The notes below the pieces were generated by a model that saw only the letters and a list, made by a program, of their open reading frames with translations, was not told where the DNA came from and did not search any database. DNA of 64,000 nt from Sinomonas humi (GTDB lineage: Bacteria; Actinomycetota; Actinomycetes; Actinomycetales; Micrococcaceae). Position numbers and translations under genes: made by a program. Below, piece after piece: positions 1-64,000 of the stretch. The DNA lies in contig NZ_JTDL01000079.1 of assembly GCF_000802235.1 (NCBI RefSeq), positions 121,230-185,229 on the forward strand. The letters run 5' to 3'. How positions within the stretch are numbered: position 1 is the stretch's first letter; the number at the start of each line of letters is the position of its first letter.

Positions 1-1361
1 ATCCGGCGACCGAGGAAGTCATCGCAACCGTTGCCGACGGCGGCCCGGAGGATGCTCAGCGGGCCATCGAGACCGCAGGCCGCGTCCAGAAGGAATGGGC
101 CAAGACGGCCCCCCGTGAGCGCAGCGAGATCCTGCGCCGCGCCTACGACCTCATCATGGCCCGGCAGGACGAGCTCGCCCTGATCATGACGGCGGAGATG
201 GGCAAGCCGCTCGCCGAGGCCAAGGGAGAGGTCGCCTACGCGGCCGAGTTCTTCCGCTGGTTCTCGGAAGAAGCCGTCCGGATCGGCGGCGACCTCACGA
301 CGACGGGCGACGGCAAGAACCGGATCCTCGTCTCGCGCGAACCCGTCGGCCCCTGCGTGCTCGTCACCCCGTGGAACTTCCCGCTCGCGATGGGCACGCG
401 GAAGATCGGTCCCGCGATCGCCGCCGGCTGCACGATGGTCTTCAAGCCGGCGAACCTCACCCCGCTCTCCTCCCTTGCCCTGGTCGACATCCTTGTCGAG
501 GCCGGTCTGCCCGACGGTGTCCTTAACGTCGTTTGCACCACCAAGGCCTCCGAAGTCGTCTCGCCCTGGATGTCCAGCGGGATCGCCCGCAAGGTCAGCT
601 TCACGGGCTCGACCGCGGTCGGCGTGCGCCTGCTCGAGCAGGCTTCGCAGCACGTCATGCGTTCGTCCATGGAGCTCGGCGGCAACGCCCCGTTCATCGT
701 GTTCGAGGACGCAGACCTCGATCGCGCGGTCGAGGGTGCGGTGGCGGCCAAGATGCGCAACATGGGCGAGGCCTGCACGGCCGCCAACCGGCTCTTCGTC
801 CAGCGCTCGGTGGCCGACGAGTTCGCCCGCAAGCTCGCGGACCGGCTGGGCGCGCTCTCCCTCGGGGACGGTGCTGAGCCGGGGACCGACGTCGGCCCCC
901 TCGTGGAGGAGAAGGCCCTGCGGAAGGTCCAGGAGCTCGTCGACGACGCGGTGGGCAAGGGCGCCGTCGTCGTCTGTGGCGGTAGCCGGCCCGATCGCCG
1001 TGGCTACTTCTACTCGCCCACGGTCCTCTCCGACGTCTCGCCGGAGGCGGACCTCATGACCGAGGAGATCTTCGGCCCGGTGGCACCGGTCGTGCCGTTC
1101 GACACCGAGGATGAGGTCCTCCGCCTCGCCAACGACACCCCGTGGGGCCTCGTGGGCTACCTCTTCACCCAGGACGTCGACCGCGGATTCCGCGTAGGGG
1201 AGGCTCTCGAGGTCGGCATGGTCGGGCTCAACACCGGGATTGTCTCGAACCCCGCCGCGCCCTTCGGCGGCGTCAAGGCCTCTGGCCTCGGGCGCGAAGG
1301 CGGTCGTGTGGGGATCGAGGAGTTCCTCGAGTACAAGTACATGGCGGTTCCGAAGGCGTAA
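1..1361 (+). CDS. gabD: NAD(P)-dependent succinate-semialdehyde dehydrogenase family protein (5' end cut by window)
   Basis: The reading frame is open to the window edge, so the N-terminus is missing. The protein is an aldehyde dehydrogenase. Seen: the PWNFPLAM segment of the cofactor fold, the glycine motif FTGSTAVG, the general-base motif MELGGN and the catalytic cysteine motif GEACTAANR. The MTAEMGKPLAEAKGEV stretch is typical of GabD-type succinate-semialdehyde dehydrogenases, which oxidise a semialdehyde to the acid in the cytoplasm. In known ectoine clusters a GabD-like enzyme (DoeC/Ssd) oxidises aspartate semialdehyde. The nearby ehuBCDA and ectoine-hydrolase genes make that role plausible here, but substrate is inference. 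It converges on the GntR gene and ends at a strong terminator. Confidence 0.88.
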   Translation, partial: PATEEVIATVADGGPEDAQRAIETAGRVQKEWAKTAPRERSEILRRAYDLIMARQDELALIMTAEMGKPLAEAKGEVAYAAEFFRWFSEEAVRIGGDLTTTGDGKNRILVSREPVGPCVLVTPWNFPLAMGTRKIGPAIAAGCTMVFKPANLTPLSSLALVDILVEAGLPDGVLNVVCTTKASEVVSPWMSSGIARKVSFTGSTAVGVRLLEQASQHVMRSSMELGGNAPFIVFEDADLDRAVEGAVAAKMRNMGEACTAANRLFVQRSVADEFARKLADRLGALSLGDGAEPGTDVGPLVEEKALRKVQELVDDAVGKGAVVVCGGSRPDRRGYFYSPTVLSDVSPEADLMTEEIFGPVAPVVPFDTEDEVLRLANDTPWGLVGYLFTQDVDRGFRVGEALEVGMVGLNTGIVSNPAAPFGGVKASGLGREGGRVGIEEFLEYKYMAVPKA

Positions 1362-1394
1362 GTCCGCAGCGGAGCCCACAGCGACGCTCTTACG

Positions 1395-1438
1395 GCGAAG
1401 GCTCCCGACGGTAGATCCGTCGGGAGCCTTCGCTTTTG
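1395..1438 (+). terminator. Rho-independent terminator after the aldehyde dehydrogenase
   Basis: A perfect 17-bp stem (1395-1411 pairs with 1417-1433) with a TAGAT loop is followed by a short T run. It lies between convergent genes and probably serves the plus-strand dehydrogenase. Confidence 0.85.
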
Positions 1439-1509
1439 CCGTTTGTCGTGTGTCTCTGGGTTCTGTCTTCGTCTATGGCCTGACGGCGCGGGAAGGAAGC
1501 GTCTCAGGC

Positions 1510-2193
1510 TCAGGCGGGTTCTGCAGTCGATGCCTCTTCGGGGGCCTCCATGAGCCGAGCCACGGCGTCGTCCATGTGGGCGACGAGGAGCCGGTCTGCC
1601 TCCTCCGCGTTCCCGTCCCTGATCGCGGCAGCGATCTCGTGGTGCTCATCCGCACGAACGAAGTGCGAGGCGTAGCGGGTCTCGAGCGCGGTGATGCACA
1701 TGCGTGTCTCGACCATGAGCGTGTTGTGCATCCGCGAGAGGCGCGGGCTCTTCGCGAGGGCTACGAGAAGTGCGTGGAACTCCACGTCCGTCTCGGTGAG
1801 AGCGTCGGCGTCGTCGTCGTTCGCCGCCTTGCGCATTCTCTTGGTCACTTCGAGGAGCTGCTTTCCGCCGTCCTTCGCATCGAGCTGGATCACGCGGGCC
1901 GCTGCTGCGCGCTCAACGGCTGCCCGCGCAAGGTACATGTCGCGCACGTCGTCGTCCGTCACTTCGATGACAAAGACGCCGCGGTTGCGGATACTGACGA
2001 GGAGGCCCTCCTGGGTGAGGCGTTGCATCGCCTCCCGCAAGGGCCCTCGGCTGACCCCGAGGTGACGGCTCAATTCTGCTTCGTTGAGCTGCTCGCCGGG
2101 GGCGAGCTCTCCTTGACCGATCGCCCTGCGCAATTGGCGGGCAATGAGTGCGGGAGTTGTCTCCTGCACTACCGGCGTGAGCAACTGGGCCAT
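1510..2193 (-). CDS. GntR family transcriptional regulator, FCD (FadR) subfamily
   Basis: A 227-residue regulator. The N-terminal winged helix (about residues 15-75) contains ELSRHLGVSRGPLREAMQRL, the classic GntR recognition helix region. The C-terminal all-helical FCD ligand domain (about 85-215) has the DVEFHALLVALAKSPRL segment and later histidines typical of the FCD metal/ligand site. The ATG start has an upstream GAGGAG ribosome-binding site. A perfect palindrome, GATTGTCAACAATC, lies 38 bp upstream of the start codon, and near-copies precede four other units in the first 15.4 kb. It is therefore the likely local, self-regulating repressor. The inducer is unknown; an ectoine breakdown intermediate is the natural guess. 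Confidence 0.9.
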   Translation of the reverse strand: MAQLLTPVVQETTPALIARQLRRAIGQGELAPGEQLNEAELSRHLGVSRGPLREAMQRLTQEGLLVSIRNRGVFVIEVTDDDVRDMYLARAAVERAAAARVIQLDAKDGGKQLLEVTKRMRKAANDDDADALTETDVEFHALLVALAKSPRLSRMHNTLMVETRMCITALETRYASHFVRADEHHEIAAAIRDGNAEEADRLLVAHMDDAVARLMEAPEEASTAEPA

Positions 2194-2231
2194 GCCCTCT
2201 CCTCAATCTAGTGAGACCCCCAAGATGGGCC

Positions 2232-2245
2232 GATTGTCAACAATC
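2232..2245. promoter_or_regulatory. GntR operator 1 (regulator's own promoter)
   Basis: The 14-bp sequence GATTGTCAACAATC is a perfect inverted repeat. Read on the minus strand it contains TTGACA, usable as a -35 box for the regulator gene, which suggests autorepression. Confidence 0.65.
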
Positions 2246-2318
2246 ATAACACGTGACCCTGCGCACCTGGAGGGGAAGTTTGACCGGCAAAAAGAGTGGC
2301 GCGGATCACATTCCAAAG

Positions 2319-2340
2319 GTATTGTTGTTGACAATCCTAC
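2319..2340 (+). promoter_or_regulatory. GntR operator 2 before the enolase-superfamily gene
   Basis: The right half TTGACAATCCTAC matches operator 3 exactly; the left half keeps GTA and TTGT but is less perfect. TTGACA at 2328-2333 is a possible -35 box inside the operator. No convincing -10 box was found at standard spacing. Confidence 0.6.
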
Positions 2341-2421
2341 AGCCTAGGTTGGGGCTACAGGATCCCGCATCCGCGACTCAAACCCTCATTTCAAGCCATC
2401 CAAGAGTTAGGAAAGATTGCC

Positions 2422-3600
2422 GTGCGCATTACCGGTCTTCGCGCCACCCCCGTTGCCGTTCCGTTCGTCGAGGACGAGATCTGGGCGTTCGGAGGACGCC
2501 GCGGAATGGTCAGCATTCTCTTGGAGATGGAGACGGACGAAGGAGTGGTTGGACTCGGCGAAGCGGCAGCATACCCGTCCGCGGACATTGTGCTGGCGGT
2601 CTTCAAGTCCATCGAGTCGCTCGTCATAGGGGAGAGCCCCTTCAATGTCGAGCGAATCATGAAGCGCGTCAACATCATCGGCACGTGGCACCACGTGAAG
2701 TCGACCAGCACGGCGATCGCGGCTGTCGAAATGGCTTGCTGGGACATCGTGGGCAAGGTCAGCGGCCAGCCTCTCGTCAACCTCTTCGGCGGTCGAGTCC
2801 GCGACGAGGTCGAGTTCTTCTACTACCTGAGCCACAAGCCCGCCTCAGAGATGGCCGACGACGCCGCGAAGGGCTACGCCGAGGGCTTCCGCACCTTCTA
2901 CATCAAGGTCGGTTCGATGGAGCCGAGCCAGGACATCGAGCGTGTTGAGGCGATCCGGGCCTCCACTGGCCCCGACGCCAAGATCCGCGTGGACGCGAAC
3001 GAGGCGTGGTCAGCGGCCGCGGCAATCCGGATCGTCGGTGAGATGGAGCGCTTCGGGCTCGAGCTCGTGGAGCAGCCCATCTCAGGCCGCAACCTCGCCG
3101 AGATGGCCTACCTGAGGGGACGGATCAACACCCCGCTCCTCGCCAACGAGGCCTCCTGGACCCGTTACGACCAGCTCGAACTCATCAAGGCCGGCGCGGC
3201 CGACGTCGTCTCGGTCGACAACCAGATGGACGGCGGTCTCCTTAACCTCAAGCGAGGTGCAGGCCTGTGCGAGGTTGCCGGGCTTCCGGTGCTCAAGCAC
3301 AGCCTGGGCGAGCTCGGGGTTGCGGCCTACGCCGCTGTCCACGTCATGGCCTCGACGCCCAACTTCATCTACGCCAACCAGGGCTACGGTTCGTTCCTCG
3401 CGGACGACATCATCGCGGGCGCAAGCCCTCTGCCGTACGAGAACGGCTGCCTCGCGGTTCCCGAGAAGCCCGGCATCGGGATCGAGCTCGACGCCGAGCG
3501 CGTCGCGAAGTACGCGGAGCTGTACGAGAGCGAGGCTGAGAACTTCTCGTTCCATGAGTCTGAGAAGATCGCGAGCACTCCGCTCATGCCGAAGCGCTGA
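2422..3600 (+). CDS. Mandelate racemase/muconate lactonizing enzyme family protein (enolase superfamily)
   Basis: A 392-residue enolase-superfamily enzyme: N-terminal capping domain (about 1-125) followed by the TIM barrel. Visible active-site residues fit the mandelate-racemase pattern. Lys162 (YIKVG) is one base, Asp191 (RVDANEAW), Glu217 (LVEQP) and Glu243 (LANEA) are the Mg2+ ligands, and Asp266 (VSVDNQ) with His293 (LKHS) could form the opposite-face dyad. The first Lys of the usual KxK is Tyr160. Such enzymes abstract the proton alpha to a carboxylate and then racemise, epimerise or dehydrate. The GTG start has AGGAAAG upstream. It heads the operon with an M24 protein and an amidase and lies behind operator 2. 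The substrate is unknown; a hydroxylated or wrong-stereoisomer ectoine derivative is possible. Confidence 0.85.
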   Translation: MRITGLRATPVAVPFVEDEIWAFGGRRGMVSILLEMETDEGVVGLGEAAAYPSADIVLAVFKSIESLVIGESPFNVERIMKRVNIIGTWHHVKSTSTAIAAVEMACWDIVGKVSGQPLVNLFGGRVRDEVEFFYYLSHKPASEMADDAAKGYAEGFRTFYIKVGSMEPSQDIERVEAIRASTGPDAKIRVDANEAWSAAAAIRIVGEMERFGLELVEQPISGRNLAEMAYLRGRINTPLLANEASWTRYDQLELIKAGAADVVSVDNQMDGGLLNLKRGAGLCEVAGLPVLKHSLGELGVAAYAAVHVMASTPNFIYANQGYGSFLADDIIAGASPLPYENGCLAVPEKPGIGIELDAERVAKYAELYESEAENFSFHESEKIASTPLMPKR

Positions 3601-3632
3601 CCAGCTGGCAGACCTGAAAGAGAGCGAGCACC

Positions 3633-4868
3633 ATGACTCCGCAGTCTTCGGCGCCGGCGCCCACGGCAGGCATGCCTCCCGCCGTCGCTCCGACCCCCTT
3701 TGTCGACCCTGAGGCTTCTTTCTTCTCACGGGAGGAATTCGACCTGCGCGTGGAGCGCGTCCGGGAGGGGATGCAGCGCCGAGGCCTGGAAGCACTCTTG
3801 CTCGTGAGCCCCGAGAACCTCTACTACCTCACGGGACTGAACCACCAGGGCTATTTCGCTTTCACCCTGCTGGTTCTCCCGCTCGAGGGCGAGCCGCTCG
3901 TCGTCGCCCGCGCGATGGAGGGCGCTACGATCTCGGCGCAGATCCCGCAGTGCCGCCACATCGCGTTCGCAGACTACGAGGACCCGGCTGAGGTGGCGGC
4001 CAACGCTGTCGCCTCGGCCGTCCGTCAGGGGGCCAAGGTTGGCGTCGAGGAATCCTCGATGTGCTTCCCGCTCAACGTGTGGGAGCCGTTGCGTGGACGA
4101 CTCGAGGGCCTTGAGCTCGTGGATGGCTCGGGAATCGTCGAGGCGTTCCGCCAGGTCAAGAGTCCGGCCGAGATCGAGCACGTGCGGCGTTCCGCCCGCG
4201 CGTCGTCGCTCGCTATCGAGGCGGGCCTTGGCACGGTCGCGGCGGGGGTGTCCGAGCGTGAGGTCGCGGCCGCCGTCTACCGCGAGATGATGCTCGCCGG
4301 CAGCGAGTACCCCGGGTTCGCCCCCTTGATTCGCTCGCGAGACCTCCTTCTCCAGGAGCACGTCACGTGGCGGCCTCGCGTCATCCAGCCTCAGGACGCG
4401 GTCTTCATGGAGCTCTCTGCATCCGTCGCGCGGTACCACGCGCCATTGACGCGCATGGCCTATGTCGGTGAAGCGCCCCGGGGCACGGAAAGGGCCGCAG
4501 ACATCGCTTCGGCCGGTCTCGAGGCCGTCCGTGAGGCGCTGCGCCCGGGCAACGTGAACGGTGAGGTCTACGCGGCTTGGCAGAGGGTCATTGATTCCGG
4601 GCTGGGCCACTCGAATTACCGCAGGCATCACTGCGGGTACGCCATCGGCATCGGCTTCCCGCCTAGCTGGGTCGGAGGGGCGAGCGTGGCAGGCCTGAGG
4701 GCCGGCGGTACCACGGAGATCCGAGAGGGCATGGTCTTCCACGTTCTCTCCTGGATCCTCGACCAGGAACCAGCCGACTACGTCATCTCCGACACCATGC
4801 TCGTTACGGCGAACGGCGGCGAGATCCTGACGACTACTCGGCGCGACCCCATCGTGGTCCCTTCCTGA
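3633..4868 (+). CDS. M24 (creatinase/prolidase-fold) hydrolase, metal-ligand-less
   Basis: A 411-residue pita-bread protein of the M24 family. Residues about 30-165 form the creatinase-like N-terminal domain (LLLVSPENLYYLTGLNHQGY) and the rest the catalytic domain. At the positions where aminopeptidase P carries its metal-binding aspartates it has MELSASVARYHAPLTRM instead, so the Asp pair is lost, as in creatinase and ectoine hydrolase. A catalytic-type His remains in MVFHVLS. This points to a metal-free C-N hydrolase, not a true Xaa-Pro peptidase. It is a diverged paralogue of the protein encoded at 14158-15339. It starts 32 bp after the enolase-family gene and is probably cotranscribed with it. 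The substrate is unknown. Confidence 0.82.
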   Translation: MTPQSSAPAPTAGMPPAVAPTPFVDPEASFFSREEFDLRVERVREGMQRRGLEALLLVSPENLYYLTGLNHQGYFAFTLLVLPLEGEPLVVARAMEGATISAQIPQCRHIAFADYEDPAEVAANAVASAVRQGAKVGVEESSMCFPLNVWEPLRGRLEGLELVDGSGIVEAFRQVKSPAEIEHVRRSARASSLAIEAGLGTVAAGVSEREVAAAVYREMMLAGSEYPGFAPLIRSRDLLLQEHVTWRPRVIQPQDAVFMELSASVARYHAPLTRMAYVGEAPRGTERAADIASAGLEAVREALRPGNVNGEVYAAWQRVIDSGLGHSNYRRHHCGYAIGIGFPPSWVGGASVAGLRAGGTTEIREGMVFHVLSWILDQEPADYVISDTMLVTANGGEILTTTRRDPIVVPS

Positions 4869-5077
4869 TGCGCGCGCGAACCCGACAGGACCGTCTTTCA
4901 GCGCCAAGGACCTCGAAGGCTCCCCTTGAGGAGTACGCCGAGGTCTACTGGAACAAGGGCGAGCGGCTCGGGCCTACTGTCTACTACAGGGGCCAGGGCC
5001 CGCGCGGAGGATCGCCGAGGGCCGTGGGCAACCGAACCGGAGGATGGGCCCTCGAAGAAGAGAGGAAGGGACAATGA
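4868..5077 (+). CDS. Small hypothetical protein coupled to both neighbours
   Basis: A 69-codon frame that starts within the stop codon of the M24 gene (TGATG) and stops within the start of the amidase gene (ATGA). The middle, around LEEYAEVYWNKGERLG, shows GC-ending codons like a real gene, while both ends are arginine- and glycine-rich and look less protein-like. No family was recognised. The double overlap suggests translational coupling, but the frame may be a fortuitous opening in a 205-bp spacer. Confidence 0.35.
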   Translation: MRARTRQDRLSAPRTSKAPLEEYAEVYWNKGERLGPTVYYRGQGPRGGSPRAVGNRTGGWALEEERKGQ

Positions 5078-6489
5078 ACGATCTGGCCCTGCTGACAGCT
5101 ACCGAACTGCTGGATGGATACCGTCTGGGCGAGATCTCGCCCGTCGAGGCGACGCGAGCTGCGCTCGATGCCATCGAGGAGGGCAACGGGAGCGTCAATG
5201 CCTTCGTCTCCGTCCATGCGGAGGAGGCGCTCGCAGATGCGGCCGAGTCTGAGAAGCGCTGGGCGGCCGGCTCCCCGCTGGGGCCGGGCGACGGGGTCCC
5301 GACCTCTATCAAGGACATCTTCTACACACGAGGCTGGCCGACGCTGCGGGGGACGGAGCTCATCGACGAGGACCGGCCGTGGAACGAGGATGCGCCCTGC
5401 GTGGCGCGGCTGCGTGAGACCGGCGCGGTCCTGCTGGGGAAGACGACGACGCCGGAGTTCGCCTGGAAGGGGGTCACCGACTCACTTCGCCACGGATCCA
5501 CGGGAAACCCTTGTGCCCCAGGGCTCACCTCTGGCGGATCGAGCGGAGGCAGCGCGGCCGCCGTGGGAATGGGAATGGGCCCCTGGTCTGTGGGCACGGA
5601 CGGGGGCGGCTCCGTGCGCATCCCTGCCGCCTTCACTGGCACGGTGGCGATCAAGCCCACGTATGGCCTCGTCCCGATGTTCCCGGCCAGCCCGTTCGGC
5701 ACTCTCGCCCACGCCGGTCCGATGACTCGTACCGTGGCTGACAGCGCTCTCCTCCTCGACGTCATCACTGGATTCGACGCTAGGGATTGGTCCGCCCTCC
5801 CGACGCCGCAGGGTTCCTTCATGGAAGGCCTGCACGACGGCGTCGAAGGGCTTCGGATCGCCTTCTCGCCAACGCTTGGGTTCGGACGGAATGACCCGGA
5901 GATCGAAGCGCTTGTCCGGGAGGCCGCCGCTGCATTCGAGGGCCTCGGAGCGCAGGTAGAGGAAGTGGATCCGGGGATCGAGGACCCGGTTGAGGCGTTC
6001 CACGTGCTGTGGTTTGCGGGCGCCGCGAAGGTGCTCGAGCCTTACGGGGCAGCTGCATTCGAGCGCATCGACCCAGGGCTGCGCCGCAGCATCGAGGAAC
6101 AAGGAGTCTTCAGCGCTTCAGACTTCCTCGACGCGACGGCCGTGCGTATGGATCTGGGCGTACGGATGGGTCTCTTCCACGAGACCTACGATCTTCTCCT
6201 GACTCCGACCCTTCCCATCCCGGCATTTTCCCGCGGTCGGGACGTGCCTGAGGATTGGAGCTCGGAGTACTGGACGAGCTGGACGCCTTACACCTACCCG
6301 TTCAACATGACTCAGCAGCCGGCTATGAGCGTCCCCTGTGGATTTACCTCGGCTGGGCTCCCCGCGGGGCTCCAGATCATCGGTCCACGACATTCTGACC
6401 GGCTGGTCCTGCGGGCGGCACAAGCCTACGAGTCGGCGGCGGATTGGCGAAGCGCCCTTCCCGCGCCTGTCCGGGCGGCAGCCCACTAG
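5074..6489 (+). CDS. Amidase (amidase-signature family)
   Basis: A 471-residue amidase-signature enzyme. The catalytic Ser-cisSer-Lys elements are visible: the lysine in PTSIKDIFYTRG, the glycine/serine-rich GLTSGGSSGGSAAAVG, and the nucleophile region GTDGGGSVRIPAAFTG followed by IKPTYG. The ATG start at 5074 is preceded by GAGGAAGGGA; an earlier in-frame start 30 bp upstream is less well placed. These cytoplasmic enzymes hydrolyse amides. In this operon it may remove an acyl or carboxamide group made by the neighbouring enzymes, but no substrate can be read from sequence. The gene ends at a strong hairpin. Confidence 0.9.
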   Translation: MNDLALLTATELLDGYRLGEISPVEATRAALDAIEEGNGSVNAFVSVHAEEALADAAESEKRWAAGSPLGPGDGVPTSIKDIFYTRGWPTLRGTELIDEDRPWNEDAPCVARLRETGAVLLGKTTTPEFAWKGVTDSLRHGSTGNPCAPGLTSGGSSGGSAAAVGMGMGPWSVGTDGGGSVRIPAAFTGTVAIKPTYGLVPMFPASPFGTLAHAGPMTRTVADSALLLDVITGFDARDWSALPTPQGSFMEGLHDGVEGLRIAFSPTLGFGRNDPEIEALVREAAAAFEGLGAQVEEVDPGIEDPVEAFHVLWFAGAAKVLEPYGAAAFERIDPGLRRSIEEQGVFSASDFLDATAVRMDLGVRMGLFHETYDLLLTPTLPIPAFSRGRDVPEDWSSEYWTSWTPYTYPFNMTQQPAMSVPCGFTSAGLPAGLQIIGPRHSDRLVLRAAQAYESAADWRSALPAPVRAAAH

Positions 6490-6496
6490 GCATATG

Positions 6497-6536
6497 AAGG
6501 CCCTTTGGAGAGCTCTTGGCTCCTCCAGAGGGCCTT
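6497..6536 (+). terminator. Terminator hairpin after the amidase
   Basis: Arms 6497-6510 and 6523-6536 pair over 14 positions (one G-U) around a 12-nt loop. A CTTGTTG stretch follows. It separates the amidase operon from the transporter promoter. Confidence 0.75.
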
Positions 6537-6554
6537 CTTGTTGCTGTGAGTACC

Positions 6555-6592
6555 AGTAGGATCGTTGACAATCCTACTGTGACCCATCTAAC
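6555..6592 (+). promoter_or_regulatory. GntR operator 3 and promoter of the MFS gene
   Basis: The best operator copy spans 6555-6578: AGTAGGAT on the left mirrors ATCCTACT on the right around a CGTTGACA centre. The centre holds TTGACA (6565-6570); 16 bp later TCTAAC (6587-6592) is a fair -10 box. A bound repressor would cover the -35 element. Confidence 0.7.
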
Positions 6593-6655
6593 GTTTTTCT
6601 ATCGCCAATTCCGAAAGCGGGGCTGCATGCCCTGCAGTTCCATCTGGAGGCACTC

Positions 6656-8092
6656 ATGAATCGGCAACAACGAGCGGCGCACCCAACGGCGGGTCAGCGC
6701 CCAGCAGCACCTGCGGAAGCTGCGGCATCCGCGGGGACCGTTCACATCGAGCCTGACGCCCGCACCATCCGCCGGGCCGTCGCGGCATCGGCCATTGGCA
6801 ACGCCACGGAATGGTTCGACTATGGCGTCTACGGATATTCCGTCACGTACATCACCCACAACTTCTTCCCCGGCCAGGCCGGGACCCTGCTGACGCTGAG
6901 CACCTTCGCCTTCTCGTTCCTCATCCGGCCGTTGGGCGGCCTGTTCTGGGGTCCGATCGGCGATCGCCTCGGGCGCAAGCGGATCCTCGCCCTCACGATC
7001 ATCCTGATGTCGGCGGCGACGGCCCTCATCGGCGTCCTGCCCACTGCTTCCCAAGTCGGCCTGCTGGCCCCCGTGCTGCTGATCATCCTGCGGGCGATCC
7101 AGGGCTTCTCCACCGGCGGTGAGTACGGCGGCGCCGCGACCTTCATGGCCGAATACGCACCTGATCACAAGCGCGGCTTCCTCGGAAGCTTCCTCGAGTT
7201 CGGAACGCTCTCCGGCTTCGCTCTTGGGTCCCTGCTCGGTCTGCTGGGCGAGGCCACGGTCGGAACCCAGTCGATGAACGACTGGGGCTGGCGCGTACTC
7301 TTCCTCTGCGCTGTCCCGCTCGGCGCCATCGGCCTCTACCTCCGCACCCGTCTCGCCGAGACCCCTGTCTTCGAAGAGCTCGAGCGCGAGGGGAAGGCTG
7401 AAGACAAGGCGACCTCGAGCCTCAAGGACCTTGTGGCCAAGTACTGGCCCAGCATGCTGACGCTCACCGGCCTCGTGATCGCCTTGAACATCGTCGACTA
7501 CACCTTGCTCACCTACATGCCGACCTATCTCGAGGGCGAGGCGGGCCTTCCCAACCAGACGGTCCTGATGATCATGTTCATCGCGCAGTTCGTGATGATG
7601 CTTGTGATCCCCTTCGCGGGTGCCCTCTCCGACCGTGTGGGCAGGAAGCCGATGTGGTACGCGTCCCTGATTGGACTCTTCGTGCTCTCGGCGCCGATGT
7701 TCATGCTCATGGCGCACGGATTCTGGGCCGCCCTGATCGGCTTCGCTGTTCTCGGCCTGCTGTTCATCCCGCAGCTGGCAACGATTTCGGCGACGTTCCC
7801 CGCCATGTTCCCCGCTCATGTCCGCTACGCGGGGTTCGCCATCACGTACAACATCTCGACGTCGATCTTCGGCGGCACCGCGCCCCTGTTGAACCAGGCC
7901 GGCATCGACACGACCCACAACGCACTCTTCCCCGCGTTCTACATGATGCTCGCCTGCATCATCGGCGTGATTTCGGTGCGGTTCATGAAGGAGACGGTAG
8001 GTGCTTCCCTGCGGGGCCGGGAGCTTCCCGAGACGAAGCCGCAGACCGTCGTCGGCTTCAGGGGATCGCGCGCTCAGACGCAGCCTGAGTAG
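6656..8092 (+). CDS. MFS transporter, metabolite:H+ symporter (ProP/ShiA-like)
   Basis: A 478-residue protein with twelve predicted membrane segments. The start of the fold reads AIGNATEWFDYGVYGY and the loop motif is GDRLGRKR. The FSTGGEYGGAATFMAEYAP segment is characteristic of the MHS group, which includes ProP. ProP-type symporters carry proline, betaine and ectoine with protons across the inner membrane. The gene has its own promoter and operator 3, so it is likely a second uptake route for the substrate of this regulon. The long Ala/Pro-rich N-terminus precedes the first membrane helix; the ATG is the only well-placed start. A terminator follows the gene. Confidence 0.88.
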   Translation: MNRQQRAAHPTAGQRPAAPAEAAASAGTVHIEPDARTIRRAVAASAIGNATEWFDYGVYGYSVTYITHNFFPGQAGTLLTLSTFAFSFLIRPLGGLFWGPIGDRLGRKRILALTIILMSAATALIGVLPTASQVGLLAPVLLIILRAIQGFSTGGEYGGAATFMAEYAPDHKRGFLGSFLEFGTLSGFALGSLLGLLGEATVGTQSMNDWGWRVLFLCAVPLGAIGLYLRTRLAETPVFEELEREGKAEDKATSSLKDLVAKYWPSMLTLTGLVIALNIVDYTLLTYMPTYLEGEAGLPNQTVLMIMFIAQFVMMLVIPFAGALSDRVGRKPMWYASLIGLFVLSAPMFMLMAHGFWAALIGFAVLGLLFIPQLATISATFPAMFPAHVRYAGFAITYNISTSIFGGTAPLLNQAGIDTTHNALFPAFYMMLACIIGVISVRFMKETVGASLRGRELPETKPQTVVGFRGSRAQTQPE

Positions 8093-8152
8093 TCCTCCCG
8101 GCCAGCCTGACTGGTCAACCTGACCTCCCTGCCAGTCCAGCAAGGGGATGCG

Positions 8153-8194
8153 AGCACGGTCGTGGACCTTCGGGTCCGCGACCGTGCTTTTTTG
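8153..8194 (+). terminator. Rho-independent terminator after the MFS gene
   Basis: A 16-bp stem (8153-8168 with 8173-8188, one G-U) is closed by a TTCG tetraloop and followed by a run of six T. Confidence 0.92.
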
Positions 8195-8208
8195 TCGAAA
8201 GGTACACG

Positions 8209-8246
8209 GTCATATTGTTGACAATGCTACATACTGTCCATAGGTT
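8209..8246 (+). promoter_or_regulatory. GntR operator 4 and promoter of ehuBCDA
   Basis: ATTGTTGACAAT at 8214-8225 is a perfect 12-bp palindrome with partly conserved flanks (GT on the left, GCTAC on the right). TTGACA (8218-8223) with a 17-bp spacer and TAGGTT (8241-8246) makes a plausible promoter overlapped by the operator. Confidence 0.68.
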
Positions 8247-8320
8247 TGTAATGCAAGTCACAACGTGAGGCGGTCTCTTGCCGCCGTCGGCCAACGTGGG
8301 CCGGCTGAAAGGGAGCTGAC

Positions 8321-9211
8321 ATGATCGAGTTGTCGCGAAGAAGCGTCTTGAGAAGTGCAGGAGTGGCCGCCCTTGGAGCATCCTTGGCTGGCTGGGCCAG
8401 TGGGTGTTCGAGCGTTCCTTCAGGGGGACCGGCAGCGTCGCCGAATGGAAACCTCCTGGACACCGCGAAGTCGCAGGGCTTTCTGCGGGTCGCCATCGCA
8501 AATGAACCGCCCTACACTCAGGTGAACACGGACGGCACAGTGAGCGGCTGTGAGCCTGACGTGCTGAGGGCGGTGTGCCAGCGGATGGGCATCAAGGACA
8601 TTCAGGGTGTTGTCACCCCCTACGCCTCGATGATCCCCGGGCTCAACGCGAACCGCTGGGATGTCATTGCCGCAGGGCTCTTCATGAAGCAGCCGCGCTG
8701 TGGCCAGGTGGACTATTCGGAGCCCGTCATCGTCTCGACCGAGTCCTTCGCCACCCCGAAGGGCAATCCCAAGGGCATTACGTCTATTGCCGCGGTCACG
8801 TCGAACTCTGGCCTCAAGATCGCGGTGCTTCCAGGCGGGTTCGAAGAGGGCATCCTCAAGACGGCCAAGGTTCCGGATTCGCAGCAGGTCAAGGTAAGCG
8901 ACGGCCGCAGCGGAATCGAGGCAGTGAAGGCGAACCGTGCGGATGCCTTCCTGCTCCCGACGCTCTCCCTTCGTGCGCTCGCGAAGGATGACGCGGGCTT
9001 CGAGGTCACGGCCCCGCTTAAAGACGCCCCTCGCACGGGCTCGGGTGCCGCCTTCAGGAAGACCGACGCTTCATTCCACGACGCCTACAACAAGGAGCTT
9101 GCGGCGTTCAAGCAGACGAGCCAGTTCGCCGACATCCTCAACAAGTGGGGCTTTGACCCGACCGTCGTCCAAGGCGTGACGGCGCAGGAACTATGCCAGA
9201 CCGCAGGATGA
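8321..9211 (+). CDS. ehuB: Ectoine/hydroxyectoine ABC transporter substrate-binding protein
   Basis: A 296-residue extracytoplasmic binding protein. The N-terminus carries a twin-arginine motif (SRRSVLRSAG) and a lipobox ending in ASGC, so it is probably a Tat-exported lipoprotein. The family-3 binding fold follows. Several stretches match what is known of EhuB: MIPGLNANRWDVIAAGLF, GNPKGI, and the C-terminal TAQELC. EhuB captures ectoine or 5-hydroxyectoine and delivers it to the EhuCD channel. A good AAGGGA ribosome-binding site precedes the ATG. It is the first gene of ehuBCDA behind operator 4. Assignment is by recalled family features and not by a search. Confidence 0.83.
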   Translation: MIELSRRSVLRSAGVAALGASLAGWASGCSSVPSGGPAASPNGNLLDTAKSQGFLRVAIANEPPYTQVNTDGTVSGCEPDVLRAVCQRMGIKDIQGVVTPYASMIPGLNANRWDVIAAGLFMKQPRCGQVDYSEPVIVSTESFATPKGNPKGITSIAAVTSNSGLKIAVLPGGFEEGILKTAKVPDSQQVKVSDGRSGIEAVKANRADAFLLPTLSLRALAKDDAGFEVTAPLKDAPRTGSGAAFRKTDASFHDAYNKELAAFKQTSQFADILNKWGFDPTVVQGVTAQELCQTAG

Positions 9212-9244
9212 TCCCGGCCAGCACGCGGACGATCGGAGGCTCCC

Positions 9245-9943
9245 ATGTCTGCAGTCGTTGAGTACTGGCCGCTGCTCTGGCAGGGGATGTGGACGACCGT
9301 CCTCGTCACGGCTCTCGGCGGAGTCGTGTGCGTTCTGGTCGCTTTCACGGCGGGGCTTGGACGCCTCTCGACCCACTGGTTCTTCCGGGTGCCGGCAGCA
9401 GTCTTCGTCGAGGTATTCCGCGGGACGTCGCTGCTCGTCCAGATGTTCTGGTTCTTCTTCGCACTCCCGTTCTTCGGGATCCAGCTCTACCCGATGACGG
9501 CAGCTGTCCTTGCCCTCGGCTTCAACGAGGGGGCCTACGCGGCGGAAGTGGTGCGGGGCGCAATTGCAAGCCGTCCCAAGGGGCAGACGGAGGCCTGCAC
9601 CGCTCTGGGCATGGGCCCGGCGCTCCGCCTTCGCCGGGTCATCATCCCGCAGGCGATCCCGGCGATGCTCCCGCCCTTCGGGAACGTCATGGTCGACCTG
9701 TTGAAGAACACCTCGCTCGTCTCGCTCGTCACGGTCGCGGACCTCACGTTCCGTGCCCAGATGATCCGGAACACGACGGGCCAGACGACGGCGGTCTTCC
9801 TCACCATTCTGGTGATGTACTTCGTGCTCTCGTCGATTCTGACCCTGCTGACCGGCTTCCTTGAGCGGCGCTTCGCCCTTGACCGCAAGGCCAAGGCGGC
9901 CTGGCGGGCAGAGCGGCGGTTCATGAAGGCGGGGACGGCATGA
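9245..9943 (+). CDS. ehuC: Ectoine/hydroxyectoine ABC transporter permease EhuC
   Basis: A 232-residue amino-acid-type ABC permease of the HisMQ group with about five membrane helices. Features: FRGTSLLVQMFWFFFALPFFG near the N-terminus and the coupling (EAA) loop TEACTALGMGPALRLRRVIIPQA. It forms the membrane channel with EhuD. The ATG has GGAGG ten bases upstream, 33 bp after ehuB. Its end overlaps ehuD by 4 bp (ATGA). Confidence 0.85.
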   Translation: MSAVVEYWPLLWQGMWTTVLVTALGGVVCVLVAFTAGLGRLSTHWFFRVPAAVFVEVFRGTSLLVQMFWFFFALPFFGIQLYPMTAAVLALGFNEGAYAAEVVRGAIASRPKGQTEACTALGMGPALRLRRVIIPQAIPAMLPPFGNVMVDLLKNTSLVSLVTVADLTFRAQMIRNTTGQTTAVFLTILVMYFVLSSILTLLTGFLERRFALDRKAKAAWRAERRFMKAGTA

Positions 9944-10579
9944 TCTGGGACAACGCCTTCGCCGTCTCGATCATCCCGCAGCTGCTTCAGGGACTCGTCG
10001 TCACGGTCGAGATCACACTCCTGGGAACGCTCATCGCCGCACTCCTCGGCCTCGCACTCGCGATCCTGCGCCGTCTGGCGATCCCGGTTGTATCCCAAGT
10101 GGTCACGTTCGCCGTCGTCTTCATCCGTGGAACCCCGCTGCTTGTTCAGGCCTATTGCGCATTCTTCGTGCTGCCGGACTACGGGATCAGCGCCGATGCC
10201 TTCACCACAGGGGCGATCGTGATCGGGATCAACTACAGCGCGTACATGGCGGAGGTCTACCGCAGCGGGATCCAAGGCGTGCACATCGGGCAGTGGGAGG
10301 CCTGCACGGCGCTCGGGCTTCCCGCGACGAGGGTTTGGGGGCGCATCATTCTTCCCCAGGCTCTCAGGACCGTGGTTCCCATGTTGGGCAACTACCTCAT
10401 CCAGATGTTCAAGGACTCGGCGGTCCTTTCGGCCATCACAGTCGTGGAGTTGCTCGGGACGGCCCAGGCCATCGGGAGCTCGAACTTCCGCTACCTGGAA
10501 CCGCTCACGATCGCGGCCATCCTGTTCCTGATCATCAGCTACCCATCGTCACGTCTCGTCAACAGATTGGAGCGGCGTT

Positions 10580-10596
<17 letters not shown>
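9940..10596 (+). CDS. ehuD: Ectoine/hydroxyectoine ABC transporter permease EhuD
   Basis: A 218-residue paralogue of the preceding permease, with [22 protein letters not shown] and the EAA loop [23 protein letters not shown]. It pairs with EhuC. The ATGA overlap with ehuC and the 17-bp overlap with ehuA indicate one translationally coupled operon. Confidence 0.85.
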
Positions 10597-11410
<814 letters not shown>

Positions 11411-11463
11411 TGCCCCATTCGGGCTGACGCCGGCGCCCCATTCGCGCTGACGCCGGCGCCCCA
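11411..11463. repeat. Short tandem repeat after ehuA
   Basis: About two and a half copies of a 23-bp unit beginning GCCCCATTC and ending GACGCCGGC follow the ehuA stop codon immediately. The function is unknown. It resembles the other short tandem arrays in this window in lying just behind a gene end. Confidence 0.6.
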
Positions 11464-11478
11464 TCTCAGGAGGAGCAG

Positions 11479-11526
11479 AGGGACAGGAAGAGCGGTGGCC
11501 GATCGACCACCGCTCTTCCTGTCCCT
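11479..11526. terminator. Long hairpin, probable terminator between convergent operons
   Basis: A perfect 20-bp stem (11479-11498 with 11507-11526) has an 8-nt loop. No clear T run follows on either strand, so it may act as a bidirectional RNA end or as a 3' stabilising structure. Confidence 0.65.
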
Positions 11527-11553
11527 AGCCCCCGTCTGGCCGCTACGCACGCC

Positions 11554-11647
11554 GGACTCTCACCAGCTTCTAGCTGACCCGGCCAGCGTGGCGGAACGGA
11601 ACCGCAGCGAGTCGTGCCGTGAATGGCTTGGAAACTGGTGAGACTCC
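11554..11647. other. Inverted repeat of unknown role
   Basis: Arms 11554-11566 and 11635-11647 pair at 12 of 13 positions across a 68-nt interval. The interval and its flanks are GC-rich and lie between convergent genes; no gene was seen. Confidence 0.45.
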
Positions 11648-11713
11648 AACAGCGGGGCCGCGCGACTGATCCCGGCAGTTATCGGAGGGAGCTAATGTCC
11701 GTGCCGGAGGCCT

Positions 11714-12904
11714 CTACTGATCAGGCCTGTGCCGGAGGCACAAGAGCGCGTAGGCCCTCGCCGCCGTCACGAGCTCGGAGATGCTGACCGATTCGTTGAC
11801 CTGATGGGCTTGGTCGTTGAGACCGCCGGGGCCCATCACAATCGTCGGTACGCCGAAGTCGCGAGCGATGAAGCCGCCGTCGCACGCCGCCGTCCAGCCA
11901 CCGATGCCGCTTTCGAAGCCGCAATCGGCGAGGGCGGCCACGGCATCCCTGACAAGCGGATGGTCCTCGGCTGTCCGGAACCCGGGCATCTCCATGGAGA
12001 CCCAAGCGCTCACAGAGATCCCGTCCCTTGAGATGCCCGCATCGATGATCCGCTGCTGGAGCGCCGCGAGGATGGCGCCGGCGTCGTCGTCGGGCATGAG
12101 CCGCCGGTCTAGCGAGACGGTGCATTCGCCCGCCACCATCGAGGTGCCGCTCCCGCCGCGAATAAGGCCGACGTTCCAGCTGCCCGCACCCAGGAGGGGG
12201 TCCTGGTGCATCTGCAGTTCGCGGTGGTCTTCCCTCAGGAGCTCGATGATTCGCGCGGCGGCATCGATCGCATTCCGGCCATCCGCGGGGCGCCCCGAGT
12301 GAGCGGACTTTCCTTGAATCGCCAACTCGATGTAGCTGTCTCCGCGGCAGCCGATCACTGTCCCGAGGTCGGTCGGCTCCGCGACGATGCAGCCCGAGAA
12401 ATTCGCGTCACCGGCGTGGACGCGTGTGTACTCGCGGATCCCGATGCCGAGGTCCTCCTCGTCGACGGTGCACGCAAACATGACCGCACCGGGCAGCTCA
12501 ACCCCTGCCTCCTTGAGCGCCTTGAGCGCCACAGCAACGGCGGCTAGCCCGCCCTTCATGTCCGTGGAGCCGCGGCCGTAGAGCCTGCCGTCGCGCTCGT
12601 ATGGCTCGAACGGCGGGTGTTCCCAGCCGTCGCCGGCGGGAACGACGTCGGAATGCCCGAGGAACAGCAGGCCGGGGCTGCTTCCTCCGGGCAGGACGGC
12701 GGTGAAGTTCGGGCGTTCGGGCGCGACGGATTCAGTCGCGGTGACCAGGCCCGCACCGAGGCAGAAGGCCTCGAGCACCTTCACCGTGGCATCCTCGGTT
12801 CCCCCGGGATTCTCGCCAGCGGCGGCGATGAGGGCGGCGGTGAGCGAGACGAGATCCGCTTCGGTGATCAGTTCGAGGACGTCGTCCTCGAACGAAGTGT
12901 TCAC
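11714..12904 (-). CDS. M20 family metallopeptidase/deacylase (ArgE/DapE/ACY1 type)
   Basis: A 396-residue M20 enzyme. The first metal-binding motif is LFLGHSDVVPAGDGWEHPPF, the bridging Asp lies in DMKGG and the catalytic Glu pair in CTVDEEDLG. A dimerisation (lid) domain follows (about 180-290). The GTG start overlaps the aminotransferase stop (GTGA), so translation is coupled; longer upstream openings of the frame run inside the neighbour and are rejected. Relatives remove acyl groups from N-acyl amino acids. Between the ectoine-hydrolase-like protein and the aminotransferase in the same operon it fits an N-acetyl-diaminobutyrate deacetylase. The described enzyme for that step (EutE/DoeB) is of a different family, so this is inference. 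Confidence 0.87.
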   Translation of the reverse strand: MNTSFEDDVLELITEADLVSLTAALIAAAGENPGGTEDATVKVLEAFCLGAGLVTATESVAPERPNFTAVLPGGSSPGLLFLGHSDVVPAGDGWEHPPFEPYERDGRLYGRGSTDMKGGLAAVAVALKALKEAGVELPGAVMFACTVDEEDLGIGIREYTRVHAGDANFSGCIVAEPTDLGTVIGCRGDSYIELAIQGKSAHSGRPADGRNAIDAAARIIELLREDHRELQMHQDPLLGAGSWNVGLIRGGSGTSMVAGECTVSLDRRLMPDDDAGAILAALQQRIIDAGISRDGISVSAWVSMEMPGFRTAEDHPLVRDAVAALADCGFESGIGGWTAACDGGFIARDFGVPTIVMGPGGLNDQAHQVNESVSISELVTAARAYALLCLRHRPDQ

Positions 12905-14154
12905 GCGCACGTACCGCCCTCCAGCCGCGCAAGCTCGATGTCCATGGCTCGGCGGAGCCGTTGGATCCCTTGATCGGTCCGCTCGGGGGTGCTCGTGGCG
13001 AAGCAGAGCCGCAGGGCGTCGTCGAACCTGCCCTCTGCCGAGAGTGCAGGCCCCGGGATGAACGCGACGCCCTCGGCGAGGCCGGTCTCGAACAGCCGGC
13101 GTGTTGAGATCTGCGCGTCGGCTCCCTGGAGGGTGAGCCAGAGGAAGAAGCCGCCTTCCGGGTTCGTCGTCGTGACGCGCTCGCCCAGATGCTGGCGGAT
13201 GCTGGACTGCATGGCGTCCCGCCGCCGTCGGTATTCGGCGCGGAGATCGCCCAAGTGGGTGTCGAGCCGCCCACGCCGGATGAACTCGGCAACGATGTGC
13301 TGCGCCGGGACGTTCGTGCACGTGTCCATGGCCTGCTTGGCGTTGATGACGAGCTGCCGCAATGCGGGGTGAGTGTCGACCCATCCCACTCGGAGCCCCG
13401 GCGCGAGAATCTTGGAGAAGGTGCGGACGGAGAACAGCAGGGGGTCGCCCGGGCTGAGCGCCTGAAGGCTCGGGAGGTCCTCGCCTTCGAAGCGGAGGAG
13501 GCCGTAGGGGTCATCGTCGATGATGACGGCGTTCCACTCGTGGGCGAGCTCAAGCAGCAGTTCGCGGCGCTCGAGGGAGAGCGTAGTCCCGGACGGGTTC
13601 TGGAAGTTCGGGATGGTGTAGATGGCCTTGGGCGTCCTGCCCGTGGCGGCAACCAGTTCGGGAAGGGCCTCGACGACGAGTCCGTTCTCGTCGAGCGGAG
13701 CCTCGAGGAGCTGGGCCCCGTAGCTCAGCGCGGTCGCGCTGCCGTTGGTGTAGGTAGGGCTTTCGACGATGACCAGGTCGCCGGGGTTGATGAAGATCTT
13801 GCAGGCGAGGTCGAGCCCCTGCATTCCGCCCGCGGTGATGGTCACTCGGTCTTCGTCGGTGGGATCGCTCGTCGTTGAGAGATATTCGACCAGCGCGCTG
13901 AGAAGCCGGGGTTCCCCTTCCGTCGCGCCGTACGTGAAGGTGTCGTGGCCCATCACCGTGTCCGCGATCTCCCGGAACTCCTCGAGCGGGACAGCCTCAT
14001 TGGCGGGCGATCCCATCGCGAAGCGGACGATGTCGTGCTTCATCGAAGCAAGGAGGGAGGTGCTCGAGTCGATGACGGAGCCAACCAGGCTTCCGGCGCG
14101 TTCGGCGAGGGGGAGGCCTTCGCGGGAGAGCAGTGCGAGGTTCTCGGTGGACAT
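12901..14154 (-). CDS. PLP-dependent aminotransferase (class I/II)
   Basis: A 417-residue fold-type I aminotransferase of the 2-aminoadipate/MocR-catalytic-domain type, without a GntR DNA-binding domain. Features: YGATEGEPRLLSALVEYL at the N-terminus, AGGMQGLDLACKIF, the PNFQNPSG asparagine motif, IIDDDPYG, and the PLP lysine in VRTFSKILAPGLRVGWV. It moves an amino group from an amino acid to a keto acid, likely in the cytoplasm. It sits in the middle of the three-gene operon and would convert diaminobutyrate to aspartate semialdehyde if the ectoine assignment is right (compare Atf/DoeD). Its start is 3 bp after the stop of the upstream gene. Confidence 0.87.
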   Translation of the reverse strand: MSTENLALLSREGLPLAERAGSLVGSVIDSSTSLLASMKHDIVRFAMGSPANEAVPLEEFREIADTVMGHDTFTYGATEGEPRLLSALVEYLSTTSDPTDEDRVTITAGGMQGLDLACKIFINPGDLVIVESPTYTNGSATALSYGAQLLEAPLDENGLVVEALPELVAATGRTPKAIYTIPNFQNPSGTTLSLERRELLLELAHEWNAVIIDDDPYGLLRFEGEDLPSLQALSPGDPLLFSVRTFSKILAPGLRVGWVDTHPALRQLVINAKQAMDTCTNVPAQHIVAEFIRRGRLDTHLGDLRAEYRRRRDAMQSSIRQHLGERVTTTNPEGGFFLWLTLQGADAQISTRRLFETGLAEGVAFIPGPALSAEGRFDDALRLCFATSTPERTDQGIQRLRRAMDIELARLEGGTCA

Positions 14155-14157
14155 GGC

Positions 14158-15339
14158 TCACCGTCCTTTCTGGATGAGTTCGCGCGGGAAGCTCGTGAGG
14201 ACTTCCGCGCCGCTGGGCGCGACCCGGATCGATTCCGAGAGCTCGTAGCCGTAATGGTCCATCCACATCCCGCCGATCAGGTGGAAGGTCATGTTCTCGG
14301 CGAGGACGGTCTCGTCCTCGCTGCGGATCGAGATCGTGCGCTCGCCCCAGTCGGGCGGGTAGCCGACGCCGATCGAGTAGCCGATGCGGGAGGGCTTCTC
14401 GAGGCCGTACTTGGCGAGGGTCTTGTTCCAAGCGTGTGCGAGGTCCCGCACGGCGACGCCGGGGCGGACGGAGTCGATGACGGTGTCGAGGCCCTCGGCC
14501 ACCACGTCTGCGAGCGAGGACAGGCGCTCTGGAGCCTTGCCGAGCGAGATGGTGCGCGCGAGAGGGGCGTGGTAGCGCTGGTGTGCGCCGGCAAGCTCGA
14601 CGACGACGGCCTGCCCGGCTTCGAAGCGATCCTCGCTCCACGTCAGATGAGGAGTGTCCGCGGCCTCTCCCGTGGGCAGCATGGGGACAATCGCCGGATA
14701 GTCGCCGCCCACGCCGTCACTTCCAGAGATCTGGGCATGGCTGATAGCGGCCGCGGCGTCGCACTGCCGGGTCCCGACGTCGATCGTTTCGACAGCGGCC
14801 TGCATGGCTGCGCCGCAGACGCTCGCTGCTTTCCGCATGAGTTCGATCTCGGCAGGGGACTTCACGGAGCGGACCCAGTTGACCAGCTCGAAGCTGTCGA
14901 CGAACGTCCATTCGGGAAGGGCATGGACGAGTGCCCGGTAGGCCTTGGGAGAGAAGAAATGCGAGTCCATCTCGAGCCCCACACAGCCTCCTGATGCGCC
15001 CGCGACGAGCCCCCGCTCTCGAAGCGAGAACGCGACCCAGTCGAAGGGGTGAACGGTGGGGCGATGGACGTACTGTTCCGGGTACCCGACGATGCACTCC
15101 TGGGGCAGCCAGGCCGTGCGGAAGGCTCCGCCAGCATCCATCGCACGCGTGAACAGCACCATCGGACCCTCAGCCGGAACGAAGACGAGCTGGGGAGTGT
15201 AGAAGGACCACGCGTTGTAGCCGGTCAGGTAGTAGAGATTGGCCGGATCGGTGACCAGCAGGGCGGAGAGCCCTTGGCGCGCCATCCGCTCGCGCACCTT
15301 CGAGAGCCGGGTGCCATATTCCCCTTCAGCAAACAACAC
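14158..15339 (-). CDS. doeA: Ectoine hydrolase-like M24 family protein (DoeA/EutD type)
   Basis: A 393-residue M24-fold protein. Several stretches match what I recall of ectoine hydrolase: TGYNAWSFYTPQ, IVGYPEQYVH, GGDYPAIVPMLPTG, PHLTWSED, and GYPPDWGERTISIRS. Ectoine hydrolase opens the pyrimidine ring to N-acetyl-diaminobutyrate. The metal-ligand Asp residues of true aminopeptidases are replaced (VELAGAHQRYHAPLART), while the active-site-type His in MTFHLIG remains. The GTG start at 15339 is chosen because it has GGAGG six bases upstream; an ATG 63 bp further upstream would run through operator 5 and lacks a binding site. First gene of the operon with the aminotransferase and M20 deacylase. 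Confidence 0.83.
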   Translation of the reverse strand: MLFAEGEYGTRLSKVRERMARQGLSALLVTDPANLYYLTGYNAWSFYTPQLVFVPAEGPMVLFTRAMDAGGAFRTAWLPQECIVGYPEQYVHRPTVHPFDWVAFSLRERGLVAGASGGCVGLEMDSHFFSPKAYRALVHALPEWTFVDSFELVNWVRSVKSPAEIELMRKAASVCGAAMQAAVETIDVGTRQCDAAAAISHAQISGSDGVGGDYPAIVPMLPTGEAADTPHLTWSEDRFEAGQAVVVELAGAHQRYHAPLARTISLGKAPERLSSLADVVAEGLDTVIDSVRPGVAVRDLAHAWNKTLAKYGLEKPSRIGYSIGVGYPPDWGERTISIRSEDETVLAENMTFHLIGGMWMDHYGYELSESIRVAPSGAEVLTSFPRELIQKGR

Positions 15340-15363
15340 GGTGCCTCCGATAGACGTCTTTTC

Positions 15364-15385
15364 GTTCCTTTGTTGACAATCTACC
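15364..15385 (-). promoter_or_regulatory. GntR operator 5 before the ectoine hydrolase operon
   Basis: TTTGTTGACAAT (15369-15380, one mismatch to the core palindrome) followed by CTAC lies 30 bp upstream of the GTG start. It is the weakest of the five copies but is placed correctly for repression. Confidence 0.6.
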
Positions 15386-15492
15386 GGCGTGACGGGACTC
15401 ACACAAATCTGCTGCCCATGGCGCAGCGATTGGCAGTTGAGGGGCGGATCGCTACGCCACCGCAGTCACTTTCGGGGCGGCCGAAGCTGGGT

Positions 15493-16605
15493 TCAAGGGA
15501 GGATCGAGACCTTGACCGAACCTCCCGTCGGGTTCCCGACCAGATTGATCGCGTCGAGGAATCCCTCCAGGAAGAACTGGTGGCTGCAGATCTCGTCCAT
15601 CGGCAGAGCGCCTGATTCGAGGAGTTTCAGGGCTGCGGGCCAGCAGTGGGGGCCGAGATGGGCTCCGAGGACGTTGAGCTCCTTGTCGTCCCCGATGATG
15701 GACCAGTCGACGGTCGCTTCGGACCGGAAGACGGAATACTCGACGTACGTGCCGAGCTTGCGGAGGATGTTCAGTCCTTGGGGCACTGCGGAGGGGTGGC
15801 CGGTTGCCTCAAGATAGACGTCGGCCCCATAGCCCTCGGTCAGGTCTTTGACGATCTGTATGGCATCCTGATTCGAGATGTTGATGGTCACGTCGGCGCC
15901 GCACTTCTTCGCGAGGGCGAGTTTCTCGTCGGCCATGTCGAGGGCGACCACCGTAGCGGCGTTCTTGGCGCGGGCTCCTGCGATCATCCCCAAGCCGATT
16001 GGGCCGCACCCGGCGACGACGACGACGTCCTCGAACTTGATGTCGGCGCGTTCGACTGCGTGGAGGGCGCAGGAGAGGGGTTCGGCAAAGGCGGCGTGAT
16101 GAGCAGGAAGGCTCGACGGCGCCGCGTGGACGCGGGCCCGGGCCGGCACCAAGAGGTATTCCGCCATCGCACCGTTGAATCCGCGGAAGCCGAACATCTC
16201 GTGCGGGGCGCACATCCAGTACTGCCCCCGGCGGCAGTACCTGCATTCCTCGCACGGAACAATCTGCTCGCACACGATGCGTTCGCCCAGGGATAGGCGG
16301 CGCCGTGAGAGCTCTTCCTCGCTTCCTGCCACGACGATGCCGACGAATTCATGTCCGGGAATTATTCCGGTCTCCGCCCAGGAAGGGCGGTTCTCGTCGC
16401 CCCAGAACTTGGCGGCCCCGTGATAGCACTTGACATCGCTCGCACACACGCCGACGGCTTCGACTCGGATGAGGAGCTCGTTCTGGCCGGGGCGCGGGAC
16501 CGGGACCTGTTCGAGGGTGTAATTCTCAGGCCCGTGGCAGACGACGGCGCGCATCGTCGTCGGCAGTGCTCCGCTGGTGTCGACACCTTCAGCAAGACTT
16601 GTCAT
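15493..16605 (-). CDS. eltD: Zinc-dependent erythritol/L-threitol dehydrogenase-like protein
   Basis: A 370-residue medium-chain zinc alcohol dehydrogenase. The catalytic-zinc residues fall in GVCASDVKCYHG and IPGHEFVG, the structural-zinc cysteines in CEECRYCRRGQYWMC, and the NAD fold in VVVVAGCGPIGLGMIAG. The stretch KCYHGAAKFWGDENRPSWAE and GAHLGPHCWPAA resemble the erythritol/L-threitol dehydrogenase EltD described from Mycolicibacterium. It would oxidise a tetritol to erythrulose. It is the last gene of the leftward operon, 49 bp after the DeoR gene, with kinase and isomerases for a four-carbon sugar upstream, which supports the assignment. Confidence 0.8.
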   Translation of the reverse strand: MTSLAEGVDTSGALPTTMRAVVCHGPENYTLEQVPVPRPGQNELLIRVEAVGVCASDVKCYHGAAKFWGDENRPSWAETGIIPGHEFVGIVVAGSEEELSRRRLSLGERIVCEQIVPCEECRYCRRGQYWMCAPHEMFGFRGFNGAMAEYLLVPARARVHAAPSSLPAHHAAFAEPLSCALHAVERADIKFEDVVVVAGCGPIGLGMIAGARAKNAATVVALDMADEKLALAKKCGADVTINISNQDAIQIVKDLTEGYGADVYLEATGHPSAVPQGLNILRKLGTYVEYSVFRSEATVDWSIIGDDKELNVLGAHLGPHCWPAALKLLESGALPMDEICSHQFFLEGFLDAINLVGNPTGGSVKVSILP

Positions 16606-16654
16606 TCTGTTTCGTTTCCTTTCGAATCAAGCCTGTTGATCGTGCTGGCTGCAG

Positions 16655-17473
16655 TTATTGCCTGTGGTTTCGCCGGGCGACCAGAACATGGACTCCCTTG
16701 TCCCGCAGCCGCGCAATGTGCTCCCTGTCTGTGCCGGCGTCGACGATGATGGCGTCGAAACGCTCGAGGGACAGCATTGCGTGGAGGGCGCGCTTCTCGA
16801 ATTTGGTGTGGTCCGCGAGCAGAATTCGCTTGGCGGCGGCGTCGAACATCGCGCGCTTTACATCTACCGTTTCCTGGGTCTGATGGAAGGCGATGTCGTC
16901 GGTGATCGCGGATGTAGACATGATCAGGAGATCCGCGCGGAGCGAGGAGATGGCCTCGATGGTCATGCGCCCCATGAAGGCGCTGCACCAGTTGTAGTAC
17001 TGACCGCCGAGCGCGAGCAGGGAAATCCCTTTGGTCCCACGGAGATCGTTGACGATGGTGAGGGTATTCGTGATTACCGTCAGCGGAGCTCGGTCCTTCA
17101 GGTGTGGCACAACATGCAGAGTGGTGGTCGAATCGTCGAGCATGATTGCTTGGCCCGGCTCGATGAATTCCAGCGCCGCGTGGGCGATGGCCTCCTTCTC
17201 GGTGAGCTGCCTGCTCGAACGGTAGACGTCGCTTGACTCGACCAACGCGGTCGAGAGGGCCGTCGCGACTCCTCTGTTCTTCCGGATGAGGCCCCGATTC
17301 TCCAGTTCGTCGAGGTCGCGATGGACGGTCATCACACTGATGCCGAAGCGCTCTGCCAGTTGTTCGATGCGGATAGCGCCTTCCGCCATGACGGCGTCGC
17401 TGATCGCCCGCTGGCGCTGCAATTGCCGGCTCTGACGTACGGCCGTCGAGGACTCGTCCGGTTTCAGCGTCAT
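16655..17473 (-). CDS. DeoR/GlpR family transcriptional regulator
   Basis: A 272-residue regulator. The N-terminal helix-turn-helix (about 20-75) reads IEQLAERFGISVMTVHRDLDEL, with a glycine/arginine wing after it. The C-terminal DeoRC sugar-phosphate-sensing domain shows MLDDSTTTLHVVPHL, ITNTLTIVNDL, and the closing ILLADHTKFEKRA. It probably represses the tetritol operon in which it lies and senses a phosphorylated intermediate. It follows the TIM-like gene by 9 bp. Confidence 0.9.
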   Translation of the reverse strand: MTLKPDESSTAVRQSRQLQRQRAISDAVMAEGAIRIEQLAERFGISVMTVHRDLDELENRGLIRKNRGVATALSTALVESSDVYRSSRQLTEKEAIAHAALEFIEPGQAIMLDDSTTTLHVVPHLKDRAPLTVITNTLTIVNDLRGTKGISLLALGGQYYNWCSAFMGRMTIEAISSLRADLLIMSTSAITDDIAFHQTQETVDVKRAMFDAAAKRILLADHTKFEKRALHAMLSLERFDAIIVDAGTDREHIARLRDKGVHVLVARRNHRQ

Positions 17474-17482
17474 CTTGTCTCC

Positions 17483-18310
17483 TCACCCAGTTCTGAGCTG
17501 AGAATCACGCAACGCGGCAGCCTCGTCAAGAATGAGCCCGAACCGGTGGGGATCGTGTGCGAATCGCCCGAGGAAGAGGCCGTCCGTCCTCTCTCGCAGT
17601 GTTGAAAGGGTTCCCGGCTGGGCGCTGCCGCCGTAGAGGACGGAGGAGGCTCCGACCCGCCCGTCAGCTTCGAGCACTTGCCTCAGCCTTTCAATCACGG
17701 TCCCCACCTGGTCGGCGTCGGCTGCCTCCGCCTGCCCGATTGCCCACCGGGGTTCGTAGGCGACGATAAGGTCGTGACCGCCGTCGGCCGCCGGAAGCTC
17801 CCTCGTCACGGCTTCGAGCTCGGCCGCCGTTTCGCGAGCCGCCGTCTCCGGGTCCGACTTCACCGTCTCGCCGACGCACAGGATTGGCGTCAAGCCATTC
17901 CTCAGCGCGGCAGCAAGCTTCCGCCGGACAATCTCGTCGTCGTCGCCGAACAGCGCGCGCCGCTCGGCGTGGCCAACTTCGGCGTAAGTGCACCCCACGG
18001 CACGAAGGTCCGTGCCGCTGACCGCTCCGGTGAATGCGCCCCGATCCTCCCAGAACAGGTCCTGCGCACCCACCCCTACGGGCGTGTCCCGGAGAGCCTC
18101 GACGACGCCGGGTACCGCGGGCAAGGAGGGCAGCACGAATAGGCGCACTCCTCCGTCCTTGAGCGCCGGATGCGTACGGACGATTCCTGCGACGGTCTTC
18201 GCCCACTGCACCGTGCTGTCGACGTCCAGATAGAGCTTGAAGCTCACCCCGAGGATGATCGGCCGGATAGCGTCCTGCGCCCCAGGAGACGGAGGAGCAG
18301 GCTCAGTCAC
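17483..18310 (-). CDS. lerI: Triose-phosphate isomerase family protein, probable L-erythrulose-1-phosphate isomerase
   Basis: A 275-residue TIM-barrel isomerase. The TIM catalytic residues are kept: Lys25 (GVSFKLYL), His114 (GHAERR) and Glu186 (AYEPRWAIG), and the phosphate loop reads LYGGSAQPG. It differs from housekeeping TIM, where the first motif is NWKMN. TIM-like enzymes of this sort (EryH, LerI) isomerise tetrulose phosphates. The GTG start overlaps the stop of the RpiB-like gene by 8 bp; a longer upstream opening of the frame would run backwards through that gene and is rejected. Paired with the RpiB-like protein it would take erythrulose phosphate towards erythrose 4-phosphate. Confidence 0.82.
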
Positions 18311-18776
18311 AGGAGCCCGTACTCTCGTATCCGTCGATGACCGCAACCTTTTTGGCAGAGGCGGAATTCTCGTCGAACTCGTACCCGAGCCACTCTTTCG
18401 CGAGGCGCCGTGCGAGCTCGAGTCCCACAACCCGTTGGCCGAACGTCAGGACCTGGGCGTTGTTGCTCAGCACGCTCCGTTCCACGCTGTAGCTGTCGTG
18501 CGCCGTCACCGCGCGGATCCCCGGAACCTTGTTGGCGGCGATGGCCACGCCGAGCCCGGTGCCGCAGACCAGGAGTGCGCGGTCCGCCTCGTTGTCGCGG
18601 ACCTTCTCCGCGGCAGCGATCGCGATTGAGGGGTAGGCAGTATCGTCCTCGGCGTCGACCCCCACGTCGATGACTTCGGACACCCGCGGGTCCTTCTCGA
18701 GGTCCGCCTTGAGGGTCTCCTTGTAGTCGTAGCCGGCGCCATCGGATCCGACGACGATTCGCCATGTGCGGCTCAT
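18303..18776 (-). CDS. derI: RpiB/LacA/LacB family sugar-phosphate isomerase, probable D-erythrulose-4-phosphate isomerase
   Basis: A 157-residue isomerase. It carries the RpiB active-site motif [16 protein letters not shown] with Cys71 and a following [11 protein letters not shown] with His93. The [14 protein letters not shown] segment resembles the EryI/DerI branch, which converts D-erythrulose 4-phosphate to D-erythrose 4-phosphate, a pentose phosphate pathway intermediate. One base separates it from the upstream kinase gene and it overlaps the TIM-like gene. A true ribose-5-phosphate isomerase B cannot be excluded. Confidence 0.83.
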
Positions 18777-18777
18777 A

Positions 18778-20517
18778 TCAATTCTCCTTCAGGTCGTATG
18801 CGTCGAGGACAGCGCCCACCGCCGTCACGGCGAGGGCGAACGAGACGGCACCGGGATCTGGGGTGCCCAAGCTCTTTTCCATGTGGGGCCGTGCACGGCC
18901 CAATCGGGGGAGGAGGTCAGCGGTGGCCCGTGCGGCGCTGGTTGCCGCCGCTGCGGCTTCGGCCCAGGCCTGTGCGAGTCCGCGTCGCTCGGAGGTGAGG
19001 GCTGCGAGCGTCTCGGAGAAGGGGACGAGCGCATCCACGAGGGTCTTGTCGCCGATTTCGGCCTTGCCCGTGCGCTGAACCGCTTCGCGGGCGGCCGACA
19101 CCGCTGCGGCAACGGCACCCGCCGCGGGCGCCTCGGCGTCGCCAATCTGCTGTCCCATGGTCCGAAGGGCCAGACCCCACAGTGCGCCGGAGGTGCCGCC
19201 AGCCTTGTCCGCCCAGGCGTCTCCCGCCTGGACCAGGACGGTGCCGGGACCAGCATTGGCGGCACTTGCGGCAGCGGCCGCTTCGGCGGCGGCTCTGGCG
19301 CCGCGCTGCATGCCGATCCCGTGGTCGCCGTCGCCGGCTATCGCGTCGAGGCGGCCCAGCTCGTCGGCCTCGCGGTCGATCACATCTTTGATCGCGTCGA
19401 GGCCCTTGAGGACTTGCACGCCTGCTGCGGCCGCTTCCTCGGAGGCAGCTGCGATCGCCTCCACGTCCGAGGCTGCTTCCTCGGGGGCGAGGGCCGTGGC
19501 GACTGTACTGAGCTCGACTGTCCCCTTGCGATAGGCGGGGGTGTAGGCGGGGGAGCGCCATGCCTGCTCGAGTTCGTCGTCGAGCCACACGAGAGTGAGG
19601 GACAGCCCGGCCATTTCGAAGCTGGTGGCGTACTCGCCGACCTCGGGGTCGACGATCGTGAGTCCTGCCTGCTCCATGAGCGGCACGAGGGCTCCGTACA
19701 GGAGGAAGAGCTCCTCCGACTTGACGGAGCCGAGCCCGTTGACGATGACTCCGACCTTGCTCGTCCCGCCGGCGGTCTCGGGACGTTCGGCGAGGAGGCG
19801 GCTGGAGAGGAGTTCGGCGAGGTCCCGGGCGGTGGCCATCGGAACGGTCTCGATCCCGGGCTCTCCGTGGATGCCCATTCCTACGGCCATCGTGCCGGGA
19901 GGAACGGTGAAGAGCGGCTCGTCGGCGCCGGGGAGGGTGCAGCCGGAGAATGCGACCCCGATCGAGCGGGTGCGCTCATTCGCGCGGGCCGCGACGGCGG
20001 CCACGGACTCGAGGTCGAGCCCCTGCTCCGCCGCCCATCCTGCGGCACGGAAGACCACGAGATCCCCGGCGATCCCCCTTCGCTTCTCCTGCTCGCCAGC
20101 GGGCGCGCTGCAGATGTCGTCGGTGACGCGCACGGTCTGGCACGGGATGCCCTCGGCACGCAGCTGGTCCTGGGCCTGATCGAAGTTGAGCGCGTCTCCG
20201 GCGTAGTTGCCGTAGGTCAAGAGCACCCCCGCGTCGGACGCGGCCGCGCGGGCAACGGAGACGACCTGTTGTGTGCTGGGGGAGGCGAACACGTTCCCCA
20301 TCGCCGCGCCGTGGGCGATCCCCGGGCCGACGAGCCCTGCGAAGGCCGGGTAGTGTCCCGAGCCACCGCCAATGACGACGGCGACCTGGCCGGGCGGAGT
20401 TGCAGTGGCACGGGCGACCCCTCCGCGCACGCGGCGGACGAGATCGCGGTGTGCGGCGACAAACCCGTCAGCGGACTCGTCGGCGAACGACGCGGCGTCG
20501 TTCATTACGTAGCTCAT
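18778..20517 (-). CDS. lerK: Dihydroxyacetone kinase family protein (DhaK-DhaL fusion), probable erythrulose kinase
   Basis: A 579-residue ATP-dependent kinase. The DhaK domain (about 1-335) has the [12 protein letters not shown] substrate loop and His217 (GMGIHGEPG), which binds the ketose covalently as a hemiaminal. An Ala-rich linker leads to the DhaL nucleotide domain (about 365-575) with the Mg-binding aspartates in [10 protein letters not shown] and the GGTSGALWG loop. The single-chain arrangement is that of ATP-dependent DHA or erythrulose kinases, not of the PTS-type split enzyme. With tetritol dehydrogenase and isomerases around it, erythrulose is the likely substrate; dihydroxyacetone is the alternative. 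Confidence 0.87.
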
Positions 20518-20615
20518 GGTCCCTCTCAGTGGGCTGGGGCGGGGGCGGACGCTCGGTGCATCCGCCCCCGCTTGGCCGCACGAGCCGGCGGCCGGACGTT
20601 GTGATCTTGGCGCGG

Positions 20616-21605
20616 TCAGCCGGAGTAGGTGAACGGCGCCGTCATCTTGTCGACGTTGGCCTTCGTGATCAGGATGCAGTCGAAGGACTGCTTTTCCTGC
20701 GAGGGCTTCGTCCCGTTCTTGATGTACGCGTCGAGTTCGTCAACGGCCTTCTTGGTGAAGGTCGCCACAGGCTGCAGGACGGTGTAGGCGAGCGAGCCGT
20801 CCTTGACCGCGCTGACCGCGTCCGGGGAGCCGTCGAACCCGCCGACGATGACGTTGGTCTTGCCGGCCTGCTTCAGCGCAGCGATCGCGCCGAGCGCCAT
20901 CTCGTCATTGCCCGAGATCACGGCGTTGATATTGGGCGTCGCCTGCAGGATGGACTGCATCTTCTGCTGGCCGAGGGCCCGGTCCCAGTTCGCCGTCTGC
21001 TTGGCGACTTCCTTCCACCCCGGGTACTGGGAGATGACGGTCTTGTAACCGTTCGAACGCGTCGCCGCGTTGTTGTCCGACGGAAGCCCGTACAGCTCCG
21101 CGTAGCTGCCCTGCGTGCCGGCCGCCTTGATCCATTGCTGGGCTCCGATGGCGGCACCTTGGGCGTTATTGGAGACGAGCTGGCCCAGCGCCACGCCGGT
21201 CTGGTTGATCTCGGCGTTGACCAGGAACACGGGGATCTTAGCGTTCATCGCGCGCTTGATGTTGCCGATCGAGCCGTCCGCGTTCGCCGGGTCGAGGATG
21301 ATGCCGGCGGAGTGGTTGGCGATCGCCGTGTCGATGATCGTGGACTCGGTGTTGACGTCACCCTTCGACGCAGCGACCGTTGCCTGGTAGCCGAGGTGCT
21401 CGGCCTCGGCCTTCGCGACGTTGCCCTCAGTGAGCCAGTAGGGGTTCGAGGGGTCGTTGACCACAATCGTGATCAGGCCGCCCGCCTTGCCGCTGGAGGA
21501 AGCCGAGGATCCGGACCCGGAGGTGCTTCCACCCGAACAGCCGGTCATTGCGACGGCCGCTGTGACGCCGAGCGCCAGTGCTGCGCCAATAGCTTTGCGG
21601 AACAT
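20616..21605 (-). CDS. Sugar ABC transporter substrate-binding lipoprotein (RbsB-like)
   Basis: A 329-residue periplasmic-binding-protein family 1 member. The signal peptide ends in the lipobox AMTGC, followed by a Ser/Gly linker. The fold shows ITIVVNDPSNPYWLTEGNVAKA, the hinge region NHSAGIILDPANADGS and VIVGGFDGSPDAVSAVKDG near the end. It captures a sugar or polyol outside the membrane for the permease and ATPase encoded upstream. Given the operon, a tetritol is likely; the ribose-type family name alone does not fix the ligand. An 98-bp gap separates it from the kinase gene. Confidence 0.88.
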   Translation of the reverse strand: MFRKAIGAALALGVTAAVAMTGCSGGSTSGSGSSASSSGKAGGLITIVVNDPSNPYWLTEGNVAKAEAEHLGYQATVAASKGDVNTESTIIDTAIANHSAGIILDPANADGSIGNIKRAMNAKIPVFLVNAEINQTGVALGQLVSNNAQGAAIGAQQWIKAAGTQGSYAELYGLPSDNNAATRSNGYKTVISQYPGWKEVAKQTANWDRALGQQKMQSILQATPNINAVISGNDEMALGAIAALKQAGKTNVIVGGFDGSPDAVSAVKDGSLAYTVLQPVATFTKKAVDELDAYIKNGTKPSQEKQSFDCILITKANVDKMTAPFTYSG

Positions 21606-21648
21606 ATGGATTCCTTCGCTCTCTTTCTTTTGCTTCCGGCTGAGGGGC

Positions 21649-22779
21649 TCAGACGGCCTTGTTCTTGACGGCTGATGGGACTGCGTCGCCGTTCTGGTTC
21701 TCGGGTGCCGAGGGTGGCAGCGGGGGCGATCCGGCGCCCTCGCGGCCGGCGCGGCGGCGTCGCCTGACCTGGATGCCGTTGAGGAGGACGGCGAGCACGA
21801 TCACGGCGCCGGTGAAGACCGTCTGCACGTAGGCGGAGATGCCGACAATCGTGAGCCCGGCGGCGAGGAAGCCGATGACGAAAGCGCCGAGGAGGGTCCC
21901 GCGCACTGTGCCCTTGCCGCCCATGAGGGAGGCGCCACCGATGACGACGGCGGCGATCGCGGTCAGCTCGTATGACGTGCCCTGAGTGGGGCCGGCCGAG
22001 GTCAGCTCGCTCGTGAGGATCACGCCGGCGATGGCGGCGCACACCCCTGAGATGACGTAAGCACGGACCCGCACCTTGCGGACCGGGACGCCGGAGAGCT
22101 CGGCAGCGCGGGAATTGCCACCCGACGCGTAGAGCCACCGACCGTAGACCGTGCGGTTCAGCAGGAGGCTCGCCACGATGGCGACGACGACGAGGATCCA
22201 CACGCCGACCGGGATCCCGAGGAGGGAGTTGAAGCCGAGCCACTCGAACCCGGTGTTGCCGAGATCGGGGCGGCCGCCGAGGTTGTTGACCGTCAGGCCG
22301 TTCGTGGTCAGCGAGGCCAGGCCCCGCATCACGTACATCGTGCCGAGCGTTGCGACGAACGGTGCGACGTTCAGACGCGCGACCAGCACGCCATTGATGA
22401 GTCCGATCAGGGCTCCAGTCGCCACCGCTATGACGACGACGACCCACACCGGCGGGTAGAGGACCACGCCGCCGATTGGGAAGCCCTGGAGGGCAAGGCC
22501 CGCGACCATGCCGGAGAGCCCCAGGGTCGAGCCGACGGACAGGTCGATGCCACCGTCAAGGATCACGACGAGCATGCCGACGGAGAGAATCGCGTACACC
22601 GAGACCTGCTGGCACATCACGATGATGTTCGAGAGAGTCGGGAACGCATTCGGGGCAAGGAGCGAGAAGACAATGAAGATCACCACGAGTGCGAGGAACG
22701 CCCGCGCTTCGAGGAGGACCGCGCCGATCGTGAGGCCCTCGAAGGGATTGCGCCGGCGCGACACCGCTGCTTCAGCCAT
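21649..22779 (-). CDS. Sugar ABC transporter permease (RbsC-like)
   Basis: A 376-residue permease of the ribose-type family. About ten membrane helices are visible. GGIDLSVGSTLGLSGMVAG and the GENSRAAELSGV-like loop (here GGNSRAAELSGVPVRKVR) are the family marks. The C-terminus is an arginine-rich cytoplasmic tail. It forms the channel for the binding protein and ATPase on either side in the operon. Confidence 0.88.
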   Translation of the reverse strand: MAEAAVSRRRNPFEGLTIGAVLLEARAFLALVVIFIVFSLLAPNAFPTLSNIIVMCQQVSVYAILSVGMLVVILDGGIDLSVGSTLGLSGMVAGLALQGFPIGGVVLYPPVWVVVVIAVATGALIGLINGVLVARLNVAPFVATLGTMYVMRGLASLTTNGLTVNNLGGRPDLGNTGFEWLGFNSLLGIPVGVWILVVVAIVASLLLNRTVYGRWLYASGGNSRAAELSGVPVRKVRVRAYVISGVCAAIAGVILTSELTSAGPTQGTSYELTAIAAVVIGGASLMGGKGTVRGTLLGAFVIGFLAAGLTIVGISAYVQTVFTGAVIVLAVLLNGIQVRRRRRAGREGAGSPPLPPSAPENQNGDAVPSAVKNKAV

Positions 22780-22810
22780 GCTGGATTTCCTTTGGATTAG
22801 TCACAATTTC

Positions 22811-24355
22811 CTACGCCAGCACTGCTTCGCCGGAGCTGGCCATGATCTCTTCTTTGCTGACCGACGGGCCGAATTCGGCCGCGATCTTGCCTCGTCGCAT
22901 GACGATGATCCGGTGGGCGATGCTCAGGCATTCCCCTACCTCGCTCGTCGAGTAGACGACCGCGAGGCCCTCACGGGCGCGCTCGGCGATCAGTCTGAAG
23001 ACCTCTGCCTTGGCCCCGACGTCGATGCCCCGGCTCGGCTCGTCGAGCAGCAGTACCTTCGGTCCGGTCGAGACGATCTTGCCGATGACGACCTTCTGCT
23101 GGTTGCCGCCGGAGAGCGAGCCGATCAGTGCGTTGCCGCCAGCTGTCTTGACTCGTACGTCCCGGATGGCGTCCTCGGTGTGCGATCGCTCGAGGTCACG
23201 CGAGACGAACAGCCCCCTGACGAATGTGCCGAGGCTGGCCAAGGAGATGTTCTGCCCGACCGTCATGGTCTGCACAAGCCCGTCGCGCTGCCGATCCTCG
23301 GGAACAAGTCCCAGACCGGAAGCGAGACGCTCCCGAAGGCTCAGCTTCGAGATCTCGTCCTCGCGCATCCGCACGCTGCCGCTCACCATGGGGATCCTCC
23401 CGGCGACAGCCTCGAGCAGTTCGGTGCGGCCCGCGCCCATCAGGCCGTAGATGCATACGATCTCCCCCTCGCGGACCTGGAGGGACATATGGTCGACGAG
23501 CAACCGGCCCGGTTCCTTCGGATCGGCCACGCTGATCTCGTCAATGTCCAGCGCTACCTGCCCGAATTCGTAGCCCGTGGGCGGAGAGCCGAGGTCGAAG
23601 TTCTCGCCGACCATGTTCCGGACGATCCACTCGAGGTCGATGTCCTTCGCAAGGCCGTTTGCCGTGATCGACCCGTCTCGCAGGACGACGGCGTAGTCCG
23701 TGACCTGGAGGGCTTCCTCGAGATGATGCGAGATGTAGACGATCGAGACCCCACGTGAGGTGAGATCGTTGATGACTCCGAAGAGGATCTCGACCTCGGC
23801 GGCCGAGAGCGCCGAGGTGGGCTCGTCCATGATCAGGATGCGGGAGTCGGCCAACAGGGCGCGTGCGATCTCGACCAGCTGCTGCTGGCCGAGCCGCAGC
23901 TCGGAGACCTGGGTCAGGGGATTGATCTCGAGGCCGAGCTCTGCGAGCACGTCTCGGCTGCGCCGTTCCTCTTCCTTGTAGTCGACGCCGAGGCCGTTGC
24001 GCAGCTCGGACCCCATGAAGAGGTTGTCGCGCACTGAGAGGTTGGGAGCGAGGCTCAGCTCCTGATGGATGATCGAGATGCCGTGGTCCCGGGCGTCGTT
24101 GGTGTCGGCGAACGTCACCTCTTCCCCGTCCAGGATGATTGTGCCCGAGGTGGGCTGCTCGACGCCGGAGAGGATCTTCATGAGGGTGGACTTGCCCGCG
24201 CCGTTTTCGCCGAACAGGGTGGTCACCGTGCCTCGGTGGACGTCGAAGTTCACGCCCTTCAGGGCACGGGTCGCGCCGTACGTCTTGACCACGTCCCGAG
24301 CGGAGAGCACCGGGGCACCTTCAGGCTGCCGGGCCGGCCGGCTCTGCTCTGACAC
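22811..24355 (-). CDS. Sugar ABC transporter ATP-binding protein (RbsA-like, two ABC domains)
   Basis: A 514-residue tandem ABC ATPase. The first domain has Walker A GENGAGKSTL and Walker B ILIMDEPTSALS; its signature is degenerate (ELRLGQQQL). The second domain (from about residue 265) has a degenerate Walker A (GLMGAGRTE), an intact signature LSGGNQQK and Walker B VLLLDEPSRGID, as is usual in this family. The GTG start at 24355 is chosen because GGAGAAG lies just upstream inside the DUF2291 gene; an earlier GTG at 24397 would overlap it by 40 bp. Confidence 0.88.
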   Translation of the reverse strand: MSEQSRPARQPEGAPVLSARDVVKTYGATRALKGVNFDVHRGTVTTLFGENGAGKSTLMKILSGVEQPTSGTIILDGEEVTFADTNDARDHGISIIHQELSLAPNLSVRDNLFMGSELRNGLGVDYKEEERRSRDVLAELGLEINPLTQVSELRLGQQQLVEIARALLADSRILIMDEPTSALSAAEVEILFGVINDLTSRGVSIVYISHHLEEALQVTDYAVVLRDGSITANGLAKDIDLEWIVRNMVGENFDLGSPPTGYEFGQVALDIDEISVADPKEPGRLLVDHMSLQVREGEIVCIYGLMGAGRTELLEAVAGRIPMVSGSVRMREDEISKLSLRERLASGLGLVPEDRQRDGLVQTMTVGQNISLASLGTFVRGLFVSRDLERSHTEDAIRDVRVKTAGGNALIGSLSGGNQQKVVIGKIVSTGPKVLLLDEPSRGIDVGAKAEVFRLIAERAREGLAVVYSTSEVGECLSIAHRIIVMRRGKIAAEFGPSVSKEEIMASSGEAVLA

Positions 24356-24357
24356 GG

Positions 24358-25026
24358 CTACTTCTCCACGGTGATGCGAGACGGTGTGACGTTCCACTGC
24401 TGGGGGTTGATCAGCGTGAAGGCGCCGTAGACCTGGATTGTCTTTCCGGTCAGCGACTGTGCGTTGACGCTCTTGAGCTCTGCCTTCAGCTGGTCGTTTA
24501 TGGCGGCGCCAGCATCCTGCAGTTGGATCTGGTTCTCGAAGTTGTTCAAGGTGATGTCACCTGTCACGTCACGAAGATCAGTGCCGTTGATTGCGGGGCC
24601 GAGCTGGAGACCGATCTTGACTTCGGGTGGGAGTCCTGGAACGGTGATCGGCGTGTAGCCGTCGGCGGGGATCTGGCCGACGACGCCGGTGAACTTCACT
24701 GGGATCACGTAGGTCGCGCCGTCGGAAGACTTGCCGTACTTCTGCGCGGCCGTCGTCGGGTCCTTCTGAACCGCCGCAGCGAGAGTTGCCGCATCCACGG
24801 CGTTCTTGTCGATGAAGGCCTGTTGCTTGGGGAATTGCTTCTTGCCGTAGTCGGCGGCGTTGAACGCGGCGGGTCCTTGGGCTGCCCCAGATCCCGCCGG
24901 CACGATCTTCGTGCTGAAGAACATCGCCAGCAGGAGGACGATCACGAGGCCGACCCAGATCCAGCGTTTCGCGGCAGGGTTGAGTCCCTTCCTCTTGGCC
25001 GCGACACGTGAGGCGACGGTACTCAT
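24358..25026 (-). CDS. DUF2291 family membrane-anchored protein
   Basis: A 222-residue protein with one N-terminal membrane helix (about 20-42) and an extracellular domain with the PVKFTGVVGQIPADGYTPI and YGAFTLINPQQW stretches of DUF2291. Members are recurrently encoded with RbsABC-like transporters in actinobacteria and proteobacteria, so an accessory role in uptake is inferred; no biochemical role is known to me. Its ATG overlaps the stop of the upstream dehydrogenase gene (ATGA). Confidence 0.82.
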   Translation of the reverse strand: MSTVASRVAAKRKGLNPAAKRWIWVGLVIVLLLAMFFSTKIVPAGSGAAQGPAAFNAADYGKKQFPKQQAFIDKNAVDAATLAAAVQKDPTTAAQKYGKSSDGATYVIPVKFTGVVGQIPADGYTPITVPGLPPEVKIGLQLGPAINGTDLRDVTGDITLNNFENQIQLQDAGAAINDQLKAELKSVNAQSLTGKTIQVYGAFTLINPQQWNVTPSRITVEK

Positions 25027-26057
25027 CCGATCAGCACCCGCGATTCGGTGTCGTTGGGGCGGATCTGCAGCTTGCGCCCTTCACCCTTGCGGAACATGTC
25101 CAGCGCCTCCGAATAGTCGTCGAGAGTGAATGAATGGCTGATCATTGCCTTGGCGTTGATCGCACCTGCTTCGAACAGCTCGACTGCCCGCCCGAAGGAG
25201 TTCAGGACCGCCATGGTCCCGACGATCGAGATCTCGTCGCGATAGACCCGGAAGGGTGAGAATTGGGCAGTGCGATCAGCCGGAGCTACGCCGAAGTCCT
25301 GGAAGAAGCCTGCGGGCTTCACGCGGGTCAGCGCGTCTTCGATTGCGCGGATATTGCCGGTGCAGTCGATGACGACGTCCCACTTCTCCCGGTCCGCGTT
25401 GTCCGGCGTCGTGTAGCGGAACTCGATTCCGCACTCCTCGGCGGTCTTGAGCCGATCCTCGTTGAGGTCGACGATCGTCACGGTAGCCGCGCCTGCCTTC
25501 CTGGCCAGCTGCGCCATGAGAAGGCCCATCGTCCCCGAGCCGTACACGAGGACGTGGTCGCCGAGGCGGCGGGGAAGAACGTCCCATCCCCGGATTGCGC
25601 AGGCGAGCGGTTCGATGAGCGCGGCTTCGTAGAGGTCGGTTTCCGACTTGAGCTTGTAGACGTTGCTGGCTGGCGCAGTGAAGTACTGCTGCGAGGCACC
25701 GTCGGAGGCCACGACCCCGAGTCCGTTCCAGAACCGGCAGAGGTTCTGGTGGCCGTTCAGGCAGAATTCGCATTCGCCGCACGTCGTGCTCGGGTTCACG
25801 GCGACGTGATCGCCAACCTTGAAGTCAAAGACGCCGTCGTTCACGCCCTCACCCAGCTCCACAATGGTGCCCGTGGCTTCGTGGCCAGGTACGAGGGGGA
25901 AGACGGTTCCCTCGAATTCCCCGTCGAAAACGTGGGTGTCTGTCCCGCAGATACCCACCGCAGCCGTCTCGATCAGGATCTCCTTGTACCCGGGAGTGGG
26001 CTTCGGCCTCTCCTCGAGTGCCAGATTGCCCTCGGACTTGAATACAACTGCGCGCAT
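25023..26057 (-). CDS. Zinc-dependent alcohol dehydrogenase (medium-chain), polyol type
   Basis: A 344-residue medium-chain dehydrogenase. Catalytic-zinc residues lie in GICGTDTHVFDGEF and VPGHEATG, the structural-zinc cysteines in CGECEFCLNGHQNLC, and the nucleotide fold in VLVYGSGTMGLLMAQLA. It is the first gene of the operon and presumably oxidises the incoming polyol or a stereoisomer not handled by the EltD-like enzyme. The ATG at 26057 has GGGAG six bases upstream; alternative ATGs at 26060 and 26117 are less well placed, the last adding 20 Ser/Gly/Arg-rich residues. Confidence 0.86.
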   Translation of the reverse strand: MRAVVFKSEGNLALEERPKPTPGYKEILIETAAVGICGTDTHVFDGEFEGTVFPLVPGHEATGTIVELGEGVNDGVFDFKVGDHVAVNPSTTCGECEFCLNGHQNLCRFWNGLGVVASDGASQQYFTAPASNVYKLKSETDLYEAALIEPLACAIRGWDVLPRRLGDHVLVYGSGTMGLLMAQLARKAGAATVTIVDLNEDRLKTAEECGIEFRYTTPDNADREKWDVVIDCTGNIRAIEDALTRVKPAGFFQDFGVAPADRTAQFSPFRVYRDEISIVGTMAVLNSFGRAVELFEAGAINAKAMISHSFTLDDYSEALDMFRKGEGRKLQIRPNDTESRVLIG

Positions 26058-26117
26058 CATTGCTCCCGTTCTCGCCCCCGTCGGCGGACGACCTTTGACC
26101 TCAGCACTTGAGCTCAT

Positions 26118-26383
26118 CCTGCGGATCGGCGGTTGGTGCGAACTGTCCGTGAATGGCCCATACGAGGGATCAGACTCATGTTAAGTTCATGTGATCTTGC
26201 TCGCATGCTCGTGTTAGATACACCATAGGTAGAGGCACGGAAGGTGTCAACAGCCGCTCGCGAGGCGGTTCTGGGACTCCTGTTATCTTGCTCGCGGAGA
26301 ATGTGATAAAAATCAGCAGCACTCTCGGAGTGCGCGTTTACCGCCCGATGGGTCGGGTTCAGACCGGCAGACGAGGATGGTCT
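26118..26383. promoter_or_regulatory. Divergent control region between the tetritol operon and rbsKD
   Basis: This AT-richer stretch separates two divergent operons. It holds two direct copies of ATCTTGCTCGC (26194-26204 and 26285-26295) and a direct repeat of TCATGT with 11-bp spacing (26176-26181 and 26187-26192). These are candidate DeoR or other regulator sites. Promoter boxes could not be fixed with confidence. Confidence 0.45.
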
Positions 26384-27343
26384 ATGGAGCACGAGACAGG
26401 CCTGTTGGGAGCGGCCGGGACTCCTGGGGATGCACTAATTACCGTGGTCGGCTCGATCAACGCTGATATTGCCCTTCGGGTCGCCGCGCACCCCCTGCCC
26501 GGCGAGACCGTGATCGGCAAGTCGATCGCGGTGCATCCAGGCGGGAAGGGGGCGAACCAGGCCGTAGCCGCTGCACGCCTCGGCGCTCACGTCGCCTTCG
26601 TGGGGGCCGTGGGCGAAGACGGCTATGCGGAGGTGGCCACAAGCGGACTTCGGGAGGCCGGGGTCGATGTGACCGGGATAGCAAGGGTTCCCGGTCCCAC
26701 GGGTCAAGCCTTCGTCACGGTGGACGAGCGGACCGGCGAGAACTCCATTGTGGTCATTCCCGGTGCGAACGCCCGAGTGGACAGCGCACTGATCGGGACC
26801 CAGTCGGATCTGCTCCGGAAGTCGGCCGTCTTGGTGCTCCAAGGCGAAGTCCCGTCCGAGGCCGCAACTGCCGCCGCGGCGGCGACCCGGGCGCGCCTCG
26901 TCCTCAATCTCGCTCCCGTCATCCCGTTGGAAAGGCAGCTCATCCTTCGGGCCGATCCGCTCGTTGTGAACGAGCACGAAGGGCGGCTCGCGCTCGAGGT
27001 GCTCGGCCGAGCAGCCGAGGGCTTGAGAACTGAGGAAAGCGTGCTCGAAGCACTCTTGGAAGAGGGCGTCCGTTCAGTTGTCATCACGCTCGGCGCCGCC
27101 GGAGCCGTTTTCTCCGAGGGGGACTCGGTGGTGAGGATTCCCGCACCTCGAGTGGAACCCGTCGACACCACGGGCGCCGGCGATGCATTCGTAGGTGCGC
27201 TGAGCGCGAGTCTCGCGGGCGGCGCATCCCTGAGTGAGGCGGTTGCCTTCGCTGTGCGGGTGGGCTCGTACGCCGTCTGCCGCCCGGGTGCCCAACCCTC
27301 GTACCCCTGGCGGGGGGATCCGCTTCCAGAAAGGACGGCATGA
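26384..27343 (+). CDS. rbsK: Ribokinase family sugar kinase
   Basis: A 319-residue PfkB-family kinase. GSINADIALRV and HPGGKGANQAVAAARLG are the ribokinase N-terminal signature, and DTTGAGDAFVGALSASLAGG is the ATP/anion-hole signature with the catalytic Asp. It phosphorylates D-ribose or a related sugar at O5. The ATG at 26384 has GAGGA seven bases upstream; a TTG opening 96 bp earlier is unlikely. It overlaps rbsD by 4 bp. Confidence 0.86.
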   Translation: MEHETGLLGAAGTPGDALITVVGSINADIALRVAAHPLPGETVIGKSIAVHPGGKGANQAVAAARLGAHVAFVGAVGEDGYAEVATSGLREAGVDVTGIARVPGPTGQAFVTVDERTGENSIVVIPGANARVDSALIGTQSDLLRKSAVLVLQGEVPSEAATAAAAATRARLVLNLAPVIPLERQLILRADPLVVNEHEGRLALEVLGRAAEGLRTEESVLEALLEEGVRSVVITLGAAGAVFSEGDSVVRIPAPRVEPVDTTGAGDAFVGALSASLAGGASLSEAVAFAVRVGSYAVCRPGAQPSYPWRGDPLPERTA

Positions 27344-27723
27344 AGAAGCGCGGAATTCTGAACGGCCCGCTGAGCGCGGCGATCGCGACCCTTGGCCACG
27401 GCGATGTGGTAGTTGTCGCGGACTGCGGCCTCCCGCTTCCACTCAGCGGCCCGATAGTCGATCTCGCACTCGTCTTCGGCGTGCCGAGCTTCACCCAGGT
27501 GCTCGACGCACTCACGGACGAGCTCGTCATCGAGTCAGCTGTCATCGCGGAAGAGGGCAGGGGAACCGTCGTCGACGAGTGGGTCCAAAGCCGCCTCCCG
27601 GGAGTCGCGGCGATTCCGCACGAGCAGTTCAAGCGCCTCGCCTCAGAGGCGAAGGTCCTAGTCCGAACCGGGGAAGCCACGCCCTACGCCAATGTCGCGT
27701 TGCGCTGCGGCGTGCCCTTCTAG
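27340..27723 (+). CDS. rbsD: D-ribose pyranase
   Basis: A 127-residue RbsD family protein. MKKRGILNGPLSAAIATLGHGD contains the usual start with the conserved catalytic His, followed by VVADCGLPLP and a C-terminal TGEATPYANVALRCGVPF that carries the Tyr/Asn signature. It interconverts the pyranose and furanose forms of ribose before phosphorylation by RbsK. It is coupled to rbsK through an ATGA overlap. Its presence argues that ribose or another aldopentose is also used here. Confidence 0.92.
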   Translation: MKKRGILNGPLSAAIATLGHGDVVVVADCGLPLPLSGPIVDLALVFGVPSFTQVLDALTDELVIESAVIAEEGRGTVVDEWVQSRLPGVAAIPHEQFKRLASEAKVLVRTGEATPYANVALRCGVPF

Positions 27724-27775
27724 CCATTACAGGGACCTCCTAGGAACCGCACCGGCCCACCATTAGGCTGAGCCG

Positions 27776-29791
27776 GTGGGGAACATGCGCACCGCTTCTT
27801 TCGTCCTGTCCGCCGTCCTGCTCGGGGCCGTCCTGACCTCGTGCGACGACGGGTCGAAGGCCGCGGCCGAGGCGGCGGCAAAGGATCTGAGCAGTGGCCT
27901 CTCGTCGCTCGATGTCTCGCACGCAGCGCTCGCAGGCACCGAGGCGTCCGCCGCGCAGTCCCAGCTCAAGGGCATCGTCGCCGGCCTCGGCGACGTCAAG
28001 CCGACAGTGACCTCGGGCCAGGCGACGACGTCGAACGGCACCACGACCGTGCCCTTCGACTTCAGTTGGGAGCTTTCGGGGCGCGAATGGAAGTACACGA
28101 CGACGGCGGAGGTCGACCAGTCGGGCGGCCACTGGGCCGTGAAATGGTCTCCAGGGCTCCTCGCGCCGGGACTCCAGGCGGGCGAGGTCCTCGAGCTCAA
28201 GACGACGGCGCCTCCCCGCGGGGACATCCTCGGTGCCAACGATGCCCAACTCGTCACGGAACGGCCCGTCAAGCGCGTGGGAATCGACAAGGCCAAGACG
28301 CCCGCTTCCCAACTCGACTCCTCCGCCCGCGCCCTGGCGTCCCTCGTGGGCATCGACCCCGCCGAATACGCGAAGCAGGTTGCGGCTTCCGGCCCACAGG
28401 CTTTCGTGCAGGCCATCGTTCTGCGTGACGTCCCCGGCCGTACGCCGACTGACGAGCAGATCGCAGCCGTCCCAGGCGCCTTCGCCCTCGGCGGCACGTT
28501 GCCGCTTGCGCCGACGCGCGAGTTCGCCCGAGCCGTGCTCGGAACTGTCGGGGACGCGACTGCGGAGCAGATCCAGAAGTCCAAGGGCGAGCTGAACGCG
28601 GGCGATCAGACCGGGCAGGGCGGGCTCGAAGCGCAGTACGACGATCAGCTGCGTGGCAAGGACGGCGTGACGGTCCTCGCGGTCAACCAGAACGGGGCGT
28701 CCTCCCAAGGTGGGCAGGCCAGCGCGAGCCCCAGCCCGTCGTCGTCCGCTGTTCAGCCGCGCGCGTTGTTCACAGCCCCTGCCCAGGCTGGAACGCCCCT
28801 CCGCACGACGCTCGATCCGAAGCTCCAGCAGCTCGCCGATGACACCCTCGCTTCGGTCGGACCGGCGTCGGCCATCGTGGCGATCCGCCCCTCGGACGGC
28901 TCCGTGCTCGCGGCGGCAAGTGGCCCGGGAAGCAACGGCTACAACACTGCGATGCTCGGCCAGTACGCCCCCGGCTCGATCTTCAAGACGGTCGACTCGC
29001 TCGCCCTGTTCCGGCAAGGCGCGACCCCTGACCTCAAAGTGCAGTGCACTCCGACCCTGACCGTCGATGGGAAGAATTTCCAGAACGCGACGGGCTACCC
29101 GGAGGACCACCTCGGCACGATCACGCTCGAGGACGCGTATGCGCACTCGTGCAACACGGCCTTCATCTCGCAGCGCGACAAAGTCTCCCAAGCGCAGCTC
29201 GAATCGGCGGCGACGTCGCTCGGCCTGGCGATCGATGCCCCCCAGCTCGGCGCGGACGCGTTCATGGGTTCGGTCCCAGCGACGGCGGGGACGACTGAGC
29301 ATGCCGCCTCGATGATCGGCCAGGGGCAGATCCTCATGTCGCCGCTCTCCGCCGCGGTCATGGCTGCCTCTGTCCAGAAGGGTGGCCTCGTCTCGCCGCG
29401 GCTCGTCCTGAACGCGGGCGAGGGGGAGCAGGCGACATCGGCCGGTGCGCCGGCAAGTGCGACGACCTCGGCAATCCAAAGCGCGTCGGCGAGCCCGGCG
29501 CAGGCCGCAGCCAAGCCGATCACCCCAGCAGAGGCCGCCCCGCTCCAGCAGATGATGCGCGCCGTCGTGACGAGCGGCCATGCGGGCTTCCTGCTGTCTG
29601 TCCCCGGCGCCCCCGTCGGCGCGAAGACCGGCACCGCCGAATTCGGGAGCGACAACCCGCCTAAGACCCATGCGTGGATCATCGGGATCCACGGGGATCT
29701 GGCGGTCGCCGTATTCGTGGACGAGGGCGGCTTGGGCGCGACGATCTCCGGCCCGCTCCTGACCAACTTCCTCACGAAGGCGAGCCAATGA
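27776..29791 (+). CDS. Penicillin-binding transpeptidase with NTF2-like N-terminal domain (lipoprotein)
   Basis: A 671-residue class B penicillin-binding protein. The N-terminus ends in the lipobox LTSC, so it is probably lipid-anchored outside the membrane. An NTF2-like MecA-N type domain (about 35-130) precedes the transpeptidase domain. Active-site motifs are SIFK (about residue 400), SCN (about 458) and KTG (about 617, in GAKTGTAEF). It cross-links peptidoglycan. A GTG at 27776 and an ATG at 27785 are both possible starts. The stop overlaps the following MFS gene (ATGA). Ala/Ser-rich low-complexity stretches lie near 295-325 and 560-585. Confidence 0.9.
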   Translation: MGNMRTASFVLSAVLLGAVLTSCDDGSKAAAEAAAKDLSSGLSSLDVSHAALAGTEASAAQSQLKGIVAGLGDVKPTVTSGQATTSNGTTTVPFDFSWELSGREWKYTTTAEVDQSGGHWAVKWSPGLLAPGLQAGEVLELKTTAPPRGDILGANDAQLVTERPVKRVGIDKAKTPASQLDSSARALASLVGIDPAEYAKQVAASGPQAFVQAIVLRDVPGRTPTDEQIAAVPGAFALGGTLPLAPTREFARAVLGTVGDATAEQIQKSKGELNAGDQTGQGGLEAQYDDQLRGKDGVTVLAVNQNGASSQGGQASASPSPSSSAVQPRALFTAPAQAGTPLRTTLDPKLQQLADDTLASVGPASAIVAIRPSDGSVLAAASGPGSNGYNTAMLGQYAPGSIFKTVDSLALFRQGATPDLKVQCTPTLTVDGKNFQNATGYPEDHLGTITLEDAYAHSCNTAFISQRDKVSQAQLESAATSLGLAIDAPQLGADAFMGSVPATAGTTEHAASMIGQGQILMSPLSAAVMAASVQKGGLVSPRLVLNAGEGEQATSAGAPASATTSAIQSASASPAQAAAKPITPAEAAPLQQMMRAVVTSGHAGFLLSVPGAPVGAKTGTAEFGSDNPPKTHAWIIGIHGDLAVAVFVDEGGLGATISGPLLTNFLTKASQ

Positions 29792-31041
29792 CCCCCGAAG
29801 GCGATCAGAATCTGGCGGTCGGCTCTGCGGCCTCCGTGGACCGAGCCACGGTGCGGCGTGCGGCGATCGCGACCTTCATCATCTTTGCGACCAACGGGTT
29901 CATCTTCGCCAGCTGGGCGGCTCGAATCCCCGCCGTCACCCAGACCCTCGGACTCTCGACCGGTGAGATGGGGCTCGTCCTCCTCGTCGGAGCGATCGGG
30001 TCGCTGTGCTCGATGCCGCTCGTCGGCCCCATCTCGAGCCGGGTGGGGATCGTCCGGACGGTGCGCCTCGGAGGTCTCCTCGCCGTCATCGCAGGCGGCA
30101 TGCTCGCCCTCGGCCTGCTGATCGTGTCTGTGCTGCTCGTCGCCGTCGGCCTCGCGGTATTCGGGATCGGGATCGCCCTCTGGGACGTCGGGCAGAACAT
30201 CGAGGGGGCCGACGTCGAGCACCGGCTCGGCCGGACCGTCATGCCGCAGTTCCACGCAGGCTTCAGCGGCGGCGCGTTTCTGGGCGCCATCGTCGGGGCG
30301 GGACTCAGCGCTCTTGGTGTGCCGCTCCCGCTGCACCTCGCCGCGATCATGCTCACCGTCCTCGTCATCATGGTTCTGGTCCCCCGGCACTTCCTGCCGC
30401 TCACCGCGCACTCGGCGGCTCAGCCGGAGTCACCGAACGACGGCGGGTCCCCGGCTCCGGAGCGCAAGGAACGGGGCGGGGCGCGCGCCGCGTGGACGGA
30501 CGTACGCACGCTGCTGATCGGCGTCGTCGTCCTCGGGGCGACGCTCACGGAAGGCGCGGGCAACGATTGGATCGCGAAGGGCTCGGTCGACGGCCTCGGC
30601 ACGAGCCAGTCCGGGGGCGCGGCGCTCTTCGCGCTGTTCGTGGGCGCGATGACGCTCGCTCGCTGGTTCGGCGGCCGGATCATTGACCGGCTCGGCCGCG
30701 TGGTCGCGCTGCGCCTCAGCATGGTCTCGGCCCTCATCGGCCTCGCGGTCTACTCGCTCGCGGGCTCCTACTGGCTGGCCGCCATCGGGGCCCTCCTCTG
30801 GGGCCTCGGTGCGGCGCTCGCGTTCCCGATGGGAATGTCGGCCGCCTCGGATGATCCACGGCACGCCGCCGCCCGCGTTTCAGTGGTGGCCACAATCGGG
30901 TACATCGCGTTCCTCGCCGGCCCGCCGTTCCTGGGCTTCCTCGGCGACCACCTGGGACTCCGGCACGCGCTCCTCGCGATCCTCGTACCCATCGCGGTCT
31001 CCCTCGTGCTCGCGGGGGCCACGCGCAAACCCCCCGTCTGA
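29788..31041 (+). CDS. MFS transporter
   Basis: A 417-residue twelve-helix major facilitator protein. It begins with a short cytoplasmic tail, then TFIIFATNGFIFASWAARIPAV. This resembles the FucP/YbjJ-like MFS group. An acidic/proline-rich central loop lies near residues 205-230. The ATG overlaps the stop of the penicillin-binding protein gene, so the two are translationally coupled, although a functional link is not obvious. The substrate is unknown. Confidence 0.85.
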   Translation: MTPEGDQNLAVGSAASVDRATVRRAAIATFIIFATNGFIFASWAARIPAVTQTLGLSTGEMGLVLLVGAIGSLCSMPLVGPISSRVGIVRTVRLGGLLAVIAGGMLALGLLIVSVLLVAVGLAVFGIGIALWDVGQNIEGADVEHRLGRTVMPQFHAGFSGGAFLGAIVGAGLSALGVPLPLHLAAIMLTVLVIMVLVPRHFLPLTAHSAAQPESPNDGGSPAPERKERGGARAAWTDVRTLLIGVVVLGATLTEGAGNDWIAKGSVDGLGTSQSGGAALFALFVGAMTLARWFGGRIIDRLGRVVALRLSMVSALIGLAVYSLAGSYWLAAIGALLWGLGAALAFPMGMSAASDDPRHAAARVSVVATIGYIAFLAGPPFLGFLGDHLGLRHALLAILVPIAVSLVLAGATRKPPV

Positions 31042-31196
31042 TGGTCACCTCCCGCGCGTGCCCCCTCGTTTGTTGGTCACCTCCTGCGGGGTGGTGCCTC
31101 GTTCGTTGGTCACCTCCTGCGGGTGGTGCCTCGTTCGTTGGTCACCTCCTGGGGGTGGCGCCTCGTTTGTTGGTCACCTCCTGCTAGTCACGCCCG
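31042..31196. repeat. Tandem array of 32-33-bp repeats
   Basis: Five copies of a unit beginning TTGGTCACCTCC and ending GCCTCGTTCG start at 31042, 31073, 31106, 31138 and 31170; the first and last copies are degenerate. They lie directly behind the MFS stop codon. There are no variable spacers, so this is not a CRISPR array. Confidence 0.85.
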
Positions 31197-31199
31197 TTC

Positions 31200-31240
31200 A
31201 AAAGTCAGGTCCCGCGGGTTCGCAACCCGCGGGACCTGAC
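31200..31240 (-). terminator. Rho-independent terminator of the S53 peptidase gene
   Basis: A perfect 17-bp stem (31204-31220 with 31224-31240) has a 3-nt loop. On the minus strand it is followed by TTTTGAA, placing it 10 bp after the peptidase stop codon. Confidence 0.85.
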
Positions 31241-31250
31241 CATCAAACGA

Positions 31251-32471
31251 TTAGAAGCCGCTCACGCCGTCGGGCGTGCCGAGCCCCGTCGGCCCGTCCC
31301 ACCCCGTGCGGGCGGTGCACCATTGCGACGGCGAGCACGTGCCGTTGCTGCCGCTGCTGACGTCGTACAGGCTGCTCGCGTGGCTGTACGGCACCGCGTT
31401 CGCGTACGTGCCGGCAGCAGCCGAGCCAGTGTTCCCACTCAGCGCGTAGACCGAGGCGATGATCGGGGAGGCTTCGCTCGTGCCGCCGAACTGGCCCCAG
31501 CTCGAGTTGGCGCTCGACGTCGGGTAGTAGACGGCGAGGCCGCCGTAGTTCGGGTCTGAGACCGCGGCGACGTCGTTCATCGCGCGCCCAGCACAGCCCG
31601 TGCCGTCCGCCGAGGCGGCCGGCAGCGCGGCGTTGAGGCTGGAGCAGCCGGACCCCGTGCCGCTCCAAACCGTCTCGCTCCAGCCGCGGGCGTTGGCTGC
31701 CGCGGCAAGCGAGGTGCCACCCACCGCGGTGACGTAGCTCGACGACGCGGGGTAGGAAGCGCCCTTGTAGCCGTTGTCACCCGCGCTCGCGGTCACCGCG
31801 ATCCCCGGGAAGTTGTAGTACTTCCCGTACGTCGAATCAGCCGCGTCGGATCCGCCGTAGCTGTTCGAGATGGCGACGACGCCGGGCAGCTTCGCGGCCG
31901 TCTGAACGGCGGTGCCAAGGTCGCTGAAGGACGCGGTGTTGGCCTGCAGCACGACGATCTTGCAGTCGGGGCACGCCGCGGAGACGGCGTCGACGTCGAG
32001 CGACTGCTCCTGCGCCCAGCCGAGGTTGAATCTGGGAAGCCTCGTGCCGCCCGTCTCGTTGACCACGCGGAGGCACCCGTTGGACGTGGTGCAAGCGGGG
32101 AGGCCGAACTGCGAGCGGTACGTCGCCAGGTCCCGCGCGAGGTTCGGGTATCCGTACGCGTCGACAATTGCGACTGTCCGTCCACCCGAGGCTGTCCCCG
32201 TCAGGTGGTAAGCGTTCTGCAGCTGGGACGGCGTGAGGCCCGTGGCCGGCGGAGCGCTCGCGTTCGAGACGACGTGCCCTGACGGGTCCAGGGCCTGGCG
32301 GGCAGTGCATGCAGCATCGCCGGCCCGCGGCGTCGCACATACCTGAATGGAGCGATCACCGCGGGCAGGCGAGCCGGGCGCTGCCCACGCTGGTGCTGAG
32401 CTTACGGCGAGACCCGCGACCAGCAGCAGGGCCGAGCCCGCTGCTGCGAAGAATCTTCTCTTCACCGACAT
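31251..32471 (-). CDS. Secreted S53 (sedolisin-like) serine peptidase
   Basis: A 406-residue secreted protein with a signal peptide cleaved near AWA-APG (residue 30). The sedolisin triad can be placed: Glu155 and Asp159 in WAQEQSLDVDAV, Asp232 in SAGDNG and the nucleophile Ser332 in GGTSEASP. These are acid-tolerant endopeptidases. It lacks the roughly 190-residue pro-kumamolisin domain of classical sedolisins; only about 60 residues precede the catalytic fold. Several Cys pairs suggest disulfides. Start chosen because the signal peptide follows directly. It has its own terminator. Confidence 0.87.
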   Translation of the reverse strand: MSVKRRFFAAAGSALLLVAGLAVSSAPAWAAPGSPARGDRSIQVCATPRAGDAACTARQALDPSGHVVSNASAPPATGLTPSQLQNAYHLTGTASGGRTVAIVDAYGYPNLARDLATYRSQFGLPACTTSNGCLRVVNETGGTRLPRFNLGWAQEQSLDVDAVSAACPDCKIVVLQANTASFSDLGTAVQTAAKLPGVVAISNSYGGSDAADSTYGKYYNFPGIAVTASAGDNGYKGASYPASSSYVTAVGGTSLAAAANARGWSETVWSGTGSGCSSLNAALPAASADGTGCAGRAMNDVAAVSDPNYGGLAVYYPTSSANSSWGQFGGTSEASPIIASVYALSGNTGSAAAGTYANAVPYSHASSLYDVSSGSNGTCSPSQWCTARTGWDGPTGLGTPDGVSGF

Positions 32472-32594
32472 CCCCTTTGTCCAGTGACCGCCGGAAGTTT
32501 TGACGGACCTGTCAAGACGGTCTGCTGGACTATGGCAGATCCGTAACGGGGATCACAGGGGCGGAGGAGGATTCCCAGCCTATTCCCAGCTTTG

Positions 32595-33173
32595 TTACTC
32601 CTGGGCCGCCCTGGCGAGGGCTCGCCGCACGAACCAGGCGAGGGCCGCGATTGCGAGGACGACGACGACCCCGACGGGGATTGTCCAGACCGGGAAGCCG
32701 CCCGAGGAATCGGAGGCCGCGGCCGACGACGCCGTGGCAGCCGCCGTCGCATTGTCGCCGCTCGTCGCTCCCGCGCTCGAGGTCCCGCCGCCGGCTGCCT
32801 TCGCAGTGAACGTGAAGGTCCCCTCGATGGGATGGGAATCCGAGGAGACGACCCGCCACACTACCGTGTACTTCCCGGCCGGGGCCCCGGGCTTGATCGC
32901 CTGGGTTACGTTGTTGTCGACAACGCTCGCTGCGCCGTCGGCCTCATTTGTACCAGCCGCGTCCTTGACCTGGATCTCGGTGCCGATCGCGATCGGAGTG
33001 TGGTCGTAGGTCAGGACCACGGCGTCGGGCACGGCTGCGACCGTCGAGCCGTTGGCAGGATTGGTCGCCTCAAGCACGTCGTGCGCCTGCGCGGCCGCCG
33101 CGGGCAGGGCGAGGCCAGCGGCCACCCCCAAGACCGCGACGGCGCGCGCGACGATCCGAAAGCCGCTTTTCAC
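32595..33173 (-). CDS. CopC domain-containing copper resistance protein
   Basis: A 192-residue exported protein. The signal peptide ends AAAAQA, so the mature chain starts with His (HDVLEATNPANGSTV), the N-terminal copper ligand of CopC. The beta-sandwich continues through YTVVWRVVSSDSHPIEG, where the second His lies. An Ala/Ser-rich linker leads to a C-terminal membrane helix and a basic tail, so it is membrane-tethered. The GTG start overlaps the stop of the YcnI-like gene (GTGA). No CopD partner is fused or adjacent. Confidence 0.88.
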   Translation of the reverse strand: MKSGFRIVARAVAVLGVAAGLALPAAAAQAHDVLEATNPANGSTVAAVPDAVVLTYDHTPIAIGTEIQVKDAAGTNEADGAASVVDNNVTQAIKPGAPAGKYTVVWRVVSSDSHPIEGTFTFTAKAAGGGTSSAGATSGDNATAAATASSAAASDSSGGFPVWTIPVGVVVVLAIAALAWFVRRALARAAQE

Positions 33174-33913
33174 GGCTTGGCTGCCTTCCGACGTCCGCTG
33201 AGGACGAGGCCGAGGGCCGCTCCTCCGAGAATCACGCCGATGGCGCCGAGAATTAGTCCCCACGTCCCGGTTGCGTCGTTCGTCTGGGAAGCAGGGGTCG
33301 CGGTGCCGGCGCCCTGGGCCACCGGCGTCGCGCTCGCGGTGGGTGCGGGGCTCGCGTCGTCGGCCGGCGTCGTCGTGAACGACGGCGCGGGGTGGTCAGG
33401 CTCCGGCTGGCCGTCCTGCTGGGTCTGGTCCCAGTTGACCACCGTGCCGTCGGTGTAGGTCTGGATGGCAGGGAGGACGATCTTCGTCCCTGCCGCGGGC
33501 AGGATGCCGACCGAGAGGGCGAATGCCTGGTACTGGTTCTGGCCGATCTCGTGCGCGGCATCGTTAGCGGTCCACACGACCGAGGTCGGAGCCTTCGTGA
33601 CCGTTGACCCCTCGACCGTGACCGGCTTCGGGAGCGTGGTGGTGATGACTTGCGCCGTCCAGCCCTCAATGGGCTTGACCGACACGGAGGTGAAGGGGGT
33701 GTCGGTCGGCAGCTTGACCTCGAGCTTGTTGGTCTTCGCCGTGGCGGACTCGTTGGGCATGTTGAACGTCAGGTGGGTGTAGCCGTTAGCCGCCGGGTCA
33801 TCTGGGTCCACGCTGACGTGGGCGGAGGCAGCGGCGGCGCCGGTCGCGATGAGAGCCGCGGTGGCGACGGCGGTGCCGATCGTCTTCAGGCTGCGGCGGA
33901 TGGTCTTGTGCAT
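33170..33913 (-). CDS. YcnI family (DUF1775) copper-binding protein
   Basis: A 247-residue exported protein. After the signal peptide (SAHVSV) the mature N-terminal His can serve as copper ligand, and the tryptophan in VVNWDQT is in the YcnI pattern. The DUF1775 domain spans about 30-175, followed by a Pro/Thr/Ala-rich stalk and a C-terminal membrane helix (GTWGLILGAIGVILGGAALG). YcnI proteins are extracytoplasmic copper carriers usually encoded with CopC/CopD-like proteins, as here. It lies upstream of and overlaps the CopC gene. Confidence 0.88.
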   Translation of the reverse strand: MHKTIRRSLKTIGTAVATAALIATGAAAASAHVSVDPDDPAANGYTHLTFNMPNESATAKTNKLEVKLPTDTPFTSVSVKPIEGWTAQVITTTLPKPVTVEGSTVTKAPTSVVWTANDAAHEIGQNQYQAFALSVGILPAAGTKIVLPAIQTYTDGTVVNWDQTQQDGQPEPDHPAPSFTTTPADDASPAPTASATPVAQGAGTATPASQTNDATGTWGLILGAIGVILGGAALGLVLSGRRKAAKP

Positions 33914-34000
33914 GGTGATGGTGGCCTTCAGTCTCGCCGGGCGCGCGTTGGCCCGGGCGCGTGGATGGAGGAACCCGCGTAAGCGGGCGGCGGGGCCGTC

Positions 34001-34591
34001 TCAGGCGACGGCGAAGGCCCGCGGCGGCCCACGCCGCGCGGGGAGGCGCAGACTGCGCCATGCGCGGGGGAGCGCATCCTCAATGAAGGCCGGGACGTGA
34101 GGCTCCGGCGACGGTGAGGCCGCGACGAGAAGCCGGATGAGCGGGCGGAGCCACGCGAGGAGTGCCCAGACGGCCGATTCCCCGTGGGCGAGGAGCAGCG
34201 CCGTCAGGACGGTAGCGATGGCATGCGCGAGCAGCATGTGACCCGTGTCCATGGCCATAGGGGCGGCATGGGCCGGCTTGGAGATGGCCCCCATCAGATG
34301 AACGTGGCCGGAGGCCACTGAAAGTGTCGATGCGCTCGACGCTGATGCCGAAAGGACTTCGAACGCGTTGTGCAGCCCGAACTGCCCCACCCCGAGTATG
34401 GCGAACATCATAGGTGGCGAGATCTTCCGCCCCGCGAGTGCCATGACCGGCAGGGTCACGAGCGCAAGGATGCCGACGACGACGAGCGGGTCGGGCAGGC
34501 TTCCGCCTCCGGCGAGGTGGCCGCCCGCAGCGAGGAGCACGGTGCTCGAGGAGACCACGACGGCGCGCGAGAGCCTGAACAGCGCACGCAT
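34001..34591 (-). CDS. Uncharacterised His-containing membrane protein
   Basis: A 197-residue protein with four or five predicted membrane helices. No family was recognised. The middle carries a histidine/methionine-rich pattern (GHVHLMGA, PAHAAPMAMDTGHMLLAHA) that could bind metal, and it is encoded 87 bp upstream of the YcnI and CopC genes on the same strand. A copper role is therefore plausible but unproven. The ATG at 34591 has GAGAGG ten bases upstream; an ATG at 34612 is possible. Confidence 0.65.
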   Translation of the reverse strand: MRALFRLSRAVVVSSSTVLLAAGGHLAGGGSLPDPLVVVGILALVTLPVMALAGRKISPPMMFAILGVGQFGLHNAFEVLSASASSASTLSVASGHVHLMGAISKPAHAAPMAMDTGHMLLAHAIATVLTALLLAHGESAVWALLAWLRPLIRLLVAASPSPEPHVPAFIEDALPRAWRSLRLPARRGPPRAFAVA

Positions 34592-34630
34592 GCCACACCG
34601 CCTCTCACTCATTGCCGCCGGAAACGGCGT

Positions 34631-34653
34631 CCCCACTACTTTACGGAGTGGGG
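34631..34653. promoter_or_regulatory. Inverted repeat in the divergent promoter region
   Basis: CCCCACT and AGTGGGG are separated by 9 bp, upstream of the minus-strand membrane protein gene. This could be an operator or a leader hairpin. It resembles C-rich metalloregulator sites only loosely. Confidence 0.35.
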
Positions 34654-34836
34654 GAGCACGGAGAGGAATCCACCTACCCTTGCCTTGCGTGCGCTGCCTC
34701 CCACCTTGCCTGCGCTGACGGGAGAGGCCTCCAGCCGCCATCCAGATTCCGCCGCTAGAGTCCCCGCTCGGAAGGCCCGCACGTCGCTCGCACCACGAAG
34801 TGTGTGCACTATGTCCGACCAGGGAGGCCAATCCGC

Positions 34837-35400
34837 ATGTTCGCCAACGGGTTCATCGTGACCGCACTTCTATGCCTGTCTGGCGCCGCGGCGCTGGCGT
34901 GTGCCGTACAGGTGTTCCGGGCGCGTTCGGGGTTGGCCCGCGTGGACGAGAGCGGGCGGTTTCTGATCGCCGCCACGGTCCTAGGGATTGGAGCCGGCTG
35001 GGCAAGGTTTGCTCCCATGCTGGTGGGCGCGGTGCTCGCGGCGGTGCTGCTCTGGTTCGTCGCCCGGATCGGCCTCGGCCTGCGTGGGACGGGTGCAGAA
35101 GACCGATCAGGTACGGGAACGGCTGCGTTCCGGTCCTTGATCACGCTGTCGGCTGGCTGGGTGCTGATCTCTGTGGCACGGGACGGCGTCTCGGCCACAC
35201 ATCATCCTGCGAATCAGCTCGGCGTCATCATTCTGGACCTGCTGGCCGCCGTCGTCCTGCTCATCACGGCAATCGGATGGGTGCTGGCGACGTTCGCCGT
35301 GCCAGCGGAGAGCAAGGACATCCGAGTCCCGAGGAGCACCGGAATAACGGAGGCCCTATTGGCCGCCGCCCTGGCCGTGGCCTTCTTCGCGATCGCCTGA
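34837..35400 (+). CDS. Hypothetical membrane protein
   Basis: A 187-residue protein with about five hydrophobic helices, no recognised family and no catalytic motif. The ATG at 34837 has GGGAGG nine bases upstream, which supports the start and that the gene is real. It stands alone between divergent and convergent neighbours. Confidence 0.65.
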   Translation: MFANGFIVTALLCLSGAAALACAVQVFRARSGLARVDESGRFLIAATVLGIGAGWARFAPMLVGAVLAAVLLWFVARIGLGLRGTGAEDRSGTGTAAFRSLITLSAGWVLISVARDGVSATHHPANQLGVIILDLLAAVVLLITAIGWVLATFAVPAESKDIRVPRSTGITEALLAAALAVAFFAIA

Positions 35401-35448
35401 CGGCAAACCGCGCTGACCCCGAAGCGTCATCGGCCGCAGGGGCGGCGG

Positions 35449-36711
35449 TCAGCCCTCGGAGCCGGTCTCCCGGTGGTTCGACTCACGACGTGACCAGTCC
35501 TCGGGGATCGCGGCCTCGAGCGCGTCGTCGACCGTGACGACGCCGATGATGTGGCGGTCCTCGGAGAGGACGGGCATCGCGAGGAGGTTGAAGTCGGCCA
35601 TGCGCGTGGTGACATCGACGACGTCGTCCGTCGCGTGGGCGACCACGACGTCGTCGTCCGCGACGTCGGCGAGCACGTTCGCGGGCTCAGCCTGCACCGC
35701 GTGGACGAGACTGAGTGCGCCGGCGAGGGTGCCGTCCGGAGCCAGCGTGTAGATCACCGTCAGTGCCTGGGGCTGGAGCAGGCGGGCACCGCGGACGGCG
35801 GTGAGGGCATCGGCTACGGTCGTGGTGGCGGGCAGCGCGAGGAAGTCTGTTCCCATGAGGCCGCCGGCCGTGAGGTCGTGGTAGCCGAGGAGGCGGTGGA
35901 CCAGAGCGCGCTGGGGCTCGGGCAGGAGGTCGAGCACGGGGACGCGCCGCTCCTGGGGGAGGTCCATGAGGGCGTCGGCGGCGTCGTCGGCCTGCATCCG
36001 CCCGAGGACTTCGGCGACTTCCGTGTCGGAGCGGTCCTTGAAGAGCTCGGACTGGCGGTCCTCATCGAGCTCTTCGAAGACGTCGGCCTCGAGCTCGGGG
36101 TTCTCGTGGACCTGGGCGAGGAGCTCGTCCTGCTCGTGCTCGGTGGCCTCCTCGATGATGTCGGCGATCTGGGCTGCCTTGAGCTCGGGGATCCGGCCGG
36201 TGGCCATGCGGACCTGAGCGGATTCGGCGTGGCCGATGAGGGGCTCGAAGTCCTTCCAGTCCCGCGGCGGGTGGGCGGAGTGGCGCGGCCCGAGGCTGAG
36301 CCAGCGACGGCGGTGGACGTCGAGGCCGGTAGCTGCCCAGCCGTCGAGAACAGGGGAGAGCTGGACGTCGTAGGCCTTGACGAACGCGACGCGGGAGACG
36401 TCGATGAGCCGATGTCCGAGGACGTCCTCGGAAAGGAGCACCTCGCCTTCGCGACGGCGGAACTCGCCCAGGTCCAGGCTGCTCGCGGCCAGCTGGACCC
36501 GGTCGGGGGCGAGTGCCGCGAGGTCCGCCGCGGAGACGAAGACGCGCGTCCCGCCGACGGCGACGACGAGCCCGGTCACGAGCGGATAGTCGTCGTGGCG
36601 AAGGCGGACGATGAGGTCAGCGAGCGTGCCCATGCGGTGACCGTCGGAGTCGGTGACGGGCTGGCGCAGGAGGGCGGAGAGGGACAGGGAAGCGGCCTGG
36701 GCGGCGGTCAT
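35449..36711 (-). CDS. MgtE N-terminal domain/CBS domain protein (no transporter domain)
   Basis: A 420-residue soluble protein. Residues about 1-160 look like a PRC-barrel-type module. About 165-290 is the MgtE N-terminal helical domain (PELKAAQIADIIEEA, EELDEDRQSELF, MQADDAADALMDLP). About 290-410 is a CBS pair (GGLMGTDFLALPATTTVADAL, LLAMPVLSEDRHIIGVVTVDDAL). MgtE uses these two domains to sense cytoplasmic Mg2+; here the membrane channel is absent. The next gene upstream encodes an NRAMP-like transporter behind an M-box aptamer, so this protein probably gates or regulates that transporter. Frame extension upstream of 36711 was rejected. Confidence 0.88.
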   Translation of the reverse strand: MTAAQAASLSLSALLRQPVTDSDGHRMGTLADLIVRLRHDDYPLVTGLVVAVGGTRVFVSAADLAALAPDRVQLAASSLDLGEFRRREGEVLLSEDVLGHRLIDVSRVAFVKAYDVQLSPVLDGWAATGLDVHRRRWLSLGPRHSAHPPRDWKDFEPLIGHAESAQVRMATGRIPELKAAQIADIIEEATEHEQDELLAQVHENPELEADVFEELDEDRQSELFKDRSDTEVAEVLGRMQADDAADALMDLPQERRVPVLDLLPEPQRALVHRLLGYHDLTAGGLMGTDFLALPATTTVADALTAVRGARLLQPQALTVIYTLAPDGTLAGALSLVHAVQAEPANVLADVADDDVVVAHATDDVVDVTTRMADFNLLAMPVLSEDRHIIGVVTVDDALEAAIPEDWSRRESNHRETGSEG

Positions 36712-36788
36712 CGGGTGCCTTTCGGTGCACGGTGCAGCTGCGTCTCGAGGTGACTGTACGTCACCCCGCGCGCTGGAGAGGAGGTCTG

Positions 36789-38504
36789 TCAGGCGCTGCC
36801 GAGGGCGAGCTGGACGACGCGGACGATCACGAGGATCATCGCCACGATCAGGTAGACCCACAGCACTCCGAGGCCGACGCGGCGCGTGAGCGAGAGCTGG
36901 GGGCGTTCGAGCAGGGCCAGCGGCGGCATGCGCCACGTGAGTCGCTGGGAGCGGTCGACGGCGGGCGCCACCGCGAGCTGGCCCCTCGCCCGGGCGCGGA
37001 TCCTCAGGGCAGCGAGTGCTGCGCCGGCGAGGATGGCCAACACGACTCCGCCGATGAGGATCGCGATGATCGCGCTGCCGTCAATCCCTGGGAAGAGCGT
37101 CGCCGCCGTGAGGACGACGGAGAGGATCACGAGGATCGCGATGACGATCGAAGTGAAGACGTTCATCGCCTTCCCGTTGACCCACGGGCCCATGACGGCC
37201 TTGTCGTTGCACAGCAGCAGGAGGAACAAGGTCGCGGACGGCAGCAGCACGCCGGCGAGGACTTGGACACCGACGGTCAGGAGCCCAAGCGGGCTGCCGG
37301 GAATGACGACGACGATCGCCGAGATGAGGATGATCCCGGCGAAGGCCGCGTAGAAGCCCTTGGCCTCGCTGACCTTGCGGTGCAGGGAGTGCTTGAGCCC
37401 GAGGACGTCGCCGAGCGCGTACGAGGTCGAGAGGCCCACGGCGGCGGCTCCGATGATCGAGGCGTCGATGAGGGCCAGAGCGAACAGGACGCCCGCAAGG
37501 TGGCCGACGTACTTCCCCAAGCCTTCGGCAACGCCTCCCGCATCAGTGAACTGGCCGAACTCGGGGCGGCCGGCGAAGGTGAAGGCGGTGAAGGAGATGA
37601 TTGCCCCAGCGGCGATCACCACGATGACAATCCCGATCCACAGGTCAGCCTTCTCGTACTTCATGTAGCGCGGAGTGATGCGCTTGTCGATCACGTACGA
37701 CTGCTGGAAGAACAGCTGCCATGGAGCGATGGTCGTGCCGACGATCGCAATGATCAGGAGGGTCACGTCCGAGATGCTCGAGCCTGAGGGCACACCGGGG
37801 ATGAGGAAGCCCTGGGCGATCTGGCCATAGTCCGGAGAGGACATGAAGAAGATGGGCACGAGCAGCAGCGAGCCGAACACGAGGACCATGCACACGCGCT
37901 CAAAGCGCTGGAACGAGCCGGTGCTCGTAGCGCCGACGACCACGAGGGCGGCGACGATCACTCCCGGGATCTTGGGGACGCCAAGGTACGAGAGGCCGAT
38001 GCTGATGCCGATGAACTCCGTGACGATCGTGAGGGCGTTGAGGATGAACAGGTCGATCACGCTGAACGCGCCCCAGAACTTCCCGAAGCGCTCCACGATG
38101 AGCCGGGCGTGCCCCACGCCGGTCACGGCGCCCAGCCGGAGCACCATCTCCTGATTCACGTACAGCACTGGGACGAGGAGAAGGAGCGTCCACAGGAGGC
38201 CCGTGCCGTAGTCCTGCCCAGCCTGGGTGTAGGTGCCGAAGGCGCCCGCATCATTGTCGCCGACCATGACGATCAGGCCGGGCCCGATGATGGCCAGAAG
38301 CGTCTTGAGCCGTGCCTTCCAGCTCGACTGCCCCGGCGTGTCGTCGACGCGGATCGTGCCGAAGGCGCCCTTGATGTCCCCGATGTGGGCGGAGTCGAGC
38401 ACGGCGGCCACGCTCGGGGAGGCAACCGAGTGCGGCGCGGGTGTGGCTCTGGCCAACTTGCCGGGGTGTGGACGGCGGGCAGAGTTCAGCGGGGTCTTGA
38501 TCAC
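36789..38504 (-). CDS. NRAMP-family divalent metal transporter, probable Mg2+-type (NRMT-like)
   Basis: A 571-residue SLC11/NRAMP-fold transporter with about eleven helices. In classical Mn2+/Fe2+ members the binding site is DPGN in helix 1 and MPH in helix 6. Here helix 1 reads VMVGDNDAGAFG (residues 83-85 are DND) and helix 6 reads TTIAPWQLFFQQ, so the metal-selecting Met is missing. Loss of that Met is what is reported for NRAMP-related magnesium transporters. The M-box aptamer upstream and the MgtE-N protein downstream agree with Mg2+ transport. The GTG at 38504 follows GAGGAAG; a GTG at 38555 has no binding site. Confidence 0.87.
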   Translation of the reverse strand: MIKTPLNSARRPHPGKLARATPAPHSVASPSVAAVLDSAHIGDIKGAFGTIRVDDTPGQSSWKARLKTLLAIIGPGLIVMVGDNDAGAFGTYTQAGQDYGTGLLWTLLLLVPVLYVNQEMVLRLGAVTGVGHARLIVERFGKFWGAFSVIDLFILNALTIVTEFIGISIGLSYLGVPKIPGVIVAALVVVGATSTGSFQRFERVCMVLVFGSLLLVPIFFMSSPDYGQIAQGFLIPGVPSGSSISDVTLLIIAIVGTTIAPWQLFFQQSYVIDKRITPRYMKYEKADLWIGIVIVVIAAGAIISFTAFTFAGRPEFGQFTDAGGVAEGLGKYVGHLAGVLFALALIDASIIGAAAVGLSTSYALGDVLGLKHSLHRKVSEAKGFYAAFAGIILISAIVVVIPGSPLGLLTVGVQVLAGVLLPSATLFLLLLCNDKAVMGPWVNGKAMNVFTSIVIAILVILSVVLTAATLFPGIDGSAIIAILIGGVVLAILAGAALAALRIRARARGQLAVAPAVDRSQRLTWRMPPLALLERPQLSLTRRVGLGVLWVYLIVAMILVIVRVVQLALGSA

Positions 38505-38708
38505 AGGGACCTGCTTCCTCCCGGCGGTGGCCGGGCAATCGTGAAGCGGGCACACCGAAAAGGGCCCAAGGTCGGGCCGTCATTGGCATGCGGGGCGGGA
38601 AGAGGTGCTGCTGACGAACTTCCGTCAGAAGGCGCGCGGGGAGGTATTACTATCGCCACTCGACAAGGCGAACCACCTCCTGCATCGCTTCTCACGTGCC
38701 TGGGGAGG

Positions 38709-38729
38709 CCCCGGGCAGATCGCCCGGGG
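38709..38729 (-). terminator. Hairpin in the expression platform of the M-box leader
   Basis: CCCCGGGC and GCCCGGGG pair over 8 bp around a 5-nt loop, immediately after and overlapping by 2 bp the closing strand of the aptamer. It could compete with the aptamer's first helix. There is no T run, so the mode (transcriptional or Rho-dependent) is open. Confidence 0.5.
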
Positions 38730-38898
38730 TGCCCTTCCTCGTAAGACCTTTGGCACTTCGCGTCGTGACCCTCTCTGGGAGGGAGCCAATCGGGGTTGCC
38801 CCTTAGCCCGGGGCAGCCTGTCCTGACCGGTGGCGTCTCTCGACGTTTAGGGTCGCTGGCTTGTTTCCGCGAAGGAGCCTCAGCTAACGAACGGCACC
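38728..38898 (-). ncRNA. M-box (ykoK leader) magnesium riboswitch aptamer
   Basis: On the minus strand the leader contains the hallmark segments in order. CGTTAGCTGAGGCTCCT comes first (positions near 38890-38874), then GGAAACAAGCC, then AAACGTCGAGAGACGCC, and finally GTGCCAAAGGTCTTACGAGG near 38755-38736. The 5' end GGTGCC pairs with GGGCACC at the 3' end to close the first helix. The total of about 171 nt is the usual M-box length. M-box RNAs fold when Mg2+ is plentiful and switch off downstream Mg2+ transport genes. The downstream gene is the NRAMP-like transporter, whose start is 224 bp away. A second hairpin (GGAGGT/ACCTCC, 38640-38680) lies in between. A covariance-model scan would settle it. 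Confidence 0.88.
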
Positions 38899-39060
38899 TT
38901 GCGCGGCGATGATACACGCCGAACCTCAGGGGGCAACCCAGAAAGGCGCCATCCCTTAGTCCTCGAGGAGGATGCGGGCCGTTCAGGTTCATCCCGCGGA
39001 GCGTCGCGCGCCGGCCCCTCCGGTCCTAGCGTGGAATCGTCAGCTATCTCAGGAGGGGAC

Positions 39061-40922
<1,862 letters not shown>

Positions 40923-40935
40923 CGAACGGACCACA

Positions 40936-42261
40936 ATGGACATCATGTCCCGCGTGATCAAGACGGGAGGTGCGACGCCTGCAGGCGTCGCACCTCCCGC
41001 AGGCGTTCCTAGCGCTGCAGCTGGGCCTGCTGCAGGCACGTCAGCCGCTTCCAGGGGAAGCGTCGCCGCTATCTCCGCGCTGCCGGCCCGCCGTGGCCGC
41101 CTTCGCCAGTTCCTCTACGAACATCCTCTCGCGATGGACGGGCTCGTCGTATTCTCGAGCGCTGTGCTCTCGCTCAGTGCCCTCATCGAAGAGGGGCGCA
41201 ACGGGTTCTGGTGGCAGTTCGGCGTCGTCCTCCTCTCGCAGGCGGCGCTCATGCTGCGCCGCCGGGCGCCCTGGGCGCTTCTGGCTGGCATTGTTGCGGC
41301 GGACGCTGTCGTCCTCTTCGCCACTCCTGAACTTGGCAGCATGAGCGCAGCAGTCTGGTTCGCGCTGTACGTCGTCGCGCTTCGCGTTCGTACGGTCTGG
41401 GCACTCGTCGTCACGGTCGCCGCAAGCCTTCCCGCCGGGGCGTACTTTGCGTTCGTGTACCGTCCAGGCGAGGAGTTCCTCGCGCAGCACGGTCCGTTCA
41501 TCGGCCTCGTCGCATCCGTATCGGTCATCCTCTCGAATCTCGTCGCGATCGGCGTCGGGATCGTGGTCCGCGGGAACCGTATCCATCAGGCGGAGGTGCG
41601 CGCATGGGCGATCCGGCGGGCCCAGCTTGCCTCCGTGCAGGAACGCAACCGGATCGCGCGGGAGATGCACGACGTCGTCGCCCACTCGCTGACCGTCATG
41701 GTGGCTCTGAGCGATGGGGCTGCACGCGCCCTTGACCGCGATCCCGAGCGGGCGCGCTCGGTGCTCGGTGAACTCTCGAGTACGGGCCGAGCCGCGCTCG
41801 CGGACATGCGCCGTGTCCTCGGAGTCCTGCGGGCGGACGGTGGCTCGGTGGGCCGGGAACCCACGCCGGGCGGTCTGCAGGCCCTCGTCGACGGCTTTCG
41901 CGCGGCTGGCCTGCCCGTTGTCCTGACTCAGGAGGGCGAGAGCCTTCCAGACGACGCCGCGTTCCAGCTCGCAGTCTTCCGGATCGTCCAGGAATCGCTC
42001 ACCAACGTCCTTCGGTACGCGAGGGGCGTGGGCCGCGTCGACGTCCTTGTCGCCAGGGAAGCGGGCGCAGTGCGGGTGGGGGTCGACAACGATGGCGGCA
42101 CGGCGCCCGACGGCGCTGATCCCGCGCTGGGGACCGGCGGCGGCCTTGCCGGTATGCGGGAACGTGCCGCAATCTTCGGAGGCACGTTGACGGCCGGGCC
42201 GCGCCCGGGCGGAGGCTGGCGTGTTGAAGCAGAGCTGCACTGGGCGGAAGGGGACCGATGA
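40936..42261 (+). CDS. Sensor histidine kinase (NarL-system type, HisKA_3)
   Basis: A 441-residue membrane kinase. After a low-complexity Ala/Pro/Gly-rich N-terminus (about 1-50) come four to six membrane helices (about 65-200). The HisKA_3 dimerisation motif reads RNRIAREMHDVVAHSLTVM with the phosphorylated His. The ATPase domain has VQESLTNVLRYA, DNDGG and GLAGMRERAAIFGG. The ATG at 40936 is the most upstream start after the permease gene; an ATG at 40945 is as likely. A 34-bp perfect palindrome lies inside the first codons, so the true start could be further downstream. It overlaps the regulator gene by 4 bp. Confidence 0.88.
   Translation: MDIMSRVIKTGGATPAGVAPPAGVPSAAAGPAAGTSAASRGSVAAISALPARRGRLRQFLYEHPLAMDGLVVFSSAVLSLSALIEEGRNGFWWQFGVVLLSQAALMLRRRAPWALLAGIVAADAVVLFATPELGSMSAAVWFALYVVALRVRTVWALVVTVAASLPAGAYFAFVYRPGEEFLAQHGPFIGLVASVSVILSNLVAIGVGIVVRGNRIHQAEVRAWAIRRAQLASVQERNRIAREMHDVVAHSLTVMVALSDGAARALDRDPERARSVLGELSSTGRAALADMRRVLGVLRADGGSVGREPTPGGLQALVDGFRAAGLPVVLTQEGESLPDDAAFQLAVFRIVQESLTNVLRYARGVGRVDVLVAREAGAVRVGVDNDGGTAPDGADPALGTGGGLAGMRERAAIFGGTLTAGPRPGGGWRVEAELHWAEGDR
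40965..40998. other. 34-bp perfect palindrome inside the start of the kinase gene
   Basis: The sequence from 40965 to 40998 equals its own reverse complement around a CTGCAG centre; arms begin GGGAGGTGCGACGCC. It could form a strong hairpin in the mRNA between the exporter genes and the two-component genes, and may attenuate transcription or mark the end of the ABC operon. Confidence 0.7.
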
Positions 42262-42983
42262 CAGCCGGTTCGGAAGGCTTCTCGGCCTCAAACGAGCACA
42301 ACCTCCGTCTCCTTCTCGTTGACGACCAGCCCCTCCTGCGTGTCGGTTTCCGCATGGTCCTCGAGTCCGAGGAAGGCATCGAGGTGGTCGGCGAGGCCGG
42401 AGACGGTGCCGAGGCGGTGCGCCTCACGCGGGAACTCGCCCCGGATGTCGTTCTGATGGACGTCCGCATGCCGCGGATGGACGGGATCGAGGCCACGCGC
42501 CTCATCGCTGCGGCTCAGTCGCCGGCACGGGTCATCATCCTGACGACCTTCGACCTCGACGAATATGCCTTTGCGGGCCTCCAAGCGGGTGCGTCTGCGT
42601 TTCTCCTCAAGGATGTCGCTCCGGCTGAGCTCGTCCAGGCCGTCCGTCTCGTGGCCAGCGGGGACGCGGTCGTGAGCCCGCGTGTGACGCAGCGGCTCCT
42701 CGAGACATACGTTCGAGCGAGGGCGGGTGGAGGCGGCCGTGGTCTGGAGGCCCAGCCGGATCCGCTCCTCCGGGACCTCACTCCGCGCGAGCTCGAGGTG
42801 CTGCACGCCATCTGCGAGGGGCTCAGCAATGCGGAGATCGCCCGCCGGCTGTATCTGTCCGAGGCGACGGTCAAAAGCCATGTGCGGCGCATCCTCTCGA
42901 AACTGCACCTCCGGGACCGAGTTCAGGCGGTTGTGTACGGGTATGAAACCGGGCTCGTTGTCCCGAGCAACCCGGACTACTGA
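42258..42983 (+). CDS. Response regulator, NarL/FixJ family
   Basis: A 241-residue regulator. The receiver domain (about 14-135) has the phosphorylatable Asp in VVLMDVRMPRMDG and the conserved Lys in AFLLKDVAPAE. The LuxR-type helix-turn-helix (about 170-235) reads LTPRELEVLHAICEGLSNAEIA and EATVKSHVRRILSKL. It is coupled to the kinase gene (ATGA overlap) and presumably controls the ABC exporter encoded upstream. Confidence 0.92.
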   Translation: MTAGSEGFSASNEHNLRLLLVDDQPLLRVGFRMVLESEEGIEVVGEAGDGAEAVRLTRELAPDVVLMDVRMPRMDGIEATRLIAAAQSPARVIILTTFDLDEYAFAGLQAGASAFLLKDVAPAELVQAVRLVASGDAVVSPRVTQRLLETYVRARAGGGGRGLEAQPDPLLRDLTPRELEVLHAICEGLSNAEIARRLYLSEATVKSHVRRILSKLHLRDRVQAVVYGYETGLVVPSNPDY

Positions 42984-43033
42984 GGTTTGCCGGCTGAAGT
43001 TTGTCAGCGGCTCCGGCGGGTATTAGGTAGGGC

Positions 43034-43486
43034 GTGGTTCGCAAGAAGAGCCAGATCGGTCCGTTCCTTCTCCGGGTCGTTGCCAACGCTGCGGCGTTGT
43101 GGGTCGGCACGCTCATCCTTCCCGGCCTCAAGATCAGCGGGTCATTGCCCGGCGGGGGCGCGGCCAGCCCCAGTGGACCGCTCGAATTCGTTCTGGGCTA
43201 CCTCTTCATCGGTGCTCTCTTCGGCTTGGTGAATGCCTTGATCCGGCCCCTCGTCGGTCGGCTCGCCCTGCCCGTAACCGTGCTGACCTTGGGTCTGTTC
43301 GCCCTCGTGCTCAACGCGGCGATGCTGGAGCTGACCGCCTGGATCAGCCGGTACACCCCCGTGCACCTCATCGTGGACTCGTTCTTCTGGACGGCCGTGC
43401 TGGGTGCCATCGTCATCTCGATCGTCTCGTCCCTCGTGGGGGCGCCGCTCGGTGCCGGCCGCAAGCGCCCGAAGCTGAAGTTCTGA
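43034..43486 (+). CDS. Phage holin family protein (4-TM, Mycobacterium type)
   Basis: A 150-residue membrane protein with four helices. LLRVVANAAALWVGTLILPG, FLGLVNALIRP-like (here LFGLVNALIRPLVG) and LPVTVLTLGLFALVLNAAML are the PF04020 marks. Despite the family name these proteins are not phage lysis factors in actinobacteria; their role is unknown. The GTG start has GGTAGGG close upstream. There is no prophage around it. Confidence 0.85.
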   Translation: MVRKKSQIGPFLLRVVANAAALWVGTLILPGLKISGSLPGGGAASPSGPLEFVLGYLFIGALFGLVNALIRPLVGRLALPVTVLTLGLFALVLNAAMLELTAWISRYTPVHLIVDSFFWTAVLGAIVISIVSSLVGAPLGAGRKRPKLKF

Positions 43487-43664
43487 CCCGGTCTGCGCCT
43501 CGGCCCGCGCTCCCGCCCGCTTGTGTTTTCCCAATCAGTCGGAATGGCGGCGCGTCGCGCCCGACCCGAGTGTCGGCAGCCTAGAAGTGGGCTGGAGCGG
43601 CGATTCGCTCAGGCCCTCAGCGAGCCGACTTCCCCGAAGACGGCAGCCGCAGCAGAATGTCGGC

Positions 43665-44396
43665 ATGCGCCCGTTCCTGCTCCTCGCCTCGCGCGACCAC
43701 GATGTCGTCGCTGACGACGAGTACCGCGCGTTCTGCGAATACGGGGGCCTCGCGGCGGAGGAACTGTGGCGTGTGCGTGCCGAGGCAGGCCCGCTCCCGG
43801 CGATTGACCTCGCGAACTTCTCGGGCGTGATCCTCGGCGGGAGCCCGTTCACTGCGTCGGATCCGGTCGAGGAAAAGAGCTCCGAGCAGCTCCGCGTCGA
43901 GGCGGAGATCGGCAAGCTCCTCGATCGCATCGTCGAAGAGGACTTCCCGTTCTTCGGTGCCTGCTATGGGGTCGGGCTGCTCGGCCAGCACGAGGGCGCG
44001 GTCGTGGACCGCCGCTTCGGGGAGCCCGTCGGCCCCGTCCGGGTGAAGCTGACCCCGGTTGGTATCGTCGACCCACTCTGCGCGGGCCTGCAGCCCTCCT
44101 TTGACGCGTTCGTGGGCCACAAGGAGGCCGTGCGAACACTGCCGTCGAACGCTGCGCTGCTCGCGGGTTCCGCGAGCTGCCCTGTCCAGATGTTCCGCTT
44201 CAAACGCAACCTCTATGCCACTCAGTTCCACCCCGAGCTCGACCTTCCCGGCCTCGAACGTCGTATTGATGCCTATCGCCATTCCGGCTACTTCCCACCG
44301 GACGAGGCGGACGCGGTCAAGCAGCGCGCCCGGGCAGCGCATGTGTACGAGCCACAGCGAATTCTGCGGAACTTCGTGGAGCGGTATGCGCGCTGA
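43665..44396 (+). CDS. Class I glutamine amidotransferase-like protein
   Basis: A 243-residue GATase1 protein. The nucleophile Cys lies in FFGACYGVGLLGQ and the catalytic His in YATQFHPELD. It resembles stand-alone GuaA-type amidotransferases such as YfeJ/GAT paralogues that have no fused synthetase. It would release ammonia from glutamine or hydrolyse a gamma-glutamyl bond. The acceptor partner is unknown. No clear ribosome-binding site precedes the ATG at 43665, so the start is somewhat uncertain. It is followed 21 bp later by the aminopeptidase gene. Confidence 0.85.
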   Translation: MRPFLLLASRDHDVVADDEYRAFCEYGGLAAEELWRVRAEAGPLPAIDLANFSGVILGGSPFTASDPVEEKSSEQLRVEAEIGKLLDRIVEEDFPFFGACYGVGLLGQHEGAVVDRRFGEPVGPVRVKLTPVGIVDPLCAGLQPSFDAFVGHKEAVRTLPSNAALLAGSASCPVQMFRFKRNLYATQFHPELDLPGLERRIDAYRHSGYFPPDEADAVKQRARAAHVYEPQRILRNFVERYAR

Positions 44397-44417
44397 CCCG
44401 CTGGCTAAACTCGGCTC

Positions 44418-45707
44418 ATGCCTACCGCCGCACATCGTCATGCCCAGGATCTCGGCCGTTTCGTCGTAGCTTCGCCCTCGAGCTTCCACGCAGCGCACGA
44501 GGGCGCCCGCCGCCTTGCGGAGGTCGGGTTCCGAGTGCTGTCGGAAGCCGAAGAATGGCCGACGGCGCCGGGCGGCTACGTGGTTGTGCGTGACGGCGCG
44601 CTCATCGCCTGGATTGTGCCCGACGGCGCGGGACCCCTCACGCCGTTCCGAATCCTCGGGGCCCACACGGACTCGCCCTCGTTCAAGCTCAAGCCCAAGC
44701 CGACGACCGGGGCCTTTGGCTGGCTGCAGGCTGGCGTTGAAGTCTACGGCGGGCCGATGCTCAACTCGTGGCTGGACCGCGAGCTGCGTCTCGCAGGGCG
44801 CCTCGTGACGGTCGAGGGTGCCGAGCACCTTGTGGCGACCGGCCCGCTCCTGCGGTTCCCTCAGCTTGCGATCCACCTCGACCGCTCGGTGAACGATGGG
44901 CTCAAGCTCGACAGGCAGCGGCACATGAACCCGGTGTGGGGACTTGGCGATCCAGACCGAGCGGACCTGCTCGGTCTGCTGGCCCGCGAGGCCGGGGTCG
45001 ATCCGGGAGACGTGGGAGGGTACGACATCGTGGTCGCAGACGCGCAGGAGCCCGCGGTCTTCGGTACGGACGGTGAATTCCTCGCGTCCGGTCGGCTCGA
45101 CAACCTCTCTTCGGTCCACGCAGGGCTCACGGCGCTCGGCCGGGCCTTTGAGGACACGGGGGAGTGGTCCGGCGAGCCGGTCATCCCGGTCCTTGCCGCC
45201 TTCGATCACGAGGAGGTCGGTTCGTCAACGCGCTCGGGGGCCTGCGGGCCCTTCCTCGAGGACGTCTTGGCCCGCCTCGGCGACGGGCTCGGCACGACGG
45301 CGACTGATCGCCGTCGTGCGTTCGCCGCCTCCTGGCACGTTTCGGGGGACGCGGGCCACGCGATCCATCCGAACTATCCGGAAAAGCATGATCCGGCGAA
45401 CCGCCCGGTGCTCAACGGGGGCCCACTGCTCAAGATCAACGCCCAGCAGCGGTACGCAACCGACGCCGCCGGCGCTGCCCTGTGGGCGCGGCTGTGCTCG
45501 GAGGCCGAGGTGCCCTACCAGGAGTTCGTCTCGAACAATGACGTCCCGTGCGGCTCCACCATCGGGCCGCTCACGGCGACTCGGCTTGGGATCCGCACGG
45601 TCGACGTCGGCGTCCCGCTCCTTTCCATGCATTCCGCGCGTGAACTCGCAGGCGTGCTGGATCCTTGGCGCCTCGCGCTCGTCGCCGAGCGCTTCTTCGT
45701 CAGTTGA
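44418..45707 (+). CDS. M18 family aminopeptidase
   Basis: A 429-residue metallopeptidase of the aspartyl aminopeptidase family. Metal and catalytic motifs are LGAHTDSPSFKLK, SGRLDNLSSVHA, AFDHEEVGS, HVSGDAGHAIHPNY and LLSMHSARE. It removes N-terminal, often acidic, residues from peptides in the cytoplasm. The ATG start gives the expected length for the family. Confidence 0.93.
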   Translation: MPTAAHRHAQDLGRFVVASPSSFHAAHEGARRLAEVGFRVLSEAEEWPTAPGGYVVVRDGALIAWIVPDGAGPLTPFRILGAHTDSPSFKLKPKPTTGAFGWLQAGVEVYGGPMLNSWLDRELRLAGRLVTVEGAEHLVATGPLLRFPQLAIHLDRSVNDGLKLDRQRHMNPVWGLGDPDRADLLGLLAREAGVDPGDVGGYDIVVADAQEPAVFGTDGEFLASGRLDNLSSVHAGLTALGRAFEDTGEWSGEPVIPVLAAFDHEEVGSSTRSGACGPFLEDVLARLGDGLGTTATDRRRAFAASWHVSGDAGHAIHPNYPEKHDPANRPVLNGGPLLKINAQQRYATDAAGAALWARLCSEAEVPYQEFVSNNDVPCGSTIGPLTATRLGIRTVDVGVPLLSMHSARELAGVLDPWRLALVAERFFVS

Positions 45708-45713
45708 GGGCTT

Positions 45714-46388
45714 TCAGCCGCTCTGGGTCGCGAGCCCGATGACGAGGTTGATGGTCGCGGCGAGGATGACGGTCGAGAAGACGTAGCCGAGGATCCCCTG
45801 TTTGAGCGCTTCGGTGCGGATCTGCGTCGTCGTCAGGTTCGTATCCGAAACCTGGAACGTCATGCCAAGGGTGAAGCCGAGGTATGCGAAGTCGCTGTAC
45901 TTGGGCGGCTCGTCTTGGTTGAACTCGACGCCCCCGGGTTGGGTCGTGCTGTAGTACAGCTCTGCGTAGCGCAGGATGAAGATCGTATGCAACAGGAGCC
46001 AGGACGCGGCAACGACGAGGATGGCGAGCAGGGCGAGGGTGACCTTTCCCGCCCCCTTGTCCTGATTGCCGGAGACCATGACCATGATGACGGCGACAAT
46101 TGCGGCGACGTTCGCGGAGAGGATGAGGAAGTCGCGGGTTCCCCTGCGCGGGTCCTCTTCTCGGGCGTGGTTCTTCGTCTGTTCCGCGTCCATGGGGAGG
46201 ATCCTCGAGAGAACCCAGATGTCGTACAGAAGGGCCGCGGCGCCCCAGCCAGCGGCGGCGGCGTGCCACCAAGACGAGAAGAGTCCAGTGAGGATCGCGG
46301 CGACTATGCCTAGGGCGACCATCGCCCACATGCGGCGGCTGGCGCTCACAGCGCGCGTCGAGCGGAGAGAACCGGGCTGTGTCATCAT
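45714..46388 (-). CDS. DUF1345 family membrane protein
   Basis: A 224-residue protein with five predicted helices. The YSDFAYLGFTLGMTFQVSDTNL-type stretch (residues about 160-181) is the mark of DUF1345. The function is unknown. Two adjacent ATG codons (46388 and 46385) are possible starts. It converges on the aminopeptidase gene with 6 bp between stop codons. Confidence 0.88.
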   Translation of the reverse strand: MMTQPGSLRSTRAVSASRRMWAMVALGIVAAILTGLFSSWWHAAAAGWGAAALLYDIWVLSRILPMDAEQTKNHAREEDPRRGTRDFLILSANVAAIVAVIMVMVSGNQDKGAGKVTLALLAILVVAASWLLLHTIFILRYAELYYSTTQPGGVEFNQDEPPKYSDFAYLGFTLGMTFQVSDTNLTTTQIRTEALKQGILGYVFSTVILAATINLVIGLATQSG

Positions 46389-46540
46389 GCGGCGATCCTC
46401 GCACTCCTACCTTCGTGAGCCCTGACTGTTCCTGCACACCAATCGCCACGGCGTGTCGTCCACAACCCCTGAAGGGGGAACGGACGACGACGGCGGGCGG
46501 CCCTAGTGTTGAAGTCACCGGAGGGCAGGCGCGGATCCGG

Positions 46541-46661
46541 TAGTATAGGGAAGTCTGTGCTGCCGCAGGATGCAAACCTGTGCGGAGCATTGGCAAACGC
46601 AAATGAACCTCCTGTTGCGGAGAGACCGCAACCGCTTAGCCCAAAGGAGGTGGGTTCACAC
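46541..46661 (+). promoter_or_regulatory. Promoter and leader of rpsF
   Basis: TAGTAT at 46541-46546 is a good -10 box, with no strong -35 box at normal spacing. The leader contains a hairpin (GTTGCGG/CCGCAAC, 46614-46632) and then AAAGGAGG at 46643-46650. The hairpin could belong to an S6:S18-binding leader, as described for other bacteria, but that fold was not established here. Confidence 0.5.
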
Positions 46662-46967
46662 ATGCGTGCTTACGAACTGATGGTCCTTATCGATCCCGAG
46701 ATCGACGAGCGTACCGTTCAGCCGTCGCTGGACAAGTTCCTGAGTGTGATCACCACCGACGGTGGAACCGTCGACAAGGTGGACATCTGGGGTCGTCGTC
46801 GTCTCGCTTATGAGATCAAGAAGAAGACCGAGGCGATCTACGCCGTCGTCAACTTCACCGCTGAGCCGGCCACGGCCCAGGAGCTTGATCGTCAGCTGAA
46901 CCTCAACGAGACGATCATGCGCACCAAGATCATCCGCCCTGAAGACCAGAAGGTTTCCGCCAAGTAG
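46662..46967 (+). CDS. rpsF: 30S ribosomal protein S6
   Basis: A 101-residue bS6 protein: [16 protein letters not shown] at the start and [21 protein letters not shown] in the middle, followed by the second beta-alpha-beta unit. It pairs with S18 on the platform of the small subunit. The ATG has an ideal AAAGGAGG. First gene of rpsF-ssb-rpsR-rplI. Confidence 0.98.
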
Positions 46968-47028
46968 TCTTGGCGTGAATCTCTTCGCTCATCCGTAAGA
47001 ACGTCCAAGGCTCGGACCAGGAGGCAGC

Positions 47029-47640
47029 ATGGCAGGCGAAACCACGATTACGGTCATCGGCAATCTGACCAACGATCCGGAACTCCGGTTCACACCGTCG
47101 GGTTCTGCCGTGGCCAACTTCACCGTGGCTTCCACGCCGCGCACCTTTGATCGCCAATCGAATGAGTGGAAGGACGGGGAGACCCTGTTCCTCCGCGCAT
47201 CCATTTGGCGTGAGGCTGCCGAGAACGTTGCAGAGTCGCTCACCAAGGGCATGCGCGTGATCGTCAGCGGCCGGCTCAAGAGCCGTTCTTACGAGACCAA
47301 GGAAGGCGAGAAGCGCACCGTCATCGAGCTTGAGGTCGACGAGATCGGCCCGAGCCTGCGCTATGCCTCTGCCAAAGTGAACCGCACCCAGCGCTCCGGC
47401 GGTCAGGGTGGGAACTTCGGCGGCGGCAATGCCGGGGGCAACTTCGGCGGCGGCAACTCCGGGGGGAACTTCGGTGGCGGCAACTCCGGCGGTTACGGAG
47501 GCAACCAAGGTTCGCAGAACCAGGGTGGCTCCGGCGGTTGGAGCGGCGGCGGCGCGCAGAATGACGATCCGTGGGCAACCCCGGGCGTCAGCAACTCGGG
47601 CGGTTGGGGCAGTGGCCCTGACTCCGAGCCGCCTTTCTGA
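47029..47640 (+). CDS. ssb: Single-stranded DNA-binding protein
   Basis: A 203-residue SSB. The OB fold (about 1-115) begins [22 protein letters not shown] glycine/asparagine-rich linker with GGNFGGGN repeats follows, and the C-terminal tip DSEPPF is the acidic partner-docking motif, slightly different from the common DDDIPF. It coats single-stranded DNA in replication and repair. Lies between rpsF and rpsR. Confidence 0.97.
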
Positions 47641-47702
47641 TCACTTACATCAACCATCCCGTGGCATGACCACGGGCTCCGCGAGACAAAAGGAGCTCCA
47701 CG

Positions 47703-47942
47703 ATGGCCAAGGCTGAAATCCGTAAGCCGAAACCAAAGTCCAACCCCTTGAAGGCCGCTGACATCACCGTCATCGACTACAAGGACGTCGCCCTGCTGCG
47801 CAAGTTCATCTCGGACCGCGGCAAGATCCGCGCCCGCCGAGTGACCGGCGTGACCGTGCAGGAGCAGCGGAAGATCGCCCAGGCGATCAAGAACGCCCGC
47901 GAGGTTGCCCTGCTCCCCTACTCCGGCGCTGGCCGCGGCTGA
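47703..47942 (+). CDS. rpsR: 30S ribosomal protein S18
   Basis: A 79-residue bS18: [20 protein letters not shown] followed by [22 protein letters not shown]. No zinc-ribbon cysteines are present, so this is the zinc-free form, which in actinobacteria often coexists with a zinc form elsewhere. AAGGAGCTC lies before the ATG. Confidence 0.97.
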
Positions 47943-47961
47943 GAAGGGAAGCTAAAGAACC

Positions 47962-48414
47962 ATGGCAAAGATCATCCTCACCCAGGAAGTGACCGGACTC
48001 GGCACCCCTGGTGACGTTGTCGAGGTCAAGGACGGCTACGCCCGCAACTACCTCTTCCCGCGTGGCTTCGCGCTGCGCTGGACGCGGGGTGGCGAGGCGC
48101 ACGTCGAGGCGATCAACGCCGCGCGTGCCGCCAAGGCCCACAAGACGCTCGAGGCTGCGCAGGAGCAGGCTGCTGCTCTCGCGAAGACCCCGGTGCGCCT
48201 CGAGGTGAAGGCCGGCAAGGAAGGTCGCCTCTTTGGCACCGTCCGCACCGAGGCCGTCGCCTCCGCCGTCGAGGCCGCTGGCCTCGGCTCGGTCGACAAG
48301 CGCAAGGTCGTCCTCCCGGGCCACATCAAGACCACGGGCAATTACGACGTCGCCGTGCGCCTGCACGACGAGGTCACCGCAACGATCAACCTCCAGGTTG
48401 TCGCCGCGAAGTAG
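47962..48414 (+). CDS. rplI: 50S ribosomal protein L9
   Basis: A 150-residue bL9. The N-terminal domain with [20 protein letters not shown] and [13 protein letters not shown] is the L9 signature; a long helix links it to the C-terminal domain. It ends at a strong terminator, closing the rpsF operon. Confidence 0.97.
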
Positions 48415-48445
48415 TTCCCCACCAGTCTGATGGCTGTTGGACATA

Positions 48446-48487
48446 GAGAGGGCCCCCGCCGATAGCTCGGCGGGGGCCCTCTCGTTT
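48446..48487 (+). terminator. Rho-independent terminator after rplI
   Basis: A perfect 17-bp stem (48446-48462 with 48467-48483) with a TAGC loop is followed by GTTT. Confidence 0.9.
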
Positions 48488-48607
48488 CGGATACGCCAAC
48501 TCCGCTCTGGGGGCGTTTCGGGTGCGCCGACTCTCCTCTGGGGGCGTTTCGGGTACGCCAACTCCGCTCTGGCCGCATCTCGGGTACGTGAACCGCACGC
48601 TCGGCGC
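48484..48607. repeat. Array of 31-bp direct repeats (forward arm)
   Basis: Four units of exactly 31 bp start at 48484, 48515, 48546 and 48577; the core is TTTCGGGTACGCCAACTCC and the fourth copy is degenerate, with a further poor copy at 48608. No spacers separate the units. The core reappears inverted at 48711-48834. Confidence 0.85.
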
Positions 48608-48710
48608 GTCTCGCGTGCAGCGAAACCATCTTCCGCACCTTCGGCGCGTCAACGCCAGCATGGCATTGTCGGCAGTTTGGGAATAGATAGGACGCTGTCC
48701 GGGGAGGGTG

Positions 48711-48834
48711 GGGAGTTGGCGTACCTGAGACGGTCAGGGAGGGGAGTTGGCGTACCTGAGACGGTCAGGGTGGGGAGTTGGCGTACCTGAGACGGCCAGG
48801 GAGGGGAGTTTCTGTACCCGAAACGATGAGGGGG
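48711..48834. repeat. Array of 31-bp direct repeats (inverted arm)
   Basis: Four units of 31 bp start at 48711, 48742, 48773 and 48804, with the core GGAGTTGGCGTACCTGAGA, the reverse complement of the forward array's core. Together the two arrays could pair over more than 100 bp around a 103-bp middle with no gene. The segment 48835-48907 shows nothing else. Confidence 0.85.
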
Positions 48835-48907
48835 GAGCGTGGGGCGGGGGTGGGTGTCGGACGGTCGGGAATAGGTTCGGGGCTTCCCCGGTTGTGAGGA
48901 TAGATGC

Positions 48908-48917
48908 AAATGCATTT
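48908..48917. promoter_or_regulatory. Palindrome before the FMN reductase gene
   Basis: AAATGCATTT is a perfect palindrome 26 bp before the start codon, embedded in GATGCAAATGCATTTAC. It may be a MarR- or similar-type operator, but no regulator gene is adjacent. Confidence 0.35.
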
Positions 48918-48942
48918 ACCTTCGAAAGGAAGAACGGACACC

Positions 48943-49590
48943 ATGGGTGCGAAGAAGATCGTGGTCATCTCGGCTGGCCTGGGAACACCCTCCTCGAGCC
49001 GCCTCCTCGCGGACCAGCTCGCTGACGCGAGCGTGCGCCGCGCCGCAGAGCTAGGCATCGAGACCCAGGTGGCCGTCTACGAGCTGCGCGACCTTGCGGT
49101 TGACATCGCGAACAACTTCGTCACCGGCTATGCCGCTCCCAGACTCGCAGAGGCCATCGAGGCGACTGAGAAGGCAGACGCACTTGTCGCGGTCTCGCCG
49201 GTCTTCAGCGCATCGTACAGCGGCCTGTTCAAGTCGTTCATCGATCTGCTCGACCACACCGCCCTCGAGGGAAAGCCGGTCCTGCTCGGTGTGACCGGAG
49301 GCTCGGAGCGTCACAGCATGGTTATCGACTTCGCGATGCGTCCCCTCTTCAGCTATCTCAGGGCGAAAATCGTCCCGACTGCGGTCTTCGCCGCTCCCAT
49401 GGACTGGGGCCAGGGCCCGGAGGGCGACTCGACTCTGGGCGGCAGCCTCACCTCGCGGATCGAACGGGCGGCGGCCGAGCTTGTCGCTGAACTGGCGGAG
49501 GGCACGCCCGCCAAGGCTCCCAGAGTCGCGACGAGGCCCGAGGACAAGAGCTTCGAAGAGCTTCTTTCGGACCTCACGGGCCGCAACTGA
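48943..49590 (+). CDS. NADPH-dependent FMN reductase family protein (CE1759 type)
   Basis: A 215-residue flavodoxin-like reductase. The phosphate-binding loop is VVISAGLGTPSSSRLLADQL, and AVSPVFSASYSGLFKSFIDLLD is the FMN-binding segment. It transfers electrons from NAD(P)H to free flavin. The ATG at 48943 has GAAAGGAAG 12 bases upstream; an in-frame ATG at 48904 lies inside the palindromic control region and is rejected. Confidence 0.88.
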   Translation: MGAKKIVVISAGLGTPSSSRLLADQLADASVRRAAELGIETQVAVYELRDLAVDIANNFVTGYAAPRLAEAIEATEKADALVAVSPVFSASYSGLFKSFIDLLDHTALEGKPVLLGVTGGSERHSMVIDFAMRPLFSYLRAKIVPTAVFAAPMDWGQGPEGDSTLGGSLTSRIERAAAELVAELAEGTPAKAPRVATRPEDKSFEELLSDLTGRN

Positions 49591-49611
49591 AGCCCGTCGT
49601 ACGATGACGGG

Positions 49612-50748
49612 GTGCATTCTGAGCGCGAATATGCCCCCGTCATCGACGGACACAACGACCTTCCCTGGGCTCTTCGGCAGGATTTCGGGTACGACGTCGG
49701 AGCCGCGGCTCTCGATGTCGGCCAGCCGAGGCTTCACACGGACATACCCAGGCTGCGGCGGGGTGGGGTAGGCGCTCAGTTCTGGTCCGTGTTCGTTCCT
49801 TCCACGCTGACCCCTGAGCAGTCGGTCGTGGCCACGCTCGAGCAAATCGACTGCGTTCACCGGATCGTCGCGGCCTACCCGGAGACGTTCGAGCTCGCTC
49901 GGACGGCCGGCGAGGTTCGCGCGGCCATCGATCGTTGCCGCATTGCCTCCCTCATGGGCATGGAGGGCGGGCACAGTATTGCTGCGTCGCTCGGCGTCCT
50001 GCGCGCGATGGCCGAACTCGGGGTGCGATACATGACCCTCACGCACAACGACAGCCTCCCCTGGGCCTCCTCAGCAACTGGTGAGGGCGAGGATCAAGGG
50101 CTCAGCGAGTTCGGCCGAGCCGTCGTCGTGGAGATGAACAAGCTCGGCATGATCGTGGATCTCTCCCACGTCTCCGAGCGGACCATGGAAGACGCCCTCG
50201 ACACGTCGCGCGCGCCCGTCATGTTCTCCCATTCCTCATGCCGTTCCGTGTGCGGCCACCCACGGAACGTCCCTGATTCGATCCTCGAGCGGCTCCCCCG
50301 CAACGGCGGCCTGCTCATGGTGACGTTTGTGCCGAAGTTCGTTTCTGAGGCCTGCCGCGACCACGCCCGCGCCGTTCAGGCGAAGCGGCTTGAGCTGGGT
50401 CTTCCGGTCGGCTTCCACGATGTAGCCCCCGCCGAGGATCCAGCGGCGGCGGCGGGATTCGAGGCTTGGCTGCGCATGCACCCGGCACCCAAGGCGACCA
50501 TCGACGACGTCGTCCGTCACCTCGAGCACGCGCGCGACGTCGTCGGCCCGCACCACCTAGGGCTCGGTGGAGACTTCGACGGTACCCCCGAGCTCCCCGA
50601 GGGCATGGACGGTGTCGCGGGCTACAGGCCCCTGCTCGACGCTCTGGCCGAGCGCGGGTGGAGCCGCAAGGAACTCGACGCGCTGTGCTCCGAGAACGCG
50701 CTCCGGGTGCTCGAAGCCGCGGAGGAGGCGGCGTCAGATTCGGCGTGA
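49612..50748 (+). CDS. Dipeptidase (membrane dipeptidase family, M19)
   Basis: A 378-residue zinc dipeptidase. The metal motif HxD is in VIDGHNDLPWAL, the bridging Glu in MGMEGGHSI, and further His ligands in DLSHVSE and MFSHSSCR. LGLGGDFDG closes the active site. No signal peptide is present, so it is probably cytoplasmic. The start is a GTG with only a weak binding site, 22 bp after the FMN reductase stop. Confidence 0.92.
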   Translation: MHSEREYAPVIDGHNDLPWALRQDFGYDVGAAALDVGQPRLHTDIPRLRRGGVGAQFWSVFVPSTLTPEQSVVATLEQIDCVHRIVAAYPETFELARTAGEVRAAIDRCRIASLMGMEGGHSIAASLGVLRAMAELGVRYMTLTHNDSLPWASSATGEGEDQGLSEFGRAVVVEMNKLGMIVDLSHVSERTMEDALDTSRAPVMFSHSSCRSVCGHPRNVPDSILERLPRNGGLLMVTFVPKFVSEACRDHARAVQAKRLELGLPVGFHDVAPAEDPAAAAGFEAWLRMHPAPKATIDDVVRHLEHARDVVGPHHLGLGGDFDGTPELPEGMDGVAGYRPLLDALAERGWSRKELDALCSENALRVLEAAEEAASDSA

Positions 50749-50755
50749 GGGCGAG

Positions 50756-51484
50756 TCAGAGGAGCTCGACGAACGCCCTCGCCTCTTCGATGCTGATATC
50801 CGAGTGGCGCCATAGCATCTGTGCTGCGTCTTCGGCGTCGCCAATCTGTGCGAGTGCCTTGATCTCTCCGTAGATTTCGTCGTTGAGCAAGTTGCTCGCG
50901 ACCTCGAGCGTCTGCCGTCCGTTGCTGACGATCGCCCGATAGCGGTAGGGATAGCGGGTGGTAGATCGCTCGCCGAGCGTTGCCGGCACCTTGGGTTGTT
51001 GGGCAGACGACGGCGAAGCCTCCTCGCGTCGTTGTGACACCGCGGGCGTTGAGGAAGTGGTCTCAGGCTCGGTCCTCTCGGCCGGCCCCTTGGAAGGCTC
51101 GCCCGTCGCATCTTCGTCCGGTGCGCCCGGCGGCCTGGTTTGGGGACCGGGGGCCGGCCGCGTGGTCTCGGCCGGAGGGGAGTTGAACGACTGGGGGTAC
51201 CGGTCCATGAGGAGGACTGCGTTCCGCGCCTCGATCAGGCGCGCCCCCGTGGCTTGGCGGTAGGCGGCGATCGCCTGAACCGTGAGCCCCTGAGCGATGA
51301 ACGAATAGATCACGCGGTGCTGGTGCTCGCTGAGCCGTGACGAGGCGGCGGCAGCGGCCTCTAGGCCGCCGGCAAGGGCCGCATCCCCCGAAGACTTTGA
51401 CCTCCGAGCCCCCCTGCGCAGCATCAGGACGACAATCACGACGACGCACAGCAGGATGATGAGGGGCGGCAGAAGGTTTTCCAT
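50756..51484 (-). CDS. Hypothetical membrane-anchored protein with L7/L12-C-like segments
   Basis: A 242-residue protein with one N-terminal helix (about 5-22) followed by a cytoplasmic part. VYSFIAQGLTVQAIAAYRQATG-type sequence (about 58-80) followed by RLIEARNAVLLMD resembles the C-terminal fold of ribosomal protein L7/L12, a pattern seen in many actinobacterial membrane proteins. The middle (about 105-170) is disordered, rich in Pro, Glu and Thr. A second conserved segment closes the protein. The function is unknown. Confidence 0.72.
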   Translation of the reverse strand: MENLLPPLIILLCVVVIVVLMLRRGARRSKSSGDAALAGGLEAAAAASSRLSEHQHRVIYSFIAQGLTVQAIAAYRQATGARLIEARNAVLLMDRYPQSFNSPPAETTRPAPGPQTRPPGAPDEDATGEPSKGPAERTEPETTSSTPAVSQRREEASPSSAQQPKVPATLGERSTTRYPYRYRAIVSNGRQTLEVASNLLNDEIYGEIKALAQIGDAEDAAQMLWRHSDISIEEARAFVELL

Positions 51485-51710
51485 CGGGGCTTCCGGATCG
51501 GTGCGGAGGACGTGAATCTAGCCCCGGCCGGGGGCACTTTCCAGCGTAGTACGCGGCGAGCTACGGGGCACCCGGCAGAGAAGCCCGGCGGTGTAGGCGC
51601 TGTATGCGGCCAGAGGAATGCGACCCGTCGCGCGATATGTGGGAGAAATCACATATGTCCCGCGGCTCCCATGAAAACACAAACGGTTGCACAAAAAAGA
51701 GCATCTCGGC

Positions 51711-51855
51711 TGTGGATTTCGCATGTGGACAAAAAAGATTAATCCACATGCTGTAGGCAGCGTCTTCCCACGTCAGGGGCGGATTCGAGAAGCTCCAATC
51801 GCGATATCCACAGTGGTCCACAGGTTTTCAACACTTGGGGGAGGAGTTATCAACA
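51711..51855. promoter_or_regulatory. Cluster of DnaA-box-like sequences before dnaB
   Basis: At least four 9-mers with one mismatch to TTATCCACA lie here: 51724-51732 (minus), 51740-51748, 51804-51812 and 51847-51855; 51711-51719 (minus) and 51825-51833 have two. GCATGTGGA and TCCACATGC form an inverted repeat (51721-51729 with 51743-51751). The stretch is AT-richer than its surroundings. It may let DnaA control dnaB. The sequence 51485-51710 shows nothing else. Confidence 0.55.
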
Positions 51856-51976
51856 GCGATATCCCCAGAGGGTGTTCACTTCGGAGTTCTCGACTGTCGG
51901 AGGGCTTGGGTACGGTCTTGGAGCATCCAGCATTCTGTGCCGGAGCTTGGTCTCTCTTCCTTGCGAGGTGCTTCTG

Positions 51977-53368
51977 ATGTCCGCTGCCCACACCGAATCG
52001 GCCCCCTCCTACCGGGACTCGGATACAGGCCGAACTCCGCCTCAGGACATCGTTGCTGAGCAGTCGGTGCTCGGCGGGATGATGCTCTCGAAGGACGCCA
52101 TCGCGGACGTCGTGGAGGTTCTCCGCGCTCCCGACTTCTACCGTCCAGCGCACGAGACGATCTTCGAGGCGATCACTGACCTGTACAGCCGCGGCGAACC
52201 CGCGGACGCGGTCACGGTTTCGGACGAGCTGACCAAGCGCGGCGAGATCAACCGAGTGGGCGGCCCGGCGTATCTTCACGAGCTCATCCAGTCAGTGCCG
52301 ACCGCGGCCAATGCCGGCTACTACGCCGAGATTGTCGCAGAGCGGGCCGTGCTGCGCCGACTCGTGAGTGCGGGAACCAAGATCGTCCAGCTCGGCTATG
52401 GGCAGGACGGCGAGGTTGAAGACCTCGTCAATCAGGCCCAGGCCGAGGTCTTCGCGGTTGCCGAGCGCCGTCAGGGCGAGGACTACGTCGCGCTTTCCGA
52501 GGTCATGGAATCCGCAATGGACGAGATCGAGGCGGCAGGCCATCGCGGTGAGGGCATCACCGGCGTCCCGACGGGCTTCTACGAACTCGACGAGCTCACC
52601 CACGGCCTGCACGGTGGCCAGATGATTGTCATCGCCGCGCGTCCTGCAGTGGGAAAGTCGACCTTCGCGCTCGACTTTGCCCGTTCTGCCGCCATCAAGC
52701 ACAAGCTCCCAACGGTCTTCTTCTCGCTCGAAATGAGCCGCAACGAGATTGCGATGCGCCTCATGAGCGCCGAGGCCACGATCCAGCTCCAGGACCTTCG
52801 CCGAGGCACGCTCCGCGACGAGCAATGGGCCAAGATCGCGAAGGTCATGGGGCCGCTCAACGAATCCCCGCTCTTCATCGACGACTCGCCCAACATGTCC
52901 CTCATGGAGATCCGTGCCAAGTGCCGCAGGCTCAAGCAGCAGCACGGACTCCGCCTCGTGGTCCTCGACTACCTCCAGCTCATGAGCTCCGGCAAGAAGG
53001 TCGAGAGCCGCCAGCAGGAGGTTTCCGAGTTCTCCCGGGCGCTCAAGCTCCTCGCCAAGGAGCTTGACGTCCCGGTGATCGCCCTTTCGCAGCTCAACCG
53101 CGGCTCGGAGCAGCGGCAGGACAAGCGTCCTATGGTTTCGGACCTGCGCGAGAGCGGATCGATCGAACAGGACGCCGACATGGTGATCCTGCTCCACCGC
53201 GAGGACGTCTACAACAAGGAGTCGCCCCGTGCGGGCGAGGCCGACATCCTCGTCGCGAAGCACCGCAACGGCCCGACGAAGGACATCGTCGTGGCCTTCC
53301 AAGGGCACTACTCGCGCTTCGCCAACATGGCCGTCGATTCGGGCGACGGTGAAGGCGGCGGCTTCTAG
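51977..53368 (+). CDS. dnaB: Replicative DNA helicase
   Basis: A 463-residue DnaB. The N-terminal domain (about 20-125) begins QDIVAEQSVLGGMMLSKDAI. The RecA-like motor has Walker A ARPAVGKSTFALDFA, Walker B LRLVVLDYLQLM and the DNA-binding loop region SQLNRGSEQR. It unwinds the fork ahead of the polymerase. No intein interrupts the Walker A region, where many actinobacterial DnaB genes carry one. The ATG at 51977 has GAGGTG ten bases upstream; upstream frame extension is rejected. Confidence 0.97.
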   Translation: MSAAHTESAPSYRDSDTGRTPPQDIVAEQSVLGGMMLSKDAIADVVEVLRAPDFYRPAHETIFEAITDLYSRGEPADAVTVSDELTKRGEINRVGGPAYLHELIQSVPTAANAGYYAEIVAERAVLRRLVSAGTKIVQLGYGQDGEVEDLVNQAQAEVFAVAERRQGEDYVALSEVMESAMDEIEAAGHRGEGITGVPTGFYELDELTHGLHGGQMIVIAARPAVGKSTFALDFARSAAIKHKLPTVFFSLEMSRNEIAMRLMSAEATIQLQDLRRGTLRDEQWAKIAKVMGPLNESPLFIDDSPNMSLMEIRAKCRRLKQQHGLRLVVLDYLQLMSSGKKVESRQQEVSEFSRALKLLAKELDVPVIALSQLNRGSEQRQDKRPMVSDLRESGSIEQDADMVILLHREDVYNKESPRAGEADILVAKHRNGPTKDIVVAFQGHYSRFANMAVDSGDGEGGGF

Positions 53369-54252
53369 AGGTCCGCTAGCGAGACCTCGAGCGCTCTAAG
53401 CCTCCGCCGGTCGGCGACGACGTCCACGGCTGAGATCCGCCCGCCGTCGACCGTAAACGCGAGCACGAGCCGAAGGTGACCCCGCGGCGCAACGACGAGC
53501 CCGGGAGCGCCGTCGAGCAAGGCTATGCGCGCGAACGGAGCCCGGAGTGCCGAGGCGACTGCAGCGCGCGCGACTTCTTGCGAGCCGCGGAGCATGACGG
53601 CGATGGCCGCGGGAGTTGCGGCCGCGTCGGCGGTCAGAACGACGTCGGGAGCGAGGAGGTTGACGAGCGCTTCGAAGTCGCCGGAGCGCACTGCCGCCAG
53701 ATAGGCCTCGACTGCATGGAGCTGCCGGGCCGCGTCGGGGGAGGGTGAGGCTGATCCCTTGACCCGCCGACGGGCACGGCTCGCGAGTTGCCGTGTCGCT
53801 TCGGTCGACTTGCCGATGATCGGGGCGATGTTGGCGAACGGGACGTCGAACATGTCGTGCAGCACGAAGGCGAGGCGTTCGGCGGGCTGAAGCGAGTCGA
53901 GCACCACGAGCAGCGCGAGTCCCACGGCGTCCGCCATGACGGCTTCCTCCTCGGGATCGCTCCCCGCCCGTCTGTCGGCGAGTTCGGGGATCGAGTCATC
54001 GAGCGGAGCCTCTCCGCGAGTCTCCCGGCTGCGCAGGATGTTGAGGCAGATCCGGGCGACGACCGTGGTAAGCCAACCTCCGAGGTTCCCGATAGCTCCC
54101 GCGTCCGTAGTCGAAAGGCGCACCCAAGCGTCCTGCACGGCGTCGTCCGCCTCGGACAGCGAGCCGAGCATGCGGTAGGCCATCGCACGGAGGCGGCCGC
54201 GCTCCGCTTCGAATCGGCGGCCCAGGAGATCGGAGGCATCCACGGATGTCAC
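53365..54252 (-). CDS. RNA polymerase sigma factor, ECF41 (SigJ-like) with SnoaL-like C-terminal extension
   Basis: A 295-residue ECF sigma factor. Region 2 reads RLRAMAYRMLGSLSEADDAVQDAWVRL and region 4 contains ERLAFVLHDMFDVPFANIAPIIG. A C-terminal SnoaL/NTF2-like domain (about 175-290), the mark of ECF41, ends in ISAVDVVADRRRL. In ECF41 the extension, and not an anti-sigma factor, tunes activity. The partner gene in this family (an oxidoreductase/epimerase) lies divergently, as expected. The start is a GTG at 54252; a GTG at 54243 is possible. It overlaps the dnaB end by 4 bp. Confidence 0.92.
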   Translation of the reverse strand: MTSVDASDLLGRRFEAERGRLRAMAYRMLGSLSEADDAVQDAWVRLSTTDAGAIGNLGGWLTTVVARICLNILRSRETRGEAPLDDSIPELADRRAGSDPEEEAVMADAVGLALLVVLDSLQPAERLAFVLHDMFDVPFANIAPIIGKSTEATRQLASRARRRVKGSASPSPDAARQLHAVEAYLAAVRSGDFEALVNLLAPDVVLTADAAATPAAIAVMLRGSQEVARAAVASALRAPFARIALLDGAPGLVVAPRGHLRLVLAFTVDGGRISAVDVVADRRRLRALEVSLADL

Positions 54253-54273
54253 ACTTCAGCACGTTCGCGTGTC
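54247..54273 (+). promoter_or_regulatory. Probable ECF41-type promoter of the epimerase gene
   Basis: TGTCACA (54247-54253) is the ECF41 -35 consensus; TGTC at 54270-54273, 16 bp on, is close to the CGTC -10 consensus. The -35 box overlaps the start codon of the sigma gene on the other strand. Confidence 0.65.
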
Positions 54274-54314
54274 ATGCAAGCACAGGAGGCAATTCACCGA
54301 AAGGGAGCACAGCG

Positions 54315-55154
54315 ATGGGACAACCAGTTCTTGTCACGGGCGGGACGGGCACGCTCGGGCGGCAAGTCGTCGCCCGGCTGAGGGAAGCAGGGCAGTCGGT
54401 TCGGGTGCTGACGCGCCGTGCACCTGCTTCGGACGACGGCGACACGTACGTAAGTGGTGACCTCACCACGGGCGCGGGGATCGAGGCCGCGGTCGACGGC
54501 GTCCGCACAGTTGTGCATTGTGCGGGAACCCAGAAGGGCGACGGCGAAAAGGCGCGTCTCTTGGTTCGGGCGGCATCAGCGGCGGGCGTCACGCACCTTG
54601 TCTTCATCTCGGTCGTGGGAGCGGACGCCATTCCAGTTGCCAGCGCAGTGGACCGCGCCGCTTTCGCCTACTTTGCATCCCAACGGGATGCCGAACGCGT
54701 GGTGGAGGCCTCGGGGATTCCGTGGACGACGCTTCGCGCCACCCAGTTCTACGACCTCACCCTCCTCACGGTGCGCGCTATGGCGAAGCTGCCGGTCATC
54801 CCGGTGCCGCGCGGCTTCCGCTTCCAGCCGGTCGACTCGGGTGAGGTTGCGGATCGGCTCGTCGAGTTGGCACTCGGCTCCCCGGCAGGGCTCGTGCTGG
54901 ACCTCGCAGGCCCGACGGTCTACCCCATGCAGAGTTTGATCCGTTCGTATCTCGAGGCCACGCGACAGCGCCGAGTGCTCCTTCCGATCCCGGTGCCCGG
55001 GCGCGCCGCCCGGGCAATCCGAGCGGGCGCAAACCTAGCTCCCAACCGCGCCGTAGGGCACCGGACGTGGGAGGACTTCCTCGCTTCGACTGTCGGTGGC
55101 ACGACCTACAGTGGGTCCCATGGACCAAACGGGAGCCGAGGAGGCCGATCCTAG
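54315..55154 (+). CDS. NAD(P)-binding (atypical SDR/NmrA-like) family protein, ECF41 partner
   Basis: A 279-residue Rossmann-fold protein. The cofactor motif is VLVTGGTGTLGRQVVARL. VVHCAGTQKGD and THLVFISVVGAD follow as in NmrA-like epimerases, and FQPVDSGEVADRLVELAL lies near the end. The catalytic Tyr-x-x-x-Lys of classical SDRs is not apparent. Genes of this type are the regulated targets of ECF41 sigma factors; the substrate is unknown. The ATG at 54315 follows AAAGGGA. Its end overlaps the MATE gene by 35 bp. Confidence 0.87.
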   Translation: MGQPVLVTGGTGTLGRQVVARLREAGQSVRVLTRRAPASDDGDTYVSGDLTTGAGIEAAVDGVRTVVHCAGTQKGDGEKARLLVRAASAAGVTHLVFISVVGADAIPVASAVDRAAFAYFASQRDAERVVEASGIPWTTLRATQFYDLTLLTVRAMAKLPVIPVPRGFRFQPVDSGEVADRLVELALGSPAGLVLDLAGPTVYPMQSLIRSYLEATRQRRVLLPIPVPGRAARAIRAGANLAPNRAVGHRTWEDFLASTVGGTTYSGSHGPNGSRGGRS

Positions 55155-56499
55155 AGCGCCTGCGACTGCAGGCCGCGGGGAAGCTCGCTCGATCGCCCGC
55201 GAGATCCTGCGGCTCGCCCTGCCCGCGTTCGGCTCGCTCATCGCCGAACCACTCTTCCTTCTCGCCGACTCGGCGATTGTTGGCCACCTCGGCGTTGACG
55301 AGCTCGCTGGCCTCGGCCTCGCGACGACGGTTCTCCAGACCGTCGTCGGGCTCATGGTGTTCCTCGCGTACGGCACGGGCCCGGCGGTAGCCCGCTTCCT
55401 CGGAGCAGGTCAGGCTGGGCGCGCGATGGCTGCGGCGCGCGACGGCGTCTGGCTGGCGCTGCTGCTCGGATTGCTGCTTGCCGGGGTCGGATGGGCGGCC
55501 GCGCCCGCCGTCGTGCACGGAATGGGCGCGACGCCGGCGGTTCAGGGATACGCGGTCGACTATCTCGTGTGGTCGATGCCGGGCCTCATTGGGATGCTGC
55601 TCGTCTATGCCGGGACAGGGGTGCTGCGCGGGCTCCAGGACACCCGGACCCCGCTCGTTGTCGCCACGGTCGGCTTCGCTGCCAACGCATTGCTGAACTT
55701 CCTGTTCGTCTACGGGTTCCGGTGGGGCATTGCGGGCTCCGCGATCGGAACGAGCATCGCCCAACTGGGCATGGCGAGTGTGTACCTCGCGATTGTCGTC
55801 CCTCGGATGCGTCGCGAGGGGATCGCCCTCGGCCCTCACTGGCGCGGAATCCTCTCCGCAGCGCACGTCGGCTCTTGGCTCATGCTGCGGACGGCGACGC
55901 TCCGCGCTGCGATTTTCGCCACCGTCCTGGTCGCGACCGCCCAAGGCGCCGAGAACCTCGCGGCGCATCAGCTCGCTATGACGATGTTCAACTTCCTCGC
56001 CTTCGCTCTGGATGCGCTCGCGATCGCGGCGCAGGCGCTCATCGGCAAGGAGCTGGGCGCCTCAAACGCTGCCCGCGCACGCGAGCTCACGGGAACCATG
56101 GTCCGTTGGTCCCTCGGTTTCGGGGTGCTGACGGGTGCCGTGCTTGCACTTGCGGCCCCCTGGGTCGGATGGATCTTCACCTCCGATCCAACGGTCCACG
56201 CGGCCCTGACGCCAGCGCTGCTTGTGCTCGCCGCGAGCCAGCCGGCGTGCGGATTCGTGTTCGTGCTCGACGGAGTGCTCATAGGGGCCGGTGATGCTCG
56301 TTATCTCGCGCTTGCCGGTCTCCTCAACCTTGTGGTCTACGGGCCGCTTCTCGTCTGGGTGGGCCTCTCCGACCTCGCGGGCCCGTCCGGGCTCGCCTGG
56401 CTGTGGGCCGCCTTCGCGGGCGGCTACATGCTCGCGCGGGCCCTCACGCTCGGGCTGCGGGCGAGGGGGAGCAGGTGGGTCGTGCTCGGCGCCCACTAG
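55120..56499 (+). CDS. MATE family efflux transporter (DinF-like)
   Basis: A 459-residue exporter with twelve helices. ILRLALPAFGSLIAEPLFLLADSAIV-type sequence opens the first half and TMVRWSLGFGVLTG the second. MATE proteins of the DinF branch export cationic or hydrophobic compounds using Na+ or H+. The ATG at 55120 overlaps the epimerase gene by 35 bp, suggesting cotranscription from the ECF41-type promoter. Confidence 0.88.
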   Translation: MDQTGAEEADPRAPATAGRGEARSIAREILRLALPAFGSLIAEPLFLLADSAIVGHLGVDELAGLGLATTVLQTVVGLMVFLAYGTGPAVARFLGAGQAGRAMAAARDGVWLALLLGLLLAGVGWAAAPAVVHGMGATPAVQGYAVDYLVWSMPGLIGMLLVYAGTGVLRGLQDTRTPLVVATVGFAANALLNFLFVYGFRWGIAGSAIGTSIAQLGMASVYLAIVVPRMRREGIALGPHWRGILSAAHVGSWLMLRTATLRAAIFATVLVATAQGAENLAAHQLAMTMFNFLAFALDALAIAAQALIGKELGASNAARARELTGTMVRWSLGFGVLTGAVLALAAPWVGWIFTSDPTVHAALTPALLVLAASQPACGFVFVLDGVLIGAGDARYLALAGLLNLVVYGPLLVWVGLSDLAGPSGLAWLWAAFAGGYMLARALTLGLRARGSRWVVLGAH

Positions 56500-56508
56500 A
56501 CTTGGCCC

Positions 56509-57093
56509 ATGCCTGCCGACTCTCCGTCGCCCGATCGCGCCCATCTCTGGCCACCCGTTCTGGGCCGCGCGCTCGCCGCACTCGCCTTCGGGGCGGTAAC
56601 GGTCTTCTGGGGCCAGCCGACGACGACGGGCGCGGCCTGGGCCGTGGCGGGGTACCTTTGGCTCCTGCTCGCCGCGCAAGCTTGGCTCCTGCGGGCGGAG
56701 CGTCCCGCCCCGGACCGCGCTTCGGCACTGACGGCCCTTGTCCCCTATGCCTTGGCGGCCTGCAGCGGCATCGCGATCGTCACGGTCCAGTCCGTGGGCT
56801 TGCTTGCCGGAGGCGGTGCGGTGGCCCTCATCCTTGTGGGCCTCTCCGATCTCGCCCGAGCCGTACTCGCACGCCGAGGGCCCGCATCGGGCGTGACTCC
56901 TCTGGGGAAAGACCTCGGCATTACGGGTGTTGTGAATCTGGGAGCGGGAATCCTGCTGCCGTTCTTCACCGGGCTCGGGCCCCACGCAATCCTCGGTGTT
57001 GCCGGGGGAGGGGCCATCATCACCGGAGTTCTGCTCGCGATCTCCGCCCTGAGCCTTCGGCACGATTCCACAGCCGCGACCAGAGTGGCCTAG
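56509..57093 (+). CDS. Hypothetical membrane protein
   Basis: A 194-residue protein with about six predicted helices and no recognised motif; LGRALAALAFGAVTVFWGQPTT resembles the DUF308/HdeD-like small membrane proteins. It starts 10 bp after the MATE gene. The function is unknown. Confidence 0.72.
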   Translation: MPADSPSPDRAHLWPPVLGRALAALAFGAVTVFWGQPTTTGAAWAVAGYLWLLLAAQAWLLRAERPAPDRASALTALVPYALAACSGIAIVTVQSVGLLAGGGAVALILVGLSDLARAVLARRGPASGVTPLGKDLGITGVVNLGAGILLPFFTGLGPHAILGVAGGGAIITGVLLAISALSLRHDSTAATRVA

Positions 57094-57207
57094 AATTGAG
57101 TGGTTCTGCTTTCTACTTGGCGTAGAAGTCGCAACCCAAGCACTTCGCAGAGCCTCAGATTCCACCGCCGCACCCACAGCAGCGCTGACAGCGCAAGGAG
57201 GGCCCCC

Positions 57208-57582
57208 ATGACCGAAGAATCCCCACGCGGACCGCGCGTTGGCATTAAGGGACCCCTCATGTTCTCCGCCTTCTTCGGCGTCCTCTCGTTCGTCGCGGTC
57301 TTGTTCTTCGCGTCGGGCGGGACAGGCCACGGGATGCGGTTTGACCTCGCCTTCGCGGGCGGCGGGATCGCGTTCATCGCGTGTCTCGTCGGCGCGGCGA
57401 TGCTCTCGATGACGTACAAGGAGAACCCCGAGCATCTCAGCCAGGGTTCGGGCGTCAACCTGCGCTCCGAGGATCGACTCAAGCGGCCGAAGCCGCAGAC
57501 TGGGCCCGCTCCTGAAGGTTCTGCCACAGTGGACGGCGATACGACGGGTGACAACACGAACGAGTCCGGAGGCGCGGCCTAA
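57208..57582 (+). CDS. Hypothetical membrane protein with two helices
   Basis: A 124-residue protein: two helices (about 15-38 and 47-68) and a hydrophilic, Asp/Asn/Gly-rich tail. The ATG at 57208 has AAGGAGGG upstream, so the start is firm. No family was recognised. Confidence 0.75.
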   Translation: MTEESPRGPRVGIKGPLMFSAFFGVLSFVAVLFFASGGTGHGMRFDLAFAGGGIAFIACLVGAAMLSMTYKENPEHLSQGSGVNLRSEDRLKRPKPQTGPAPEGSATVDGDTTGDNTNESGGAA

Positions 57583-57611
57583 GACTCCCCGGCCTCCGGG
57601 CCGAGCGCTCA

Positions 57612-57654
57612 AATGTACACGTCCAATGCAGACTGCCATTTTGACATGTACATT
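57612..57654. promoter_or_regulatory. Nested inverted repeats before the TM2 gene
   Basis: AATGTACA (57612-57619) mirrors TGTACATT (57647-57654), and TCCAATG mirrors CATTGGA inside the same stretch. TTGACA occurs at 57641-57646. An operator or promoter is plausible; no -10 box was identified. Confidence 0.4.
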
Positions 57655-57729
57655 GGAAGCACCCGACTTCTCCGGCTCGTCCGGCGCAGCCGAAGAGAAA
57701 CGACCCTTTGACCTTGTGAGCCGAAGCGC

Positions 57730-58023
57730 ATGATGTACCTCCCCGCGGCACCGAGCCAGGAAGCCGGACTCGCCCCAGCGATCCGACTTTCGCCGCGCCG
57801 CCGTGCGGTGGCGGGGCTTCTCGGCATCTACTTGGGGGCTTTCGGCGCACACCGCTTCTACCTCGGATACACAGCCATGGGAATCGTTCAGATCATGGCC
57901 GCGATCCTTTTCGCCAAGGAGACCTACGGGGCCATCTTCCTCTGGGGAATCGTCGAGGGAACCCTCATTGTTCTCGGCGCCCAGCCGTTCCGCACCGACG
58001 CCCAAGGGCGCCTTCTTCGCTGA
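57730..58023 (+). CDS. TM2 domain-containing protein
   Basis: A 97-residue membrane protein with the TM2 signature YLGAFGAHRFYLGYTAMGIVQ and two helices. TM2 proteins have no settled function in bacteria. The ATG start is at a second adjacent codon pair (MM). It converges on the gene to the right. Confidence 0.88.
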   Translation: MMYLPAAPSQEAGLAPAIRLSPRRRAVAGLLGIYLGAFGAHRFYLGYTAMGIVQIMAAILFAKETYGAIFLWGIVEGTLIVLGAQPFRTDAQGRLLR

Positions 58024-58027
58024 GCTC

Positions 58028-58804
58028 TCAACTCCAGACGGGGCTCTGGTCAGTCCAGCCGACCGGCACTCCGAGCCGCTCCACGGTGCCAGGCGTCGAG
58101 GTCTCGCCGATTCCGGTCACTGCAAGCGCGTGAACCACGAGGCGCGTCTGCACGGCCGCGACCCACGAAGCTGTGTCCGCATGCTTGTGCCGGGCGTCGA
58201 CGACGAGCCACACTTGATCAGCGCGCAGGCGCTCAGCAGCCGCTGCGTTTGACGCCGTCCAGGCAGGCCTCCCCAGTCCGAATGCAACCACCACCGGCTG
58301 CCCGAGCGCTGCTCCCTGTTCCCGTGCCGCCGCAGCCTGGCGTCGGCCCTCGAGCGAAGGTCTTCCATACGCCTCGAGCAGCCCGGACGTGTACAACTGG
58401 CCGCGTACCGCCTCAGCAAGCGCCATCGCAGGTCCGAGCGCGGCGTCATGCGGGGCTGCGACGACGATGAGGCTCCCCGGTGCCCGCAGCGGACCTCCGC
58501 CGGCTTGCTCGTCGACCATGAGGGGCGCGCCGAGTTCGTGAAGCATCGCCGAGACGTTCTCGCTCCGAGCTGTAGGCCCGAGGTCGGGAAGGGTTTCGCG
58601 CCCGGAGCTAGGAGCGGCCAGTTCGAGGTCCGCTTCATCAACTTCGGGGACCACGGCCAGGCCTTCGAAGCGGAGACCGCGCAGCCGGCGGAGTCCGGAC
58701 GGCCGTACGGCCTCCGTGCTGATGAGACGCGCGCCAGGCCCGAGGGCCGCGGCCTTGGCTTTGAGCTCGTCAAGCGTGCGCGCCCTCAGCAGCGTCGTGG
58801 GCAC
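58028..58804 (-). CDS. Hypothetical protein, possibly related to FlhF/SRP-type GTPases
   Basis: A 258-residue protein. The start LLRARTLDELKAKAAALGPGARLISTEAV resembles the N-terminal segment of FlhF. The C-terminal half has VVVAFGLGRPAWTASNAAAAERL and QVWLVVDARHKHADTASWV, which look like the later G-domain strands of SRP GTPases. No P-loop is seen, so it is not expected to hydrolyse GTP in the usual way. The relationship is a guess from pattern alone. Confidence 0.65.
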   Translation of the reverse strand: MPTTLLRARTLDELKAKAAALGPGARLISTEAVRPSGLRRLRGLRFEGLAVVPEVDEADLELAAPSSGRETLPDLGPTARSENVSAMLHELGAPLMVDEQAGGGPLRAPGSLIVVAAPHDAALGPAMALAEAVRGQLYTSGLLEAYGRPSLEGRRQAAAAREQGAALGQPVVVAFGLGRPAWTASNAAAAERLRADQVWLVVDARHKHADTASWVAAVQTRLVVHALAVTGIGETSTPGTVERLGVPVGWTDQSPVWS

Positions 58805-58948
58805 GTGCTGGTCACCCCCTGATTGCAGGCGTCGGGGGCGGCCGATGCTGGGACGTCCGACGGGATACGGAAGGGCATGGACCCCCGCCCTTGCGCGGAT
58901 CGGGGCAGGCCCTTTCCGAAGGGTACCAAGCGCCTCTCGGATCCCGGC

Positions 58949-59533
58949 TTAGCTTGCAGCCTTGCGTTCCCGATACGCGCGCACATGGGCGCGATTCGCG
59001 CAGTTGCCGGTGTCGCAGTAGCGCTTCGAGCGGTTCTTTGAGAGGTCGATGAGCACTGCGTCGCAGTCATCGGCCGCGCAGATGCGCAGGCGGTCGAGTT
59101 CCTTCGAGCGGATGACGTCGACGAACGCCATCGCGGCTTCGGTCGCCATGCGCTGGGCGAGGGGAGCTTCGGCAGTGGTCGCGTGAAGGTGCCAGTCCCA
59201 GTGGTCGTGCTTGACCAGCTGGGGGAGGGCCTGCGATTCCCGCAGGATTTCATTGACGAGAGCGACAGCTTCGTCTTCCGACGCGTCCCACAGACTCCGC
59301 AGCCGCGCCCGCAGCCCGCGGACCGAGGCGAGCTCGTCGTCGTCGTGCGTCCGGGAGCCGGTGAACCCCTCCTCCTCGAGGAAGCGGTCCAGGTCCCCGA
59401 GCGTCCCCAGATGCTCGGTCCCATCGGTATCGAGCGTGTTTACGAGGTTGACGACGCTGCGCAGGGCTACTTCGGTGTCATTGGCGAACAGCACTTTGAC
59501 TCCTGACTCTCCGGGGTCTAGTGTCACTACCAT
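58949..59533 (-). CDS. CGNR zinc finger domain-containing protein (ABATE domain)
   Basis: A 194-residue putative regulator. The N-terminal ABATE domain (about 15-140) contains LVNTLDTDGTEHL. The C-terminal CGNR finger reads RICAADDCDAVLIDLSKNRSKRYC-D-TGNCANRAHVRAYRER with four cysteines. CGNR proteins are thought to be DNA-binding stress regulators. It is divergent from the EamA transporter gene and may control it. Confidence 0.88.
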   Translation of the reverse strand: MVVTLDPGESGVKVLFANDTEVALRSVVNLVNTLDTDGTEHLGTLGDLDRFLEEEGFTGSRTHDDDELASVRGLRARLRSLWDASEDEAVALVNEILRESQALPQLVKHDHWDWHLHATTAEAPLAQRMATEAAMAFVDVIRSKELDRLRICAADDCDAVLIDLSKNRSKRYCDTGNCANRAHVRAYRERKAAS

Positions 59534-59572
59534 ACACTCACTTTGGTCCTGACGCTTCTGGAGGTGTCCCTG

Positions 59573-60544
59573 ATGTCTGCCAACCGCTCCCGCTCTGGCC
59601 TCGTCTACGCGTTGGTCTCAGCCGGCACCTTCGGCGTGAGCGGACCTCTCGGGAAGTCCCTCCTGGAAGCCGGCTGGAGCCCGGGTGCGACCGTCGGTGC
59701 CCGCATCGGGCTCGCCGCTGCGGTCATGCTCGTGCCGACGCTGCTCATGATGCGCGGGCGTTGGTCCCAGATGCGCAGGGGGCTAGGGATCATGGCGATG
59801 TACGGGGTGATTGCGATCGCCCTCTGCCAGTTCTGCTTCTTCAACGCAGTGGCCCGCATGAGCCCGCCGGTCGCGCTCATGCTCGAATATCTCGCGCCGA
59901 TCATCATCGTGGGCTGGCTGTGGCTGCGGACGGGCCGCCGCCCGGGGCTGCTGACGGTAGCTGGAACAGTCGTCGCGATTGTCGGCCTTGTGCTCGTCCT
60001 CAACCTCTTCAGCGCGACTCGGGTTGATCCCGTCGGCGTCCTCTGGGGAATGGGTGCTGCCGCGTGCCTTGCCGTCTATTTCGTGCTCTCAGCGAAGGCC
60101 GACGGCGTCCTGCCACCCTTTGCGATGGTGGGCGGCGGGATGGTCTTCGGCGCCGTTGGGATCGGAGTCCTCGCGGTCGTCGGTGTCCTGCCCCTCTCAG
60201 CCACGTTCGGAACCGTACAGCTCTGGGGCACGCAGACGAGTTGGCTCGTACCGATCCTCGGCATCACGCTCGTGGCGGCGGTCGCGGCCTACTCCCTCGG
60301 CATCGTCGCGGCGCAGCACCTCGGCGCGAAGGTCGCGAGCTTCGTCTCCCTCACCGAGGTCTTGTTCTCGGTGCTTGCCTCATGGCTCTTCATCGGCGAG
60401 GTCCCGGCCCCGGTCCAGGCGCTCGGCGGCGCACTCATCGTCGCAGGGGTCGTGCTCGTCCGGGTCGACGAGCTGCGGGCACCCGCAGGAGAGCCACTGC
60501 TCGAGGAAAGCGTGCCGGAGCCCTTGCCGACGCCGTCGGCTTAG
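59573..60544 (+). CDS. EamA family (DMT) transporter
   Basis: A 323-residue protein with ten helices in two EamA repeats. The first repeat begins LVYALVSAGTFGVSGPLGKSLL, and the second ends with SLTEVLFSVLASWLFIGEVP. These drug/metabolite exporters often carry amino acids or small metabolites. The ATG at 59573 follows GGAGGT. It is divergent from the CGNR gene. Confidence 0.9.
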   Translation: MSANRSRSGLVYALVSAGTFGVSGPLGKSLLEAGWSPGATVGARIGLAAAVMLVPTLLMMRGRWSQMRRGLGIMAMYGVIAIALCQFCFFNAVARMSPPVALMLEYLAPIIIVGWLWLRTGRRPGLLTVAGTVVAIVGLVLVLNLFSATRVDPVGVLWGMGAAACLAVYFVLSAKADGVLPPFAMVGGGMVFGAVGIGVLAVVGVLPLSATFGTVQLWGTQTSWLVPILGITLVAAVAAYSLGIVAAQHLGAKVASFVSLTEVLFSVLASWLFIGEVPAPVQALGGALIVAGVVLVRVDELRAPAGEPLLEESVPEPLPTPSA

Positions 60545-60556
60545 GGTGCAGCCGGC

Positions 60557-62770
60557 CTAGCGGGCGAACCGTGTGAGCCGGAGCGAGTTGGCGACGACGA
60601 GCACAGAGCTCGCCGCCATGGCCGCGCCGCCGATCATCGGGTTCAAGAGGCCAAATGCTGCCACCGGAATTCCGATGGTGTTGTAGGCGAATGCCCAGAA
60701 CAGGTTTGTCTTGATGATGCGGAGCGTAGCTCTCGAGAGTTCGATGGCGAGGGCGACCTGTCCGAGATCGTCCGCCATGACGGTGAGGTCTGCGGCCTCG
60801 CGTGCGACATCCGTCCCGGACCCCATGGCAATTCCAAGATCCGCTTGAGCCAGCGCTGCGGCGTCGTTGACGCCGTCGCCCGCCATGGCGACCCGGCTCC
60901 CCTGTGCTTGGAGCCGCCGCACCGCGTCGACCTTTCCCTCCGGGCTCACCCCCGCGAAGACGTCCGACGGCGCGATCCCCACCTCCGCGGCGACCCGTGC
61001 CGCCACTGCCGAATTGTCCCCGGTCAGCAGCACGGGGCGCAGACCGAGTGCCTTGAGGCGTTCGACGGCGGCCGCGGAGCCCGGCTTGACCGTATCCCGA
61101 AGGCTCACAATTCCTGCCGCCCGGCCGTCGATGGCGACCCATACCGCGGTAGCCCCTGAGTCTTCGCGGGAGGTGAACAGCTCGCGCAACGATTCGGAGA
61201 CTTCGACGCCGTTCTCATGCAGCCACGACAGGCGGCCGACCACGACGGCCTTCCGATCGACGATTCCGACCACACCCCCGCCGGGAGCCGAGCCAAACTC
61301 GTCGACGCGCGGCGGCGCGGCAACCGGGCCGGGCGCCTTGAGGGCGGAAGCGGCGATCGCCTGGGCTATGGGATGCTCGCTCGCGGATTCGACGGCACCG
61401 GCCATAGACAGGATCTCGGCAGCGTCCCGGCCGGGGGCGGGGTCGACGGCGTCGACTGCGAGACGGCCCGTGGTCACCGTGCCCGTCTTGTCGAGCACGA
61501 GCGTGTCAACTGCCCGCGTGTCCTCGAGGACCTGCGGGCCGCGGATGAGGATGCCGAGCTGCGCCCCCCTGCCGCTGCCAGCGAGCAGGCCGACGGGCGT
61601 TGCAAGGCCGAGCGCGCAGGGGCAAGCGATTACTAGGACGGAGACGGCGGCCGTGATCGCGGAGTCCAACCCTCCGCCTGCAAGGAGCCAGGCCACGAAG
61701 GTGATTGCCGCAATCGCGAGGACTATTGGAACGAAGACGCCACTGATGCGATCGGCGAGCCGCGCAATGGGTGCCTTCGAAGCTTGTGCCTCGGAGACGA
61801 GGCGGCCCATGGCCGCGAGAGTTGTCTCGGACCCGACGCGGGTGGCTTCGACCACGAGCCTCCCAGAGGCATTCACAGTCGCACCCGTGACTCGGTCCCC
61901 GGGCCCGACCTCGACCGGCACCGACTCACCGGTCAGCAGCGAGACGTCGACGGCGGAGTTGCCTTCACGCACGATTCCGTCGGCAGCGATCTTCTCCCCG
62001 GGCCGGACCGCGAAGAGGTCCCCCGGAATGAGTTCACCGGCCGGAATGCGGTATTCGACGCCGTCCTTCAAGAGCGCCGCATGCTTGGCGCCGAGGTCCA
62101 GCAGGGCCTTCAACGCACTTCCTGCCCGGGCCTTCGCACGAGCTTCGAGAAACCGGCCGAGGAGAAGGAAGGTCACCACGACCGCGGCAACCTCGAAGTA
62201 GAGGGCCCCACTCTCCATAGAGTGCCCGGGCCCGGCGGTCAGCGCGGGATCTGCGATGAGCTGTCCGAGGGAAAACCCGTAGGCCGCGATGACGCCTAGG
62301 GAGACGAGCGTGTCCATCGTCGATGAGCCGTGGCGGGCAGCCATCGCGGCCGCCTTGTGGAACGGCCAGGAAGCCCAGGTCACTACGGGCAGCGCGAGAA
62401 CGGCGGCCCACCATCCCCAGTTGGGGAACTCGAGGCCGGGCAGCATCGACAACGCGAAGACCGGAACGGTGAGGACCGCGGCGACCACGAGCCTCGGCAG
62501 CAGTTGCGTGCCGGGACGATCGTGTTCCTCATGCTCTTCAGCGGGCTGATGGAGTCGTGCGGCGTAGCCGGCTGCGGCGACGCGCTCGATGAGCTGCTGG
62601 TCGTCGATCCCCGCGGGGGCGAAGACCCTCGCAGATTCAAGGGGCAGATTGACGCTTGCCCGGACTCCCTCGATGGCTCCCAGCTTTTGTTCGACGCGGC
62701 GCACACACGATGCGCACGTCATGCCCTGGATGTCGAGTTCGACGACTCGCGGGATGTCGTGGACAGGCAT
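60557..62770 (-). CDS. copA: Copper-translocating P-type ATPase
   Basis: A 737-residue P1B-type ATPase. An N-terminal metal-binding domain (GMTCASC, Cys19 and Cys22) is followed by eight membrane helices with the transport motif [10 protein letters not shown]. The phosphorylated Asp is in DKTGTVTTG and the hinge is GDGVND; HP in [10 protein letters not shown] is the nucleotide-domain motif. It pumps Cu+ out of the cytoplasm. It is the last gene of csoR-copZ-copA. Confidence 0.95.
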
Positions 62771-62806
62771 TGTTCGGGTCCCCCTTGGATGCGACTCAGC
62801 GTTCAG

Positions 62807-63037
62807 CTACGCCCGGTTGTCGACGACGAGGTATCCCGCCTCCGCGACAGCCTCGCTGATGGCCTCGTGCTTCAGCTTGCGGTCAGAGTCGATGGTGACT
62901 TCGGAGATGCCTCCCGCATTGAGGTCTACCGAGACCTCTTCGACTCCATCGAGCGACTCCAGTTCTTCAGTAACAGCCGCGATGCAGTGGCCGCAGGTCA
63001 TGCCGTCGACGTGAACGGTCGTCTTGAAATGCGTCAT
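62807..63037 (-). CDS. copZ: Copper chaperone (heavy-metal-associated domain)
   Basis: A 76-residue HMA-fold protein with the copper-binding GMTCGHC (Cys15 and Cys18). It hands Cu+ to CopA. The ATG at 63037 follows AAGGAA. It lies between csoR and copA. Confidence 0.95.
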   Translation of the reverse strand: MTHFKTTVHVDGMTCGHCIAAVTEELESLDGVEEVSVDLNAGGISEVTIDSDRKLKHEAISEAVAEAGYLVVDNRA

Positions 63038-63080
63038 GTCGGTTCCTTCGTGAGGGGTGGGTTGGTGGGCGGGTCCGGAG

Positions 63081-63413
63081 TTATCGAAGGAGGCGTCCGA
63101 TTGCATCAGCTGCCTCCTTCACCTTCAGGTCGATTTCCTCGGAGCGACGGTCGGGGTCCGGCTCGCTCGCCGCCCCCACCACGCAGTGGCCGATGTGCTC
63201 CTCGAGGAGGCCGAGGCTCACCGCGTGGAGAGCCTTCGTGACCGCCGAGACTTGGGTGAGGATGTCGATGCAGTACTTGTCGTCCTCCACCATGCGAGCG
63301 ATCCCTCGGACCTGCCCCTCGATCCGCTTGAGCCGGAGCAGGTACGCCGACTTGTTCGAGGTGTAGCCGTGGACGGGCGCTGGCTGCCCTTCCGCCGTGG
63401 ATTCCATGTCCAT
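63081..63413 (-). CDS. csoR: Copper-sensing transcriptional repressor CsoR
   Basis: A 110-residue CsoR/RcnR family repressor. The copper ligands Cys48, His73 and Cys77 (DKYCIDIL, EEHIGHC) have exactly the CsoR spacing. Copper binding releases it from C-rich palindromes, two of which lie directly upstream. It begins the copZ-copA operon. Confidence 0.95.
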   Translation of the reverse strand: MDMESTAEGQPAPVHGYTSNKSAYLLRLKRIEGQVRGIARMVEDDKYCIDILTQVSAVTKALHAVSLGLLEEHIGHCVVGAASEPDPDRRSEEIDLKVKEAADAIGRLLR

Positions 63414-63424
63414 GCCTCGAAGCT

Positions 63425-63441
63425 ATACCCACCCGGGGTAT
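63425..63441 (-). promoter_or_regulatory. CsoR operator 1 and csoR promoter
   Basis: ATACCCACCCGGGGTAT is a nearly perfect C/G-rich palindrome of CsoR type. On the minus strand it lies between TTGACC (-35) and TATAGC (-10), 12 bp before the csoR start, so binding would block RNA polymerase. Confidence 0.8.
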
Positions 63442-63448
63442 GGGTCAA

Positions 63449-63465
63449 GTACCCCTAGGGGGTAT
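63449..63465 (-). promoter_or_regulatory. CsoR operator 2
   Basis: GTACCCCTAGGGGGTAT is a second CsoR-type palindrome, 24 bp centre to centre from operator 1, just upstream of the -35 box. Confidence 0.75.
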
Positions 63466-63695
63466 GGACCAGCCTTGCCGGTTCAGCCGGCATATGTTGT
63501 GTCCGAGCACACAGCCCGCGGATTTGCTGCGCCCCCGGGAGCCCGGTAATGTATTCCGAGTCGCCGACGGAGCGCGGAACACCGCGAGGGCCTCGGCGGC
63601 CGAACCCCTTCTCCTACAGCCGGAACGGCAGCGGTGCTGCATGTCCGGCAGGATGAGGAAGACAATTGCATGGCCTCGAAAGACCGAAAGGGAAT

Positions 63696-63753
63696 TTGAG
63701 GGAAATGCGAGAGTCTGGTAGGTTTGAGAAGTTGCTTCGGAGCGGGCCAGAGT
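63696..63753 (+). promoter_or_regulatory. Probable tandem rRNA promoters
   Basis: TTGAGG (63696-63701), 17 bp, TAGGTT (63719-63724) is one candidate, and TTGAGA (63724-63729), 18 bp, CAGAGT (63748-63753) a second. TAGGTT also serves as candidate -10 in the ehuB promoter. The sequence 63466-63695 contains no gene or clear structure. Confidence 0.5.
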
Positions 63754-63778
63754 GTTCTGGTGGGGGTCCGGAGGGGCC

Positions 63779-63806
63779 TGTTGTTTGAGAACTCAATAGT
63801 GTGCCA
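63779..63806 (+). promoter_or_regulatory. rRNA leader antitermination/processing element
   Basis: TGTTGTTTGAGAACTCAATAG and the following GTGTGCC are the conserved leader motif found before 16S rRNA in actinobacteria, about 140 bp upstream of the mature 5' end. It is likely part of the Nus-factor/RNase III region. Confidence 0.6.
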
Positions 63807-63944
63807 TGTTTGATTCGATGCCATTTTTTTGATTGGCTGATGCTGTTCTGCGCGCACCCCCGTGTGTGTGGGATGGTTTTGGCTGGGGTCGGGTTTCTGG
63901 TGCGTCTTTTCCGGGCGTGCTGGTTTCCTTTTTGTTTTTCGTTT

Positions 63945-64000
<56 letters not shown>

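Follow-up and report, generated by a model that had tools for sequence, protein, structure and literature searches.

Sinomonas humi carries a candidate ectoine regulon with a predicted enolase-type/M24 branch for hydroxyectoine

Ectoines are widespread osmolytes and nutrients. In the portions of the literature available to us, one source terms their use by Gram-positive bacteria putative (PMC13188858, 2026), and another states that it is unknown precisely what the enzymes for hydroxyectoine use do (PMC8739950, 2021). We consider it somewhat probable that a 24-kb locus in the 4.4-Mb genome of Sinomonas humi constitutes a single regulon importing and degrading ectoine, to which an enolase-type gene and a second M24 gene (M24b) have been added as a predicted hydroxyectoine branch. 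The locus offers a bounded candidate regulon with its palindrome, plus a two-gene candidate for a hydroxyectoine step. A preliminary description of the window, the whole 64,000-nucleotide stretch analysed here, had suggested an actinobacterial ectoine-type route, and this is supported, as a route with no EutE match in the genome and no EnuR at the locus. All genes named in that description were recovered by profile searches. The regulon begins ∼8.2 kb upstream of the window with two EutA-like genes, and an overlapping stretch of the same genome (L007) was used for the genes beyond the upstream window edge. Crude ORF calling produced false minus-strand ORFs in GC-rich loci, and the main counts are based on tblastn.

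A palindrome shared by the operon heads

The palindrome ATTGTYRACAAT is found at each predicted operon head of the locus, with eight copies in 24 kb. The preliminary description had merely conjectured a regulon, which is now backed by five sites in the window against 0.09 expected, five or more being reached in 0 of 100 shuffles. L007 likewise contains five sites (0.01 expected), two of which repeat window sites. Genome-wide, 8 of 13 ATTGTYRACAAT sites, and all three exact ones, fall inside the 24-kb locus; a control pattern gave one site. This concentration points to a single regulon, with the shared palindrome as its likely common switch. Two of the predicted operators in the window are exact, ATTGTCAACAAT (2233..2244), 40 bases upstream of the GntR start, and ATTGTTGACAAT (8214..8225), 96 bases upstream of ehuB. 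The others are GTTGTTGACAAT (2324..2335), ATCGTTGACAAT (6561..6572) and TTTGTTGACAAT (15369..15380), located 87 bases upstream of the enolase-type gene, 84 bases upstream of the MFS gene and 30 bases upstream of the corrected M24a start, respectively. The downstream ADH, TIM and sugar-ABC genes (15493 on) were excluded from the system, since the window has no further palindrome there.

The predicted binder of the palindrome is the GntR/FCD regulator (1510..2193, minus strand), with PF00392 and PF07729 both above their cut-offs. According to the available part of PMC4494728, sites of FadR-subfamily GntR proteins contain TKGT/ACMA boxes, and the ATTGTYRACAAT sites at the predicted target promoters match these boxes of GntR FadR/FCD regulons. 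We also counted sites near tblastn-estimated gene starts in 22 core loci (matches of at least 150 bits, genes too close to a locus end being skipped). A site was present for GabT3 (10/10), HADH (11/11), the amidase (3/3) and mostly M24a (14/21), the association was weaker for GntR (5/14), FAD oxidase (2/10) and MFS (1/17), and the starts of ATI (0/20), M20 (0/20) and GabD (0/17) had no nearby site. In 4 of the 22 core loci no palindrome site was found. Among the 24 loci with an enolase-type gene, the palindrome was detected in only 5 and a divergent LysR-type gene in 10; L014 and L016 have the palindrome upstream of GabT-M24b-MR, and L032 has it upstream of M24b.

Import and core degradation genes

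All four subunits of the ehuBCDA-type importer noticed earlier score above the NCBIfam equivalog cut-offs: EhuB (8321..9211; TIGR02995, 262.3 bits, cut-off 190.9), EhuC (9245..9943; TIGR03004, 261.1, cut-off 196.95), EhuD (9940..10596; TIGR03003, 258.5, cut-off 205.2) and EhuA (10580..11410; TIGR03005, 380.5, cut-off 345.4), all on the plus strand. EhuBCDA is a putative ectoine importer. The closest solved structure to EhuB is 2q88 (218.3 bits), and of the residues that we take to be its ectoine contacts, Glu, Tyr, Phe and Arg are identical and one Phe is replaced by Tyr. A ProP-like MFS transporter (6656..8092, plus strand) reaches 406.3 bits on PRK10642, under the cut-off of 544. A second ehu locus of the same genome (L008), with other enzymes and 0 palindrome sites in 19.9 kb, was dropped as a part of the system. 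Seven other Ehu loci in the family have a GntR-like gene (29-40%) and none of the enzymes.

The predicted ectoine hydrolase M24a (14158..15339, minus strand; start corrected, likely 15339) is EutD/DoeA-like, and its nearest solved structure is the ectoine hydrolase DoeA (6twj, 366 bits). The 6twj alignment and a motif table show DoeA-type motifs replacing the canonical M24 metal ligands, as we presume these to be. The preliminary description had proposed checking EhuA and EhuB against family models, and the importer came out above its cut-offs. M24a, although present and closest to DoeA, misses the curated ectoine-hydrolase cut-off on TIGR02993 (426.3 against 613 bits).

The remaining enzymes were each located and given window coordinates, as was the regulator. 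The M20 ArgE/DapE-type deacylase (11714..12904, minus strand) is a predicted EutE substitute; its start was corrected, the longer ORF being an over-call (TIGR01910, 219.5 against 217.6 bits on the longer frame). The class-I PLP enzyme (12901..14154, minus strand) resembles a MocR aminotransferase domain (PF00155, 117.1 bits; NF052282, 215.7, under 320), with 126.2 of 480 bits on the EhuR model and no HTH match. An amidase of the PRK06169 type (5044..6489, plus strand) scores 739.4 on NF004815 (cut-off 506). The window opens with the 3' part of a GabD/Ssd-like semialdehyde dehydrogenase gene (1..1361, plus strand), which starts ∼129 bases upstream, is complete at L007:14101-15591 and closes a predicted GabT3-FAD oxidase-GabD operon; the window-cut frame gives 540.9 of 646.35 bits on TIGR01780. 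The enzyme set had been called unusual, but much of it (M24a, class-I PLP, M20, MFS, GntR/FCD and GabT-FAD oxidase-GabD) recurs in the family. The M24a-PLP-M20 core does so with M24a in 21 of 120 genomes, the contexts of all 22 non-own M24a places having been retrieved, and the idea that the M20/M24a part is exotic was rejected on this ground.

EutE, EutABC and EnuR had been reported as not seen. This stands for EutE (TIGR02994): at E 0.001 the own genome gives no match, and none of the 120 family genomes has one above cut-off (sub-cut-off matches in 16). Among the regulon genes at the locus there is no EnuR. Neither EutB nor EutC exceeds its cut-off in the genome, the best matches lying on other contigs (EutB, 266.8 bits against 413.35; EutC, 57.7 bits against 471.65), and around the EutB-like protein on C34 tblastn with 30 queries gave no eut neighbours at 55 bits in 19.9 kb. 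It does not stand for EutA: two family homologues, both under the cut-off of 318, lie just upstream of the window (L007:6032-6787, plus strand, 96 bits; L007:6874-7620, minus strand, 89.4 bits), and they had seemed absent because they lie beyond its edge. A neighbour of 250-259 aa in L020, L023, L029 and L034 was rejected as a remote EutA (profile comparison probability 0.1%). The genome also has no match to ectoine synthase; with no EutE match either, Sinomonas humi looks like an ectoine consumer.

The enolase-type enzyme and its M24 partner

The mandelate-racemase-type enzyme (2422..3600, plus strand; PF13378/PF02746) is predicted to be a hydroxyectoine or hydroxy-ADABA dehydratase, and M24b (3633..4868, plus strand), a second DoeA-like M24 protein with the DoeA motifs kept, its partner. 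The former has both enolase-superfamily domains and the three metal-ligand positions, the third being Asn. The YxK motif, Asp, Glu, the Asn ligand and an Asp-His dyad are strictly conserved in all 25 family members. The closest solved superfamily structure, 2pgw (223 bits), shares both Pfam domains, the Lys base, the metal-ligand positions, Tyr-x-Lys and the His, but in its alignment the Asn ligand corresponds to Asp and the dyad Asp to Gly; in the 56 distant relatives a Lys takes the place of the Tyr. None of the superfamily members compared is described as acting on ectoines.

M24b also has DoeA as its nearest solved structure (129.9 bits) and stays under the ectoine-hydrolase cut-offs (NF038259, 238.9 of 575; TIGR02993, 163.9 of 613). 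In 20 relatives and the window (L036 was unreadable), its motif positions differ from those of most M24a proteins, with ELSG/ELSA for ELAG, EHVTW/EHVSW for PHLTW and FPPS for YPPD. The M24 tree omits M24b_L036, M24a_L107 and M24a_L122 (wrong extracted frames) and keeps two L008 rows and one L020 row on long, poorly placed branches.

The enolase-type gene adjoins M24b in 21 of 24 loci, whereas it does so in 0 of 56 controls; the exceptions are L022 (a MAG labelled Ktedonobacteraceae), L033 and L034 (a partial enolase-type gene with another M24). EhuB lies in its flanks in 5 of these 24 loci and in none of the 56 controls, those 7 proteins all being above cut-off, and these links come mostly from Pseudonocardiaceae-type loci and hence few are independent. 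Of the 24 genomes with the enolase-type gene, only 4 gave an M24a-like match of at least 39% identity, so that the pair cannot be regarded just as an extension of the core. In the same genus, locus L106 has an identical gene order but lacks the pair and ehu, and its genome has no match to either. In Arthrobacter castelli, of the same family, the pair (present in the type strain DSM 16402, L013) adjoins another ABC transporter apart from the core.

Proposed route and alternative readings

In the proposed route, EhuBCDA and the MFS protein would take up ectoines, M24a would open the ectoine ring to N-alpha-acetyl-diaminobutyrate, M20 would strip the acetate in EutE's place, and the class-III aminotransferase GabT3 with the GabD-like dehydrogenase would lead to aspartate, the GntR/FCD protein acting as a repressor until bound by an intermediate. 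The FAD oxidase and the EutA-like pair have no place in this simple route. The earlier suggestion of a different hydroxyectoine branch now has a candidate in the enolase-type/M24b pair, which may act on hydroxyectoine. The pair is predicted to dehydrate hydroxyectoine and open its ring. The enolase-type Lys would abstract the alpha-proton, with Asp, Glu and Asn holding the metal, and the His-Asp dyad would expel the 5-hydroxyl of hydroxyectoine or of opened hydroxy-acetyl-diaminobutyrate. After ring opening by M24b and deacetylation by the amidase or M20, the enamine would hydrolyse to 4-amino-2-oxobutyrate, which GabT3 and GabD could carry toward oxaloacetate without an EutC-type reductase. 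More tentatively, the enolase-type enzyme may found a family of hydroxyectoine (or hydroxy-acetyl-diaminobutyrate) dehydratases that, with M24b, provides a reductase-free route to oxaloacetate and replaces EutB/EutC in actinobacteria. Our literature searches found no description of a hydroxyectoine route opened by such a pair.

The pair could instead act on ectoine itself. M24b would then be an alternative hydrolase for ectoine, and the enolase-type enzyme would epimerise ADABA or the ring, with no hydroxyl involved. Lys and His on the metal-carboxylate scaffold of the superfamily are also compatible with such 1,1-proton transfer, and in most of the 24 genomes the matches found stay at 30-37%, the level expected of M24b itself, with no M24a-like match of at least 39% (coordinates were compared for two). 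However, this genome and that of A. castelli (L121) already encode a DoeA-like M24a, epimerisation of L-ectoine answers no obvious need, and the motif differences between M24b and most M24a proteins suggest a different ring substrate; we regard this possibility as rather unlikely. Less probable still is that a different cyclic amidine or an N-acyl amino acid is what the regulon or the pair handles, the Ehu and DoeA likeness being only a family resemblance. The sub-cut-off scores of M24a and M24b and the different transporter beside the A. castelli pair would fit this, and FCD-type GntR regulators also serve other oxidised amino acids, such as the hydroxyproline regulator HypR in the available part of PMC6608401. 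Against it are the equivalog-level scores of the whole importer, the retained contacts of EhuB and the 49% identity between M24a and the M24 protein encoded in a Priestia cluster that has an annotated EutB. As for mere proximity of unrelated operons, the absence of pair and ehu from the same-genus locus does imply gain or loss separate from the core, but the palindrome is common to the operon heads and gene combinations recur in other lineages (L016, L025), which makes chance a very improbable explanation.

The preferred reading, a single ectoine regulon with an added hydroxyectoine branch, can be set beside described clusters. As far as the available parts of PMC5924519 and PMC8739950 describe it, the proteobacterial ehu/ueh-eutABCDE-ssd-atf system (S. 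meliloti, R. pomeroyi) shares the EutD-like hydrolase, aminotransferase and semialdehyde dehydrogenase, EutA-family genes and a regulon of one substrate type, and the importer is of the Ehu type as in S. meliloti. Unlike it, the Sinomonas locus has M20 in place of EutE, no EutB/EutC above cut-off, an FCD-type GntR in EnuR's place and the enolase-type/M24b pair. Putative clusters already published for Bacillota, in the part of PMC13188858 available, have two EutD homologues together with an amidohydrolase (abgB) and lack both EutE and EnuR. These Bacillaceae clusters, including the Priestia plasmid (L137), share an EutD-like M24 (49% to M24a), an MFS transporter (45% to that of the window), M20 (Priestia), the lack of EutE and EnuR and often a second EutD homologue. 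They differ in having EutB, a cyclodeaminase, PucR, a CGS-type PLP enzyme and a homoserine dehydrogenase, whereas Sinomonas has the FCD GntR, the class-I PLP protein and the enolase-type pair; the two M20 proteins do not match each other in BLAST at E 1e-4. Finally, the S. fredii NGR234 plasmid cluster ehuBCDA-M20-eutB-eutC-M24-M24 (L182) shares Ehu, M20 and two M24 proteins, but carries EutB/EutC in the place that the enolase-type enzyme takes in the window, and its M24 proteins are both distant from M24b (27-28%).

A palindrome shared by the ectoine-type genes

The genes named in the preliminary description were all found in the window, and their proposed assignment to a single regulon is well supported by a palindrome, ATTGTYRACAAT, which we scanned with at most one mismatch allowed. 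It occurs at 2233 and 2324, between the GntR and enolase-type (mandelate-racemase-type; 2422-3600, +) genes, at 6561 before the MFS gene, at 8214 before ehuB, and at 15369 before the DoeA/EutD-like M24 gene (M24a; 14158-15339, -). These five sites compare with 0.09 expected, and none of 100 shuffles gave five or more; start codons lie 30-96 bases from them. In the flank that overlaps the window start (L007, C134:107000-126500), the palindrome also precedes both EutA-like genes and the gene for the class-III aminotransferase GabT3. The whole genome (4.4 Mb in 156 contigs, the window being 121230-185229 of contig C134) contains 13 distinct sites, eight of which, including all three exact ones, fall within C134:112996-136609; the reversed pattern, used as a control, gave one site genome-wide.

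Elsewhere, 18 of 22 related core loci hold at least one site, none being found in L120, L125, L126 and L127. Taking gene starts as estimated by tblastn and counting sites from -300 to +90 around them in these 22 loci, we found the palindrome near GabT3 (10/10), the D-2-hydroxyacid dehydrogenase HADH (11/11), the amidase (3/3) and M24a (14/21), at some starts of GntR (5/14), the FAD oxidase (2/10) and MFS (1/17), and at none of the mostly operon-internal class-I PLP gene (ATI, 0/20), M20 (0/20) and GabD (0/17). HADH and GabT3 are divergent and have one site in common. By comparison, one site was found in the 1.04 Mb covered by the 56 control loci, whose enolase-type genes are distant, three in the 139 kb of seven further Ehu loci from the family, and none in L008, where this genome has its second ehu locus. 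The FadR-subfamily consensus, which has TKGT/ACMA boxes (PMC4494728), suits the FCD regulator (1510-2193), the putative protein binding these sites. In a search of mostly open-access literature the palindrome letters turned up in one paper, on cyanobacterial promoters; no title on this regulon was among the matches listed for ectoine with FCD GntR catabolism in Actinobacteria.

The stretch 15493-22779 is a separate sugar-type locus without a palindrome site, where Rbs-type ABC sugar genes lie with genes for an ADH, a triosephosphate-isomerase-like protein and a 294-aa protein that gave no match.

Importer and M24a core

As had been suggested, the importer was compared with curated family models, and EhuB, C, D and A all scored above the cut-offs. 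The alignment of EhuB to the solved EhuB 2q88 spans 250 residues, and what we take to be the ectoine-contact residues are retained with one Phe-to-Tyr change. The best solved-structure match of M24a is the ectoine hydrolase DoeA (6twj, 366 bits); on TIGR02993 it reaches 426.3 bits, below the required 613. Gene starts were revised to 15339 for M24a and 12904 for M20. At E 1e-60, M24a has matches in 21/120 family genomes (14 of 32 genera) and in 5/246 genomes of the phylum sample, where this genome and G009 are again of the family and the other three matches are 43-46% identical. At 22 other places in the family, ATI accompanies M24a in 20 and M20 in 20, and MFS, GntR/FCD, GabT3-FAD oxidase-GabD and HADH also recur.

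The reported absence of EutE was borne out by the whole genome, which gave no match; across 120 family genomes, 16 had a match below the cut-off and none above. Likewise, EutB and EutC have only matches below cut-off, on contigs other than C134. The statement that no EutA was seen is valid inside the window only, since two EutA-family proteins lie upstream (L007:6032-6787 and 6874-7620; TIGR02990 96 and 89.4 bits, cut-off 318), as do HADH, GabT3, the beginning of GabD and a YdiJ-like FAD/FeS oxidase, which scores 446.8 of 1350 bits. Ectoine synthase was not found in this genome and is present in 32/120 family genomes. The simplest reading of these sequences is that the organism would be an ectoine consumer with an ArgE/DapE-type M20 enzyme replacing EutE. 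BLAST of the window M20 against three M20s of M24 loci from NGR234, Priestia and Shinella gave no match at E 1e-4, and the EutE slot would therefore be filled by a different M20 branch. Ectoine use is likely.

Ectoine genes in an actinobacterium are in themselves nothing new, given the doeBDAC cluster reported in Tsukamurella (PMC7192451). PMC13188858, whose main text lacks the word "mandelate", presents putative clusters from Bacillota in which abgB and two EutD homologues occur, EutE is missing, and PucR takes the place of EnuR.

Three side observations concern this core. ATI (12901-14154, -), which accompanies M24a and M20, is similar to the aminotransferase domains of MocR proteins and also, with scores under the cut-off, to MppQ and GntC, PLP enzymes of the enduracididine/guanitoxin type. 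EutA1-type proteins retain two Cys (CTSG, CTNL), and EutA2-type proteins the first only, with Asp at the second position. The M24a match of the same-genus locus L106 (G104), at 9463, contains one in-frame TGA.

The enolase-type gene and its M24 partner

The enolase-type gene is rare: at E 1e-60, and including this genome, it occurs in 2/120 family genomes, with 83% identity in Arthrobacter castelli (G004, NZ_AUMN01000010.1), and in 2/296 of the phylum sample, where the second match is only 36% identical. A species-genome scan yielded 80 loci: 24 have at least 59% identity, and after a gap the rest have 35% or less. The second DoeA-like M24 gene (M24b; 3633-4868, +) adjoins it in 21 of the 24 loci (not in L022, L033 and L034) against 0/56 of the more distant ones. 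EhuB was present in fetched flanks, whose lengths vary with the contigs, of 5/24 against 0/56 loci, and all seven EhuB proteins from these five exceed the cut-off. GabT3 occurs with the pair in L014, L016 and L025 (Streptomyces brasiliensis); in L025, GntR, HADH, GabD, the amidase and the two EutA-like genes are present as well. The palindrome precedes GabT-M24b-MR in L014 and L016 (and faces ehu there), M24b in L032, and EutA2 and GabT3 in L025. In G009, amidase, MFS, GntR, the EutA-like pair and ehu occur together without the enolase-type gene (L149). The same-genus L106, and L119 and L123, keep the window gene order; the pair and ehu were not found in the 20 kb fetched there, nor did the L106 genome match the enolase-type gene or EhuB at the limits used. 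Both were therefore gained here or lost there.

All 25 members of the enolase-type family retain Tyr-x-Lys, the ligand-position Asp, Glu and Asn, and an Asp-His dyad (KHSLGELG), and Tyr-x-Lys is found in 0/56 distant proteins. However, the solved relative 2pgw also has Tyr-x-Lys, although in the alignment it shows Asp in place of the ligand Asn and lacks the Asp of the dyad, so that the residue combination, rather than Tyr-x-Lys alone, is distinctive. M24b matches DoeA best among solved structures (129.9 bits), and on the ectoine-hydrolase models it scores far below both cut-offs; in it and 20 relatives the DoeA motifs are retained with single exceptions, whereas several motif positions set M24b apart from most M24a rows, and it forms its own clade in the M24 tree (support 98/98).

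Lys and His-Asp on an enolase scaffold are the arrangement of acid-sugar dehydratases and mandelate racemase. Since the hydroxyl of hydroxyectoine is beta to the carboxylate, dehydration is the natural prediction. The enolase-type enzyme would dehydrate hydroxyectoine, yielding either the compound that PMC5924519 proposes for EutB or its ring-opened form, and hydrolysis would follow in place of EutC reduction. The EutABC conversion itself is described as biochemically unevaluated, its precise activities unknown (PMC5924519, 2018; PMC8739950, 2021). We regard this hydroxyectoine branch as a tentative, testable prediction, somewhat less probable than its opposite. Against it, only 4/24 genomes with the enolase-type gene have an M24a-like match of at least 39%, and a divergent LysR-type gene (one representative scanned) is present in 10/24 loci; it is also weakened because the palindrome occurs in only 5/24. 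In searches of mostly open-access literature, no paper since 2015 was found to join ectoine, hydroxyectoine and mandelate racemase, and none to tie ectoine catabolism in Arthrobacter to the enolase superfamily.

Other proteins near ehu genes

In L020, L023, L029 and L034, proteins resembling enoyl-CoA hydratase and methylmalonyl-CoA mutase recur beside the enolase-type gene and ehu, together with a third DoeA-like M24 and a protein of 250-259 aa, one copy of which was scanned and had no Pfam match. At its second ehu locus (L008, G000:C131:8000-27900; 1810-15121) this genome encodes two ArsR-type HTH proteins, two threonine-synthase-like PLP enzymes and a EutA-like protein scoring 114.9 of 318 bits, along with two M24 proteins, of which one retains Asp positions that look canonical; the locus possibly represents a separate hydroxyectoine or amidine route.
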